Below, piece after piece: positions 1 through 64,000 of a stretch of DNA of 64,000 nt; the first letter of the stretch is position 1; each line of letters starts with the position of its first letter. This DNA comes from Caenorhabditis remanei. Its lineage: Eukaryota > Nematoda > Chromadorea > Rhabditida > Rhabditidae. Both the position numbers and the translations under genes were made by a program. Where the stretch lies: NCBI RefSeq assembly GCF_010183535.1, contig NC_071332.1, forward strand, positions 18,104,001 through 18,168,000. Direction: 5' to 3'. The notes under the pieces were generated by a model. The model saw nothing but the letters and a program-made list of their open reading frames with translations, ran no database searches and was not told the origin of the DNA.

Positions 1-2066
1 ACTTCTGCTGGTGTCAAACCTCCAAGAGCATTTGACGGTGTTGAGCGATAGTGCAACAGAAATTGAGATAAAATCTCATTGTTCACACTTCCCTCCCCTT
101 TTAACTTTTTCAATCCTCTCTTCAATGTGTCAACAAATCTTTCTGCTTGACCGTTCGATTGCGGATGAAATGCTGGTGAGCGAACATGCTCAATTCCTGC
201 CTCCTGGCACATCGTAGCAAATTCCTTTGACACGAACTGTGTACCATTATCAGAAACCAAAGTTTCAGGGTAACCGTGTTGACTGAACATGTCTTTCAAT
301 GTTCCGACGGTCGAACTTGCCGATATCGACTTTACTATCGTAACCTCTGCCCATTTTGATTTAGCATCAACTGCGACAAGATAGTATTGTCCGTTCTCTG
401 GACCTGCATAGTCGATATGAACTCTTTGCCAAACACGCTCCGGTGCTTTCCATGGCTGTAATGGGATCTTCCGAGGGATCTTCCCACCCTGACTAATAGT
501 GCACGACGACACTACTTTCTCCACGACCCTTGAAGCTCCCTGTACACTTGAACGCTTCGATCTGGAGACCGGTGTTGCATTCTCTTTTACCTTGAGAACT
601 GCCTTCTTTTTAACACACCGTTTTAGTCCCTTCTTGAACACCTCCGGAAACTTTCCGTTCAATCCCCCATGGATTGCATCTGTGTTTGAATGTGTCAGCT
701 CATTGACCATCATTCCCATGTGATAAGACATCTCTTTGGATCTTCCAATCCAGTCTAACCCCAACAGATTTCCGTGTTCTCGGACATACACATAACCAGT
801 ACCTACTGATTCTTTGAGTCTGAACTCCACTAGAGCCCTGCCTAGTATCTTCAACTCATTTCCACTTGCTGACTTCACCTTAGATCTACATCTCTCCAAG
901 TCAGGCTTCCCTATTCTACTCCAATCTTCCCTTCCGATGAGTGTGATATCCGATCCAGTATCCAACTGAAACTCCACCGACTCACTATTCACATCAACTG
1001 ACACATACTGACGGACAGAATTGACCTCAGCATCTTCCGAAGAAGCTCCACCAACTATGGCAACGTGTTGTGTCTTTCTAGATGACGAATCTTTTTTCGA
1101 TCTGCAAAAACTAGACATATGTCCCTTCTTCTGACAATCGAAACATGTTGTGAGTGGTTTGGGACAATCTGGCTTTCTATGGCCACGTTTCCCACAGTTC
1201 CAACACTTTCCACCTTCAGAATAATCATATTCTGATGTGTTCTTGTCTCTACTCTGATCCTGGTTACTCGGCTTTTTAGCATACACTGCTCTCACTGCCG
1301 TATCACTTTTCTCCATCTCAGATACCGCACTAGTTTGACTCTGTATTTTCTGCCATTCTGTACACAACTCATTGATGTTTACTTTTTCTCCCAGTTCTGT
1401 CTTCTTCTCGACATATTTCAGAAAATATGCACGAGCTTTGGTATCCTGTGCGGGATCTAACCCTCTTAGCCAAAAGAACACCTTCCAACCATCAGGGTCA
1501 ATGTCTTTCAACATTGCCAATTCACACAACGAATTCACCTTGTTTGTGTATTCAACTGGAGAGTCACCATCACGAGCAATATTGATGCACGCGAATCTAT
1601 GCGAGAACAAACTCTTCTTAATATCGAACATTTCCTTTAAAATGTCGACGGTATCTTTGAAATTCACCTCGTGGTGCAATTTGGGACAGATTCTTCTAGA
1701 ATACTGTTCATATACCTCTTCTGACAATTTACTCACTAACAGAGCAACTCTGTTTTTGTCATCGAGACCCTTCCCTTCCTCAGTAAACGCCGTACTGTAA
1801 CGCGCGTACCACTTTGAAAATGTTTTCTCGGTTTCCAAATCGAATTGGAACACCGAAATTCTACCACCAATGTCGTTCATCAACTGTGATTGTGACACGG
1901 TTAGTCCGCTTGATGTTCCCAAGGAACCATCAATGTGACTCTTTTCCGCCACGGCTTTTGTCAAGACAGCAATGGTTTCTTCATGCTTTTTGGCTTGTTC
2001 GGCCATTTGCTTTTGCATGAGTTCCATCATTTCGATGAACTTTCGGTTCATCTCTGCGTCTGACAT
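1..2066 (-). mobile_element. Ty3/gypsy-type gag-pol reading frame with reverse transcriptase missing (runs off left edge)
   Basis: One open frame runs leftward from an ATG at 2066 to the window edge with no stop. In order it shows a gag-like N terminus, two canonical CCHC zinc knuckles (CWNCGKRGHRKPDC and CFDCQKKGHMSSFC, about 1210-1115), an aspartic protease motif DTGSDITLIG (about 962-933), and an integrase core with the DNGTQF and HPQSNGQAER motifs (about 251-130). Only about 540 bp separate the protease motif from the integrase linker WQRVHIDYAGP. The start of the RT region (FPEVFKKG) joins directly to the end of the integrase zinc-binding part, so RT and RNase H are absent while the frame stays open. 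The element could not copy itself without help. Gag, protease and integrase calls are firm. Confidence 0.88.
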
Positions 2067-2103
2067 TTTTCAATCAAACTTTAGATAAACTGGGTAACAA
2101 CCA

Positions 2104-2718
2104 GTATCTTTAGCTTTGATCGCCTCAATCACCAGAGAAAATCGATATCCGTCGGATAAAAATCCAACCGGAAACGGATACTTTTCGTTTTTGACTAGCA
2201 AAAATCGATATTTCTCTGTAAAAGAACCAGCCGAAGTGGTATTCTTTTACCTTGAATTACAATATCTCTTAATAAAAGAGCCAGCCGAAGTGGTACTCTC
2301 TTACTTTGTTATACTATCTTTCTTAATAAAAGAGCCAGCCGAAGTGGTACTCTCTTACTTTGTTATACTATCTTTCTTAATAAAAGAGCCAGCCGAAGTG
2401 GTACTCTCTTATTTTGGTGGTTTTCTCACTCAAAAAGAGCTCGAAATCTGATCGCCACTGTTGTGTCTCGTGCTAATAGAGATACAAATTGATATAATCA
2501 CTGCTTTTTTAGTGATTCTAAACTACTACAATACGAGGGGGACAAGGGGAACAATATATCCGAAACGGTCACGTTCCGGTAACAAGTATAAAACGTAGAA
2601 CTAACTTTAGAACAAGAGGAAAAAGATGACATTTCCTCTTCGTGGGCAAACGGGGGAAAACGAGGGAAAGCGGGTAGATCAAAAATAATAAGAATATTTG
2701 TGACTAAATAACAACGTC
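2104..2718 (-). repeat. Putative 5' LTR and primer-binding site of the Ty3-like element
   Basis: On the minus strand TGGTTGTTACCCAG begins at 2103, a plausible tRNA primer-binding site just before the gag ATG, so the LTR should start at 2104. The right boundary is unclear. It may lie near 2718, because the last codons of BTB locus 1 (after LFEKMF) do not resemble its paralogues and may be element sequence. The other LTR is outside the window, so no LTR pair can be compared. Confidence 0.45.
2221..2412. repeat. 54-bp tandem repeat, about 3.5 copies
   Basis: CCAGCCGAAGTGG recurs at 2227, 2281, 2335 and 2389, exactly 54 bp apart. The two middle units are nearly identical and the first is diverged. 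The array lies inside the presumed LTR/leader of the Ty3-like element. The unit is a multiple of three, so a spurious plus-strand frame runs through it. Confidence 0.9.
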
Positions 2719-3920
2719 ACAACAATTAACGAAAACATTTTTTCAAAAAGTTTAATTTTCGTATCATAAGATAAACTCTGATAAAATGAAAGTTCGGCTA
2801 GTTTCTTGAAACAATTGAAATCAACGAAAGATTTGATTGCTTTGTTCTCCAGCTGATCCATTTGATACTTCTGAGCTATTCGAAGCTTATGCGGTCCATC
2901 GATTTTAGAGGAAATGATGAATAGTTCAAGAGTATGTTTGACAGATGGAAGAAGAAGGAATCGATCAGCAAGTTCCAGAAGATTTTCGGCATTATTCTCT
3001 GAAAATACTCATTTGAAAAAAAAATTGAAAAAAATGCATTAAAAGTACCGTTCGGCCAAATTGGATTATCCTGAACAAGACTCAAAAGAGCTGTGAAATC
3101 TTCGGAATTGACATCATTAATAGGGATTTCCTTCATCGATTTTTCTTTGAATTCCGAATTGAAAAGGGTGTTGAAGTAGTCGGAATGATAGGAGAGAACC
3201 TGGAATTCTTTCGGGATTTATTTGTGAAAATTATTACTTTCGACAAAACGAACCGCTTTATTAACATGTAATTTCTTTCCCTCGACAACCAAAATTGCAT
3301 CAGTTTTGTCCGATTGAATGTGAGGGAATTTTGGAATATCGATAATGATATATGGGTCGATATCGCTTCTATTTCTCAATGAGGCCTCATATGAGGGTCA
3401 TACTTTCTCATAGGCAAGCCGCGAGCGGTCGTTAAGAATATCTAACTTATACCATTCAGCGTATCCCATTTTTGTAGTAATAATAACGTCACTGACAATG
3501 AGATAAAGTTTCAAATAGAATTTCGCCAGTTGTAGGTGCAATCTTTCAGCCACTTCCAGTAGGTTTCCTGTGTCACATTCTGAATTTAAACATATTTTTT
3601 GAAGTGAATGAAATTCTCATACTATCGATTTCTGTCGGATTGCATTGGATGATACTCAAAACTGTGGCGAAGGGCTCAAAATCAATAGCCGGAAGCGAGA
3701 ACTCTGGTGGCGATTTCTCCCCGGAATCAGTGTCGAAAAGCGTCTTGAAGTAGTCAGAATGGTAGGAGAGAAGCTGAAATTTATGATGAAAGTTGTATTT
3801 TCAGAATTAAATTCATACAGCTTTGTTAACATGTAACTTCTTTCCTTCGACAACTAAAATCGCATCAGTTTTGTCAGATTGAGCGAATGTAGATTCGTAG
3901 CTAGCTGGAGTTTCAGACAT
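2679..3920 (-). pseudogene. BTB locus 1: two-BTB gene interrupted by an in-frame TGA
   Basis: First half: exon 1 3920-3829 (ATG, IYES-like start, SDKTDAILVVEGKKLHVNKA), exon 2 3773-3623 (LLSYHSDYFKTLF, SPPEF class), exon 3 from 3579 (NLLEVAERLHL). The frame meets TGA at 3400-3398 and then continues in the same frame, without a Met, into a second BTB start (HIQSDKTDAILVVEGKKLHVNKA) ending at 3254. Second half: exon 3199-3049 (VLSYHSDYFNTLF, MKEIPINDV) and exon 2998-2679 (NAENLLELADRF, IAQKYQMDQL). Loci 2, 3 and 10 have the same six-exon two-BTB layout without the stop, so this is best read as a nonsense-broken double gene. Two separate genes are less likely, because the second half lacks a start codon. 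The C-terminal residues look foreign, perhaps from the adjacent LTR. Confidence 0.72.
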
Positions 3921-4049
3921 CTTTGTCTGAAAAATATATATTTTGAGGGGTTTTCGGTTGCTGATCAAAAATTTTAAAAGAAACAATCAGTGGGAATTAA
4001 TGCGAAGCGTGTCTGAAAACATTGGGAAAAGCGGGTAAATTTTTGCTTG

Positions 4050-4095
4050 ACGGTGTTTGCGGACTTCATCGCTGCTTACCGTACTTTGGGGTGAT
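4050..4095 (-). promoter_or_regulatory. Shared upstream block, type 2, for BTB locus 1
   Basis: CGGTGTTTGCGGACTT followed by GCTTACCGTACTT (plus-strand reading) lies about 130 bp upstream of the ATG at 3920. Type 2 blocks also occur near 5725 (locus 2), 20588 (locus 10) and 33632 (locus 17). Confidence 0.6.
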
Positions 4096-4173
4096 AAAAA
4101 TCGAATACAGATAAAATAAAATTGCGATTCAACACAAATTCATTCAAATTTAAACAAGAAGACAAATCAATAT

Positions 4174-5616
4174 TTATTCTCGAACATCAAACAGCATACG
4201 ATGAAAGAGTTTTACTTTAGTCTCATCTGAGATACCTTGATAAAACGGAAGCATTGTAAGATCATTACAACTATTGAAATTGCCAAACGAATAGATCGCA
4301 TTTGACAGAAGCTCGTCTAATTTATACTTATCAGCAATTCGAAGTTTGTTCGGAGAATCGATTTTCGTGGAAATCAAGAATTGTTCAAGAGTGCGTTTGA
4401 CAGATGGAAGCATGAGGAATCGATCAGCAACTTCCAGAAGATTTTCGACGTTACTTTCTTAAAAAAAACCAAAATTAAAGATTAAATGTTTCATTGAAAG
4501 TACCGGTTGGAAAAATTGGATTATCCTGAACAAGACTCAAAAGTGCGGCAAAATCTTCGACTTTAACGCCTTCAATCGGGATTTCTGTCATCAATTTTTC
4601 CTTGAATTCAGAATTGAAAAGTGTGTCGAAATAGTCGGAGTGATAAGAAAGAACCTGAAATGTTCAATTGAATTCTTCAGGAATTTGAATTTCGGTCAAA
4701 ACAAACCGCTTTATTCACATGCAATTTCTTGTCGCCTATAATCAGAATTGCATCGTTTTTGTCCGATTGAGTGAATCTTGATTCATAAGTGCTTTGTAAT
4801 TCGTATGTAGTTGGCGCCTTGCAAGATCCGTGCATAACTTTAATTAATTGGTGAAAAAGCTTGACGTTTGACTCATTTGACAAAGAATTGAAAAATGTGT
4901 GGTACGGCGAATAAGTATAGCGTTGAAAACTCGAATCGTATCTACCTTGTAAATAATCCAGATTTGAGTCAAGCTGCGTGTGATTGAAAAGCTCATTCAG
5001 TTGGAACTTGTCAGCTAGTCGAATTTTGGTTTGTTTATCCTCGTTACTCAACATCAGTTGAAACTCCATAAAACGTTTAGCTCCAGTAAGTTGGAATCGA
5101 TCTGCGAGTTCCAGAAGTTCTTCTGCTATGCACGCTGAATTATTAAATAAGGTGTTAAATCAGAACTGTTTCCTTCTTACTGTTAAAATACAATGGATTC
5201 TTGTGAATGAAACTCAAAACTGTTCCAAATGCTATCCAATTGACGTCTTTGATTACGAATTCAGGTGGCGATTTCTCACCAGTATCCGAAGCGAAAAGAG
5301 TTTTGAAGTAGTCGGAATGGTATGAAAGAAGCTGAAAATGAGAAAATTTATTGGAAAAGTTATGAAATTCCACGAGTCTGACCGCTTTATTGATATGGAA
5401 CTTTGCAGTTGGAATTTGTTCCGAAGTGACGTCACTCTCCGCACTTGTTTTCGCGATTTTTGCCTGAAAGTATAACATTTTTGTGATCGTGGATTTGGAA
5501 ATCACCTCTGTTGGCGCTGGGACCGTTGTAATCTTCTCGACAATCAGAATTGCATCAGTTTTATCCGATTGAGGGAATGTTTGTTCGTAGAAACATTTGA
5601 CCGGCTGTTTCGACAT
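4174..5616 (-). CDS. BTB locus 2: protein with two BTB units
   Basis: Exons: 5616-5506, 5463-5383, 5331-5181, 5134-4707, 4654-4504, 4457-4174. The first two exons give an unusual split start (TFPQSDKTDAILIVE, then KFHINKA), separated by a 42-bp intron. The third is LLSYHSDYFKTLF with the SPPEF class. The fourth carries a helical tail (EELLELADRFQL...LADKFQLNELF...NVKLFHQL) and runs on without a stop into a second BTB start (SDKNDAILIIGDKKLHVNKA). The last two complete the second unit (FNSEFKEKLMTEIPI; VENLLEVADRFLM...RIADKYKLDELL). The final acceptor reads TTTTAAG rather than TTTCAG. The stop TAA overlaps an AATAAA polyadenylation signal. No MATH or Kelch domain is seen. Likely a CUL3-type adaptor, by family. 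Confidence 0.85.
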
Positions 5617-5721
5617 TTTTGTCTGTAATAAATATCATATATCTTTTGAATTGAATTGATATTTCTTCGTCTCCGAAGAGATATATTTGCTTCCAATTTC
5701 AAAAGCGGAAAAAGTTCAGCT

Positions 5722-5765
5722 TCGTGGTGTTTGCGGACTTCATGGATGCTTACCGTACTGTGGGC
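5722..5765 (-). promoter_or_regulatory. Shared upstream block, type 2, for BTB locus 2
   Basis: GTGGTGTTTGCGGACTT then GCTTACCGTACT lies about 110 bp upstream of the ATG at 5616. Confidence 0.6.
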
Positions 5766-5851
5766 TGATAAAAAATCAAGTTTGTACAAAATACGTGTGT
5801 TTTTAAACAACAATTCATTTAACATTAAACAATCAAAAACATCAGAGTTTA

Positions 5852-8800
5852 TTATCGAACATATTGCAGCATGTGGTAAAACAGTTTAATTTTTGTGTCA
5901 TCAGAGAGATTCTCATAAAACTCAAACTGCATAATATAATTACAATTTCTGAAATCGTTAATCGAAGCGATCGCCTTGGCCAGAAGGTCGTCTAATTTAT
6001 ACTTGTCGGCGATTCGAAGCTTAGTTAGTTGATCGATTTTTGGAGAAGTCAACAGAAGTTCGAGAAGATGTTTGACAGATGGAAGAAGAAGGAATCGATC
6101 AGCAAGTTCCAGAAGATTTTCGGCACTATTCTCTGAAAATACTCATTTTAAAATTGAAATTTTCTATTAAAGTACCGGTAGGAAAAATAGATTTATCCTG
6201 AACAAGACTCAAAAGAGATGTGAAATCTTCGGAATTGACATCATTAATAGGGATTTCCTTCATCGATTTTTCTATGAATTTTGAGTTGAAAAGAGCGTTG
6301 AAGTAGTCGGAGTGATAGGAGAGAACCTGGAATTTTTTTCCGAGATTTTCTAATGCATCTGCCCACGAAGAAAAAGTGTACCATTTAATGCATTTTTTTG
6401 CAAATTAATTCTACACGATAGTTCAAAGTGAACCTATGCAAACGCGCTCTTTTGAGAAAAATTGCTTACCTAAATTTTTTTGTTTAAACTGAAAAACTTT
6501 GTCAATATATAGTTTTTAGGAGAAATATAATCGAGAAAGGCCAATTTTTTGAAAAAACAAAAAATATCAAAAAATTGCAATTTAGGCGTCAAATATTGTC
6601 GCAACAAAAAAGTTCCGACATTTTTTCCCCCTCGGTGTTTGCGGACTCAAGCCAAAATTTGATAATTTTGGCTTGAGTCCGCAAACACCGACGAGAAAAA
6701 AATGTCGGAACTTTTTTATTTCGATAATAATATTACCAAAATGTAGTCTCAACAAAGCGCGTTTGCATAGGTTACGATTGAATTATCGTGATTCTATTCA
6801 CGAATGCAAATAAATGCATTAATCTGCTGTTTTGTACAGTAATAAGAAGCACTGAGAAACTTGTCGGCGCAAAATATCGCAAGCTGAAAATTCAATGCGC
6901 CTTTAATTTTTTGTGTGGATTTACGGGAGACCACACAAAAATTAAAGGCGCATTGAGTTTTCAGCTTGCGATATTTTGCGCCGAAAAGTTTCTCAGTGCG
7001 TCTTATTACTGTACAAAACAGCAGATTAATGCATTAATTTGCATTCGTGAATAGAATTAATTTGCAAAAATATGCATTAAATGGTACAATATTTCTTCGT
7101 AGGTAGATGCATAAAAATTAGCTTTTTCAAAATAACTAACCGCTTTATTGACATGAAGTTTCTTCTCGCCGACAGCAAGAATTGCGTCAGTTTTGTCCGA
7201 TTCTGCGAATGCTGGTTCGTAATTGTTTTTCAATTCATACTGAGCTGATGCCTCACAGGATCCATGCATGATTTTGACCAATTGATGAAAAAGCTTGATG
7301 TTTGACTCATTGGATAACGTTTTAAAATATCTATAGTGAGGGGAAGAACTGGAAGTATGAAAGTTCCCTCTAGATGGAGGGGTGATCTTAGAATAATCAT
7401 GCTTGGAGTCTAGCAGCGAATTATTGAAAAGCTCATTCAGTTTGAATTTGTCTGCTATTTCAATTTTCGACTTTTTAGGTTTACTACTGGTAAAAATCAG
7501 TTGAAATTCCAAATAACGTTTGGCTGCGGAAAGTTGGAATCGCTCGGTGAGTTCAAGTAGGTTTTCGAAGTCATTATCTGAAATTGAATCTATTTAGAGT
7601 AACCAGTCGGTTCACGTCGCCTAACGGCGACTAAACCTCCTTTTAAACACCACCCTTCTAGGTTTTTACAGTATATCGTAATTAATCCGAAAACGGACGC
7701 CATGTTCGGAATCCCCTGTTTGTCTGACTCTGACGATGACTAAAAATCTTTCAAATCGCCTTTGTGGATCAATCCGGAAACGGAGGACACGTTTCGAATC
7801 CTCTTTTTTCTATATCTGAATATAAGAAAAAATATTTCACATCCCCACATGGGTTTGATCCATCCACAGCCAACGTTGCCGAACTTGTCAGATCGGGTTC
7901 CTGAACGCATCGACCTTCCCCATTTGAAAGTCGAACTTCGCTTTGAAATATGGCCTCTCGCAATATGAACAAATTTGATTCATCCTTCTGGTGTAGTAAA
8001 GATCTGGTTGTACATCAGTAACAACTACTCTGAGAAGAGCTTCTTTCTTCTCGCCGACGTTTGGCGTTGGTTCTGTTGCTGTTCGACTTTTCAGTGTCAG
8101 ACTGTAGAGATCGTCGGACTGCTGTATCAGTTGCCATAATTTTTCAATCTCAATTTTGTATCATCCTGACTCTCAGCTTTTCGTTTGGCTACCATGCGAT
8201 TTGAATCAGCAGCTTTATTTTTCTGAAGTCAGTAAAAGTTGATCACTTTTTCTCTGTAAAGCGAGGTTATGCGTTTTTCTTATCTCGTTTCCACACTGAA
8301 TCCTGTGTCATCATCTCGTCCTCAATCTCGTCCATTTCGTCAAGCTCTACGATCATATGTGAACCGAACCAAGGCTGTCAAAAAGGCCGTTGGGCGATTT
8401 TATAACTCACTTCCCAGCCATGGAATATTTTCGCTTCTTCAGACGGCCTTGTAGAGGACCAAAAGATTAGTCGATATGCAAAAATTCAGTCCGACGTCTT
8501 CTTTTCGTCGTTTTTCTTCACCGACTCCTGTGTCATGCGTTGAATGTCCTGTATCCCATCAACTCCTCCGAGCTTCAATCTCCCATCTGATTCTGAGCGA
8601 TAGAGCACGCCTTGACCGGAAACAGGAAAAACAGCACCATACTCACCCACTAAATTGTCGGTAGGAACAGTAGTTGTTGGAGACAGTGACGCCATGAAGG
8701 GAATAGGAAAATGATAGTTATAAGCAGTTCAAAAGAATGGGATTTACGTGGCCACATGTCTGGACTTCAAGCAACTTCCGCTTTTCACTGTATTTTATAC

Positions 8801-10284
8801 GAAAAAGTAGACGGAGATATTTTTCCAGAAGCAACAGAAGTGACTGATTGACTTCTTGTTGATGATCCAGTACCTGCTTGTCCTCCACCTTCAGGTGATG
8901 CTCCTGACTGTTTTGAAGTTGATGTTCCAGATGTTGATGCTCCGGGAGCCGGTGTCTTCTGCGTCTGACGGAATTTCTTCCATTGTTTCTGATATTCTTG
9001 GTATCGACGCCACGCTTCTTCACTGTACGCTTTACGTTTCTGAGCAGCTATTTCAGCGGCGGTCAAGGGGCGAGCTGAAAAAATGTCGTCTTTCGGCGAA
9101 GTCATTGATTCGGAACTACGAAGCAAAAAATAACAAAGAATTGAAACTGGAAATAACAAACGTTTCGGAGGAGGCGGTGGTGGAGGTGTTGGTTCCCGAT
9201 ACGGTTCTGTTTCAGGAGTTGGTTCACGTGGTGTCGGCTCTCTTGGAGGTGGAGAAGGTGTCGGTTCACGTATTAAAACCGTGGTAAGAAGGAGAAGGTA
9301 AATTCTAGCCAGATATTAATACTTTTAAAAACGTGGACTCATATCCACAATGGATCCATCCCCTATTAGCTGTCTCCAGAAAACTGCCCGTATTTATATG
9401 ATATTGATCAATCTGGAAAAAAACGACACGGTTGGAATCATCTACTTTTCTGAAACCTATGATACCAAAACATCTTTCACGTCTTTGCTTTTTAGAACGC
9501 GGACCCTATCTTTCCTTATTGGAAACAGACGACACATTCGGAAATCTCTTTTTTCCGAATTTATCAACAAAAAAAAGTAAAAATCTTTCTTCGCCCGCGG
9601 GATCGAACTAAAAACTAACTGTAGTCAACGATGCTTAACTTGCCAGATCGGACGCGGCGACACGTCAACCCTAACCACGCGGCCACGGAAATGCAATCCG
9701 AAGAAAGGAAAGAAATGACGACGCTTAGGCCGACAGTTTCACGCCACTTTTTCCGTTTTTCATTCCCCTATGCTTTATCAGTGTTTTTGGCTCAGAAGGC
9801 GTCATTTTGAGAATTTTGAAAAAAGAAAAATACGGGCATCATGCGGGGGGAATTTCTGATCTTTTGGTCCAACTTTGAAGAAAATCGGTCCAGTAGGAAG
9901 GGCTGTAGGATCGGCGACACACACACAAACATACAGAATCTGGTGTTTGTTAATAGTAAAGATATATTCATTCCTGTTACCGTTATTCTCGATCGGATTG
10001 TTTTGAACAAAACTCAAAACCGTTGCGAAATGTTCAAAATTGACATCTGGAATCGGGAACTCCGGTGGCGATTTTCCAGCGGAATCGGTGTCGAAAAGCG
10101 TGTTGAAGTACTCGGAATGATAGGAAAGAAGCTGAAAATAAATATGAAAATTGAATTTTTAAAATTAAATTCATACTGCTCTATTGACATGCAATTTCTT
10201 CTCATCGACAACTAGAATCGCATCAGTTTTGTCCGTATTAGCGAAAGTTGACTCGTAGATACTCAATTCTGGAGTTTCAGACAT
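5852..10284 (-). CDS. BTB locus 3: two-BTB protein with transposon-expanded introns
   Basis: Exons: 10284-10177 (MSETPELSIYESTF, TDKTDAILVVDEKKLHVNRA), 10131-9981 (LLSYHSEYFNTLF, SPPEF class), 7577-7141 (tail FENLLELTERFQL...NIKLFHQL fused in frame to a second start SDKTDAILAVGEKKLHVNKA), 6326-6176 (VLSYHSDYFNALF, MKEIPINDV), 6132-5852 (SAENLLELADRF...RIADKYKLDDLL). Splice phases agree across the 2.4-kb intron 2 (a G ending exon 2 plus AT beginning exon 3), and the left part alone would lack exons 1-2 while the right part would lack exon 3, so they are joined as one gene. Intron 2 holds 5S-derived repeats and other insertions; intron 3 holds a 760-bp foldback element. The layout matches locus 2. 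The stop is followed by TAATAAA. Whether such an intron still splices is unknown. Confidence 0.75.
6353..7112. mobile_element. 760-bp foldback element in intron 3 of BTB locus 3
   Basis: The ends are inverted repeats of about 58 bp beginning ATGCATCT and closing AGATGCAT, both containing GTACCATTTAATGCAT. Inside are two further palindromes, about 6609-6722 and 6785-7055, suggesting nested insertions. No transposase frame is seen. Confidence 0.85.
6609..6722. repeat. Palindrome carrying the CCGCAAACACCG core in both arms
   Basis: AAAAAGTTCCGACATTTTTT ... CGGTGTTTGCGGACTCAAGC is followed by its reverse complement. A near-identical palindrome sits at 33714-33835. The arms contain the core of the BTB upstream block. 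Confidence 0.88.
7597..7652. repeat. Interspersed repeat end with GTCGCC-TAAC-GGCGAC hairpin
   Basis: ACCAGTCGGTTCACGTCGCC...TAAACCTCC...ACCACCC also occurs at about 16561-16614 and, inverted, at 61398-61452. The hairpin stem bases covary between copies (GTCGCC/GGCGAC versus GCAGCC/GGCTGC), so the stem may matter. Confidence 0.7.
7843..7897 (-). repeat. 5S rRNA-derived repeat, diverged copy
   Basis: On the minus strand CCGATCTGACAAGTTCGGCA is followed by ACGTTGG and GGATGGATCAAACC. This matches the internal control region of nematode 5S rRNA as known (GATCTGGCAAGTTAAGCAAC), with changes. The following sequence resembles that after the copy at 9592-9685, so both seem to be copies of one 5S-derived short element. 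Confidence 0.55.
8486..9315 (-). other. Possible remnant protein-coding stretch, proline-rich
   Basis: From about 9315 to 8785 one minus frame is open. It begins with a hydrophobic stretch (YLLLLTTVLI), continues with REPTP repeats and a run of six prolines, then a basic coil-like part (YSEEAWRRYQEYQKQWKKF) and a Ser/Thr/Gly-rich tail. No ATG opens it. A second short minus frame (8695-8486) follows. It lies within intron 2 of BTB locus 3, in the block bounded by repeats. I do not recognise the family; it may be a captured or degraded gene, or a chance frame. Confidence 0.28.
9592..9685 (-). repeat. 5S rRNA-derived short element with tRNA-like A and B boxes
   Basis: On the minus strand GTCCGATCTGGCAAGTTAAG, then CATCGTTGA, matches the nematode 5S rRNA internal promoter almost perfectly. 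Upstream is a tRNA A-box-like TGGCCGCGTGGTTAGG and downstream a B-box-like AGTTCGATCCC. A T-rich stretch follows (plus-strand A8 near 9570-9577). It is too diverged outside the core to be a functional 5S gene. Confidence 0.65.
9822..9966. repeat. Interspersed repeat ending GGATCGGCGACACACACACA
   Basis: About 145 bp closely matches 16776-16918 (shared GGGCATCAT, GAAGAAAATCGGT, CAGTAGGAAGGGC, TTGTTAATAGTAAAGAT). It abuts the donor of exon 2 of BTB locus 3. Confidence 0.75.
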
Positions 10285-10380
10285 TGTTCACTGAAAAAAA
10301 AAAACGTAGAAAAAATAAAGAAAACTTGAGAAAATCAGTATAACTTTCAGCAAGCCAGAACATTCAAAGCTGAGCAATAA

Positions 10381-10430
10381 CGGTGTTTGCGTACTTTGAG
10401 AACTACAGTACCCCCGATGTTATTCAGAAA
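10381..10430 (-). promoter_or_regulatory. Shared upstream block, type 1, for BTB locus 3
   Basis: CGGTGTTTGCGTACTTT, AACTACAGTACCCC and GATGTTATTCAG in order, about 100 bp upstream of the ATG at 10284. Confidence 0.65.
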
Positions 10431-10454
10431 TGAAAACGAATCTGGGTCGGACAA

Positions 10455-10560
10455 GAGCGTTTCAAATTAACATCTAGAATCGAGAACTCCGGTGGCTATC
10501 CTTTTACGGAAGTAGTAGAGAAAATAATTTTGAAGTACTCGGAATGTCGTTGTTTGCGGA
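10455..10560 (-). pseudogene. BTB exon 2 fragment
   Basis: The minus strand reads HSEYFKIIF, then a stop, then PPEFSILDVN: a decayed SPPEF-class exon 2 with no neighbouring exons. A type 2 upstream-block remnant (GTTGTTTGCGGACATT...GCTTACC) adjoins it at 10543. Confidence 0.7.
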
Positions 10561-10671
10561 CATTATTGCTGCTTACCATATCTCGATATTAAAAAGAAAT
10601 GGAATAGGAATCTCAGCCGATTTCTAACACAAAAATGAAAGAAAACTGGAAGATTTATTAAAAGAAATCAG

Positions 10672-12295
10672 TTATCGATTATGTTTAACTGCAGAAAGTC
10701 TGTAGAGAAGTTTGATTTTCGTGGCATTCGAAATCTGACTGAAATTTCTTGAATCCTCGATATTTTTGAAATCTTTCGGACGCTGATACTTCTCGATTTT
10801 TCTTTCCATTAAATCCTCCAATTGATACTTTTCAGCAATCAATATCTTCTCCAGACGATCTTTTTTAGTTGAAATCAAGAATAATTCCAAGTGACGTTTC
10901 ACAGATGGAATCAAGAATCGATCGGCGAGTTTCAGCAGATTTTCAACGTTATTTTCTGAAATTCGAGGTTTCTTTTAAATTGAAATTTCCCTGAAAAACT
11001 ACCAGTTGGCACCATTGGATTCTTCTGAACCAAGCTCAAAAGTGTGGCGAATTCGTGGAGATCGACGTCATTAATTGGAATTTCTCGCATCTTTTTTTCT
11101 TTGAAATCCGAGTTGAAAAGTGAGTTGAAGTGGGCGGAGTGATAGGAGAGAAGCTGAAATTCGCAGTTTTTCAAAAAATTGAATTTTTTTTTGAAAATCA
11201 CGGCGGGGCTGCGCCAACGCGCGGACTCCGCAGCCAAATTCCTCGGCCCCGGCTCGGCGGCGCGCGAAATTCAAACGCCAATTATTATCACTTAGCGTCG
11301 ACAGGCTATTCCACGTATTGGGGACAGACATATAACACATTATTGGTGATATTAACTGAAATGAACTATTTTTGATTGTTAGAAATTGTGGAAAACTAAA
11401 AATCTCGATAATTATTACGTTTTTATCACAAAAAACGACTATTTTGAAAAAAAAACACGTTTTCTCAAAAACTGAACTGGATTTTTTGCCGAAACAGTTC
11501 CCTAAAGTAAAATCAGGCCGTGAAATTCAATAAAAACAACAGTTTCAGTCGATTGAAACATTTTGAAGGCCGTTTTCCTTGAAAATGTCGAAAAATTAGT
11601 GAAAAAAAATCATAAAATTTTTATTTTCTCAAAAACTGGACTGGATTTTTTTCTGAAACAGTTTTCTAGAGTAACATAAGGGTCTAGAATTTTATAAAAA
11701 CATGAGTTTCAGTTCATTGAAACATTTTGAAGGTCGTTTTTTCTTGAAAATGTCGAAAAAATAGGGAAAAACAATGTATTTATCTATTTTTTTCAAAAAC
11801 TGGACTGGATTTTTTGGTGAAATAGTTCCCTATAGTAAAATCAGGCTATGAAATTCAATAAAAACATTAGTTTCAGTCTATTGAAACATTTTGAAGGCCT
11901 TTTGAGTTTATTTCTCGCATCAACACAAATTTCTAAGCCCTCACACTTAATTTTCCATATATTATCTCAGAATTTTTTTTAAAAAGCAATGCTTTGCCAA
12001 TAGAGTATTTTTCTCACAAAAAACCCACATTTTATCATTTTTTATGTGGTTTTCTGCACTTAAAAACTTTTTTATATCATTTTCGGGTTACTGTATACAC
12101 TAGTCCGCAATCACTGTGTGAAGTGTACACAACTTTTTCGACTGAGTATTTAATGCGAATTTTTCTAGGCCACGCGTCGCCGCAGCCCCGCCGTGAAATT
12201 CTAACCGCTTTGTTCACGTGTAATTTGGCTCCCTGAACGACTAGAATTGCATCAGTTTTGTTGGATTTAGCGAATTTTTCCTCGTAGTTATTCAT
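10672..12295 (-). CDS. BTB locus 4
   Basis: Exons: 12295-12206 (MNNYEEKFAKSNKTDAILVV, KLHVNKA), 11153-11003 (LLSYHSAHFNSLF, MREIPINDV), 10955-10672 (VENLLKLADRFLIPSVKRHL...IAEKYQLEDLM, stop after VKHNR). Phases are consistent. Intron 1 holds a 997-bp TIR element starting 10 bp from the donor. The start lies only 103 bp from the stop of locus 5 and no upstream block lies between, suggesting a downstream operon gene. Single BTB unit, no other domain. Confidence 0.8.
11199..12195. mobile_element. 997-bp TIR element in intron 1 of BTB locus 4
   Basis: Ends CACGGCGGGGCTGCG and CGCAGCCCCGCCGTG are inverted, flanked by AAAT on both sides (11195-11198 and 12196-12199), a likely 4-bp target duplication. 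No transposase frame is visible. The middle holds three diverged copies of a roughly 170-bp unit. Confidence 0.8.
11460..11905. repeat. About 170-bp tandem repeat, three copies
   Basis: Units starting near 11460, 11627 and 11798 share CAAAAACTG(A/G)ACTGGATTTTTT, AACAGTT-like and GAAACATTTTGAAGG segments. They lie wholly within the TIR element 11199-12195. Confidence 0.8.
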
Positions 12296-12398
12296 TGCTA
12301 GAAAAATTCTGAAAATTTTGAGAAAAAAATTTCACAAGGTAAATAATTATTGACAAGACAATGTTCAAAATTTTTAAAAAATAACAACAAATCAATAT

Positions 12399-14184
12399 TT
12401 ATCTCATAGATTTCACCAATTCAAGACAACGATTAAAAATTTTGAGATTGGTCTCTTCGGAATAATTTTTCAGCGTATTTTCATCCGGAATATGATTGAT
12501 ATGAGTGATTTCCAACAGGGATGCTTTCAGAAGTTCATCGAGATTATAATTGTTAGCGATTTGAATTTTAGCCGAGTAATAAAGTGAGGACGCGATAAGA
12601 AACAGTTCCACGTGACGCTTCGCCGCTGGAAGTTGGAATCGATCGGCGAGAACAATGAGTTTTTCAGCGTCTTTTTCTGGAAACAAACGATAAAGTGAAA
12701 AAACGAAAAAATCAATATATTACGTTCAAATTTAATCGGATTATCTTGAATGAGACTGAGGAGAGTCGCGAGCTCTTTATATGTGACTTGTTCGATTTTG
12801 ACTTCATTATTCTTCAAATTCGCATCGAAAACTTCTTTGAAGTAGTCGGAATGATAGGAGAGAAGCTGGAAAATTCATTTTTGTAAGTTTTTTTGAAATA
12901 TACTTTATTAACTTACCGCTTTATTAACATACAACTTAGTTGGTTGAACCCGGGCGGTTCTGGGGGCCACCGCAGGTTGTTGGGCTCTACCAGAGCTCCA
13001 TCTGATAACTTTAATCTGAAAAATTCGTGATTTAGAGAGCATTCTAGCAAGACTTGTCATAGGACGGACCGGCCTGTTTTCAACAATAATTAGAAATTAA
13101 AAAAAAAGTTTTGTACTAAAAATTTAAAATTCTATCAAAAAGTTGATCTGTATGAAAATAATTTACCGTAAAAACTCTATTTGAGTTGCCCCTCTATTTG
13201 AATTGCCCCTCTAATAGTGTTGCCCTCCGACGGACGCTTTGAACAATAGAGTTGCACCCCCTAATTGAATTGCCCCTCTAATAGAGTTGCCCCTCTAATA
13301 GAGGTGCCCCTGTCAGTACGCAAACACCGCGGTGACGAATCACTTGATGTTGATGAAATTTAAATTGATTAATCTCATTTCAATCCAATCTTGTTAAATT
13401 TGTTGTTTTCTTTTTAATTTTTTAGTTTTTTTGTTAATTGAAGTTATAAAAATTACGCCTTAAAATTAAAATTTCATCTTAAAAAAACATTTTGAACAAT
13501 AGAGTTGCACCCTCTATTTGAATTGCCCCTCTAATAGTGTTGCCCTCCGACGGACGCTTTGAACAATAGAGTTGCACCCCCTAATTGAATTGCCCCTCTA
13601 ATAGAGTTGCCCCTCTAATAGAGGTGCCCCTGTCAGTACGCAAACACCGCGGTGACGAATCACTTGATGTTGATGAAATTTAAATTGATTAATCTCATTT
13701 CAATCCAATCTTGTTAAATTTGTTGTTTTCTTTTTAATTTTTTAGTTTTTTTGTTAATTGAAGTTATAAAAATTACGCCTTAAAATTAAAATTTCATCTT
13801 AAAAAAACATTTTGAACAATAGAGTTGCACCCTCTATTTGAATTGCCCCTCTAATAGTGTTGCCCTCCGACGGACGCTTTGAACAATAGAGTTGCATGCA
13901 ACTCAAATAGAGTTTTTACGGTAAGCACTTTTACAATGAATTTTTGAAAATTTTCAAAGAATTCGTTGAAAAATGAGTACCCATTTTTGACATCGGGCCG
14001 GCCCGCTTGTTGTCTGATTCTGGCTGTAAACAATCACCTGTGGTTCGTAATGCACCGGAGCAAGGTAATCATCGTCGGAATCATCATCATTCTCCTCTTT
14101 TGGCTCGACAACTAGAACCGCATCAGTTTTGTCCGATTGGGCGAATGTTGATTCGTAGATATTCATCGCCGGAGTTGCTGACAT
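12399..14184 (-). CDS. BTB locus 5, with acidic N-terminal insert
   Basis: Exons: 14184-14038 (MSATPAMNIYESTFAQSDKT, then acidic EENDDDSDDD), 13015-12917 (KVIRWSSGRAQQ...KLYVNKA), 12865-12724 (LLSYHSDYFKEVF, VKIEQVTYKEL), 12676-12399 (AEKLIVLADRFQLPAAKRHV...NLDELLKASL). All phases fit (147 and 99 nt in the first two exons). The acidic linker splits the usual VVEGKKLHVNKA motif, as in loci 2, 7 and 10. Intron 1 carries a 770-bp TIR element with a 320-bp tandem repeat. A type 1 upstream block lies at 14290. Probably first gene of an operon with locus 4. Confidence 0.78.
13164..13933. mobile_element. TIR element CCGTAAAAACTC... with internal 320-bp tandem repeat
   Basis: Ends TACCGTAAAAACTCTATTTG and its reverse complement are flanked by TA. 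Inside, a 320-bp unit is repeated about 2.3 times: CTAATAGTGTTGCCCTCCG recurs at 13211, 13531 and 13851. Each full unit contains GTACGCAAACACCG, the core of the BTB upstream block. A related element lies at 46651-47064. Confidence 0.85.
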
Positions 14185-14284
14185 TTTTACCTGAAATACA
14201 TGTAAATAAATAAAGAAAACATAAGAAAATCGGCGAAATTTTCTACAAAAACCCGACGAAAATAATTGAATTTTCAAAGATGAG

Positions 14285-14336
14285 CAATTACGGTGTTTGC
14301 GTACTTTTGGAACTACAGTACCCCCGATATTATTCA
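14285..14336 (-). promoter_or_regulatory. Shared upstream block, type 1, for BTB locus 5
   Basis: ACGGTGTTTGCGTACTTTTG and AACTACAGTACCCCC then GATATTATTCA, about 105 bp upstream of the ATG at 14184. An inverted-repeat element begins directly after it. Confidence 0.65.
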
Positions 14337-14549
14337 AATCTATTACCCATCCGCCGGCGGCTGACCACTCGCTCAAAGTTCGGCCCGGGGACGCGGAGTG
14401 GGTCTCGACGCGACTACCGTAGTATACAACTTTTTTATGGCGAAAGTACGGTCAAGAGCCGCCGTAAATCGAAATTCCGCAACGAGACCCACTCCGTCCC
14501 CGGGCCGAACTTTGTGCGAGCGGTCAACCACCGGCGGATGGGTAATAGA
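14337..14549. mobile_element. 213-bp inverted-repeat element beside an upstream block
   Basis: TATTACCCATCCGCCGG...CGGCCCGGGGACG...GTGGGTCTC is followed after about 70 bp by its reverse complement ending GGGTAATAG. GC-rich relative to its surroundings. A short decayed BTB exon 1 remnant (SSIYESNFTKS) follows at 14560-14625. Confidence 0.85.
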
Positions 14550-14727
14550 AACTTTAAAAGTTCGGGATTTCGTGAAATTCGACTCGTAAATACTGGATTC
14601 AGAAGGTACATACGACAATATTCAAAATATTTGTTGAAAAAATTATTAGGAAGCTCAAGAACACGCTAAAACTCGGCTTTTAACCTGAAAACTAAAAAAA
14701 ACAGTTGAAAAACAAGTTTCGAGGGAC

Positions 14728-14775
14728 AGCGGTGTTTGCGGACTTTGCCTTTGCTTACCGTACTTCAAGAAATAT
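14728..14775 (-). promoter_or_regulatory. Orphan type 2 upstream block
   Basis: GCGGTGTTTGCGGACTTTGC then TTGCTTACCGTACTT, upstream of only the exon 1 remnant at 14560-14625, so probably a leftover of a lost gene. Confidence 0.5.
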
Positions 14776-14854
14776 TTAATCAGGTTTTGACCGGGATTGC
14801 AAACAAAAATGAACAAGAAAAAGAGGTTTATGAGTGGAAAAAGATGAAAAAATA

Positions 14855-15663
14855 TCAAATTTTCAAAAATCTGTAGAATAGTTTGACTTTAGTGCTGTCT
14901 TTAAGCTGTTGATACTCAATTCTATCTTTCATTTCCTTGAATTCCTCTCTTCTATTGTACCATTGAGCCGCTCGAGTCATCAAATCATCCAATTCGTATT
15001 TCTCAGCGATTCGAATCTTTTCTAGATTGTCAATTTTTGTAGAAATCAAGAACAATTCCAATTGACGTTTGACAGATGTAATGAGAAATCGATCGGCGAG
15101 TTCCAGAAGTTTTTCAACGTTGTTTTCTAGAAATTTTGAATTTTGTTAAGAATTACTTTTAGGATTTCGATAGTACCTGTTGGTACAATCGGATTTCTCT
15201 GAAATAGACTCAGAAGAGTGGCGAATTCTTTGAAATTAACATCTTCGATTGGGATTTCTGTCATAGATTTTTCCTTGAATTCCGCGTTGAAAAGTGCGTT
15301 GAAATGAGCAGAGTGATAGGATAGAAGCTGGAATTTGATAATTTCGAAATGAATATTTGTAGACTTGGAAAATCTCGTTCCGGAGTCAAATTTTTCGAAA
15401 TTTCTGAAATTTTTATAAAAAAATATTCAAAAATCCTAAAAGCTATACACCCTTCTTACATTAAAAATTTTCGAAAAAAATTCAAATTTTGAAATTTTTG
15501 TACTTAGACCCGGACCTAATTCAAATCTAGATTTATTTAAATCTGTATCAATATTAGTTTTTCAGAAACTTACCGCCTTTTCGACATGTAATTTCTTTCC
15601 CTGGACAACCAGAATCGCATCAGTTTTGTCCGTTTTAGCAAACGTTTTTTCGTAGATACTCAT
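14855..15663 (-). CDS. BTB locus 6
   Basis: Exons: 15663-15574 (MSIYEKTFAKTDKTDAILVV, KLHVEKA), 15327-15177 (LLSYHSAHFNALF, MTEIPIEDV), 15126-14855 (VEKLLELADRFLITSVKRQL...RIAEKYELDDLM...KVKLFYRFLKI). The exon 3 acceptor ends TAG instead of CAG. No upstream block precedes it; the stop of locus 7 is only 116 bp away, suggesting it is the second gene of an operon. One BTB unit and the short helical tail, nothing else. Confidence 0.85.
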
Positions 15664-15779
15664 TACGATCTGAAAGTTGCTTTTTCTGAAAATAATGAGG
15701 GGAAAAATGATAGTATTAATCAGAGTATCTCGACTGCAATTAATTAATTTTACAAATAAAAAACAAGAAAATTGTTTTA

Positions 15780-17234
15780 TTACTCCAAATCAATAAGACG
15801 ATGGAAAATTCTGACATTAGTCTTATCGGAGAGACCTTTCAATGTAGATTCCTTTGGACACACCCACACAGAACTAATATTCGAGATGGAAGATTTAAGA
15901 AGCGTCTCGAGATTGTACTTGTCAGCCAACTGGAATTTTGAGTCTCTACTGAACGACGATGACGCCATCAGGAAGAGTTCCACGTGATGTTTGGCAGCAG
16001 GAAGTTGGAATTGATATGCGAGTTTCAGAAGTCTTTCAGCAGCACTTTCTGGAAATTTATTGGATTTATTAGAACGGCGCGCGTCTTACAACCGCGCTCT
16101 ACCGAAATCGAGGAAAATTATGTGCGAAATTGAGAGATTCCGAGAAAAAGAGACATTTTTCAAGGGGATTTCGGTGGAGCGCAGTTGTAAGAAATGTGAT
16201 GAGCTAATATAGAGAGAAACCATATCTTTTTACCTTGAAACGTTATCGGAGATTCATGAACAAGACTCAAAAGAGTGGCGAAATCTTCAAAATTTACATC
16301 CTCGATCAGAAATTCGCGAGGAGATTTTATGCCAGAATCAGCATCAAACATCTCTTTAAAATAGTCGGAATGGTGGGAGAGAAGCTGAAAATCGATTATT
16401 GGAGATTTTTAGAAAATTTTCCCTACCGCTTTATTAACTTTGTTGTTGTTCGAATTGGCGAGGGTTTGTTCGCTGGAAACCTTTGTCCCACAGGGCCACG
16501 TCGGATATATTTCTGCTGAAAAATTTGTGAAAAATTGTTTTTGTTTTGAAAATGTTCGAAACCAGTCGGTTAACGCAGCCTAACGGCTGCTCAACCTCTT
16601 TTTCTACACCACCCGTGTTGAAAATTTGAAGAAATGAATTCATTTGAAGAATGAAAATGTTCTATAATTATTTCCCCCGTGAACTCCTATTTCCCTATTT
16701 CGGAAACAAAAGCCACTGAAAGGCTTGAAAACCACGTTTTTTCACCTAGTGACCTAGTCGAGACCTATACTAACTAAAAAAATAGACGGGCATCATTAAG
16801 AGAAAATTTCTGATCTTTCGGTCCAAATTTGAAGAAAATCGGTTCAGTAGGAAGGGCGGTAGGATCGGCGACAGACACACAAACATACAGCCGTTTGCGT
16901 TTGTTAATAGTAAAGATAAAATCTTTTTTCGAAAATTCATAGTGAAAGTGTTTAAATTATCAAACAATTTCGCCTTTTGATTGAACTTGGTCGAAAAGTT
17001 AACTTTTTTCTAAAAATTTCAAAAAAAATTTTTGAAAACTTCTAACTTTTGGTTCAAAATATTCCGACCGGGAATAATTTTGATTTCGGCCCGACCCGTT
17101 GCAAGTCTGCTATTTCTTATTATTACCGCCGCTGATTCATATTCTTCGTCGGAATCAATATCCTCTTCTGGCTTGACAACTAGAATCGCGTCGGTTTTAT
17201 CTGATTGGGCGAATGTTGACTCGTAGACAGTCAT
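15780..17234 (-). CDS. BTB locus 7, with acidic N-terminal insert; first splice uncertain
   Basis: Exon 1a starts at 17234 (MTVYESTFAQSDKTDAILVV, then EEDIDSDEEYES). Exon 1b is about 16515-16427 (CGTKVSSEQTLANSNNNKVN, then KA). Exon 2 16384-16234 (LLSHHSDYFKEMFDADSG, SPREF class), exon 3 16048-15780 (AERLLKLAYQFQLPAAKHHV...LADKYNLETLL). Exon 1b needs a phase-1 donor; the best GT after 1a (GCG|GTAATA) is phase 0, and a weak phase-1 choice (ACGG|GTCGG) exists, so the join is unsure and the gene could be frame-broken. Intron 1 holds two interspersed repeats, intron 2 a short TIR element. Type 1 upstream block at 17349. Confidence 0.68.
16083..16195. mobile_element. Short TIR element (TTACAACCGCGCTCTACCG) in intron 2 of BTB locus 7
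   Basis: TTACAACCGCGCTCTACCGA is followed about 80 bp on by the inverted end ATTTCGGTGGAGCGCAGTTG. Relatives lie at 18117-18205, 35853-36103 and 37106-37217. Confidence 0.82.
16561..16614. repeat. Interspersed repeat end, second copy
   Basis: ACCAGTCGGTTAACGCAGCC...GGCTGCTCAACCTC...ACCACCC, homologous to 7597-7652. Confidence 0.7.
16776..16918. repeat. Interspersed repeat, second copy of 9822-9966
   Basis: Closely matches 9822-9966 over about 140 bp, same orientation, inside intron 1 of BTB locus 7. Confidence 0.75.
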
Positions 17235-17344
17235 TTTTGCCTGGAAAATTGCTGAAATTTCATCAAAACTCTATCAAAAAACAGTGAAAAATCAAGGAGT
17301 TCGTGTAGAAAAGTTATGAAATTTGAATTTTTTGAGCGAGCCAC

Positions 17345-17390
17345 GTTGCGCGGTGTTTGCGTACTTTCTAAAATACAGTACCCAAGGAAA
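17345..17390 (-). promoter_or_regulatory. Shared upstream block, type 1, for BTB locus 7
   Basis: GCGGTGTTTGCGTACTTTCT then ATACAGTACCC, about 115 bp upstream of the ATG at 17234. Confidence 0.6.
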
Positions 17391-17481
17391 AGTTGAAGAG
17401 AGTGAAACTGGGAACACAAACCCATTTTCAGTTGAAAATAGCATTAAAAAACAACAAAAAATAACAAATTTAACAAATTTA

Positions 17482-18093
17482 TCAATTAAAATTCATATTC
17501 TTAGTCAGCTGAAAAAACAATTTCACTTTCGTCTCATCTGCCAAGTTCTTATAAAACGTGGCATTTTTCAAGTACTGAAAATGTCCAGAATTCTGAAAAA
17601 GTTGGATTCCGTGGTCCATCAGATCCATCAATCGATATTTATCAGCGATTCGAATTTTCTCGAATCGATGAATCGTAGTCGAGATAAGGAACAGTTCCAC
17701 GTGGCGATTGGCAGTGGGGAGCAGAAATCGTTCAGCGAGTTCCAGAATGTTCTCAGCGTTGTCTTCTGGAAAAAATCAATAATCAGCGGCTCCGCCTTTT
17801 TTAAGGAACCTGTCGGCATAATCGGATTCTCCTGAATCAAACTGAGCAACGTGGCGAATTCTTCAAAATCGACGTCATCAATTTTGAATTCTGGTATCGA
17901 TTTTTCTTTGAAATCCCACTTGAAAAGGTTCTTGAAATAGTCGGAATGGTAGGACAGAAGCTGGAAATTTGGGAATTATTCGCAATAGAGCGCAACTGCA
18001 TACCGCTTTATTAATATGTAACTTTCTTCCATCGACCAATAAAATCGCATCGGTTTTGTCGGTTTGAGCGAAATTGCTCTCGAATTGGGACAT
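17482..18093 (-). CDS. BTB locus 8
   Basis: Exons: 18093-18004 (MSQFESNFAQTDKTDAILLV, RKLHINKA), 17960-17810 (LLSYHSDYFKNLF, FKIDDVDFEEF), 17765-17482 (AENILELAERFLLPTANRHV...RIADKYRLMDLM...KVKLFFQL). Intact frame and phases. A short TIR element lies just upstream and no upstream block; locus 9 ends 193 bp away, so it is probably the second gene of an operon whose first gene is now broken. Confidence 0.85.
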
Positions 18094-18116
18094 GGCTGTA
18101 TAAAATCAAAACATAC

Positions 18117-18205
18117 GGTTTTTTACAACCGCGCTCTACCGAAAAAGAGAAAAATAGACATGTTTCAAAGACATTTCGGTGGAGCGCAGTTGCAAGAACT
18201 GTTCT
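18117..18205. mobile_element. Short TIR element, second member
   Basis: TTACAACCGCGCTCTACCGA and inverted TTTCGGTGGAGCGCAGTTGC, about 90 bp in all, between loci 8 and 9. Confidence 0.8.
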
Positions 18206-18286
18206 GAGCTAATAAAGAAAAAAGAGATATAAAAATGATATGAACACTTCGAATAGCAAAAAAAGCAAACATTTCGAAAAGTTTAT

Positions 18287-18950
18287 TCACAAAATCTCCA
18301 ACAAGTGATCCATAAGACGTCCAACAGTACTCGCTGCCAAATTTCCGAAGAATCGCTTATCAATACCCCACCACTTATTCAAAAACACGTTTTCATTCAA
18401 AAATTTGGATTTCGAATCGAAAAGTGACACGGAATGTTCCAGAAGGCGCTCCAACTTGTACTTGTCAGCGATTCGAAGCTTCTCGAATCGATTTTTTTTC
18501 GCTTGTGATCAAAAATAATTCCACGTGGCATTTAGCACTCGGTAGGTCGAAGCGATCGGCGAGTTGCAGCAGGTTTTCAGCGTTTTTCTCTGAAAAATTT
18601 TGAAAAGTTCAAAAATTCGTTTTATCAATGGAGCGCGTTTGCTTACCGGTGATTTTCAAAGGATTCGTTTGAACTAGACTGATCAGTGTGGAGAATTCAT
18701 CGAATTTGACATTATCGATTCGAAATTCTGATGGAGATTTTTTCGAATCGAGATTTGTTTGGAATAGATCTTTGAAATAGGTGGAATGGTAGGTCAGGAG
18801 CTGGAAAATAAAATTTTGGGGTCAGGAAGTGCGCCCCAATGCTAATTTTTTCCTTACATCTTTCTTTCCATATAATCTATGTCTTCCGATAAGAAAAACG
18901 ACATCAGATTGATCAAAACTCGCAAATTTCCCGGTGATTGCAGCAGGCAT
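18287..18950 (-). pseudogene. BTB locus 9, frameshifted in a poly-A run
   Basis: Exon 1 18950-18858 is diverged (FDQSDVVFLIGRHRLYGKKD replaces TDAILVV...HVNKA). Exon 2 18800-18647 (LLTYHSTYFKDLF, SPSEF class). Exon 3 18589-18287 begins AENLLQLADRFDLPSAK. At about 18492-18499 a run of eight A's (minus strand) where seven would keep frame shifts the reading before RFEKLRIADKYKLERLL. A sequencing error in the homopolymer would look the same. An inverted copy of the upstream-block core lies at 18979. Confidence 0.7.
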
Positions 18951-19139
18951 GTCTGAAAAGTTGACTACGGTAGATTGCCAAGTCCGCAAACACCGTGGCA
19001 TCGGAATTCAAATATTTTTCTCGGATTTAAACCGGTTTCGAATAAAAAATAGTTCTACATTGCATCAGTTTTTCATCAAATCAGTTTGGAAACGAAAGTA
19101 CACCAGAAAAAGTAGTCAATTAGCAACAATCAAGATTTT

Positions 19140-20540
19140 CTAGTAAGAAATGCCATCAATAATTCTTAACAACTTAAAAAACAGTTGACATTTGGTATCA
19201 TCGGAGAAGTCTCTATAGATTTGTCGATTCAATAAATCTCCAAAATCATCCCGATCGATAAACAGGCTTATTGATTTGTCCATCAGGTCCTCCAATTTGA
19301 ACTTTTCAGCGATTCGAACCTTTTGCAAGCGGTTTTTAGAACTCGAAATTATGAAAAGTTCCAGGCGACGTTTCGCAACAGGCATCAGGAATCGTTCGCT
19401 GAGTACTAGTAACTTCTCGGCGTTTCTTTCTGAAACTATTCGTTAGATAATAGTCTTTTGCGACAATAAACACCTGATGGTACAATTGGATTCTCCAAAA
19501 CGAGACTCAACAACGTGGCGAAATGCTCGAATTTCACCTGTTTAATTGGAATTTCTTGCATCGATTTTTCTTTGAAATCCGAATTGAAAAGGGTGTTGAA
19601 ATAGTCGGAATAGTAGGAGAGAATCTGAAAATGATGATATGATTTGTGCGGTAGAGCGCACTCCCTGCTACCGCTTTGTTAACATGCATCTTTTTTCCGT
19701 CGACAACCAGAACCGTATCAGTTTTCTCCGATTGTGCGAATAACGTTTCGTAATCGATAATTTCAACAGATTCGTCTCGATTTTCTTCTATTTCACATGT
19801 TCTTCGACAGGGGCAACACAGAATATCAATCAATTTATGAAATAATTTCACATTTGTCTCATTCGAGATATCATAGAAAAGTTTGAAGTTCACTGGATAA
19901 CTTTTCGAATAGTCGCAGTATCGTCTATAATCGTTTTCAGTTCGGAAAAGATCCAGAGACATTTTCAGAAGTTCGCTCAGTTTATACTTGTCGGCGACTA
20001 GAATTTTTCGATTTTTATCGATTTCGGTGTCCATCATTATGAACAGCTCCAGATGGCGTTTCGCGGCGGGAAGCTGGAATCGATCGGCGAGTTCTACGAG
20101 GTTTTCAGCTTTGTAATCTGAAAAAATGTGGCAGGTTTCAATAGAGCGAATTTGCTTCGACATACACAGTCTCAACATGGGTTTATTATGTATTAAACTC
20201 AAGACACCGGCGAACTCGCTGACTTCCACATTTTCGATAAGATACTCTGGCGGAGATCTTTCGTCCTCGAAAAGCTCTTTGAAGTAGACGGAATGGTAGG
20301 AGAGAAGCTGAACATAATTTTTTAATTCGGAGAAAACATTGTATTCTTACCGCCTTGTTAACATAGAATCTTTTGACTGTTTCCAGTTTTGGAACTTTTT
20401 TCTGAAATTTTTTATTTTTTTTCCAGATTTTCATATAACGCATTTACCATTGGCTCCTCAGACTCATTCTCAATCTTTCCAATTATCAGAACTGCATCGG
20501 TTTTGTCAGATTCAACGAATAAACGGTCGTAGAATGGCAT
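19140..20540 (-). CDS. BTB locus 10: protein with two BTB units
   Basis: Exons: 20540-20448 (MPFYDRLFVESDKTDAVLII), 20401-20351 (VKRFYVNKA), 20307-20166 (LLSYHSVYFKELF, SPPEY class), 20117-19672 (AENLVELADRFQLPAAKRHL...VADKYKLSELL, running through CCPCRRTCEIEENRDESVEI into SEKTDTVLVVDGKKMHVNKA), 19624-19474 (ILSYYSDYFNTLF, MQEIPI), 19429-19140 (AEKLLVLSERFLMPVAKRRL...RIAEKFKLEDLM). Phases agree throughout. The cysteine/arginine-rich linker between the two units is unique here. The short split-exon start resembles locus 2. Upstream block type 2 at 20588. Confidence 0.88.
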
Positions 20541-20582
20541 TTCGCTGGAATTTCAATTAATTCAATTCAAAAATTCAGCTGT

Positions 20583-20630
20583 CGTCGCGGTGTTTGCGGA
20601 TTTTGATACTGCTTAAATACTGGCTCTTAA
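20583..20630 (-). promoter_or_regulatory. Shared upstream block, type 2, for BTB locus 10
   Basis: GCGGTGTTTGCGGATTTTG then TACTGCTTAAATACTGGC, about 50 bp upstream of the ATG at 20540. Confidence 0.5.
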
Positions 20631-20635
20631 TATTT

Positions 20636-20870
20636 TTAAAAAAAATTGAATCGAAGTGTCAGCCGATTTTTACCACAAAAATGAAGGAAAACAGTGAAAA
20701 ATGCGGCTGTAGAGAATTTTGATTTTCGTCGCATTCGAAATCTGACTAAAATTTTTACAACTCTCTTTCCATATAACCTATGTCTTCCGATAAGAAAAAC
20801 GACATCAGATTGATCAAAAATCGCAAATTTCCCGATGATTGCAGTCAAAACTCTGAGAGTTGACTACGGG
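20636..20870 (-). pseudogene. Chimeric BTB fragment: locus-9-type exon 1 joined to a locus-4-type exon 3 tail
   Basis: The minus strand reads FDQSDVVFLIGRHRLYGK (as in locus 9) and then, without an intron or exon 2, sequence matching the end of locus 4 exon 3 (CAGATTTCGAATGC, ACGAAAATCAAA, TTCTCTACAG). An inverted upstream-block core (CCGCAAACACCG) is at 20876. Confidence 0.75.
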
Positions 20871-21032
20871 CCAAGTCCGCAAACACCGTGACATCGAAAT
20901 TCAAATATTTTTCTCGGATTTTTACCGGATTTTTGCTAAATTTGAGTAAAAATCGTCAATTTCTCAACAAAAACAAGGTTTATGATAACAAATTTAACAA
21001 TTTTCAACAGCTTTAACAGTAAAATTAACAAT

Positions 21033-21695
21033 TTAATACTGGATCATGTCCAAAAATCGATGAAGAATGGCGACTTTCGTTTTGTCCGACAAGTTCTTGT
21101 AATCCGCGTTGTTTCTCAAATTTTTGAAGTCGATATTCGTCTTGAACAGCGCGATTCCATTCTTCAGAAGATCATCCAATTGATATTTGTCAGCGATTCG
21201 AATTTTCTCCATTCGATCTTTTTTGACAGTGATCAGAAATAGTTCCACGTGGCGCTTAGCGGCTGGGATCTGACATTGCTCGCCGAGAGCCAGAAGACGT
21301 TCCGCGTTGGATTCTGAAAATTTGAAAAAGTTATGCTGAAAGTGGGCGGAGCTTAAATTACCTGTCACTTTCAGCGGATTATGTTGAATCAGACTCAAAA
21401 GTGTGGCGAAATCTTCGAATTTGACGTCATCAATTGCGAATTCGGAGGATTCTGACTCGGTGGTGAAGAGAGCTTTGAAGATGTCCGAGTGGTAGGAGAG
21501 GAGCTGGAATTGTTTTATTTTTCAAATTTTCAAAAAAAAAATTCAAAATTTTAAATTTTAAATGAATTTTTGAAATTTCCAACTTACCGCCTTATTAACA
21601 TGCAACTTCTTTCCATCCACCAACAAAACCGCGTCAGTTTTGTCGGATGGAGCGAAAACCGATTCGAAGTGAGCGGTGGCTGTTGGTTTGGTCAT
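21033..21695 (-). CDS. BTB locus 11
   Basis: Exons: 21695-21588 (MTKPTATAHFESVFAPSDKT, then KLHVNKA), 21503-21362 (LLSYHSDIFKALF, SSEFAIDDV), 21313-21033 (AERLLALGEQCQIPAAKRHV...RIADKYQLDDLL...KVAILHRFLDM). Intact. The usual LADRF is replaced by LGEQCQ. Type 1 upstream block at 21829. Confidence 0.87.
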
Positions 21696-21825
21696 TTTTT
21701 CTGCAAATAATGTGAAAATTTTCTGAAAATTACCTAGAAATTTGATATTTAGTGCTGAAAATTAAGAAAATCCAGCAAAAATCAAAAAAATAGGGGAAAA
21801 CAGCTGAAAAATAGAGAATGAGCAA

Positions 21826-21870
21826 TGACGGTGTTTGCGTACTTTTGTAGCTACCGTAGCCCGAGAATAA
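21826..21870 (-). promoter_or_regulatory. Shared upstream block, type 1, for BTB locus 11
   Basis: GACGGTGTTTGCGTACTTTT then TAGCTACCGTAGCCC, about 130 bp upstream of the ATG at 21695. This variant (CTACCGTAGCCC instead of CTACAGTACCCC) is shared with locus 12. Confidence 0.65.
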
Positions 21871-21924
21871 TCGAGACAAAGAAACATGGATTAAAATATT
21901 TTATTGCGAACAAACAACGGGCTC

Positions 21925-22420
21925 CTGGACATAGTGCAGACAGACGTTTCACAGCCATGACCTCCACAGCCTCAATTTTCTTGTTTTTTCAGTGATAACT
22001 TGATTTTTTCAGCTAATTAATTGTTTGAGAAGTCAAAAATAACCTTTTTTTTGTAATTTCGATAACGGTGACCGCAAGAAGTTTTGTCCAGAAAAACCTA
22101 CAAAGAACAATTTTCTTTAAAAAGCTGAAAACAGTTTTTCTCGTAGAAGTAACAGTTTTTGTCATTTTCTAAACCTTTAAACTTCTTAGATGTATTACGG
22201 CTAGTTCTATCATAAAAACTATTTTCAGCTTTTTCAAGAAAATTGTTCTTTGTAGGTTTTTCTGGACAAAACTTCTTGCGGTCACCGTTATCAAAATTAC
22301 ATTAAAATTTTTCTTTTTGCTTCTCAAACATTAAATTGTCTGAAAAAGTCAAGTCATCACTGAAAAAACGGGACAATTGAGGCTGTGGAGCTCATGGCTG
22401 CGAAATGTCCCGGTGTCAAT
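21925..22420. mobile_element. About 500-bp foldback element near the 3' end of BTB locus 12
   Basis: Long inverted repeats: the arm with GACCTCCACAGCCTCAATT and GATAACGGTGACCGCAAGAA returns reversed at 22240-22400. It splits the 3' flank conserved between loci 12 and 13 (TTTTATTG...ACAAA). Confidence 0.82.
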
Positions 22421-22470
22421 AATAAACATTAAAACAATATGAAAAGGGCATTTACCCCAAAAGAACATAA

Positions 22471-23099
22471 TTATTTTTTGAGATCAACCAATTTCTCATA
22501 CAGTCTAACCTTAGTGGCGTCTGAAAAACTGATGAATTCATCAGAGTTGTTGAAGATTTCAGCGCGATGAGTGAATAGAGACAAGGCGTGTTCAATAAGA
22601 ACATTTAATCCATATCTATCAGCAAGGAACAGCTTATAAATTCTCAGTATATCTGTAGAAAGCAGGAACAACTCCATGTAGTTTGTAGCCGCTGGGAGAA
22701 GGAACCGCTCGGCGAGTTCCAGAATTTCATAGGCTCGCATTGCTGGAAATTTAATGCGTGAAAGGTATCAATAATTAGCTTAATTACCATTCGGCGTAAT
22801 TGGTTTCGGGTGAATCAGACTCAAAAGAGTAGCAAAATCTTCGAAATCGACATCTTCAATTTCGATTTCTGACATCGATTTTTCTTTGAATTCTCCATTG
22901 AATAGAGTGTTGAAGTAGTCTGAGTGACAGGAGAGGAGCTGGAAAATTACTTTTTTCTTGAAATTTAGATTTATTGTAGAATTTCACTAACCGTTTTATT
23001 GACATGCAACTTTTTTCCTTCGACAACCAGAATCCCATCAGTTTTGTCCGTTGGAGCGAATGTTGACTCGTAGATACTCATTTCTGGAGTTTCAGACAT
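22471..23099 (-). CDS. BTB locus 12
   Basis: Exons: 23099-22992 (MSETPEMSIYESTFAPTDKT, KLHVNKT), 22938-22788 (LLSCHSDYFNTLF, MSEIEIEDV), 22742-22471 (ILELAERFLLPAATNYMELF...LADRYGLNVLIEHAL...KVRLYEKLVDLKK). Subfamily with AATNYMELFL and a C-terminal LYEKLVDLKK, shared with loci 13 and 16. Type 1 upstream block at 23181; splice-acceptor-like TTTTTGCAG 8 bp before the ATG. Confidence 0.9.
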
Positions 23100-23177
23100 T
23101 CTTATCTGCAAAAACCTTAAAAATGAAGAAATCATGAGAAAATCGGTTAAAAAATTCAGACGAAAAAAAGATAAGCA

Positions 23178-23222
23178 ATGACGGTGTTTGCGTACATCTG
23201 TAGCTACCGTAGCCCGGGAAAA
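23178..23222 (-). promoter_or_regulatory. Shared upstream block, type 1, for BTB locus 12
   Basis: GACGGTGTTTGCGTACATCT then TAGCTACCGTAGCCC, about 80-120 bp upstream of the ATG at 23099. Confidence 0.65.
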
Positions 23223-23318
23223 TTCGAGAGAAACAATAATTGATTAAAACATTTTATTGTGTACAAATAATGCAGATTAAAACAATATGATCAACGAATT
23301 TACGCATGAAGAACATAA

Positions 23319-23947
23319 TTAACATTTGAGATCCGCCAATTTCTCATACAATTTAGCTTTTGTGGTTTCAGAAAAATTGGTGAACTCACGAGAGTGGCTG
23401 TAGATTTCATTGCGAGTATTATACAGAGACAATGCGTGTTTTATGAGAAGATTTGATCTAAATTTATCACCAATGCGCATTTTATCGATTTTTCGCATAT
23501 TTGTAGAAATCAGGAACAACTCCATGTAGTTTGTAGCAGCTGGGAGAAGGAATCGCTCGGCGAGTTCCAGAATTTTTTCAGCTCGTACTTCTGGAAATTT
23601 CATAAGTTAAAGATATCAATAATTAGCTTAATTACCTTTCGGAGTAATTGGTTTCGGGTGAATCAGACTCAAAAGAGTAGCAAAATCTTCGAAATTGACA
23701 TCTTTGATAGAAATTTCCGGCATCGATTTTTCCTTGAATTCTCCATTAAATAGTGTGTTGAAGTAGTCGGAGTGGCATGAGAGGAGCTGGAAAGTTTCTT
23801 TTTTCTTGAAATTTAGGTTTATTAGAGAATTTCACGAACCGTTTTATTGACATGCAACCTTTTTCCCTCGGCGACTAGAGTCACATCGGTTTTGTCGGTT
23901 TTTGCGAAAGTCGACTTGTAGATACTCATTTCTGGAGTTGCTGACAT
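23319..23947 (-). CDS. BTB locus 13
   Basis: Exons: 23947-23840 (MSATPEMSIYKSTFAKTDKT, KRLHVNKT), 23786-23636 (LLSCHSDYFNTLF, MPEISIKDV), 23590-23319 (AEKILELAERFLLPAATNYM...RIGDKFRSNLLIKHAL...LYEKLADLKC). Close paralogue of loci 12 and 16. Type 1 upstream block at 24052. Confidence 0.9.
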
Positions 23948-24047
23948 TTTTAACTGAAATAAACATTTAAAAAATAAGGAAATCATGAGAAAATCGGTTA
24001 AAATTTCAACAAAAACCCGAAAAATGTTAAACTTTTCAAAGCTGAGC

Positions 24048-24098
24048 AATGACGGTGTTTGCGTACTTTAGGAACTACAGTACCCTCGATATTATTCA
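24048..24098 (-). promoter_or_regulatory. Shared upstream block, type 1, for BTB locus 13
   Basis: GACGGTGTTTGCGTACTTTA, GGAACTACAGTACCCTCG and ATATTATTCAGAAAT, about 105-150 bp upstream of the ATG at 23947. Confidence 0.7.
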
Positions 24099-24387
24099 GA
24101 AATGAAAACAGCTTCTAAAGTTTGAGTTTTCGTGAAAGTCACTTCGTAAAAATGTTTCAGAAGCTTTAGACATTGCCACCTGTAATTTTTCCCAAAAAAT
24201 TTTAATTTTCCATTGAGTGGCGGTGATTGAGTACTTTCAGAATTAAATACATTCAAACAATTTTTACCTGAAAAGAGAGTAAATATTTCAAAGATAGTAT
24301 ACTTATCACTCGAAGAAATAAGTGAAAACAAAAACAATTCAACGTTTCATTCAGCGAACAGAAAAAAGACAACATGAGAGTGGAGTT

Positions 24388-25012
24388 TTAATAATATTTC
24401 GGCGGAAGACCTCGAACAATTTTCAAGTACATCAACATAATTTCAACTTGAACTTTATCGGGAAGTTTTTTGAACCAATCAGTTCTACGAACATTCGTAA
24501 ACACCTTGTGGTCTTTGTGTTGGTAGAAGTGCTTCAACATGATTTCAGTGAGTTCATGTAGTCGATAACGAAAAGCATATTGAGCCAAATTCTCACTTGG
24601 TCGTACGCTTGAAATCAAAATGAGCTCAATGTGACGTTTGGCAGCTGGAATCAAGAATTGATCGGCGTGCATCAAGAGAGAGTATATCGAACTTTCTGGA
24701 ATTAATTATTTAAAAATTATCTTCCATTTCAACCAATTACCATCGGGAACAATTGGTTTCGAATGTACAAAACTGAGAAGTGTAGAAAAAAGAGTGTAGG
24801 TGACTCCACCGATCGGAAATTCCTTTTTCCGGGTATTTCCACTGAAAAGATTCTTGAAGTAGTCGGAGTGATAGGAGAGAAGCTGAAAATAGGCGGATTT
24901 GAAGACTGAAAATTCAATTTTTTTAATTTACCGCCTTATTGACATGCAACTTCTTTCCCTCAACTACCAGAATAGCATCAGTCATATCAGATGGCTCGAA
25001 TAAGGATTCCAT
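24388..25012 (-). CDS. BTB locus 14
   Basis: Exons: 25012-24932 (MESLFEPSDMTDAILVVEGK, KLHVNKA), 24882-24741 (LLSYHSDYFKNLF, KEFPIGGV), 24695-24388 (LLMHADQFLIPAAKRHIELI...RYRLHELTEIMLKHFYQHK...KVQVEIMLMYLKI). The start is taken after a T-run plus CAG seven bases upstream; an upstream extension is open but would ignore that site. Divergent tail. No upstream block; 182 bp from the stop of locus 15, so a likely second gene of an operon. Confidence 0.85.
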
Positions 25013-25194
25013 GGCAGATTCTGAAAAAAAAATTTCTTCAAATTCTGAATCATAGTCGAAAATTTGAAATTTTTTCGCAAAAATAATTCGAAAAATTTCA
25101 AGAAATTGACAGTTATGCATAAATAGATATTGGTGAATGTTAGACACAATGCTGAATTAAAAGAAGAAAAAAAAACAAAAAAACAACAAATTTA

Positions 25195-25815
25195 TTATCT
25201 GTATCTATCTAAACAGCTGTGCAAAATTTTTGCCTGGACCTTATCTGGAAGCGTTTTGAAGTTATCTGAGTAAATAAATTCAATAAATTTCGGTTGCTCC
25301 CAACAGATTGTTTTCTCAAGAAGACAATACAGTTCGTGTTCTTTTGCGATTCTGATTGTCTCATCAAATCCAAAGTTCAATCCGTAAGCAGTCATCAGAT
25401 AAAGTTCCACGTAGCGTTTGGCGGCGGGGAGAGCGAATCGATCGGCGAGTTTCAGAACGTTCTCCAGATTACGCCCTGAGAATTAGCATTAAAAATATTT
25501 TAATGTTTCCATAGCTTTTACATGTCGGTTTGATAGGATTTAGCTGAAATTGACTCAAAAGTGTGGCGAATTCCTCCAACGAGACGTTGTCAATTTGAAA
25601 TTCGGAGGAACCGGGAACAGAATTGAACAGTGTCTTGAAGTAAGTGGAGTGGCAGGAGAGAAGCTGGAAATCAAGGGTTTTGATGTAAACATTGACCTGA
25701 AACTAACCGATTTATTGACATGCAATTTCTTGCCCTCGACAATTAGAATCGCATCAGTTTTGTCCGTTGGAGCGAATGTTGACTCGTAGATACTAACAAC
25801 TAGAGTTGCTGACAT
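25195..25815 (-). CDS. BTB locus 15
   Basis: Exons: 25815-25708 (MSATLVVSIYESTFAPTDKT, KLHVNKS), 25663-25522 (LLSCHSTYFKTLF, SSEFQIDNV), 25475-25195 (LENVLKLADRFALPAAKRYV...RIAKEHELYCLL...KVQAKILHSCLDRYR). Tail resembles locus 14. Type 1 upstream block at 25920. Confidence 0.87.
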
Positions 25816-25916
25816 TTTTACCTGAAAAAAACATTAAAAATAGAGAAAACAATAGAAAATCGGTTAAAATTGCAACAAAAACCAGACGAAAATAATCAAC
25901 TTTTCAAAGATGAGCA

Positions 25917-25965
25917 ATGACGGTGTTTGCGTACTTTAGGAACTACAGTACCTCGAATATTATTA
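25917..25965 (-). promoter_or_regulatory. Shared upstream block, type 1, for BTB locus 15
   Basis: GACGGTGTTTGCGTACTTTA, GGAACTACAGTACC and ATATTATTATTC, about 105 bp upstream of the ATG at 25815. A foldback element begins just beyond it. Confidence 0.68.
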
Positions 25966-25974
25966 TTATTCTGA

Positions 25975-26182
25975 AATCACTGTGATTTTTTCGGTACCAC
26001 CTCCTTTCATTCTAACGAGTTTTTTTTCGAAAATGACTGAAAATTTTCGGAAAATTCTTTTTAACTGCTATAGATCCTCCTGTTACCTCGGGTAACTACA
26101 ATTAGTTTCCGAAAATAACAATTCATTTTCGAGAAAAACTAGTTAGAATGAAAGGAGGTGGTTCCGAAAAAATCACCGTGGA
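25975..26182. mobile_element. About 205-bp foldback element between loci 15 and 16
   Basis: GTGATTTTTTCGGTACCACC...TTTCATTCTAAC is mirrored by GTTAGAATGAAAGGAGGTGG...AAAATCACCGTG. Confidence 0.85.
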
Positions 26183-26362
26183 TTTAAACATTTTATTGCG
26201 AACAAATAATACAAATAAAAACACTATGAAAAGCGAATTTACCCAAATAGAGCTACATTACTTTTTGACATCAACCAATTTCTCATACAATCTAGCCTTA
26301 GTGGCGTCAGAAAAATTAGTGAATGCACCAGAGTAGCTGAAGATTTCAGCACGATTAGTATA

Positions 26363-26717
26363 GTACCGATTAGGTGTGTTTAGACAACCCATAAACGGTT
26401 ATGCGCTAAATAAGAGTTTATTGACTAAAAGCTAAGTGTTACAGATAGAGTGGCGCTGGGGGATAAGGGAATAACAAAGGTAAGTAACAAGAGAAAAGGC
26501 AACAAGTTAGGGGTACGGAGACCGGCCACGAATGAGCTTGCGCTCGGCCTTATATACTGGTCTGGGGGTGGGAGACAATGGCGCCCGCGGGCGTAGGGCA
26601 AACGGGAGAGGTCAAATGGTGTGAGAATAACAAAGGGTGAGAGATAGATGTGCGCGTGGAGACGCAGACAATGAAAGTTAGAATTATCAGTCCGTTGAAT
26701 CCAGTCCATACTTTACA
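26363..26717 (-). repeat. 3' LTR (355 bp)
   Basis: Identical to 31844-32198 over all 355 bp by eye. Confidence 0.95.
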
Positions 26718-27063
26718 CCTCCCATCTTTTATTCGAGATCGTCCTCGATCGTCCAAAGAACGGACTGATGACTTGATCCATCGATCATCCTTCGACTGCT
26801 TGGTTTGGACCACGGTGTTGCCTGATTGACACGAAGCGTGTTGCCGAAGTGGCCAGAGCTCACGTGACTAGAATGTCCAGTGTAGAACCAATGGTCGCAG
26901 TGAACGAATTTCTCTGGAAACCGAACAAAAGTCATGGAAATTTGGGGTTCAAAAAGGTGTGAAAATTGGTTTGGGAAGCCGCTTTTCCTAGGTCTACACC
27001 AAGAAATGCATCCAGGATGTCATTTCCCGGCTCCCTTTTTCAAACGAGACCGTCCCTGGTCTA

Positions 27064-29988
27064 CTAAACCAGGTTAAACTTAGACCTAGGAAACTTATTC
27101 TTTTGGCCAAATATTGTCCATAGCGCCATGGCGCTTGGTGGGTCTGCTTGACTTGTCTGGTTCCCGCTCGTGGAGCTGGAGTTGTCTCTCCGGAGTCTAT
27201 CGTTCCACTCCTTGAGCTCGTGGATTCGGAGATCCTGCCACAGAATCATCTCGCGAAGGCATGATGCTTCTTCTTCCGCATCCACCTGGATAACCTGGTG
27301 GTTGCTCACAGGGTCCTTTGACTTTTGTTGATTGGCCACTGACTGCTGCTTCAGCTTGTGGCTCCTTGCCATGTGTCCTACTTTGCCACAGTAATGACAC
27401 TTTCCTGTAAAAGTAAGCAAGATTTCTCTTCGACTTACCTGGGAGTCGTTCTCAGAACTACGACCTCCGTAGTCGTCGTCCCGACCTTGTCGTTCTGACC
27501 GATGGTCCCGACAATCATCTTGATCTTTGTGGTCGGTTGCCGTGTTTGCCAACGAAGCTGCCAGTTGTGTGGACAATTGGGTGGGCTCCGGCGGCTGCTG
27601 GTTGGGGACGAGGCATGCTTCTCCTTCACGAGCAGTGTCCGGGGTCTGATCTGTCGTCGATGGTGCCTCCCGTATGGCCAGGCTTTTGATTGCCTGGTTC
27701 AATCTTTCCAGGAGCCGTTCCAGTGAGACTTCGTTCTGGTACTCGGGATCCTTCCGATACTCGTGGTACGACTGCATCGTCAGCTTGAGAGCCTTGTGGA
27801 AGAGGGAATCGGCAGATGATTCACCTGGCGGATCGTAGGTTGATCGTAGGTGGCTTGCCTCGCTCGTTGAGCTTTCAGAAGTTGAGTAATGACTACCCTG
27901 ACTGATCCTGTCTAGTTGCTTTGAGAACTCCTCAATCTGCTCATCTCTTGCCTGGATTGCATCGCGAAGAGCCTTCACCTCGTCATCTCGAAAGACAGCG
28001 TTGACATCTATTTGGTGATTATGTCGCGGGTTCCAGTCCCTGTTAGATCGTTGGGTGATGATCCCGTTCTCGCGATCTTCTCGCTTCTGCCGACAACCTC
28101 GAAGGTAGTGTCCAGTCTTTTGGCAATAGTAACACTTTCTTTCGGACCATTCATTTCCGCCTCCGTTGTGGTTTCGTCTTCTGTTGTTCCGAGAGAGGTC
28201 GCGTTGGTTGACCCTATCCCTGTAGTCGATGACTATGTTTGTCGGAGAGGCTATCGGCTCTGTCGGAAGTTGTGCGTTTGGCGCGGGTTGGCCTGCCGAT
28301 GTTATACATCCGTCAACTGATACGGCATCACTGTGAGCTTCTTCGGGCGTTGCTTGTGTACGAAGCCATACGAGGGACTTGCTATCTGGGTTCAGATCAA
28401 TCAGGAACTTTTCCGGTGCTACTTCTTTCTTGGACGTCGTGTTGCCACTGTACGACTGCTTCGCTAGTTCGCTGATCCTGTGAAAGAATAACTCGGCAGA
28501 CTCTCCGGTGACTTTCTTGCTTGAACGCGATAGAGCTTTGCTTCTTTGCCTGTGGTTGGTGTCTACGAGCATTTCCTTCATTTCTTGAACGTTGTCATCG
28601 AATGTTGTATCCGGGCTCTCCGCCAGAATGCTCTCTGCGTCGTCCCTCGCTTCCTCCTTAAGCCCGGTAGGGAAAGTCCTATTGACATCTTCTTGAGACT
28701 CGTGTTCACTCTCCACGCCTTGTAACAGATCGTTGCTGTGTGAAGCCATGAGAAACGATGGAACCTGATGTCTTGCGACCACAGGGGTGTAAGGATGTTG
28801 CGTGTTTGTACCACTGTTAGGTGACAAACTACGGGTTCTGGTTGTGGTGGCGGCAGTTGGAGGGATGACACGGTGTTCATCCCCGCTTCCAACCCCGATC
28901 ACCTCTCGGTTCCGAAAACCACGATCGCTTACCTTACGATCCAAATCGACTGGTATCGTAGAAAGTTCTTCCTCCAAATGGTTCAGCTTCTCGGCCACGC
29001 AAAGAGCTCGATCGACTTGTCTCTGCACCAATTGCATGTTGACGCGCTGCTCCGCTGCCAGCTTGTTCGCTGCCTTACAGGCCATGTCCAGATTCTCGAT
29101 GGTCTCCTTCTTCATCAGCAGCAAGTGCCGGATTGTTGACTTCGTGTCGTCTGTGACACTATCACTTGACTTCTGGGCGTTCCAGGAAACCAAGTGGTTG
29201 CAGTTCCTCAGGGGATTGTTCATAGAACCAACCTTGTCAGCGTTGTGATCGCGTCCGCGATCTTCGTTCGGAATGGTCTCCAGGTTTTCTCCTGCTTGAT
29301 CCTTCAGCATTGTAGGAAATGCTCGCTCCTTGCCTCCATCCGGAGCTTCCTCTTCGATCCCTGCCACTCGACCTTTGAGTGCACGAACGGATCCGTAGAA
29401 ATCTTCTCGGCTCGTTTTGCCATGACTGTCCGGTGTTGGCGTTGCTCTGCCCGATGGCGCCATTACTTGAGGAATGAATCCGTCCTCGAAGTCCTCTTCG
29501 TCGCTTGTTTCGACCTGTTCCTCGGTGTACTTCCGTTGATTGACCGATGCATCTTCGTCACCTGAAAAGTTTTCCAGATCCCGGATTTCTCCGATTTCTT
29601 TCAACCGATTAGCAATGTAAGCTGTATTCAAGCCGAAGCCCGAGATACCAGCTGTTTCAGGTGTATTTCGAGACGGGCTCAGGCTTTCAGCCGAGGCACC
29701 GCTCGGTTTTACGCGTATGACCGGAGAAGTGACCTCAGCGAGATCAGCAACGGCAGTTGGTGGGCTGACACAGTGGTCAGCCCCTCCACCAACCCCGTGA
29801 CTGACCTGTATCGCTTCGGCGTAGTCTTCTCCTCCTTGACGGTTGTTGCTTTGACGTTCCAGTCTGCAAATACGAGCGTAACCTAGACGATTGACCACGA
29901 GAGAGGTCGGAAATAGTCCGCGAAAGACGAAAACATACGTAAAACAGCAAAAATATTTTAGGCCAAGACAAAATTTTGTCTTTCTCAA
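27064..29988 (-). CDS. Gag-like protein of the LTR element, two zinc-knuckle modules
   Basis: An open frame of 974 codons. Zinc knuckles: CYYCQKTGHYLRGC at about residues 617-630, and CHYCGKVGHMARSH at about 863-876, where the last ligand is His instead of Cys. Each is preceded by a helical stretch (LFHRISELAKQSY; LFHKALKLTMQSY), a glutamine/proline-rich linker and a basic Arg-rich stretch, and followed by NHQ(I/V)xV and an acidic coiled coil (RDEQIEEFSKQLDR; LRIHELKEWNDRLRR), so the C-terminal half is an internal duplication. The N-terminal half also has repeats (FPTMLKDQAG and FPTGLKEEAR). The start is uncertain: TTTGCAG near 29861 could be an acceptor joining an upstream exon such as the short coding-looking frame at 30552-30340. 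Confidence 0.8.
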   Translation of the reverse strand: MRKTKFCLGLKYFCCFTYVFVFRGLFPTSLVVNRLGYARICRLERQSNNRQGGEDYAEAIQVSHGVGGGADHCVSPPTAVADLAEVTSPVIRVKPSGASAESLSPSRNTPETAGISGFGLNTAYIANRLKEIGEIRDLENFSGDEDASVNQRKYTEEQVETSDEEDFEDGFIPQVMAPSGRATPTPDSHGKTSREDFYGSVRALKGRVAGIEEEAPDGGKERAFPTMLKDQAGENLETIPNEDRGRDHNADKVGSMNNPLRNCNHLVSWNAQKSSDSVTDDTKSTIRHLLLMKKETIENLDMACKAANKLAAEQRVNMQLVQRQVDRALCVAEKLNHLEEELSTIPVDLDRKVSDRGFRNREVIGVGSGDEHRVIPPTAATTTRTRSLSPNSGTNTQHPYTPVVARHQVPSFLMASHSNDLLQGVESEHESQEDVNRTFPTGLKEEARDDAESILAESPDTTFDDNVQEMKEMLVDTNHRQRSKALSRSSKKVTGESAELFFHRISELAKQSYSGNTTSKKEVAPEKFLIDLNPDSKSLVWLRTQATPEEAHSDAVSVDGCITSAGQPAPNAQLPTEPIASPTNIVIDYRDRVNQRDLSRNNRRRNHNGGGNEWSERKCYYCQKTGHYLRGCRQKREDRENGIITQRSNRDWNPRHNHQIDVNAVFRDDEVKALRDAIQARDEQIEEFSKQLDRISQGSHYSTSESSTSEASHLRSTYDPPGESSADSLFHKALKLTMQSYHEYRKDPEYQNEVSLERLLERLNQAIKSLAIREAPSTTDQTPDTAREGEACLVPNQQPPEPTQLSTQLAASLANTATDHKDQDDCRDHRSERQGRDDDYGGRSSENDSQVSRREILLTFTGKCHYCGKVGHMARSHKLKQQSVANQQKSKDPVSNHQVIQVDAEEEASCLREMILWQDLRIHELKEWNDRLRRDNSSSTSGNQTSQADPPSAMALWTIFGQKNKFPRSKFNLV

Positions 29989-30782
29989 AAATTTTGTGAC
30001 TTGAGCGGCGATTTATCACGAAAAACAGCTGAAACGCTTGCTAAAATTATTTTTAGGCAAAAGAAACGCAAAAATTTTGGCGAAAACAGCGAAAACGGAG
30101 AGAAAAATTACTCCGGCGACTTTCGAAAACCAAAATGACGACTTGTTGTTGTTGTTGTCGCTTGCTCCAGCTTACGGTAGGCGACGCGGTCGCGTCTGCG
30201 GTTTGTCGTGCCGAGACCTGTCGGCCGCGCCTTACCATGCGCCTTTCTCCGAGAAGTTCTTACTGTACTTCATCGATTTACGAAGAATGCCATTTCTTCG
30301 CGTCGAAAAACTTGGAGAACGAGTGGAATTTCAGATTTTTCAGGCGTTTTCCACTTCCGATGGATTTTGATGGAAATCCGACGTCAATCTCTGACCATTG
30401 GTGCTTCCGGACTGTACAAATGATGACGATTTGTGTTTCTTCGTCCGTTCTTCAGCGAGGAACTCCTTCTTCTCGGCTAATCTTCGTTGTTTGACGTCGA
30501 TGGCTTGTCGACTTGCTTCCTTGTCACTCGACGACTTGTCGAATTGTTCCATGTTGCTCCTCGACTATTTCGGATGTCGATAATCCTTTGCCACGTGGTT
30601 GTGGCGCTTCTTCTCTGCCCGAAGGGCTGTTTTGACAGGTTATGCTCCATCTACCTGTCTCCTGTCGCCTTCCGCTCACTGATGGAGCCCCGAGGGTTTC
30701 TCCACCTCTCGTGCCTGGTTCCTAGCTCGTGTAGGGGCACCGCCGAGCAGTCCCGGACTGCTCCGTACTTTTCGTACGAGTT

Positions 30783-30967
30783 TCCGAAGCCCGAAATTCG
30801 TAACAGCTTCTTTCCCGAAGCCCGAAATTCGTAACAGCTTCTTTCCCGAAGCCCGAAATTCGTAACAGCTTCTTTCCCGAAGCCCGAAATTCGTAACAGC
30901 TTCTTTCCCGAAGCCCGAAATTCGTAACAGCTTCTTTCCCGAAGCCCGAAATTCGTAACAGCTTCGG
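30783..30967. repeat. 31-bp tandem repeat, six copies
   Basis: CGAAGCCCGAAATTCGTAAC recurs at 30785, 30816, 30847, 30878, 30909 and 30940. The copies are nearly identical. It lies in the long untranslated leader of the LTR element; since 31 is not a multiple of 3, the short frames across it are not convincing genes. Confidence 0.93.
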
Positions 30968-31843
30968 AGCCTACCAAACAGTCCCGGACTGTTCTTTGTC
31001 GGCGCTCAATCCTGAGGCCTCTGCCTTCACCGCAAATCATCCTTCATAGCCATTCGCCGACCAAAATCTGATAAAAATTTATCGAGGGTAGCTCACTCTG
31101 CTGTCTCACGACAACAGAAGTAAGATTTAAATGTTGTGTAGAGAACTACATGTCTTATGGACAGAAGCGATTCCTGAGCGAGAAGGTGGCAGTTAGAGGG
31201 TTGACACGGTGGTCAACCCCGTTTCTAACCCCACACAACCCGCTGTGACCAGGAAAAGCGCTAGACTTACCGACTTTCGACGGGAGAACTGTCCTGTAGT
31301 CGAATTGAGTGTGATTGCCACGATTTTCCGCGTGTTGCTGTCCGAAAATCGATGACGGGTCGAGATGTGTTGTTCCAATCCGTCGCGAACTAGAAGGAGT
31401 CCCAAAAAGGGAAGAGGGGGGCTCTGTCGGGGGGAATTTCGACAGAGAAACGATAACGAGTTAAAACGGACCGAAAAATTGCCATGCATGAGCAATTTTG
31501 TTAAGAGGGGAAGAGGGGGTGCGACGAACGGCTTTCCTAAAGCGCGTTACGATAAGCTTATCATGCCCATGGGTGGCACTGCTACTGAGTGACCCAACTA
31601 CGACCGGTGAAGACGGTCAAAATGTCGCGCTTCCCATTAACCTACGTAAAAGCCTAAAAATGCTAAATTTACCTAGAAACTACCTATGTTAACCTACAGT
31701 TACTAACCTAAAACTACGGGCGTGCACTCCCGTTGACTAGTTAAAGGAGTAAAAGTCCTAAGCGCACTAAAAATCAATAAAAAGCGGGGTGGGTGGGTGG
31801 GTGTTTAAACGTCTCAAAATTGAGACGCAACTCGCTGCTACCA

Positions 31844-32198
31844 GTACCGATTAGGTGTGTTTAGACAACCCATAAACGGTTATGCGCTAAATAAGAGTTT
31901 ATTGACTAAAAGCTAAGTGTTACAGATAGAGTGGCGCTGGGGGATAAGGGAATAACAAAGGTAAGTAACAAGAGAAAAGGCAACAAGTTAGGGGTACGGA
32001 GACCGGCCACGAATGAGCTTGCGCTCGGCCTTATATACTGGTCTGGGGGTGGGAGACAATGGCGCCCGCGGGCGTAGGGCAAACGGGAGAGGTCAAATGG
32101 TGTGAGAATAACAAAGGGTGAGAGATAGATGTGCGCGTGGAGACGCAGACAATGAAAGTTAGAATTATCAGTCCGTTGAATCCAGTCCATACTTTACA
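31844..32198 (-). repeat. 5' LTR (355 bp)
   Basis: Promoter-side LTR of the minus-strand element, identical to the 3' LTR. Contains TATATA in the plus strand at about 32034. Confidence 0.95.
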
Positions 32199-32863
32199 GT
32201 ATATAGAGACAAGGCGTGTTTTATGAGAAGATTTAATCCATATTTATCACCAAGGATCAGTTTATAAAATGCCGCCAGTTCTGTAGATATCAGGAACAAT
32301 TCCATGTAGTTTGTAGCCGCTGGGAGAAGGAATCGGTCGGCGAGTTCCAGAATTCTTTCGGCATTAATAGCTGAAATTTCATAAGTGAAATATATCAATA
32401 ATTAGCTTAATTACCTGTCGGCGTAATTGGTTTCGGGTGAATCAGACTCAAAAGAGTAGCAAAATCTTCGAAATCGACATCTTCAATTTCGATTTCTGAC
32501 ATCGATTTTTCTTTGAATTCTCCATTGAATAGAGTGTTGAAGTAGTCTGAGTGACAGGAGAGAAGCTGGAAAATTAAATTTATTTTTGGAAATTCAAATT
32601 TATTGGAGAATTCCCACGAACCGTTTTATTGACATGCAACTTTTTTCCCTGGACAACCAGAATCGCATCGGTTTTATCCGTTGGAGCGAATGATGACTCG
32701 TAGATACATGTTTCAGGAGGTTGAGACATTGCCAACTGTAATTTCAGCGAGAAAATTTGTAAAAATTCGGAAAATGAAGAATAAAAAAGATATGAGAAGA
32801 AATTCAAAGATTCAAAAATGTTTAACCAAAGAAACCAACAAATAAAAGAAGATTTATTATTAT

Positions 32864-33497
32864 TCAATATCCCATTATATCAAGCATGCGAACAAAAAGA
32901 ACAGATTTAGTATTATCCGATATTCTCTTGAAATCCAGCTTACTTCGAATTCCACAAATCTCATTCAACACCAACGAAGCCACAGCTTGATTCAGAAGAC
33001 TGTCCAATTTGTACTTGTCGGCGAGTTGAATTTTCTGCATCGTCGTCAAAGGCGTTGCGATCAGAAAAAGTTCTAAAGTGAATTTAGCTGCTGGAAGCAT
33101 GAAACGATCGGCGAGCTCCAGAAGCTTCTCCGCGTTTTCTTCTGAAAAAAACTCTTTTATTTGAATTTTCGAAAAATAAAAACTACCTTTCGGCTTGATT
33201 GGATTCGGATGGACAAGACTCAAAAGTGTGGCGAAATCCTCAAAATCGACATCTTCAATCGGTATTTCAGTCATCGATTTTTCCTTGAATTCTCCATTAA
33301 ATAGTGTGTTGAAGAACTCAGAGTGGCAGGAAAGAACCTGAAAACTATTATTGATTTAGCTTATTTTCTGAAAAAATTCAGTGTTTTACCGCTTTATTCA
33401 CATGTAATTTCTTTTCATCAACGACGAGAATTGCATCAGTTTTGTCAGATTGAGCGAATTTTGACTCGTAAATGCTGGTGGTTGTCTGTTGCGACAT
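32864..33497 (-). CDS. BTB locus 17
   Basis: Exons: 33497-33390 (MSQQTTTSIYESKFAQSDKT, KLHVNKA), 33337-33187 (VLSCHSEFFNTLF, MTEIPIEDV), 33141-32864 (AEKLLELADRFMLPAAKFTL...LADKYKLDSLL...VLFVRMLDIMGY). Intact. Type 2 upstream block at 33632. Its 3' neighbour locus 16 lies 134 bp away without a block of its own, so the two look like an operon. Confidence 0.9.
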
Positions 33498-33628
33498 TTT
33501 TACCTGGAAAAAGGAGTTTTAAACGGAAATTGAGCGAAAAGTCGTGGAAAATGCTGAAAATCGTGCAAAAACTTGTGTTTACAACGCGAAAATCGGAAAA
33601 AAACCGCTTTGAAAAATGCCTCGTGGCA

Positions 33629-33672
33629 CGTCGGTGTTTGCGGACTTCGGTATTGCTTACCGTACATCGGGT
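33629..33672 (-). promoter_or_regulatory. Shared upstream block, type 2, for BTB locus 17
   Basis: GTCGGTGTTTGCGGACTTCG then TTGCTTACCGTACATCGGG, about 135 bp upstream of the ATG at 33497. Confidence 0.65.
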
Positions 33673-33713
33673 TGAAAAATTATAAAATTTCCACCGATAT
33701 TTATTATCGAAAT

Positions 33714-33835
33714 AAAAAAGTTCCGACATTTTTTCCTCGTCGGTGTTTGCGGACTCAAGCCAAAATTATCAAATTTTGGCTTGAGTCCGCAAACACCGAA
33801 GGGGAAAAAATGTCGGAACTTTTTTGTTGCGACAA
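33714..33835. repeat. Palindrome carrying the CCGCAAACACCG core, second copy
   Basis: Same palindrome as 6609-6722 with a slightly different centre, directly upstream of the type 2 block of locus 17. Confidence 0.88.
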
Positions 33836-33959
33836 TAAGTTAACAAAAAAATAGTTGAAAACAAAGAAACGCCAAAAATAAGAATATTGTTTACAACGCT
33901 TTAAAATTGATAAAACAAAATTGAACCCAATAAGAAAAACATTTTATTCAATAATATAT

Positions 33960-34110
33960 TGATATATCACATAAGAGTTAACAGGCGACTGAAAAAAGTT
34001 TCTGTAGTGTTATCAGACAATGCTTCATAGACGGGGTTTTTCTTAATAATACATAACTACATGATTCAAAAGTTCGTTTAATTTGAATTTATCAGCGATA
34101 CAAAAAAGCG
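33960..34110 (-). pseudogene. BTB exon 3 fragment
   Basis: ADKFKLNELLNHVVMYY, then stops and frameshifts, then sequence matching ALSDN and FFSRLL. Closest to locus 18 exon 3. No other exons nearby. Confidence 0.75.
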
Positions 34111-34138
34111 ACGGGGGTCTGAAAACAACAAATCACAA

Positions 34139-35519
34139 TCAAATGTTAATATGGAACTTTTTGTAAACTTTGAATGATTTTTGGTTCAGTGAGAATTGAA
34201 TGAAAAAATCTGAATTTCGAATTGAATACTCCCGAGGAACAGAACTACTCTGAAGATTCAGTTCTTGCTTGATCTTTTTTGTATCCAGTGTTAATGTACA
34301 ATTAATTTTACAAGATTTGAAATTGGTCGATTGAAATTGGTCGAGTGTCTGAAAAAAAACTTTTTTCATTTACTAGAATAGAATTGTACACTTACATCTA
34401 TCAATTTGGCAACATCTTCAGTGAAAAACGGCGTCGAACTCACTTCGAAAGAAGCGAAATTTGAAAAAATCCTTATTGGAACCATAAAAATTGTTTCGAC
34501 TTTGACATGTTTCGCTTGTTTCCACTGTTCCAATGTGGAAATTTGACTGTTTTCATGAATTAGTCCTCCTGTCAGAGTCATCACTTCAAGTGTTCCAGGC
34601 TTCAAACACTGCAAAACGCTTATCATTCTTTCGTCTCGTTCAGCGTTAATCGAGCAGTGCTCCACGTGGATTTTGTGATTCAGAGAGTTGAGAAGATCAT
34701 CGAACATAGTTATATATTTTCCTACAACCTTATTACGTAATGGTGAGGAATACCATGCGACACGAAGAGTTTCCAGTTTAAGTTTCGGATTCATCAGTGC
34801 AAATTTCAATTCCTCGAATGCGACTTCAGATCCTTGTAGATGGGGATACTTTAGCAACACATCATTGAGACGTAGAGTTATCAGATACGGGTAGATACGA
34901 ATTTCGATATTTTTGTAGGGCGGTTTCAGCCGATCAACGATGTTTCGAAGGCCAGAAGACACTTTTCGAAGCTTCAGACTGTAAAAATTGAGTTAATTGG
35001 ATTCTAGCAACAAAAAAATCAATGCTTACTATGTCTTCAAATCACATCGCTCAGCAATTTCAAAAAGAACATCATTTGGGAACAATAGAACAGGACTGAA
35101 TAGGTGTCCATTTTCGAAGCGTTTGAACCAATAGAGATGATCTTCCTTATCGATTTTATGATCTTTGAATGCTTTACACAAATCATCGATTGATTTTTCA
35201 GCAAGTTTTCCATTGATGACATCAGATAGAATGCATACATAGATATCAGGAATCGTGAGATCTCTGAAATTTTAAAACTGAAATTATTTTGAACATAAAA
35301 ACTCAATAATCACCTTTTCGCTATAGTAGAATGATAGTTTTCATTGAGACATCGATTGAAACAAAGCTCATATTCATCATATGAAATCCCTTGTTTTCCC
35401 AAATGTTCACACAAAACTCGATGACTTTCTATTGATTCTTGCATTGTTTTCCGTTGAGAAATGTCATAGAGCATGAGTGCACGGAGGTTGGCGGGAGAAT
35501 TCGGATCGATATCGGTCAT
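34139..35519 (-). CDS. F-box protein of the nematode fbxa type (F-box plus FTH/DUF38-like region)
   Basis: Exons: 35519-35314, 35273-35030, 34978-34396, 34348-34139. The N terminus (NLRALMLYDISQRKTMQES) and the next exon (HLYWFKRFENGHLF) resemble the HTH-like repeats that begin many C. elegans fbxa proteins. An F-box follows (LFPNDVLFEIAERCDLKTYL, then KLRKVSSGLRNIVD), then a long C-terminal part (YKNIEIRIYPYLITLRLNDV...LEVMTLTGG) of FTH/DUF38 character. Phases are consistent. Known role of the class: substrate receptor of SCF (SKR/CUL1) ubiquitin ligases. It lies inside the BTB array in the same orientation. No upstream BTB-type block is seen. Individual gene identity cannot be given. Confidence 0.85.
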
Positions 35520-35585
35520 TTTCTGAAAAAAAATACTTTATCTCGTGTTTTTCACATTAGACGGATTAAAATTATATAGGAAAGC

Positions 35586-35773
35586 AGGGATGTGCCTATG
35601 GAGGCGCTTTGGGCGCTGAAAGATTTTAAAGTGGGCGAAAATGCGACGAGAGAGAGAGTGTAAAATCGAGAGAGTGTGTCTGCGTCTCTCCATTTCGCAC
35701 ACTCTTTCTCGTCGCATTTTCAAATTTCGGCTGAAAATGCGAGGCGCTCAACGCCACCCGGGCACATACCTGT
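35586..35773. mobile_element. Short inverted-repeat element (CAGGGATGTGCC...GGCACATACCTG)
   Basis: Imperfect terminal inverted repeats enclose inverted arms containing ATGCGACGAGAGAGAGAGTG and ACACTCTTTCTCGTCGCAT. Just upstream of the F-box gene. Confidence 0.72.
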
Positions 35774-35852
35774 AGTAAAGCAAATCGCACGCACAACAAT
35801 AATTAATAAAAAAACGGAAATTTTTCGAAGAATTGTATTAGCCGAGCAAATT

Positions 35853-36103
35853 CGTTACAACTGCGCCCCGCCGCAAACGAGAGAGTATCGGCGAGAGACG
35901 CAGATTTTTTTCTCGCGCCAACAATTATTTTCACTTTTTGACCTATTTTCACTATTTTTCGAAAGTTTTTATGTAATTTGTTTTTAAAAACAGCGAAAAT
36001 AGGTCAAAAATGGTAAAAATATTTATTCCCGCGCGAAAAAATTCTGCGTCTCTCACCGAAACTCTCTCGTTTGCGGTGGGGCGCAGTTGTTAGAAGGGGT
36101 GGG
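35853..36103. mobile_element. Foldback element related to the ACAACCGCGCTC family
   Basis: TTACAACTGCGCCCCGCCGC...AACGAGAGAGT...GAGAGACGCAG is mirrored by CTGCGTCTCTC...ACTCTCTCGTTTGCGGTGGG. Longer arms than its relatives. Confidence 0.8.
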
Positions 36104-36780
36104 CCGCTAATAGGAAGAAAAAGGAAAAATTGCCGAGTGAAGAAAAACTTATAACAGCCCGCGAAGCTTCCCGCTTCAATAATTATTGTGATCTCTGAAA
36201 ATTGTTGATCTAAAATTTTGGCGAAAAAGCTTTTATCAAAAATCCAAAACGAACATCTGCTCAAAAAGTGGTTTTCAGGAAAAATCAGAGTTTTCGGAGC
36301 AATTTCATAGAGGGGAACAATAAAAAACAGGTGTGAGTCTACAAATTTTCAATTAAAAAAAGAAAACAAGATTTTTGTAAAAATTATAAAAAGATCCCGA
36401 TAAAATCATAGAGACGACAGAAAATTTTCAACTTGTGCTCAAATGATATTCCGCCTCATGCGCTATAATGAAAAAATACTGAAAAATTCCATTTCGCTGT
36501 TAGGAACACCGTGAAGAGTGGAAGTTGTTTTAAAAAATTAGCGAAATCAATAAAATTCAGTGTTTCAATAACAAAAATTAATCGAAAACTTTCCGAAATA
36601 TCGAGAAACAAAACCGTGAGAAATGGCGGCGCTGCGATTTTCGACCCGAATTTCACCTTTTTTCCGGGATAATTTCACATATTTAAAGCAATAGAAAGCC
36701 AGGAAATAAGAATATTAGTGTTTCAGCAACGTTTTGAAATCGATAAAACACATTGAAACAATTAAAAATAAACATTTTAT

Positions 36781-37547
36781 TCAATCATATCCCAAAAGAT
36801 TTGACAGCCGACTGAAAAAACATGCTTTACAATTATCAGACAACGTTTTATAGACCGGCTCTCTCTTAATAATACATAAGTCATGAGTTTTTGTGTACAG
36901 CATAACTGTATGATTCAAAAGTTCTTTCAATTTGAATTTATCAGCGATTCGAATTTTTTCTAGTTTATCTTTGTAGCTCGTGATCAAAACGACTTCTACC
37001 GATGGTTTGGCGACGGGAAGAAGGAATCGATCGGCGATTTCCAGAAGTCGTTCGGCATTTTCAACTGAAAAGTATCGACTGAGCAATTTACCTAGCTCGG
37101 CACAGTTTTTACAACTGCGCTCCACCGAAATTATCTTGAAAAATGTCTCTTTTTCTCTGAGTCTCTCAATTTCGGACGCAATTTTCTTCTGTTCGGTAGA
37201 GCGCGGTTGTAAAAAGCTTCCTATGCTAATAGAAATATCTCACCTGTTGGCTTAATTGGATTCTTCTGAAGAAGGCTCAACGTGGCAGCGAAATCTTCGA
37301 AATTCACGTCATTAATCGGAATTTCTTGCATCGAATTTTTTTTGAAATCCGAATTGAAAAGAGCGTCGAAGTAGTCGGAGTGGTAGGAGAGAACCTGGAA
37401 AACGTTTTTTCAGAAACTGGCCGTTTTTACAGAACCCACCGCTTTATTCACATGCAACTTCTTTCCCTCGACAAACAGAATCGCATCAGTTTTGTCTGTT
37501 TTAGCAAATGTTGACTCGTAGATACCCAAGACAGGAGATTCCGACAT
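36781..37547 (-). CDS. BTB locus 18
   Basis: Exons: 37547-37440 (MSESPVLGIYESTFAKTDKT, KLHVNKA), 37394-37244 (VLSYHSDYFDALF, MQEIPINDV), 37064-36781 (AERLLEIADRFLLPVAKPSV...RIADKFKLKELLNHTVMLYT...FFSRLSNLLGYD). Intact; intron 2 holds a short TIR element. No upstream block; 184 bp from the stop of locus 19, suggesting operon position two. Confidence 0.88.
37106..37217. mobile_element. Short TIR element in intron 2 of BTB locus 18
   Basis: TTACAACTGCGCTCCACCGA and inverted TTCGGTAGAGCGCGGTTGTA, same family as 16083-16195. Confidence 0.82.
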
Positions 37548-37730
37548 TTCGCTGAATAATTGATTTTTCAGATTTTCAGTGAATCGCTTATGCACAATCC
37601 GTTCGTCACGTCACACATTATGTTGTAGAACAATTTCAAAATATAAAAAAGGAGATAATGTTTAGGAGTTAGGCAACTCACTTGAATTAAAGCAAAATTT
37701 ACAAGAGCAACAACATGATTAACATTTATT

Positions 37731-39068
37731 TCAACAATTGACTATATTAATAACTTTGCGTGTAATTTTCAACTGTGTCGCTTCTGGAAGTTCTTTAAAA
37801 CCGTCTCTAGAAATAATTTCTTTGAAACTCCAGTACACAGTCTCCCAAAGTCCGAGTAAGAACTGCAAGGAAATTTTTGATCTCCCCTCCCGAAACGAAA
37901 AATTTCAGAAATTTGCAGGTCTAAAAGTGCAATTTTTAATTTTTAGCGTAAAGCTAAATGTGGAAAAGTCACTTCAATAAAGGTTAATGTGATGAATACA
38001 TCAAGGAAAAACAATTATTCTTTCAAAAACCATGATATCATGTCTTTTTAGTGTTGCATTTGATAGTTTTTCTAAGAAAACATCATTTTCCACTGAAAAT
38101 TTTTTGCCGACTTCTCGACTTCAAACTGTATCCAGCTCTCTATTTCTAAAGGTTTCCATCTCAATTATAGCTCAAAAAATCTGCAATAAACAGGTCTTCA
38201 TTTCTGATGGATGGGTCAATTTTTTGCCAAATAAGTTTCGAGAAATAATGAAAAAACTGATTTCTCAGGCCAAAACTTCGATCTGTATCAGCGCCTTTAT
38301 TTTTGCTCCAAAAATAATTTTCTTTTTTCCGAAATGTTGCTTTTGCCTTTTTCGTTTTTTGTAATGGACAATTTTCATTTTTTATTTCCTTTAATGTTCG
38401 TAATTTAAACAAAATCAAAATTTTCAGTTGAAAAATTATTAAAAAATTATTTCTGACTACTGTAGCGCGCGGCCTTTGCGCTCCATTGAGAACTTTCGCT
38501 TGCAGTTGTTTTTCGTGGTTTGGGAGACTGTGCAGTATGAATCTTTTACTGAAGAAATGCCATTATCGAGAAGATCGTCTAGTCCATATTTACCGCCGAT
38601 CACAATTTTACTATAACAAGTAATGTCACTCGCAATCAAAACACATTCAATATATGGCTTGACACCTGGGAGCATGAATCGACCGGCGTATTCCAATAGT
38701 TTTTCGCAGTCGATAGCTGAAATGTTTCTTCTTTTTTAAGTTGAGCCGTTGAAAATTACCCTGTGGCTTGATTGGATTCGGATGGACGAGACTCAAGAGT
38801 GTTGCGAAATCGTCAAAATCGACGTCTTCAATTGGAATCTCTGTCATCGATTTTTTTTGAATTCACCATTAAATAGTGTGTTGAAGTAGTCGGAATGGAC
38901 GGAGAGATGCTGAAAATTATAATTTCAAATAGATTTTTGTTTGAAACATCTCGCACTCACCGCTTTGTTAACATGTAATTTCTTCTTGCCGACAACGAGA
39001 ACCGCATCAGTTTTGTCCGATGGAGCGAATGTTGACTCGTAGATACTGATTTCTGGAGTTTCTGACAT
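37731..39068 (-). pseudogene. BTB locus 19, frameshift in exon 2 and transposon in exon 3
   Basis: Exon 1 39068-38961 (MSETPEISIYESTFAPSDKT, KLHVNKA). Exon 2 38909-38760 is 150 bp where relatives have 151; the lost base is in GAATTCAAAAAAAATCG (relatives GAATTCAAGGAAAAATCG) and shifts the frame. Exon 3 38717-37731 (CEKLLEYAGRFMLPGVKPYI...IGGKYGLDDLL) is broken at 37836-38532 by a 697-bp TIR element with 5-bp duplication CAGTA; the rest (WSFKEIISRDGFKELPEATQ) ends at 37731. Two independent lesions. Type 1 upstream block at 39174. Confidence 0.88.
37836..38532. mobile_element. 697-bp TIR element, CACAGTCTCCC family, in exon 3 of BTB locus 19
   Basis: Ends CACAGTCTCCCAAA and TTTGGGAGACTGTG, flanked by CAGTA on both sides (37831-37835, 38533-38537). 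Sub-terminal AACTGCAAGGAAATTTTTGA is shared with the longer relative at 43475-45480. No transposase frame. Confidence 0.9.
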
Positions 39069-39169
39069 TTTTACCTGAAATAAAGGTAAAGAAATAGTTC
39101 AACCATGAAGAAATTAGTGAAACTTTCAGCAAAAGCCAGACGAAAGAATTAATTTTTCAAAGATGAGCA

Positions 39170-39222
39170 ATGACGGTGTTTGCGTACTTTAGGAACTACA
39201 GTACCCCGATATTATTCAGAAA
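39170..39222 (-). promoter_or_regulatory. Shared upstream block, type 1, for BTB locus 19
   Basis: GACGGTGTTTGCGTACTTTA, GGAACTACAGTACCCC and GATATTATTCAGAAAT, about 105-150 bp upstream of the ATG at 39068. A nested foldback starts just after it. Confidence 0.7.
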
Positions 39223-39228
39223 TATGGT

Positions 39229-40386
39229 GTTAAAGGCGCACGGAATTTGTTCGGATGGGTCTCATAGTTAGAGTGACGTGTCGAAAATAGTGTTGATCGA
39301 AATTTTCGATGAAAACCTAAATTTTTGATGCCGAAAATTTCGAACAAAAATCACGAAAACCGAAAAAGTTGCAAATTATTTCCGAAAAAACCGGCATGAC
39401 ATGACTTTCATTTCATTTCGAAAACCGAAAAAAAAAATTTTTCGGTTTTCGAAAAAAAAAATTTCCGAAAACCGAAAATTTTTCGGTTTTCGGTTTTTCG
39501 GAAATCGTGTCATTCCGACATTTCGGTTTCCGACACGTTTCGGAAAAAAGTCAACGGTTTTCCGAAACGAGATGGCCTAGAAAACTCCGCCCGTGTACTT
39601 CACGAGGACAATTCGTGTACTTCACGAGGACAATTTGTTTGTTGTGAATTTTTCATTATTTTTTTTTTCAATTTTGCGCTTTGTTTTCTAAATTTTTTTT
39701 ATTTTTCTGTACAATTATATGATTTTCAGAAAAAAAGAAGAAAATTTGCGAATAATTAATGTATTTTTACAAATAATTAATGTTTTTTTTGTATTTTTAC
39801 ATTATTTCTCCGATTATATGTTTTCCGAAAATCATATAATTCCACAGAAAAAAAATTTAGAAAACAAAGAGCAAAATTAGAGAAAAAATTAATGAAAAAT
39901 TCACAACAAACAAATTGTCCTCGTGAAGTACACGAATTGTCCTCGTGGAGTACACGGGCGGAGTTTTCTAGGCCATCCCGTTTCGGAAAACCGTTGACTT
40001 TTTTCCGAAACGTGTCGGAAACCGAAATGTCGGAATGACACGATTTCCGAAAAACCGAAAACCGAAAAATTTTCGGTTTTCGGAAATTTTTTTTTTCGAA
40101 AACCGAAAAATTTTTTTTTTCGGTTTTCGAAATGAAATGAAAGTCATGTCATGCCGGTTTTTTCGGAAATAATTTGCAACTTTTTCGGTTTTCGTGACAC
40201 GCATTGATATATATTTTTTCGATTTCCGGAACAAAAATTTCCGAAAACCGTGTCAACACGTCACTCTACTCATAGTTGAAATCATGAAAACCGCTGTAAA
40301 AATATTTAAAACCGCAGTAGAATACGGTTTTCACCTATTTCAACTACGAGACCCATCCGAACAAATTCCATGCGCCTTTAACACCC
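39229..40386. mobile_element. Nested foldback elements (about 1.16 kb)
   Basis: Outer arms: GGTGTTAAAGGCGCACGGAA...CGGATGGGTCTC and its inverse near 40341-40386. Inner arms from 39273 (AGAGTGACGTGTCGA) to about 40268 (CAACACGTCACTCT) enclose long palindromes of CCGAAAA/TTTTCGG and a GTGTACTTCACGAGGACAAT direct repeat. No coding content. Confidence 0.85.
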
Positions 40387-40537
40387 TACGGCGACAGACT
40401 GTGAATTTATAATAAGGACTATGCTGAGCTAACAGATCAATGACAAAATGAAAAAAAGGAGATAATGTCCAGGAGTTAGGCAACTCACTCGAATTAAAGC
40501 AAAATTTACAAGAACAACAACATGATTAACATTTATT

Positions 40538-41172
40538 TCAACAATTGACTATATTAATAACTTTGAGCGCAATTTTCAACTGTGTCGCTTCTGGAAGATT
40601 GTTAAAACTGTTCGTAGAAATCACGTATTTGAGAGCCCAGTTATTCTTTTTCGCTACGGACAAACCATCTTCGAGAAGGTCATCTAGTCCATATTTACCG
40701 CCGATCAGAATTTTATCAAAACAACGAATGTTACTCGGAATCAGAATAAGTTCAATATATGGCTTGACACCAGGGAGCATGAATCGATCGGCGTATTCCA
40801 ATAGTTTTCTGCAGGCGTTAGCTGAAAACTTTTTTTATTTTAAGTTGAACCGTCGAAAATTACCTTTTGGCTTGATTGGATTCGGTTGGACAAGACTCAA
40901 AAGTGTAGCGAATTCTTTATATTTGACGTCTTCAATCGGAATCTCTGTCATCGATTTTTCCTTGAATTCTCCATTGAAAAGGGTGTTGAAATAGTCGGAA
41001 TGGTAGGAGAGAAGCTGAAAATTTGACATCTTTGGAAGGGAAAATTGTATATTTTTGTATTTACCGCTTTGTTAACATGCAACTTTTTTCCCTCGACAAC
41101 CAGAATCGCATCAGTTTTGTCCGATGGAGCGAATGTTGACTCGTAGATACTTACAACTGGAGTTGCTGACAT
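40538..41172 (-). CDS. BTB locus 20
   Basis: Exons: 41172-41065 (MSATPVVSIYESTFAPSDKT, KLHVNKA), 41014-40864 (LLSYHSDYFNTLF, MTEIPIEDV), 40821-40538 (CRKLLEYADRFMLPGVKPYI...IGGKYGLDDLL...LPEATQLKIALKV). Subfamily GVKPYIE...GGKYGLDDLL with loci 19, 21 and 22. Type 1 upstream block interrupted by a 273-bp element. Splice-acceptor-like ATTTCAG eight bases before the ATG. Confidence 0.92.
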
Positions 41173-41275
41173 TTTTACCTGAAATAATCAATTAAGAAAA
41201 GAATAAAACATGTGAAAATCGGTTGAAATTCCAACAAAAACCAGACGAAAATATTTAATTTTTCAAAGATGAGCA

Positions 41276-41610
41276 ATGACGGTGTTTGCGTACTTTATGG
41301 GCCTATTCTTGACAAGCGAAAAACGTTTTTCGCTGCTTTTTTTTCGACTCACGGAACCAGAAAATCAGCGAAAAACTCTTAGTTTTTCGCTGATTTTTAA
41401 ACGTTTTTCGCTGGTGTTCTTACCGTTCGCTTCGAGACCTGCGGTGTCGAAAAAGGCATGTGCCAGCGAAAAATAGTTTTTCGCTGATTTCCTTTTCTCG
41501 TGAATTGGAAAGAAATCGAATCGAAAAAAAAGCAGCGAAAAACGTTTTTCGCTTGTCAAGAATAGGCCCATTAGGAACTACAGTACCTCCGATGTTATTC
41601 GGAAATGGAA
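41276..41610 (-). promoter_or_regulatory. Type 1 upstream block of BTB locus 20, split by a transposon
   Basis: GACGGTGTTTGCGTACTTTA at 41279 and its continuation TTAGGAACTACAGTACC at 41571 are separated by a 273-bp inverted-repeat element; in other loci these parts are contiguous. Confidence 0.85.
41298..41570. mobile_element. 273-bp TIR element with TTA target duplication inside the upstream block
   Basis: Ends TGGGCCTATTCTTGACAAGC and its reverse complement, flanked by TTA at 41295-41297 and 41571-41573. Arms contain GCGAAAAACGTTTTTCGC palindromes. Confidence 0.95.
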
Positions 41611-41699
41611 AAAGCTTTTTAAGTTCGAGCAGAACATGGTTCGGACAATAGAAAATGATTGGAAATTATCGAAAAACTGGAAGAATAAATAAGTATACA

Positions 41700-41775
41700 G
41701 ATATTTTGGAGTGGGTATTGCCTCGTAGATACTCAAGACAGGCGATTCCGCTGAAAAAACTGAAATTTTTCTCAA
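41700..41775 (-). pseudogene. BTB exon 1 fragment
   Basis: ESPVLSIYEAIPTPK on the minus strand, resembling the start of locus 18 (SESPVLGIYESTF), with no downstream exons attached. The following 3' flank also resembles that of locus 18, so it marks an old duplication end. Confidence 0.6.
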
Positions 41776-41936
41776 ACTGATTTTTCAGATTTTCAGCGAA
41801 TCGGTTATGCACAAGCCTTTCATCACGCATTATATTATAGAATAATGTTAAATAAGAGATAATGTGCAGTAGTTAGGCAACTCTCTTGAATTAAAGCAAA
41901 ATTTACAAGAGCAACAACATGGGTATATTTATTTCA

Positions 41937-42563
41937 TCAAAAATCAATCATCTTGACTGCAATATTCAACTGAATCGCTTCTGGAAGATTCTTAAAATCC
42001 CTAAAAGAAACAATTTCTTTGAAACTATAGCCTCCACTTTCCGTTGAGGACAAGCCATTGTCGAGTAGATCGTCTAGTCCATATTTACCGCCGATAAAAA
42101 TTTTACGATGACAATAAATGTCACTTGCAATCAAAACACATTCAATATATGGCTTGACACCCGGGAGCATGAATCGATCGGCAAGTTCCAATAGTTTTGC
42201 GCAGTCTTTTGCTGAAAGTTTTCTTTTTTTTAAAGTTGAACCGTCAAAAATTACCTTTTGGCTTAATTGGATTCGGACCGACAAGACTCAAAAGTGTTGC
42301 GAAATCCTCAAAATCGACATCTTCAATTGGAATCTCTGTCATCGATTTTTCCTTGAATTCTCCATTGAAAAGGGTGTTGAAATAGTCGGAATGGTAGGAG
42401 AGAAGCTGAAAATTTGACATCTTTGGAAGGGAAAATTGTATATTTTTGAAGTTACCGCTTTGTTAACATGCAATTTTTTTCCGTCGACGACCAGAATTGT
42501 ATCAGTTTTGTCCGATTGAGCGAACGTCGACTCGTAGATACTAACAACTGGAGTTGCTGACAT
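41937..42563 (-). CDS. BTB locus 21
   Basis: Exons: 42563-42456 (MSATPVVSIYESTFAQSDKT, KLHVNKA), 42405-42255 (LLSYHSDYFNTLF, MTEIPIEDV), 42211-41937 (CAKLLELADRFMLPGVKPYI...IGGKYGLDDLL...LPEAIQLNIAVKM). Near-identical to locus 20 across exons 1-2 and intron 1. The upstream block is lost: the flank matches up to GATGAGCA at about 42666 and then diverges. Confidence 0.92.
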
Positions 42564-43474
42564 TTTTACCTGAAATGAACAATTTAAAAAAGAATAAAAC
42601 ATGTGAAAATCGGTTGAAATTCCAACAAAAACCAGACGAAAAGTGTTAACTTCTTAAAGATGAGCAGGATGATCCACCGATACCTTAAAATCTATTCAAA
42701 TCGATTTTTCTCCGGGGAAAAATCGGAAAAAAACCCATTTTGTTTGGTTTTCACCATAGTTGTCAAGGCCCGGCCCGGCTTCAAAAAATTACCCTATTTT
42801 TCGACATTTTTTCAATTTTTCATCGATAATGTGACTATTTTTTACAATTTTTCAGAATTTCTTCTAATTCAGAATCATAGTCAAAAATTTGACTTTTTCG
42901 CGGAAAAATTCAAAAATTAATAAAAAAATTGAAATTTTAACTTTCGCGCCAGTGAACGGGCCTCGACAACTATGGTCTAAATGTTTTTTAAAAAAAGGAG
43001 ATAACGTCCAAGAGTTAGGCAACTCACTCGAATTACATCGAAATTGACGAAAACAACAAGATGATCAGAATTTATTTCAGCATTATATTAATAATTTTCA
43101 ATTGAGTCGCTTCTGGAAGTTTTTTGAAATAGTCCGAAGAAATAATTCCTTTGAAACTATAGCCTCCACTTTCCGTTGAGGACAAGCCATTGTCGAGAAG
43201 ATAGTCTAGTCCATATTTACCGCCGATCCAAATTTTACCCAAACAACCAATGTCACTCGCAATCAAAATACGTTCAATATATGGCTTGACACCAGGGAGC
43301 ATGAATCCGTCGGCAAGTTCCAATAGTTTTACGCAGGCTTCAGCTGAAAAATTTCTTTTTTTTTACAGTAGAAATGTCAAAAATAACCTGCTGGCTCGAT
43401 TGGATTCGGACCGACAAGACTCAGGAGTGTGGCGAAATCTTCAAAATTGACATCTTCAATCGGAATTTCCTGCA

Positions 43475-45480
43475 CACAGTCTCCCAGCCTCCGAAAACGA
43501 ACTGCAAGGAAATTTTTGATCTACCCTCATGAAACGAAAATTATGAGAAATTAGCAGGTCTACAAATTTATTTTTTGATTTTTAGAATAAAGCTCCAAGT
43601 CAGGAATGATAAATTCAAGTTTTAGAATTATTCTGAGAGCATTATCAACCCATTCAATCCAAAAAATCCTGGTTCTATATATTATTACAAGCTGAATATA
43701 CATTTAAAAAACGATCTCCAGATAATAAATAGCTCAAATTTTACTTTATTTCACCTACAACGACTTCAAATTTGTATTTTCGAGATCTGTTAACTTCTAC
43801 AGTAACCTCTAGCCCTTTTCGATTTCCAGAATTTTTCAGTTATTCAACTATACCAACTGGAAGAACGAATTAATCACGAAACAAAAAAGAAGTCGAGTCA
43901 CACTCCTTAGCAGAGCGTTTCTGTCCGAATAAGTAGTAAGCAATTGAAACAGATTCATGAAAAAAATCAACGTTTCAATTTTTTTTTCAGTTTCAAAAAA
44001 AACATGTTTTGATGGACATTGGCAGTACTGCATTTTCAGCATTTAAGAACAAATTTGCAACAGAACTGAAACATGAAAAAATACTCAAAAACATTTAAAA
44101 AACAATTTTTAATCGACAGAATATTAATTTAATTTAATCCGAATAAACGGATCAACTGGGCAAAGCATAAGTATTGAAAACATGTAAAACCGTTATAAAT
44201 GTTCTTCAAAAACATCAAAACATCATTACACAACTAATATAGGTGATTTGGAGGAAAACGCTAACATTTTCTTGGACTTTATGTTGGGTGTTATTATTGT
44301 TTAGTGAACATTTTATCAATGTTTTCGAAAAATATCCGAGTGCCACACCATCGTTAGTCGGTTGGATTGGAAGCGAATCCAATCATCATTGCGAATCAAT
44401 TTAATGAAACGGGGAAGAATGAAAATAAATTCCAACTTTTGTTATACAACACAACAAGTGTCAACCATTGTCATTTCAAGGGGACGAATAAACAACCAAA
44501 AATTTCTGAATCAGTGGCAAGTTAAAATTTTTGAAAAACAGTGAACAGTGTTTGACTTTTGTGACATTTGTAATACTTTTGTATGAAAAACAACATTTTC
44601 GGTTTAGTGAATCTACAGTACGACTGCAAGTGTTGCAATTTTTGAATGAAAACCTTTCAATAAAAAACTTCGTATTATTAACCAGCCTGTCTCCCCCGCC
44701 TTCGGCGGTTGAGCCGGCTGATCTCTCTTCATTCACGTGGTCATTGACTTTTGAATGTGCCCGCATGTCCGAGTGGTCTATAGCGGCGGTCGTTGTCCAA
44801 AGCACGCCAGTTCGGTTTTGCCCGCTGGCTCAGTTTCTCTTCTCTTTCCAAAACCGCTGCGGACAGTGCCTCAGACAACGCCCACTTGTCTTTTATATAC
44901 AAGAATGATAGGCCGAAAAGGCAATTTTTCATATTGATTTCGGAAAAATCTACGGGATTTGTTCATTTCTCTACATTATCCAACGAATGTTAGCTCAAAA
45001 CGTGCTCCGGGGAGTTGTTCACATTTCTGTAGGACGGTTTTTCAATTTGCTCATTAGTTTTCGAGAAATCGATCAAATTCTGTATTTTTTTCAATTTTTT
45101 GTTATTTTCTCGAAAACTAATGAACAAATTAAAAAACCGTCCTACAGAAATGTGTAAAAATCTCTGGAGCACGTTTTGAGATATCATTCGTTGGATAATG
45201 TTGAGAACTGAACAAATCCCGTAGATTTTTCTGAAATCAAAATGAAAAATTGCCATTTCGACCTGAAAAAATATATAAAACCAGGATTTTTTGGATTGAA
45301 TCGGTGGATAATGCTCTCAGAATAATTCTAAAACTGAAAATTTCTTACTTCTGACCTTGAGCTTCACGCTAAAAATTATAGAAATAATGTTCTAGACCTG
45401 CTAATTTCTCAAATTTTTCGTTTCATGAGGGTAGATCAAAAATTTCCTTGCAGTTCTTTCTCGGAGTCTGGGAGACTGTG
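43475..45480. mobile_element. 2006-bp TIR element, CACAGTCTCCC family, in exon 2 of BTB locus 22
   Basis: Inverted ends of about 90 bp starting CACAGTCTCCCAG, flanked by CTGCA on both sides (43470-43474, 45481-45485). Contains a long palindrome (44925-45257) and no convincing transposase frame. Same family as 37836-38532. Confidence 0.92.
44925..45257. repeat. Long palindrome inside the 2-kb TIR element
   Basis: GGCAATTTTTCAT...GAAAAATCTACGGGATTTGT...GTAGGACGGTTTTTCAATTTG and the inverse of all of it, with a centre near 45085. Confidence 0.88.
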
Positions 45481-45858
45481 CTGCATCGATTTTTCTTTGA
45501 ATTCCCCATTGAAAAGAGTGTTGAAATAGTCAGAATTGAAGGAGAGATGCTGAAAATTTGACATATCCGAGAGGGAAAATTGTATATATTTGTATTTACC
45601 GCTTTATTAACATGCAACTTTTTTCCGTCGACGACCAGAATTGCATCAGTTTTGTCCGATTGAGCGAATGTTGACTCGTAAAAACTTGTACTTGACATCG
45701 TCACCTGCGAATTTCTTTAGAAAGGCAGAAGAAAATGAGCAGAAATCGATTATGCTTTTAAGTTTTCAGATTCTTAAGTATGAATAAGACTGAAACATGT
45801 CAAATTGATAAACAATACAACAAGAAGAAAAAAAAGAAACATCATTCATTCATAGAAA

Positions 45859-46500
45859 TCAGTTTTTTAAGCTCAGGACACGAGAGAGGACAGCTACTTT
45901 AACTTTATCGGAAAGTGACTGATATCTTGAATAGCTTTTCATATTATAAAATCTATCATCTTCGGTGAATTCGGAAATTCCTTGATCAAAAACTTTTTTC
46001 ATTTCATATTTATCGCCAATTCGAACTTTATCATAACGATCCATGTATGAATTAGCGAGGAAAAGGTCCAATGGAAATTTGACAGTTGGAAGAAGAAATC
46101 GATCAGCCAATTCCAATATTTTCTCAGCATTTTCTTCTGAAAATAATAATTGTTATATTGTATGAACCCCTAGGCGTTTTAAACTCTCACTTTTTGGACA
46201 AATTGGTTCTGCCTGAAGAAGACTCAAAAGAGTAGCAAAATCTTCGAATTTGACATCTTCAATCGGAATTTCTGGCATCGATTTTTCCTTGAATTCACCA
46301 TTGAAAAGGGTGTTGAAATAGTCGGAATGATACGAGAGAAGCTGAAAATTATAATTTCGAAGAGATTTTTGTTTGAAACATCTGACACTCACCGCTTTGT
46401 TAACATGCAACTTCTTTCCCTCAACAATCAGAATTGCATCAGTTTTATCCGATTGAGCGAATGTTACCTCGTAGATACTGATTGTAGGGGTTGCTGACAT
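45859..46500 (-). CDS. BTB locus 23
   Basis: Exons: 46500-46393 (MSATPTISIYEVTFAQSDKT, KLHVNKA), 46341-46191 (LLSYHSDYFNTLF, MPEIPIEDV), 46136-45859 (AEKILELADRFLLPTVKFPL...RIGDKYEMKKVF...KVKVAVLSRVLSL). Intact. Type 1 upstream block at 46610 with a TIR element inserted at its far end. Confidence 0.9.
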
Positions 46501-46606
46501 TTTTACCTGAAATAAACGTTTTAAAAATAAAGAAAACATTAGAAAATCAGTGAAAATTTCAGCAAATTCAGGCGAAAGAAATAAATAATTTTTCAAAGAT
46601 GAGCAA

Positions 46607-46650
46607 TGACGGTGTTTGCGTACTTTAGAAACTACAGTACCCCAGAGATA
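46607..46650 (-). promoter_or_regulatory. Shared upstream block, type 1, for BTB locus 23
   Basis: GACGGTGTTTGCGTACTTTA then AACTACAGTACCCC, about 110-150 bp upstream of the ATG at 46500. The element 46651-47064 separates it from a TATTCA remnant at 47066. Confidence 0.7.
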
Positions 46651-47064
46651 CCGTAAAAACTGTAATATAGGCACATGCGCCTCTATTTTTCAACCCCCTT
46701 CCGGAAGTGCGCCTCTATTACAGGGGCGCCTCTAATAGAGGGTGCGGCTCTATTTTTGAACCTGTTCGTTTGGCAATTTTTTAAACTTTTAATTCATCAA
46801 TCTTCAACCTAACTAACATTTTCTCTGACAAAATTACACAAAAACCCCAAACTTTGCAGTACTTCGAACGAAAAAAAGGGTTTTATTTTGTATTTTTCAC
46901 GAACTTCGAAAAATAATTATTGAAATCCAGAAAAACATTTCGAACATATTAAGGGGGCGCCTCTATTAGAGGGTGCGCCACTATTATTCAAAGCGCCTTT
47001 TAAGGTGCGCCTCTATTAGAGGGGCGCCTCTAATAAAGGGGCGCTTCTATTACAGTTTTTACGG
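46651..47064. mobile_element. 414-bp TIR element CCGTAAAAACTG, at the end of an upstream block
   Basis: Ends CCGTAAAAACTGTAATA and TATTACAGTTTTTACGG, interior GCGCCTCTATTAGAGG-type palindromes. Related to 13164-13933. Confidence 0.85.
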
Positions 47065-47154
47065 TTATTCAAAGTCAAAGAAAAGCGGTAAATAAATATT
47101 CGCTTTGAGAAAGTTATTTAAAAACGAATTTTACCTCGTAGATGATTAAAAGTA

Positions 47155-47305
47155 GATCTTCATTTTTGTAGTTGACAACTTTTTTGTACGGAAACTCCCT
47201 AGAGAGTTATGGTCACTTGAAAACGACAGCTCAAAAATAGCACTATTTTGCGCTGAAACGGGACGATTTGAGGGACAATTTACTTTGTCGATATCAGTGT
47301 GTGCT
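47155..47305. repeat. Interspersed foldback-family fragment (GTAGTTGACAACTTTTTTGT)
   Basis: GTAGTTGACAACTTTTTTGT, CTCCCTAGAGAGTTATGG and GACAGCTCAAAAATAGCACT. Relatives: 51477-51715, 55125-55375, 56425-57110. The remaining 47305-47660 is AT-rich sequence where I see nothing supportable. Confidence 0.75.
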
Positions 47306-47662
47306 TCCGAAAAATATTTGTTTTAAATATTGAAATCGAAAGATTTTTCGAAAGATTTTTTCGAAGATTTTTCGAAAAATGTTTCAAAATAATCTGGGGT
47401 TTTTGGAAATTTATTTAAGTTTCTAGAAGATTGTGGATATTTTGGAAGAAATCTGGAAACAATAATTTCGCTTGAGAATATACAGTTTAGCATTCCGAAG
47501 CACATTTGTGTTTCGTCCTCGTTTAAAGAAATTGTGTTTTTTACAGCTTCATTCAATTGAAATAAAAATAATATATACCAGAAATAGAAATATCATAAGA
47601 GTACAATTACACCAGTTTTATCTTCATCACCAGTCACGAATGAAACCGATTCCCGCTATCCG

Positions 47663-50600
47663 TCATTCCTTCATCCTCAAAATTCGGCAAAGGATTTGGA
47701 ATTTGACTTTATCAGAAATAGTTGTATAGCTTGTATTCAATTCCATCTTAGAAAGAACATCGTCTCCATTAAACTCCATGATTCCATTATTCAACAGGTT
47801 CTCCAATTGATGCTTCTCGGCAATTCGAATTTTCTCGAATCGATCCATATCACTTCCAATAATGAATTGTTCCAAGTATGGCTTGACAGCAGCTAGCTGC
47901 AATCGATCAGCCATTTCCAGTAGCGTTTCAACGTTAGTCACTAAACATGTATACATAATTTTTCCAATTAAATAATATTGGACCTACAAGTCTCTTCTTT
48001 GGTTGAAGCACTAGTTTCCACTGGATCCACTTTGGCTGGTACTGGCTCAGCAAGGTTTGCGACCGCAGACTGTTCCGTTATCTTGCTCGAGTTGTCCACT
48101 GTTGGAAGATTCAGTTCTAGAGCACTTTGGCTATTTTCCAAAAATGACGTCAATGCTTCAGTTGTTGATTTTCGCTTGTTTTCTTCTTCAGCTTGCATGT
48201 GATTTAATAGCCAGTTCCTAGCAAATTTCATAGTGTCCTTATATTCTTTCTTTTGCTCTTCGGTCATGTTCTCGCAGAAACTTAGAGACTTCTTTTTTCT
48301 CGCCTCTTTTTCCGGGTCTCTCAACATTACCGACCCGCCACGAATAAATTGGCTGCTTCCACTGGTTCCTTGTTCATCAATGCTGACAGCTGGTAGGAGT
48401 TGTTCACATTCTTTTGAGTTGTGAAATTGAAGACCAATATTCGGAACAGGGTCTTTGGGAACAATCCAATATGCTCGAGGTGCAGGAGCAGAAGGTTCAG
48501 AGGTAGGGTCTAAAAAGAATAATAATATAATCTTTCGGAAATTTTGGTTGGGCATTTTTTTAAATTCACAACTTTGTACAACATGAATGTCGTGTAGGAA
48601 TAGAAGCTGTTACCTGTCATAAACTCTGGGACATGCTCCTGGTGTGCTAACTCCGACGGTCTCCCCTCATCACTTGTTGCATCAACCTTGTTTCCGTTTT
48701 TTCTCAACTGAACAATGTAAGGGAACCCTGGAATTTGCACTGCACCCATTCGCATCAATTGCTCGACTTTCTGAAATTCAGAAAAATGTTTTCACCGATA
48801 TTATGAATCCATGCTTACCTTCTCTTTTTCGGTTGGAGCATTAATTTCCACTGGACTTACTTCGGCTGGTATAGGTTCGGTGAAGTTAGCAAGGTTTGTG
48901 ACCTCGGATTGTTCCATCTCGGTTGAAAGATTCAGTTCTAGAGCACTTCGACTCAGTGTGCTCCACCGGGATTTTAAAACTAGTGAAAACCGGTTTTTCA
49001 TGAAAAAACCGGTGAAAATATTCACCGGTTTTCACCGAAATTCACCGGTGTTTCACCGGGGAAAACCCGGAGAAAACCGGTGATCACCGGGTTTTCCCCG
49101 GGGAAACACCGGTGAAAAAACCGGTGTTTCCCCGGTTTTCACCGGTTTTCGCCGGAGTTTTTTTGAAATTGGTAGCACACAACCAGACATTTCAAAACTG
49201 GACATTTCGTAACCGGACATTTCGAAGCCGGACATTTCGCAACCGGGCGTTTCGAAACCGGACGTTTTGTAACAGAAAACTTCGAAACCGGACGTTTCGC
49301 AACCGGGCACTTTGCAACCGGACGTTTCGCAACTGGACGTTTCGCAACCGAATGACACTTCGAAAAAAAAAATAATGCCGGTTGCGAAACGTCCGGTTTC
49401 AAAATGTCCGGTTGCGAAACGTCCGGTTTTTAAGTGTCCGGTTGCAAAACGTCCGGTTTCAAAGTGTCCGGTTTCGAAATGTCCTGTTTCAAAATGTCCG
49501 ATTGCAAAATGGCCGGTTGCTGTTATGTTCGTTCACGTTGAAGTGTTTGCATCATCAAAAAAACCGGTGAAAACCGGTGAAAACCGGGGATTCCCCAGGG
49601 AAAACCGGGCACCGGTGAAAAATGAAAACCGGGGAAAACCGGTTTTTCAATTTTGAACACCGGGGAATTTCGGTGAACACCGGTTTTCGCCAAACTTGAC
49701 TCCGGTTTTTATTTTTATAAAACCGAGAAAAACTTCACCGGTGATTATAACGGTTTTCACCGGTGAAAAAAAACCGGGTTTTCGCCGGTTTCTTTACCGG
49801 TGGAGCACACTGCTTCGACTGCTTTCCAGGGATGCCGTCGATGCTTCAGTTGTTGATTTTCGCTTGTTTTCTTCTACAGCTTGCAGGTGATTTAAATATC
49901 TTTCTATAAAAGATTCAATTTTTCCCGGCGTTTGCAACTAAAATAATCTAGACTTTGAGACATAATAATAATATAACTCACATCTGCTTTGTTCATAATG
50001 TTCTGATATTGTTTCTTTTGCTCTTCGTTCCGGTTCTCACAGACACTTTGAGACTTCTGCGTTCTCTCCGCTCTTTTCGACATTATGAACCTATCCGACC
50101 CGCCACGAACTAAGTGGCTACTTCCACTGGTTCCCTGTTCATCAATTTTGATAATTGGTGCAGGACATTCTCTATTTGAGACGGGGATTTTTGGCACAGT
50201 CCAACATGCTCGATGAGCCGGCGCAGGTGACATAGAGGTAGGGTCTGAAATGAATATTAATAGAATGCAGCACAAAAGCCGTATAGAAATTTAAGTGGTT
50301 ACCTGGCATAAGCTGAACATATTCCTGATGTGCTAACTCCGAAGAGTTTCCCTCATTACGCGTTGCATTAATCGTTTTGCCGTTGTTTCTCAACTGAAAA
50401 AAGTTAGGCAACCCTGGAATTTGCACTGCCCCCATTCGTTTCAATCGCTCCAGTTTCTGGAATTTAGAAAATAGTTTACACAAATGACATAAATCGATAC
50501 TTACCTTCTCTTTTTCGGTTGAAGCACTAGTTTCCACTGCATCTACTTTGGCTGGTAAGTTCAGCAAGGTTTGTGACTTGCTCGAGTCGACCGCTGTTGT

Positions 50601-50854
50601 AAGATTTAGTTCTGGATCATGTTGACTGTTTTCCAAGGATGACGTCAATGCTTCAGTTGTTGATTTTCGCTTCTTATCTTCTACAGCTTGCATGTGATTT
50701 AAATATCTTTCCCTGAAAGATTCAATCTCTCCTGGCGTTCGCAACTAAAATAATCTAGACTTTGACACATAATAATAAACTAACTCGCATTAACTTTGTC
50801 TTCTGGGTTCTCTCTGCTGAGAGACTTCTGGGTTCTCTCCGCTCTTTCCGGCAT
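47663..50854 (-). pseudogene. BTB locus 24: module-repeat gene with BTB tail only, exon broken by a hAT-type element
   Basis: Reading leftward, exons: a first piece about 50905-50787 (MPERAERTQKSLSREN; possible GC donor), 50744-50515 (module A: LNHMQAVEDKKRKSTTEALT), 50456-50303 (module B: MGAVQIPGLPNFFQLRNNGK...SELAHQEYV), 50244-49982 (module C: PAPAHRACWTVPK...IDEQGTSGSS...NEEQKKQYQNIM), 49937-48819 (A again, split at 48954-49812), 48770-48614 (B), 48509-47988 (C plus A in one exon), 47940-47663 (only the BTB helical tail: VETLLEMADRLQLAAVKPYL...RIAEKHQLENLL). BTB exons 1-2 are absent. Module functions are unknown. Intact relative: locus 25. Confidence 0.78.
48946..49820. mobile_element. 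hAT-type non-autonomous element with 8-bp target duplication
   Basis: Ends CAGTGTGCTCCACCGG and CCGGTGGAGCACACTG (48954-49812), flanked by CTTCGACT on both sides (48946-48953, 49813-49820). An 8-bp duplication with CAGTG termini is typical of hAT. Interior: CCGGTTTTCACCGG-rich arms and a central array of short GTTTCGnAACCGGAC units that reverses orientation near 49370. No transposase. Confidence 0.93.
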
Positions 50855-50904
50855 TATGAACCTAACCGACCCGTCACGAGCTAACTGGCTGCTTCCACTT
50901 TTTC

Positions 50905-51770
50905 TGTTTGAATTGCTTTAATAATTCACTCCTCGCCGTTATCTTCTTCGAAGACAAGCAATTTCGCATGCGTTTAACAAATTTTTATGTTTCCTCTGCA
51001 AATATTAGTCTTTTTCAAACCATTGATACTGATAGCGAGTAGTTAGGAACTGAAACCACTTATTTTTGACATTGGTGCAACATTTTCTCATCGCTCAAAA
51101 TGATTGTGCGCGCATTGGTCATGCTCATGCCAATTTCAAATGTTGAGGGAGTAATCTAAAGGTACACAACCCTGCGAGCACATCACTTTAAACTTGCGAA
51201 ACAACTTGCTCACTCTTAAAGTTTCTTGGTCGCATCTAGAAGTTATTCGCTACTTTACTTAGCATTTCTGGAATTTTATTTAGTTAGTTAGGCTGAGAAA
51301 ATGGACGATTTATATTTATACCACTTTTGAAACGGAATTGAAAATTAAAAACGAATATTTCGTATAAAAACTGAAATTGCCTTCTCAGTGCTGTGCCCTC
51401 CGCCCATCCAATTCTTTAAGAGAGATAGATAAAATAATATCAGAAAAGGCGCCGGAGGCACGACATTATTTTAAGAAGACAGCTGAAAAATAGCACTATT
51501 TTACACTGAAATTGGTCGATTTGAGGGAGAAATTACTTTTTCGATATGTAACTCACTAGAAAGTGCTTGTACAAAAAAGTCGTCAACTACAAAAATAGAG
51601 TTCTACTCTTGATCTGTAGGATCCATTAAAAATCTACTTGATGGGACAATAAGTATAACCATGACCCACTCTCAAAGTCGGACCTTTTCAACTAAAAAAA
51701 CCAAAACTAAATATACTTTTGAGTGTCCGCCCCCAATTTATTCAAAAACTCATTAAATTATAAAGAAGTT
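50905..51770. other. Interval between locus 24 and the MSP-type gene
   Basis: Near 50945 a decayed copy of the first exon of locus 25 can be read (HAKLLVFEEDNGEE then stop, versus HPKLLVFNNGKD). 51186-51475 duplicates 57112-57310 plus 58245-58326. 51477-51715 is a GTAGTTGACAAC-family repeat. Confidence 0.6.
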
Positions 51771-53862
51771 CACATAATCGAGCAACACGGATTCTTCTTC
51801 TTCTCCATCGCCTTTTTTTCCTCCTCCATCCGGCTTAACTGTTCCATCTTTTGATTCTCAATCTTCCAATCTTCCTTCCTCTGATCCGACAAGAATTTCT
51901 CAGCCTTCTCAGTCGCCTCCTCCAACGTCCCCGAAGTAAAAAGGAACTTTGCAAACCCGGCATTCCGACTCAAAACTCGGTGTCTCGCCTCCATCTTCTC
52001 CCATATAACATCTTCTTTTTCTTCTTTTTTATTCGGGTCTCTTGGGTCACGCCTATATTCTTTCGCAAAAACTTTCTCCCAGAACTCAATATTGTCCGCC
52101 TCGCTTCCAAGTGTCTTGTTATAGTTCTCCTTGTTCTGAACAAACTCTCTGACATCTGATTCTGGTTCAAAAACTCGATGTGTTCCGTTGTCATTGTTCA
52201 CCAAGGTTTCGCCCCAGACCTCTCTCCATTTTTGGTAGTTTCGAGTCTGAAAATTTCGATGATTATAGAATATACATAGTTGCGCCCATAACTTACAGAT
52301 TTATGAGCCAACTTCATTCTGTAAAACTTCATAAACTCAGATGTATTGGGATCGGTTGTTTTATTGTTCTGAAATTTGAGAAAAGGGAGATTTCAAAAGT
52401 CTTCTAGACCTCACTCACCACCGGTTCTCTATTTCTTTTCGCTCTTCTTATTTTGCTTATTTCGTCCTCCCTCAACTTTATCTTTTTCTCAATATCATCC
52501 GTCAAATACAGCTGCTTTTCTCGTACCACCCATTTAGTCTCAGTCTCCACACCCTTCTTCTGATGCTTGATTTTCAGAAATCCCTCAGGACGGTCATAAT
52601 TGTAAAAGGCAATGTCGATTGGTTTCTGTAAATCCTCTTCATTACTGGGTTTGTTTTGGTCTGTGACTACCTTTGGATACTTCAATCTACGTCGCTTTTC
52701 GGCATTTCTTTCATACTCAAGATAATGTTTTGCATCCTCATTTCCTCTATCCCACGTTCTGATCGTCATACTACAAGATTCCCCCGGTCCCAACTCATAG
52801 CAACCGTACGCCGCCCCAGGTGTCACTCCTTGTTGTCCACTTGATTTGGCACCCTTGAAATCCACCAAGAAGTAATAGGAATCGAATTGACCACGAAGGG
52901 TTTGAGTGTCTTCAGTCGGATTCTTGATGGTGACTTCGAGTGGTTCCGGATATGGAACAACTAGTTTCCCTGGGCTGATTTCCAGCAGGAATGGTGCGTC
53001 GGGAAGGGTGGCTGAAAATTTTTTGTTAAGAGAAACATAAAATTCTAGTCAGACACTTGGCATGGCGAAATTTCAGCATTACAGTATACTGTCACGCGGA
53101 ACTCGGACAATGGCGGCTGTTAAGCTTGACGCCTTCACAGCAAGGCGGAAACGCGCTCCGTTGCACAACAGCGCCAAAAAAGACTTGGCTGGGCGCGAAG
53201 TTCGAATTTAACGTATCTTTGCCGTTTCCTTCAATTAAAACCGCGACGCGCACGCAACGAGACTCGGAAAAAAATTCAAATCGTTTTGTTGCGGACCTTA
53301 CGCCTCGCACCCCCGTGCGCTCTTTTTCAACGGTGTCTCACAAGAAACGACAGATTTCGGTGCTGAAAATGCATGAGACGTTTTGAAACCATATTTAGCT
53401 CAAAACGTCCGATTCCCGAACGTCCCAATACCCACTAATCCCAAAACTCACACTTCTCCGGTCTTTTGTTACTGCTCGAGGTCTCAGTAGGCTTGACAGA
53501 TTTTGTGGCGGCTGAAAAAAAATGTTCGGATGGTTCCAGTTGCAAAACGTCTCGGTTTCGAAACGTTCCGAAACCAATTCAAAAATGTTTGCGTTAGAGC
53601 GCACTTACATTTCTCTCCTATCTTCTTTCCGTCCTTCTCGTCGGTCTCTTCAGACGTCTTTGGGGAATCCGGTGCCGCTGGAATTATTGGGAATTTGATA
53701 ATGTGCTCTATTGACAAAAAGTGGTGTAGTTCACGTGGACTACACGACAAGATAATCAATGGAGCGCACTTGCTCCTTCCCCCGCCGATACTCGGCTAGC
53801 CCCAACTCACATTTCTCTGCGATGCCTTTGCTTTTGAGATCGCCTTTCGACTTTTCTGACAT
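51770..53862 (-). CDS. MSP-domain protein with C-terminal CaaX motif
   Basis: Exons: 53862-53811 (MSEKSKGDLKSKGIAEK), 53677-53609, 53511-53452, 53011-52419, 52368-52297, 52246-51770, total about 440 codons with consistent phases. Exons 1-3 are short, Lys/Ser/Thr-rich and phase-1 on both sides. Exon 4 carries an MSP-like beta-sandwich (FLLEISPGKLVVPYPEPLEV, then TIKNPTEDTQTLRGQF...GPGESCSMTIRTWDRG). The tail is charged and coiled (EEATEKAEKFLSDQRKEDW...MEEEKKAMEKKK) and ends NPCCSIM, a plausible prenylation box. MSP-fold proteins act in sperm motility or bind FFAT-type peptides; a lipid-anchored soluble form is my inference. A partial paralogue follows at 54.6-56.3 kb. Confidence 0.8.
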
Positions 53863-54581
53863 CGTTCAAGAGTTTTTATCTTTTTTCGATGTGGGAATAA
53901 ATTTTCTAGAGGAAATTGGTTTTTTCTTTTCTATTGGAACCAATCCACGTGCAAGGTCAATAACTTTTTTCCGTTCTGGTTGGCGTGAAACCGAGACAGT
54001 TTTAAAGCGCGCCTTTTTTCACTGAATGTTCAACTAACAAACGCGCCCGCTGGGGTTACGGTAAGCTTTTGGCACCAAGTCAACGAGAATGCTCCGTTAT
54101 TTTTGTACGCGACGCAACCGCAGCGCCTCCTCAATGCCAGAAAAAAGACAATTTCACCGGTATTCCAAAAATATGGATGGATTATATGGGTGGACTCAGA
54201 ATTTTTGGGGGAACAGAATGTTTATTGAAGCCAGGTCATAAAAATTAGTCCACATCGGAGTTGAGCAGAATTCCGCCTCGCGCTTCCCGCCCAAAAGTGT
54301 TTTATTCCGCTTTTCGCCTTCCGCCATTTCAAAAGTTGCTTCTCAACAATGCCGTTTTGCCATTGTGCAACTAGGACACTTCGCAACTTTCCCGGTTTCT
54401 ATTTTTCGACCACCGAGACGTTTCGAAACAAAAGTTTCCAATGATATATGTAATATCCAAAGCCACGCACACTTCCCTAGTTAGAAAAAATCGAATCGAA
54501 ACTTTCTCCAAGTTCAAAAGTAGATAAAATCCAGCCCCCCCAATTCATTCAATTCATTCACAACCAAGTACAAAAATGATT

Positions 54582-56290
54582 TCAGCAAATTGAGCAGCAC
54601 GGATTCTTCTTCTTCTTCTTTTCCTCCTTTTTCTCTTCTTTTTTCTCCACTTTTTTCTCCTCCTCCTGCTTCACTGGCTGCACAATTTCACACGCCGTCT
54701 TCAACTCTTCTTCTTTCTCTAACTCTTCTTTCTCCTTCTTCTTCTTCTGCTCTTTCTCAATGTATAACTCGAAATTTTTCACATCTTCCTTCCTCTGATC
54801 CTCTAAAACATTGTCCTTCTCGGTTCCAAGTGTCTTGTTATAGTTCTCCTTGTCCATCAAAAATTGCTCAACAGCATAATCTCTTTGGACAGAAAAAACT
54901 CGATGCGTTCCATCGTCGTCGTTCCTCAACTGTTCACCCCAACTTGCTCTCCATTCTTGGTGGCTTTGAGTCTAAAAATTTCGATGAATATATTATACAG
55001 TACCGTGCAGTAAGCTATACAATTTGGCCTTTTGCAGTTGAAAATGATCAACTTCGAGAGGGAATTACGGTATCACTAATTGTCCTTCAAAGTAAATCAT
55101 GTACAAACCAGACAAAGCAAATGTAGAGCTTCATTTTTGTAGTTGACAACTTTTTTGTACGGATACTCCCTAGCAAGTTACCTATCGACATAGTAATTTT
55201 TCCTTCAAATCGTCCCATTTCATTGCAAAATTGTGAGATTTTTAAGCTGTCAATTACAAAAATAGAGTTCTACTTTTGTTCGGTATGGTTTATACATAAT
55301 TTACTTTGTGGGACAATCAGTGATACCGTAACACCCTCTCAAAGTTAGTTATTTTCAACTGCAAAAGGCCAAATTGTATAGCTTACTTTGCCCCCCCCCC
55401 TCCCTAAAGTCGATAACTTACAGCATTATAAAGCCACTTCATTCTGTAAAACTTCATATATTCCGGTGGATTGGGATCGATTTCGTTCTGAAAATTGAAG
55501 TACTGGTTTCGAAGATGTTGTGGAGACGAGACATATGCGGTGCTGTCATCAATCAGAAGTGCCCACTATGAATTCGGTACAAGACTGCTTCCTTATAGAA
55601 GCCGCCCCTATCGGTTCTATTTTAGACAGTCCTGGCAGCACCGGAAATTGAAGTCCGTTAAAACGCATTCAAAATCTGGAAGCTGCAGTTTCTATTTCTA
55701 TTTTATTCAACTATTCAAATATACAGTAAGAGTCACTGGAGGTCAGAAAAAGTCCCTCACGAGACTAAACCTGAGAAAAGGAAACCGAGAAAAAAGGATA
55801 ATTATAAAGTAGGTGTTGGGCAAGGATGGGAGGGACAATAAAAGAATCAGTACTCAAAATCGTACAATATTATTTACAAGAAGATACTTGAATTCCGATG
55901 GGCAAAGGAAATGAGGGACATCAATAGTTAAGGCATTCCAAATTGGTATTACAGTTGAGGAAAAATTAGAGCAATTAGGATTTACACAGATAAGAGACAT
56001 TGGGCGACGGGAGGAGGAGCTTAACCTGACATGAGTCTCAAGACTAGGAAAATATGAGGCGCCGATTATGTAAAAAAAAAAAATTCTAAAAATTTTTCCG
56101 AATATAGATAGCTCCCCTCCACTCAAATCGATAACTTACAGCATAATAAATCCACTTCATTCTGTGAAACTTCATATATTCCGGTGGATTGGGATCGGTT
56201 GCTGTTTCGTTCTAAAAAACCAACACCTCAACTGTTCACCCCAACATGCTCTCCATTGTTGATGACTTCCAGTCTAAAAATTTCGATGAA
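54582..56290 (-). pseudogene. Partial duplicate of the MSP-type gene (3' exons only)
   Basis: Exon 54971-54582 (SHQEWRASWGEQLRNDDDGT...KENYNKTLGTEKDN, poly-Lys/Glu tail, ending NPCCSIC) and exon 55487-55422 (NEIDPNPPEYMKFYRMKWLY) match the last two exons of the 51.8-53.9 kb gene. A second set appears in altered order: 56214-56140 (NETATDPNPPEYMKFHRMKW) directly beside a short start of the final exon at 56221-56275. No MSP exon is present. Foldback repeats separate the pieces. Confidence 0.72.
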
Positions 56291-57110
56291 TATATTACAC
56301 AGTACCGTGCAGTAAGAAATACAGCTTGGCTTTTTTCAGTTGAAAATGACCAACTTCGAGAGGGTATTACGGTATCACTAGTTGTCCTTCAAAGTAAATT
56401 ATGTATAAACCAGACAAAGCAAATGTAGAGCTTCATTTTTATGAATGACAACTATCTGTACGGATACTCCCTAGCAAGTTACCTATCGACAAAGTAATTT
56501 CTCTTTCAAATCGTCCCTTTTCAGTGCAAAAACAGCGATTTTTGAGCTGTCCCCTTAAAATGACCATAGCTCTCTAGGGAGTGTCCGTACAAAAAAGTTG
56601 TCAACTACAAAAGTGAAGGTCTACCTTTGTTCTGCATGGTGTATACATAATTTACTTTGTGGGACAATCAGTGATACCAATTTTTTAAACTTACAGTACC
56701 GCTCAACAGGATATGAACTTTGGTCGTTTTCAGTTGAAAAAGCCTAACTTTGAGAGTGTGTCATGGTAATACAGATTGTCACACCAAGAACATTTTTAAT
56801 GAATCATATAGATCAAAGGTAGAGCTCCATTTTTGTAGTTGACAACTTTTTTGTACGGACGCTCATTAGCAAGTTACATATCGACAAAGTAATTTCTCCC
56901 TCAAATCGACCAATTTTAGTGCAAAATAGTGCTATTTTTGAGCTGTCGTCTTCAAGTGACCATAACTTTCTAGGGAGTGTCCGTACAAAAAAGTTGTCAA
57001 CTACAAAAATGGAGCTCTACTTTTGGTCTGTATGATCCATTAAAAATCTACTTAATGGGACAATCAGTATAACCATGACCCACTCTCAAAGTCGGACCTT
57101 TTCAACGGAA
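55125..57110. repeat. Foldback-family repeats, at least three copies
   Basis: GTAGTTGACAACTTTTTTGT with ACTCCCTAGCAAGTTAC in both orientations at about 55125-55375, 56425-56690 and 56815-57110, arranged head to head. Same family as 47155-47305 and 51477-51715. Confidence 0.78.
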
Positions 57111-57111
57111 A

Positions 57112-58326
57112 ACGCGAAACAACTTGCTCACTCTTAAAGTTTCTTGGTCGCATCTAGAAGTTATTCGCTACTTTACTTAGCATTTCTGGAATTTTATTTA
57201 GTTAGTTAGGCTGAGAAAATGGACGATTTACATTTATACCACTTTTGAAACGGAATTGAAAATTAAAAACGAATATTTCGTATAAAAACTGAAATTGCCT
57301 TCTCAGTGCTTTTATAGCTGAATTACACAGTCATTCAAAGTGATAATGCGCACAACATACATAGCTGGCGCGCTTCCCGTTTTTAAAAGTTTTGTGTCGC
57401 CTCCCTTTAAATTCTACAGTAACCCGAAATTCAATTAATTGAGCACGGCCTCCAGTGGAGGCCCTCTCAATGCACTGCGCACAGTACTTTGAGAGGGCCT
57501 CTGCAGGAGGCCGTGATTGAGCATGCGAGCAAAATTGCCGAGTTCTATGATAAAACGAGTGAATTCGTCGAAAAAAAAGGCGTAGAAGTGAATAGGTGCC
57601 CATCAAACTATGATATACCGCTTTTCAACGCCAAAAAGTCAGTTTTATTTTTTTTTTGAGAAACAAAAAACTCTCGAATTTTCAATAAAAAGTGCATTTC
57701 TCCTGCTAATTAAGTATTTCCAGTTGCCGTATTGCTATTTTGAATCCTTTCAAGTACTTCTAGACCGAAAAATTAACAAAAAACTGAATTTTTTGAAAAA
57801 AGTTGAACTTAAAAATTGATTCAATAATTCCAGTTCTGAATATTATAACACGTATTTAGGCTTAAAATGTTCGCAACAGTCATCTTCATAAATGTTACTT
57901 AACGAGAACAAATGAAATCGCTCCAATTTTTCGTATTTCTTCTGAAAATGGCAAAAAATGGTTTTTTCAGTTGATTTTCTTTAAAGTCTTTCAACTTTTT
58001 TATTTTTCGACAATGTGAGAGAAGGTTACACTTAAACGATGTATTTTTGTCCGCAGAACATTTGTTACTTCTTTTGAACCAGCGAAAATGCTGAAATTTC
58101 GAGAAATCGGTGTATAATCGGTTTTAAGCTGAAAAACGAGAATCGCGCCAGCGATCGTCGCAATCGCGCTCTGTCGCGGATTATCACTTTGAAGGACTGT
58201 GAATTAACAATAAAAAAAACTATAAACAACTTATCGAAGTATTTTCGAACTGTGCGCCCCGCCCATCCAATGCTTCATGAAAGATAGATAAAATAATATC
58301 AGAAAAGGCGCCGGAGACACGACAGT
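57112..58326. repeat. Repeat unit duplicated in shorter form at 51186-51475
   Basis: 57112-57310 and 58245-58326 match consecutive parts of 51186-51475 (for example CGCATCTAGAAGTTATTCGC and AAAATAATATCAGAAAAGGC). The intervening 0.93 kb is missing from the other copy. It contains a GAGGCCnnCTC palindrome at 57450-57525. Confidence 0.75.
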
Positions 58327-58872
58327 CATTCATATGTTGTTCACGTGAAAAACTTTCAGTTTTCAAAAAAATTATTGTGTTCTGCAATTTCGGCGGATTC
58401 TCCAAATCGTGGATTTCGAAACAACATCATTTGCATTCAATGTTTGACATTTTCACTAAAATTCTGACAGTTTGCTTAATTAAACTATTATTCTTGAAAT
58501 TAAAAAAACGTGACCACTTCGGAATTACTATCATTTTCAGGCTGAAATTTCGCGACTTAGGAGTTTTTCAGGGTTTTTGAGTATTTTCATAATAGGCATT
58601 TTCTTATTTTCCTGTAAATTTTGTCATACAATCTCAAATTCCCAAAATCCGTCTTTAATTTTCAAACTTTGGTACTGAAAATCACATATTTTTTCCTTTT
58701 TTTTCGAAAAAAAGAGTATTACCACGTTCTTTAAATTCTTCATTATCATTTTCAAGCTTCTATCTTTCTCAGTCGGTAAGACTAATTACCTGCTCCCCAC
58801 AGAGAGTGTGAACAATCAGGAAACGAGTTGACACTCTTCAACATCCATGTGGTAGCTAGTAAAGGATGAATG

Positions 58873-59120
58873 AACTCCTTTAATAGTTACAAATCAGGCA
58901 GGGCAGATTAACAGTGTGAGAGAGCATAAAAAACGAGAGGAATAGAGACGAGAGAAATCCGACGAGAGAAAGAACGGAGGGAATAAAGAGAGGGTGACGG
59001 CGAGGAAGGAATGAGGATTCGACGGCAGCAACTGACTGGAATCTGAAAGTAGAGAAGGAATCTGAAAGTAGAGAAACGAAGAACGAATCTGAAAGTAGAG
59101 AAACGAAGAACACAAGAGAT
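58873..59120. repeat. Purine-rich low-complexity tract with GAATCTGAAAGTAGAGAA repeats
   Basis: GAATCTGAAAGTAGAGAA occurs three times near 59038-59103, embedded in GA-rich sequence. I see no gene in 58330-59350; the minus frames here are low-complexity. Confidence 0.65.
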
Positions 59121-59357
59121 TGGGTGGATTAAGGATTTGTTATATGAGTATTTAATTAGAAGATGAGTTTATCGTCATAAAAAGAGTGAATTTTAGGTGA
59201 ATTTGGGGCCCTTAGTTGTCACAGTTTTGGTGGACTTTGTGAGTTTTCTAATGAACAGTAGGGAAAGGAAATTCAGAGAAAGGGTGAGAGAGAAGGGAAA
59301 TTACATTACTCAGTAAAAGGTGAAGAAAATTATGTAAAAAGGGAACGGAAAACGAAG

Positions 59358-59552
59358 TCCTTGCACACGTTGAGTCCCAGGCTATCTATGCGAACACGCT
59401 CCAACGAGAAACTACGTGGAAATGAAATATTTTCACGTATCCTAAAATGTTCTGTAGGAAAATAGATTCTAATGTTCACCGCCACGTATTGCGGACCATG
59501 TCTTTTTCAGAGCTCGTTTGCATAGGTAGCCTGGGACTCAACGTGCTTGCAG
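59358..59552. mobile_element. Short inverted-repeat element
   Basis: ACGTTGAGTCCCAGGCTATC at 59368 is mirrored by AGCCTGGGACTCAACGTGC at 59526. Confidence 0.75.
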
Positions 59553-59559
59553 CGACGCA

Positions 59560-61380
59560 ATCATTTCGAAAGTCCCTCGCACAGCGAACACATCACATGA
59601 CGAGAGAGAGGAGACGCCACAGAAACGAGGTCCAGCATAGCGCGGATGCAGCTCACCAGACGAGAGAGAAGCAGGAAGCGACTGGTCCGGGGAGAGGAAC
59701 GACTGGGAATCTGAAAAGGGGGATTAGAAAGATAGAGCTTTGCTCTTTTACTGAAATAGACATATTACAGTGTTTAGATAATATTATATTAGATTCCGAC
59801 TTGTGGAATCAATAGATTTCACAACAATCCATGGGATATGAAAAGTTTTGAGGGGAACTTTAAAAAGATTTATTTAATAGAAGTATCTTTACTAATAATA
59901 TTCAACAGATCTGTTTGTAAGTCCGTATGTCGCCGACTCTAGCGCCCTCTGTACTGAACCGTTTGTAATGAAACTTAGACAGGTCGCTTGGAAATTTGTC
60001 CCTGATAATGCCCGAACTTTTCTTTTTTCAAAAATGTCAAATTTGACGTCTTCTGGAGACGATACCGATTTCAACGGTAAATGGCGTTGACAAAATGACA
60101 AAAGGTGTGTCCCGACAGGGTGGTAGAAGGCTCATCAACCTGATACTACTGACTCGATATTTCTTGACTGCATTCTCGATGGCGCCCCAGCCGCGCGTAT
60201 TTGGTGTAGCGGTCTACGCAGATGACTCTCACTCATGGGGTGATGAGTTCGTTCCCGCCAGGTCGTAAAAGTTTTTTGGTTTTTTATTTTGATAAGAACA
60301 TAGACAGGTAGTATATGAAAGTTGTAAATGACTTCGTTACAGTCGAGATCAAAAGGGTTAAATAGGTACCGTTTTTTGGCACTATTCACACTGATAGCAG
60401 TTAACAGTAAGAATTTCTTCCGCAGCTTCGCGGGGGAGGGAGGCGGCATCGCCGATCAGTAAAGAACTTTTAAAAGAAGTACTTTGGGTGCATTATACTT
60501 ATGAAGAGGCAAATAAATGGAAGAACACTACTCAAAAAGTGATGGCGATTTGTGAATAAGGGACTTTGTCAAAGCTCGGCTACCTTCAAAAAGGTAATGA
60601 ATTCTAGAATGAGAGTTTATTAAAACAGGGTATTTGTCTGCCATATTCAGAGGAGGGAAACGGCGTCGCCATCGATAAGTCAAAAATTAAAATTTTAGAT
60701 CTGAATGACCACTCGCTTTTTAGTGAGGGAAGACCACTTTTTCCCCCGCCATACCTGCTACCCGTTGGGAAAGAAGGCGGTGGAAGGAAGAGTTATCAAG
60801 TTCCAGTTCATCTGTAGGAGTATTGTGAAATAGTTTCAGTGAAGGTAGTTCCGGTAAAGGTAAAGTAAAAAGCCGCTTATTCTAAAATCCATACTCCTTC
60901 AGGATCGAAAAAAGAAGTTGTGATATAGAAGTATAAGAGAAAGAGGAACTGGAGAAAACTTTTTTCCTCTGTTACGTATCCTAAGATTTGAGTTTGCCAT
61001 TAGATCTCTCCTGATCGTTTTCAGCGAACGTATGGGTTTGTTATAACTAATTGTTTTATTTTTTGTTACTGTGGGGAGGGAGGCGGCATCGCCACCGATC
61101 AGTCAAAAAATTAAAAATTGATATCGGAATGATCACTCGCTGTTTGAGATGGCAAAAAGAAGAGTGATCAAGTTCCAGTTCTTCTGTAAGATTATTTTGA
61201 AACAAGGATAACATACTAAGAAAGCTCATCGGTAAATTCAAAATCCGTTCATTCTAAATTCTATATTCCATCTGTATAAAAAAAGTAGTTGGGAAATTTT
61301 GTAGAATTGTGGTCTAAAAATGAGAGGTTTTACAATTGTGCTTTGTCGGAACGGACTGCTCAGCTAAGAAGCGCCGCAGG
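59560..61380. repeat. Gene-free interval with a GGGAGGGAGGCGGCATCGCC repeat, three copies
   Basis: GGAGGGAGGCGGCATCGCC-like blocks followed by GATCAGTCAAAAA occur near 60430, 60652 and 61075; the last two continue with GAATGA(C/T)CACTCGCT. No frame here shows protein character. Confidence 0.6.
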
Positions 61381-61397
61381 CGCTGTAAAACTGAAAA

Positions 61398-61452
61398 GGG
61401 TGGTGTAGGGAAGGAGGTTGAGTCGCCGTTAGGCGACGTAAACCGACTGGTA
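61398..61452. repeat. Interspersed repeat end, inverted third copy
   Basis: GGGTGGTGTAGG...GGTTGAGTCGCCGTTAGGCGAC...CCGACTGGT, the reverse of 7597-7652. Confidence 0.72.
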
Positions 61453-61538
61453 AATAATATATACCAGAAATAGAAATATCATCAGAGTACGATTACATCA
61501 GTTTTATCACCAGTCACAAGTGAAATCACATCCCGCTT

Positions 61539-63931
61539 TCATTTCTTCATTCTCAAAACTCGGCTCAGAACTTGGACTTTGACTTTATCAGAAATAGTTT
61601 TATAGCTTGGATTCATTTTCATCCGAGAAATAACCTCTTTTCCATTAAACTCCATAATTCCATTTTTCAACAGGTTCTCCAATAGATGCTTCTCGCCAAT
61701 TCGAATTTTCTCGAATCGATTCATATCACTTCCAATAATGAATTGTTCCAAGTGCGGCTTCGCAGCAAAAAGCTTGAATCTATCAACCAATTCCAGTAAC
61801 TTTTCAGCGTTAGTCCCTAAAAATGTATGATTTTTCTAGTTTGAAAAAACTTTGACCTACCAGTCAGACTTAATGGCTCTGGCATAAGAAGACTCAATAA
61901 AATGGCCAAATCCTCATGTTCGACAAGTTCAGTTAGATATTCTTTACCAATGGAAATGAACAACCGGGAAAAGTACTCGGAGCGATGGGAGAGAAACTGA
62001 AATATTCAAATTTCATTCAGAACTTTGTCCAAACCAACCTTCTTGTTGACATGCAACTTCTTCCCCTTCACAAACAGAATTGCATCGGTGCCGTCGGTTT
62101 CAGCAAAATATTTTTCATATTCAGTTTCCACCACCGGTTCCGGTTCCTCAAGTTGTTGTGACTCGAGAGGAGATTCCGGGTCATTTAGAACAGTCCAACA
62201 TGCTCGAGGTGCCGGGGCAGAGGCTAGATCTGTAAATAAGAAATGGGGTAATTATTCTGGCAGTTTTGATCTATTCTTCTAGACACTGGTTAAGCAAGCC
62301 CAAGAGAAAAATAGTACGCGTATGGCTTGCTTATTATGAGCAAAACTTCGTGTGTAAGAAAAGAAATTGTATAATAGTTACCTGTTATAAGCACTGCAAC
62401 ATGTTCCTGATGTGCTAACTCCGACGTCAGTTGCTCGAGTTTCTGCAATTTAGGAAAACATGTTTTCACCAATATAATGAATTCATACTTACCTTGTCTT
62501 TTTCGGTTGGAGCACTTCCAGCTTTCAGATTCTCAACATCCCCAGTTTCCACTGAATCCACTTCCGCTGGTAGATGTTCAGCAAGGTTTGTGACCGCCGA
62601 TGGCTCCGTTATCTTGCTCGAGTTGTCCGCTGTTGGAAGATTCAGTTCCAGAGCACTTTGACTTTTTTCCAAGGATGACGTCGATGCTTCAGTTGTTGAT
62701 TTTCGCTTTTCTTCTTCAGCTTGTATGTGATTTAATAATTTTTTCCTACCATAATCCAACTCTTCCAGCGATCGCCACTTAAAACTAGTGATTATCTAAA
62801 TTTTGAGATAATAATTATCTAACTCACTTCAATTTTGTCAATAGTGTCATGAAATTCTTTCCTTTTCTCTTCGGTCAAGTTCTCGTAGATACTTTGATAC
62901 TTCTGCTCTCTTTTCAACTTTCTTGACCTGACCGACGAGTGGAATTGCTCAAACTCTTTTGAGTTGTGAAATTGAAGACCAATGTCCGGAACAGAGTCGT
63001 TCGGAATAGTCCAACATGCTCGATGTGCCGGGACAGGTGGCGTAGATGTTGTCTCTGAAAAGAATATTAGTAGAATTGTTCAAGAAATTTCAAAAAACTA
63101 TTAGAGATGTAGGGTTTTGCACATCACGAAAGTCGCTTAGGAATATAATTTCTCACCTGACATCAATTCTGGAACATGTTCCTGGTCTTCTAACTCCGAC
63201 AGTCCACTTGGCGGCAGGTGAGCCGGAACAGAGGTTGTGTCTAAATAACAAATTGGGGTGTTTCTGGGAGGGTTGATAAATAAGCACAATGATCTTGTCC
63301 GTGACTAAAGGAGGCGGATCATGCCTCTAGGCACTGGTTAAGAACGTTCAGGAAAAGAGTACTACGATTATGGCTTGGTTATGTATTTTGAGCAAGACTT
63401 CCTGTGTAAGAATAGAAATTGTAGTTACCAGACATAAGCTCTGGAACATGCTCCTGGTGTGCTAACTCCGATGGTCTTCTCTCATCACTCGTTGCATCAA
63501 TTCTGTTTCTGTTGTTTTTTAACTGAACCAAGTCAGCCCCTGGCAATCGTATTGCACCAATTCGCTTACATTTTTCGACTTTCTGAAATTGAAAAAAAAA
63601 CGTGTTTATATCAATGACATGAATTCATACTTACCTTCTCTTTTTCGGTCGGATCACTGATTTCTACTGGATTCTCTTCGGCTGGTACAAGATTTGTGAC
63701 CGTGGATTGTTCCGTTTCCTTGCTCGAGTTGTCCGCTGTCTCTCTCCACTTGACCGACCCGCCGTGAGTTAACTGACTGCTTCCACTAGTTTCCTGTTCA
63801 TCAATGTTGACAGCTGGTAGAAGACATTCTCTATTTGAGATACTTTCATGGAATTGTTCACACTCTTTGGAGTTGTGAAATTGAAGACCAATGTCTTTGC
63901 CGTTGTTGAAGACAAGCAATTTCGGATGCAT
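61539..63931 (-). CDS. BTB locus 25: protein with SELAHQEH-module N terminus and full BTB unit
   Basis: Exons: 63931-63635 (MHPKLLVFNNGKDIGLQFHN...TEKEK), 63582-63429 (IGAIRLPGADLVQL...SELAHQEHVPELMSG), 63240-63157 (LSELEDQEHVPELMSG), 63055-62828 (PVPAHRACWTIPNDS...TEEKRKEFHDTI), about 62783-62493 (LNHIQAEEEKRKSTTEASTS), 62442-62392 (TSELAHQEHVAVLITG), 62229-62039 (APAPRACWTVLND, then ETDGTDAILFVKGKKLHVNK), 61996-61861 (FLSHRSEYFSRLF), 61816-61539 (AEKLLELVDRFKLFAAKPHL...RIGEKHLLENLL). Phases fit, except that the acceptor of the fifth exon is unclear. The N-terminal modules match those of locus 24, and one exon fuses the PAPRACWT module to BTB exon 1. I do not recognise the modules; the BTB part suggests a CUL3 adaptor. 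Confidence 0.83.
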
Positions 63932-64000
63932 TTTTGTGATGAGTATGATGATACTGCAAAAATTTATTATTTTTGAACTGTGATAGTTTTTTGTGGGTCC

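Follow-up and report, generated by a model that had tools for sequence, protein, structure and literature searches.

In Caenorhabditis elegans, the word TACWGTA adjoins the reversed 12-5 motif (CCTTTRA), and the m1-type element (12-0) has the core GCGAGA, according to the passages of Sleumer et al. (2012, PMC3575287) drawn upon here. In the same species, m1m2 pairs derived from MITEs are reported in 284 of 782 germline-specific promoters and are bound by HIM-17 (Carelli et al. 2022, PMC9757741), while the reporter-tested promoter of puf-5 is given as containing TTACTGTAGCTTTAAAGGCGCACACC (PMC10366684). A term search of the main text of PMC9757741 found neither BTB nor operon, and the literature listed for GCAAACACCG with Caenorhabditis, as judged by the listing itself, included no paper on a regulatory motif. 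Here we analyze a block resembling these elements that precedes BTB genes in a 64-kb stretch of Caenorhabditis remanei DNA (hereafter, the window), and its distribution across the genome.

A two-part block upstream of BTB genes

The window contains 22 exact copies of the core CGCAAACACCG, and matches to it with up to two mismatches number 40, against a shuffle mean of 11.45; at the genome-wide density, 0.41 cores would be expected per 64 kb and 0.03 in 23 stretches of 200 bp. Fourteen exact cores and one single-mismatch copy, at locus 2, lie 34-134 bp before BTB start codons, corroborating the block at all 15 loci for which a prior sequence-only reading had listed it, and 13 of the 15 fall at 82-134 bp (Table 1). 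In gene sense, the type-1 block reads TACTGTAGTTNNTAAAGTACGCAAACACCG and the type-2 block TACGGTAAGCA-N8-GTCCGCAAACACCG, with the contiguous order TACNGTA ... GTMCGCAAACACCG. The continuation of the core into GTACTTT or GGACTT in that reading joins two strands, the core and its supposed continuation lying on opposite ones. The composite consists of the palindrome TACNGTA and CGCAAACACCG, spaced most often by 8, 12 or 15 bp and usually with GTA or GTC directly before CGCAAACACCG. Each of the 14 blocks examined is accompanied by a TTNCAG acceptor 4-6 bases 5' of the ATG. A scan of the window against Rfam at gathering thresholds returned no match.

The placement proposed earlier holds for the 15 loci, but locus 10 presents the core alone and 8 of the 22 exact cores fall away from the listed positions. 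Four of these eight reside in two copies of a MITE (6633, 6680, 33741, 33788), two (13319, 13639) in a 320-bp tandem repeat within the putative intron 1 of locus 5, and one (14730) in the complete type-2 block found farther upstream of that locus than its type-1 block; the last (20878) is inverted. Decayed or lost blocks are also seen, at loci 20 and 21 and, outside the window, at L057:2094. Locus 20 keeps the core and has lost TACTGTA, and locus 21, previously described as truncated, has indeed lost the core and retains sequence from just downstream of it. Next upstream of the locus 19 block, on the opposite strand, lies an m2-like TTAAAGGCGCA (39230-39240).

Table 1. Blocks, MITE copies and short intergenic gaps in the window.
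Feature	Position	Strand	Remark
Type-2 block, locus 1 (TACGGTA...GTCCGCAAACACCG)	4051..4083	-	130 bp before ATG 3920
Type-2 block, locus 2, one core mismatch (CGCAAACACCA)	5725..5757	-	108 bp before ATG 5616
MITE, 136 bp, second copy	6594..6729	.	Inverted cores 6633, 6680
Type-1 block, locus 3	10381..10411	-	96 bp before ATG 10284
Decayed type-2-like block	10548..10580	-	Upstream of locus 3 type-1 block
Gap, 103 bp, block-less locus 4	12296..12398	-	Possible intercistronic region
Type-1 block, locus 5	14291..14321	-	106 bp before ATG 14184
Complete type-2 block	14730..14762	-	About 440 bp upstream of locus 5 type-1 block
Gap, 116 bp, block-less locus 6	15664..15779	-	
Type-1 block, locus 7	17351..17381	-	116 bp before ATG 17234
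Gap, 193 bp, block-less locus 8	18094..18286	-	
Inverted block, locus 9, TACCGTA gene-proximal	18966..18995	+	Core 34 bp before ATG 18950
Core alone, locus 10	20588..20598	-	47 bp before ATG 20540
Type-1-like block, locus 11 (TACGGTAGCTACAAAAGTACGCAAACACCG)	21829..21859	-	133 bp before ATG 21695
Type-1-like block, locus 12	23182..23211	-	82 bp before ATG 23099
Type-1 block, locus 13	24053..24083	-	105 bp before ATG 23947
Gap, 182 bp, block-less locus 14	25013..25194	-	
Type-1 block, locus 15	25921..25951	-	105 bp before ATG 25815
Gap, 134 bp, block-less locus 16	32730..32863	-	
Type-2 block, locus 17	33632..33664	-	134 bp before ATG 33497
Palindromic MITE, 136 bp, ends TATTATCG / CGACAATA, two inverted cores	33702..33837	.	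37 bp upstream of locus 17 block
Gap, 183 bp, block-less locus 18	37548..37730	-	
Type-1 block, locus 19	39174..39204	-	105 bp before ATG 39068
Core, locus 20 (AAAGTA kept, TACTGTA lost)	41280..41290	-	107 bp before ATG 41172
Gap, 160 bp, block-less locus 22	45699..45858	-	
Type-1 block, locus 23	46610..46640	-	109 bp before ATG 46500

Conservation of the block relative to its flanks

Among 17 BTB promoters, identity reaches 84% over the 31-bp block, a figure inflated by the choice of these promoters for carrying the block, but is only 27-28% over the 60 bp on its upstream side; the 59 bp downstream give 41% without gaps and 49% with them. The block is more similar than the flanks in all 136 promoter pairs; in 113 of them ungapped flank identity is below 0.45 (mean 0.32) with the block still at 0.83, and gapped alignment of the upstream side yields the same contrast (0.84 for the block, 0.27 for the flank).

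These values bear on the explanation that the blocks resemble each other only through recent duplication of BTB genes together with their upstream DNA, and are functionless. The genes do form a tandem cluster, many loci being alike beyond the block (ATTGCTCATCTTTG downstream, TGAATAATATCG upstream), but the divergence of the flanks, the existence of two block types that differ in their flanks and have the core and TACNGTA in common, and the frequency of the core outside the cluster make such hitch-hiking distinctly unlikely.

The extent of the conserved stretch, which runs from TACNGTA through CACCG, likewise bears on the forkhead site suggested by the sequence-only reading. GCAAACA fits the generic forkhead word and is present in every exact core. 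The conserved unit, however, is longer than this word (GTMCGCAAACACCG), is tied to TACNGTA and occurs in MITE inverted repeats as well, so that a predicted binding site of the FOXO/PHA-4 type appears highly improbable.

Genome-wide distribution and association with repeats

Genome-wide, the core is present in 827 copies, compared to 29 for the reversed control. Of the core matches, 67 have TACNGTA 6-18 bp away on the 5' side and 37 have it 0-12 bp away on the 3' side, where density predicts about 7.5 in each case. Among the 78 composites listed, 28 map to the C5 BTB cluster and 50 elsewhere.

Scoring of 150 candidates, the full first-look list, identified at least 44 BTB first exons; since only this list was scored, more may exist, and the C2 BTB cluster falls outside the 44 because its matches start at query residue 4 or later. 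A composite lies 83-176 bp upstream of 21 of the 44 exons, 9 of them among the 14 in the window and 12 among the 30 beyond it, so the position described for the window, that expected of a proximal promoter, holds there and recurs elsewhere; the other 23 have no listed composite within 300 bp. The exons at C5:18547137 and C5:19124358, both among the 21 positives, are embedded in identical DNA and may represent a single recent duplicate or an assembly artefact. On C3, 632 bp separate the composite at 400798 from the start-side match of the BTB exon at 400062-400166, and the C2 composites listed (2341649, 17575444, 19823484) are at least 17 kb from any listed C2 BTB exon.

The core is also carried genome-wide by palindromic MITEs and dispersed repeats. 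In a C1 sample of forty stretches with 52 cores, 19 cores were read as lying within palindromic elements. None of the sampled C1 sites lies beside BTB genes of the C5 cluster, and of the 480 ORFs near these cores that are 80 aa or longer, 83 were scanned with Pfam, none of which matched the BTB family. Of the type-1 composites fetched, 25 are located in or near dispersed repeats on C1, C2, C3 and C5, with no BTB exon following. The C3 copies have GGGG before TACTGTAG in common, and the same stretches also hold clusters of the m2-like composite TTACTGTAGTTTAAAGGCGCA. Given the 827 core copies, the repeat-borne composites and the 50 of 78 listed composites outside the cluster, we rejected the block as a BTB-specific or operon-specific mark.

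The repeat association raises the prospect that the blocks are simply remains of repeats that prefer open promoter DNA, devoid of any regulatory role. We consider this rather unlikely: the core does lie in the inverted repeats of MITEs, one of them adjacent to the locus 17 block, and a type-1 block lies within a dispersed repeat, but spacing to the ATG is narrow, as seen for 13 of the 15 window blocks, and paralogues retain the block and not the repeat flanks.

Block-less genes and the operon question

Loci 4, 6, 8, 14, 16, 18 and 22 carry no block and begin 103-193 bp after the stop of an upstream BTB gene, much as the sequence-only reading had noted in proposing two-gene BTB operons whose first gene is marked by the block, with the block-less genes as SL2-spliced downstream cistrons. 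Six block-less first exons were judged outside the window, leaving out a seventh (L057:79), and three fit this gap rule. One belongs to a diverged copy of the locus 5>4 pair (C5:18088951-18089940) that keeps both a short gap (119 vs 103 bp) and a block-less second gene; the other two are L061 genes 1011 and 6645 (gaps of 186 and 174 bp). Against the rule stand L057:4877, block-less with a gap of 347 bp, and L061:2039, block-less and with no upstream BTB-type stop seen, whereas at L057:2094 the block is decayed and the gap measures 383 bp.

Within the window, where the gap comparison leaves out the upstream stops of block-bearing loci 3, 5, 17, 19 and 20, the inverted block of locus 9 is accompanied by a gap of 189 bp, which lies in the block-less range and contradicts the assertion that all motif-bearing genes have gaps of about 220 bp or more. 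Moreover, room for a 3' UTR, an outron and a block some 100 bp from the gene requires a gap of roughly 200 bp in any case, and the gap correlation is thus partly built in. The Ur-like element TAYYTT provides no separation (6 of 7 block-less gaps, 10 of 14 block-to-ATG stretches), just 4 of the 7 block-less genes have a TTNCAG no more than 13 bases from the ATG, and AATAAA-like words, counted by script with those overlapping the stop codon left out, appear in 3 of the 7 gaps. Most listed composites and all sampled C1 cores are, in addition, away from BTB genes of the C5 cluster. Of the operon proposal, the seven short gaps stand, being such as operon genes would show, and operons for these seven genes are plausible, though unproven; that the block serves as an operon marker is a serious contender to which we give somewhat less than an even chance.

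A proposed repeat-linked promoter module

The additional occurrence of the block in transposon-like repeats, together with its likeness to known worm germline promoter elements, makes a repeat-linked promoter switch the best reading, ahead of an operon tag. On balance, we lean towards a proximal promoter module that derives from repeats, is related to the CERP2/CELE2/HIM-17 elements but has diverged from them, and was copied along with the BTB genes. Most likely, such a module would have arrived ahead of an ancestral gene in the C5 BTB cluster and become its promoter; duplications of the family would then have copied it, with selection preserving it. A sequence-specific factor may bind the TACNGTA/core pair, the best candidate being a THAP protein such as HIM-17, and expression may be germline; a THAP family search for HIM-17 produced five matches that passed the family cut-off, located on C3, C6 and C8, none adjacent to another and none clearly a HIM-17 gene. 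Transcription would start between the block and the ATG, the TTNCAG immediately 5' of the ATG serving as the trans-splice site, and the block-less genes at short distances from an upstream stop may be downstream cistrons served by the block of the preceding gene.

Should this promoter reading be correct, the co-option of transposons as promoters would extend to a gene family expanding in tandem, and the reading would predict which BTB genes have a promoter of their own. The loci would also constitute a natural series for defining base requirements, from intact blocks (loci 3, 13, 15, 19 and 23) to altered ones (partner lost at 20, core lost at 21, inverted at 9, decayed at L057:2094). More speculatively, TACNGTA and GTMCGCAAACACCG might form a second, diverged repeat-borne promoter code beside the CERP2/HIM-17 network. 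An expanding family of BTB ubiquitin adapters would have adopted this code and carried it along as it grew, so that dozens of lineage-specific genes might be under the simultaneous control of a single repeat-derived element.

Relationship to known promoter elements

The m2-like element TTAAAGGCGCA has 2,917 copies in this genome, many with an adjoining TACNGTA (568 matches at 0-12 bp, against about 26 expected); its counterpart in C. elegans is a component of the MITE-derived germline promoters to which HIM-17 binds. The core does not follow the m2 consensus, AAAGTACGCA differing from TTAAAGGCGCA by substitutions and a gap; in a test for m2-type elements (TYAAAGG), the type-1 block has CTAAAGT and the type-2 block is without any such element. 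No m1-like GCGAGA/TCTCGC was detected within 70 bp of 14 blocks, with locus 9 outside this test, and GCGAGA is not enriched near the C1 core sites (1 of 52, against 2.4 expected). A canonical m1m2 pair, with its m1-like core absent and m2 unmatched, was therefore rejected. With regard to the MITE association of the m1m2 class, inverted cores were found in both 136-bp MITEs of the window and in more copies on C1.

In this genome, palindromic MITEs that have the ends TATTGTCG/CGACAATA carry GTCCGCAAACACCG, as type-2 blocks do, whereas the BTB blocks lack both the MITE ends and the palindrome. The block resembles the R12-5 12-0 pair, as described in the cited passages of PMC3575287, in having TACWGTA adjoin an AAAG-containing element in promoters; unlike that pair, in which 12-5 is CCTTTRA (the reverse of TYAAAGG), type-1 BTB blocks have CTAAAGTACGCA, and 12-0, with its core GCGAGA, is missing. 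The mei-2 promoter does not match the block (734 of 1,000 shuffles are as good). The C. elegans puf-5 promoter sequence given in PMC10366684 (TTACTGTAGCTTTAAAGGCGCACACC) presents parts in the same order as TACTGTAGTTCCTAAAGTACGCAAACACCG, although the likeness is gapped and modest, 5 of 1,000 shuffles scoring as high.

Compared with the HIM-17-bound m1m2 promoters of the CERP2/CELE2 class, in the terms in which PMC9757741 sets them out, the BTB blocks have the core CGCAAACACCG with the partner TACNGTA instead of the m2-type TTAAAGGCGCA, have no GCGAGA nearby, and differ in arrangement and spacing. Like these promoters, they consist of a two-part motif near gene starts in Caenorhabditis, with the same words found both in MITE inverted repeats and in promoters and with repeat copies outnumbering promoter copies.

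A two-part block upstream of BTB genes

Judged from its sequence, the block upstream of the BTB genes, in which TACNGTA and the core CGCAAACACCG form a composite, is a putative proximal promoter module linked to repeats. The putative module has diverged from the germline promoter elements known in Caenorhabditis and has been copied along with one BTB cluster. The core is present in 22 exact copies in the 64-kb window, which spans C5:18104001-18168000, against 0.41 per 64 kb expected from the genome-wide density of 827 copies in the assembly (130.5 Mb, 186 contigs). All 15 BTB loci to which the sequence-only reading had assigned the block were found to carry the core, 14 with exact copies and one with a one-mismatch copy. 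The core-to-ATG distance is 82-134 bp in 13 of the 15 loci, 47 bp in locus 10 and 34 bp in locus 9, where the core is inverted. The wording of the block in the sequence-only reading had to be corrected, having fused the core of one strand with a continuation on the opposite strand. In gene sense, type 1 reads TACTGTAGTTNNTAAAGTACGCAAACACCG, often with GGGG directly before it, and type 2 reads TACGGTAAGCA-N8-GTCCGCAAACACCG.

BTB exon models were derived from iterated profile searches over six-frame peptides, and the exon matches listed in the window all lie on the minus strand. Pfam BTB matched three of ten scanned ORFs, one of the three under the curated cut-off. Eight of the 22 exact cores lie away from the listed BTB positions; they are tabulated below together with other features of the window and of contigs C3 and C5.

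Features of the window (window coordinates) and of contig stretches (contig named)
Feature	Position	Remarks
136-bp palindromic MITE, two copies	6594-6729, 33702-33837	four of the eight other cores
320-bp tandem repeat	13183-13896	2.2 repeats, 99% matches; two of the eight other cores, at 13319 and 13639; read as lying within intron 1 of locus 5
Additional complete type-2 block, 5' of locus 5		one of the eight other cores
Inverted core	20878	one of the eight other cores
Second palindromic element, near MITE 6594-6729	6896-6952	two inverted TTAAAGGCGCA
Loci 1 and 2	3059-3920, 4514-5616	each seems to hold two tandem BTB domains: an ATG-bearing first exon, followed by a further pair (exon-1-like, exon-2-like) that lacks a block of its own
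Open frame, 974 aa	27064-29988	two CCHC zinc-knuckle stretches; may belong to a retroelement
FTH-domain ORF	34366-34962	within the BTB cluster; nematode F-box proteins commonly carry an FTH domain
Locus 5>4 pair, diverged copy on the opposite strand	C5:18088951-18089940 (L057:7952-8941)	short gap kept (119 bp); inverted one-mismatch core 157 bp before first exon
Pair of BTB first exons separated by 577 kb	C5:18547137, C5:19124358 (L055, L056)	800 bp of identical surrounding DNA; either duplicated recently or an artefact of assembly
Arrays of ~300-bp dispersed repeat	C3:15.16-15.84 Mb (L049, L050, L051)	in L049, TACTGTAG+GTACGCAAACACCG modules interspersed with TTACTGTAG+TTAAAGGCGCA modules

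Conservation of the block

In an alignment of 17 BTB promoters anchored at the core, pairwise identity of the block (-20 to +10) was 84% both ungapped and gapped, an upper estimate because all of the promoters were selected by motif. The corresponding values were 28% ungapped and 27% gapped upstream (-90 to -31), and 41% and 49% downstream (+11 to +69). The block stayed at 0.83 identity in the 113 promoter pairs whose flanks fell under 0.45. Conservation extends 3' of the block (0.64 at +11 to +29, gapped), and ATTGCTCAT, which recurs downstream of the block in BTB promoters, may be BTB-specific.

A 35-residue first-exon query, independent of the motif, returned at least 135 matches, chiefly in two groups on C5 and C2, and the 44 matches reaching query residue 1-3 were taken as the test set. 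The composite lay 83-176 bp upstream of 21 of these 44 first exons (9 of 14 inside the window, 12 of 30 outside), loci 10 and 20 being scored as misses because the test demands TACNGTA and core together. Among the 78 composites listed, 28 fall within the C5 cluster, and 21 of these are paired with a first exon. The seven unpaired ones include those of loci 7, 9 and 11, whose exon 1 is outside the 44-exon set, and the second block of locus 5. For another of the seven, at C5:18414204 (L061), no BTB first exon was found close by with the seeds used.

The core in dispersed repeats

The association with BTB genes proposed earlier does not extend to the core at large, which has 422 + 405 copies genome-wide versus 12 + 17 for the reversed pattern. 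We sampled forty stretches around the first listed core sites of contig C1 (L009-L048; 52 cores), and none of the 83 ORFs scanned from them matched the BTB family, one matching MATH. Close inverted pairs account for 16 of the 52 cores and, with three more in near-palindromic copies, 19 were read as belonging to palindromic elements, some of which end in TATTGTCG/CGACAATA. The type-1 composite, at up to three mismatches, has 49 genome copies versus 0 in the control. All eight inspected at C5:18.08-19.12 Mb precede BTB first exons; none of the 25 inspected on C3, C1, C2 and at C5:4.78 Mb has a BTB exon within 330 bp downstream, and most of these 25 lie inside a ~300-bp dispersed repeat or its relatives.

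Intergenic gaps and the operon prediction

In the sequence-only reading, loci without the block had short upstream gaps and were predicted to be downstream genes of operons, while loci with the block had longer gaps. The short gaps were confirmed: for loci 4, 6, 8, 14, 16, 18 and 22, stop-to-start distances are 103, 116, 193, 182, 134, 183 and 160 bp. Upstream gaps of block-bearing loci are 253, 235, 247 and 219 bp (loci 1, 2, 7 and 12) and 440-1162 bp (loci 10, 11, 13, 15 and 23); locus 9, with an inverted block and a 189-bp gap, breaks the rule. This correlation is weak evidence, because block, outron and 3' UTR would hardly fit into much under 200 bp. Six block-less first exons were judged in L057 and L061, C5 stretches outside the window: three fit the operon reading (gaps of 119, 186 and 174 bp), in one, a decayed block lies 101 bp upstream and the gap measures 383 bp, and the other two do not conform. 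TAYYTT occurs in 6 of 7 block-less gaps versus 10 of 14 block-to-ATG stretches, and TTNCAG is no more than 13 bases from the ATG in 4 of the 7 block-less and all 14 of the block-bearing genes examined. Taken together, we consider operon organization of the block-less BTB genes possible, at somewhat less than even chances.

Relation to germline promoter elements

The element TTAAAGGCGCA, with 2,917 genome copies versus 62 in the control, resembles the m2/12-5 element found in germline promoters of C. elegans. TACNGTA is located 0-12 bp from it in 568 matches versus ~26 expected by density, a few sites being double-counted; for the BTB-type core, TACNGTA lies 6-18 bp 5' in 67 matches and 0-12 bp 3' in 37, each versus ~7.5 expected. 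Allowing up to one mismatch, the repeat module TTACTGTAGTTTAAAGGCGCA has 76 copies, with no match in the control. It has a cluster on C3 at 15.16-16.08 Mb that overlaps the type-1 composite cluster, and differs from the locus 19 type-1 block by short gaps, none of 1,000 shuffles aligning as well. The C. elegans puf-5 promoter sequence TTACTGTAGCTTTAAAGGCGCACACC, as given in PMC10366684, matched the locus 19 block more weakly (5 of 1,000 shuffles as good), and the mei-2 promoter did not match it (734 of 1,000).

According to Carelli et al. (PMC9757741), CERP2 and CELE2 MITEs seeded the m1m2 pairs present in 284 of the 782 germline-specific promoters of C. elegans; HIM-17 binds these pairs, and the promoters tested there need both motifs. 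The authors cite the pair of Linhart et al. as the earlier finding. Sleumer et al. (PMC3575287) place TACWGTA next to the reversed 12-5 motif and call their own pair highly similar to that of Linhart et al. A canonical m1m2 pair was rejected for the BTB block: GCGAGA was found near none of the 14 blocks tested and the block does not match the m2 consensus; it is therefore called a diverged relative, and it probably works like the m1m2 elements.
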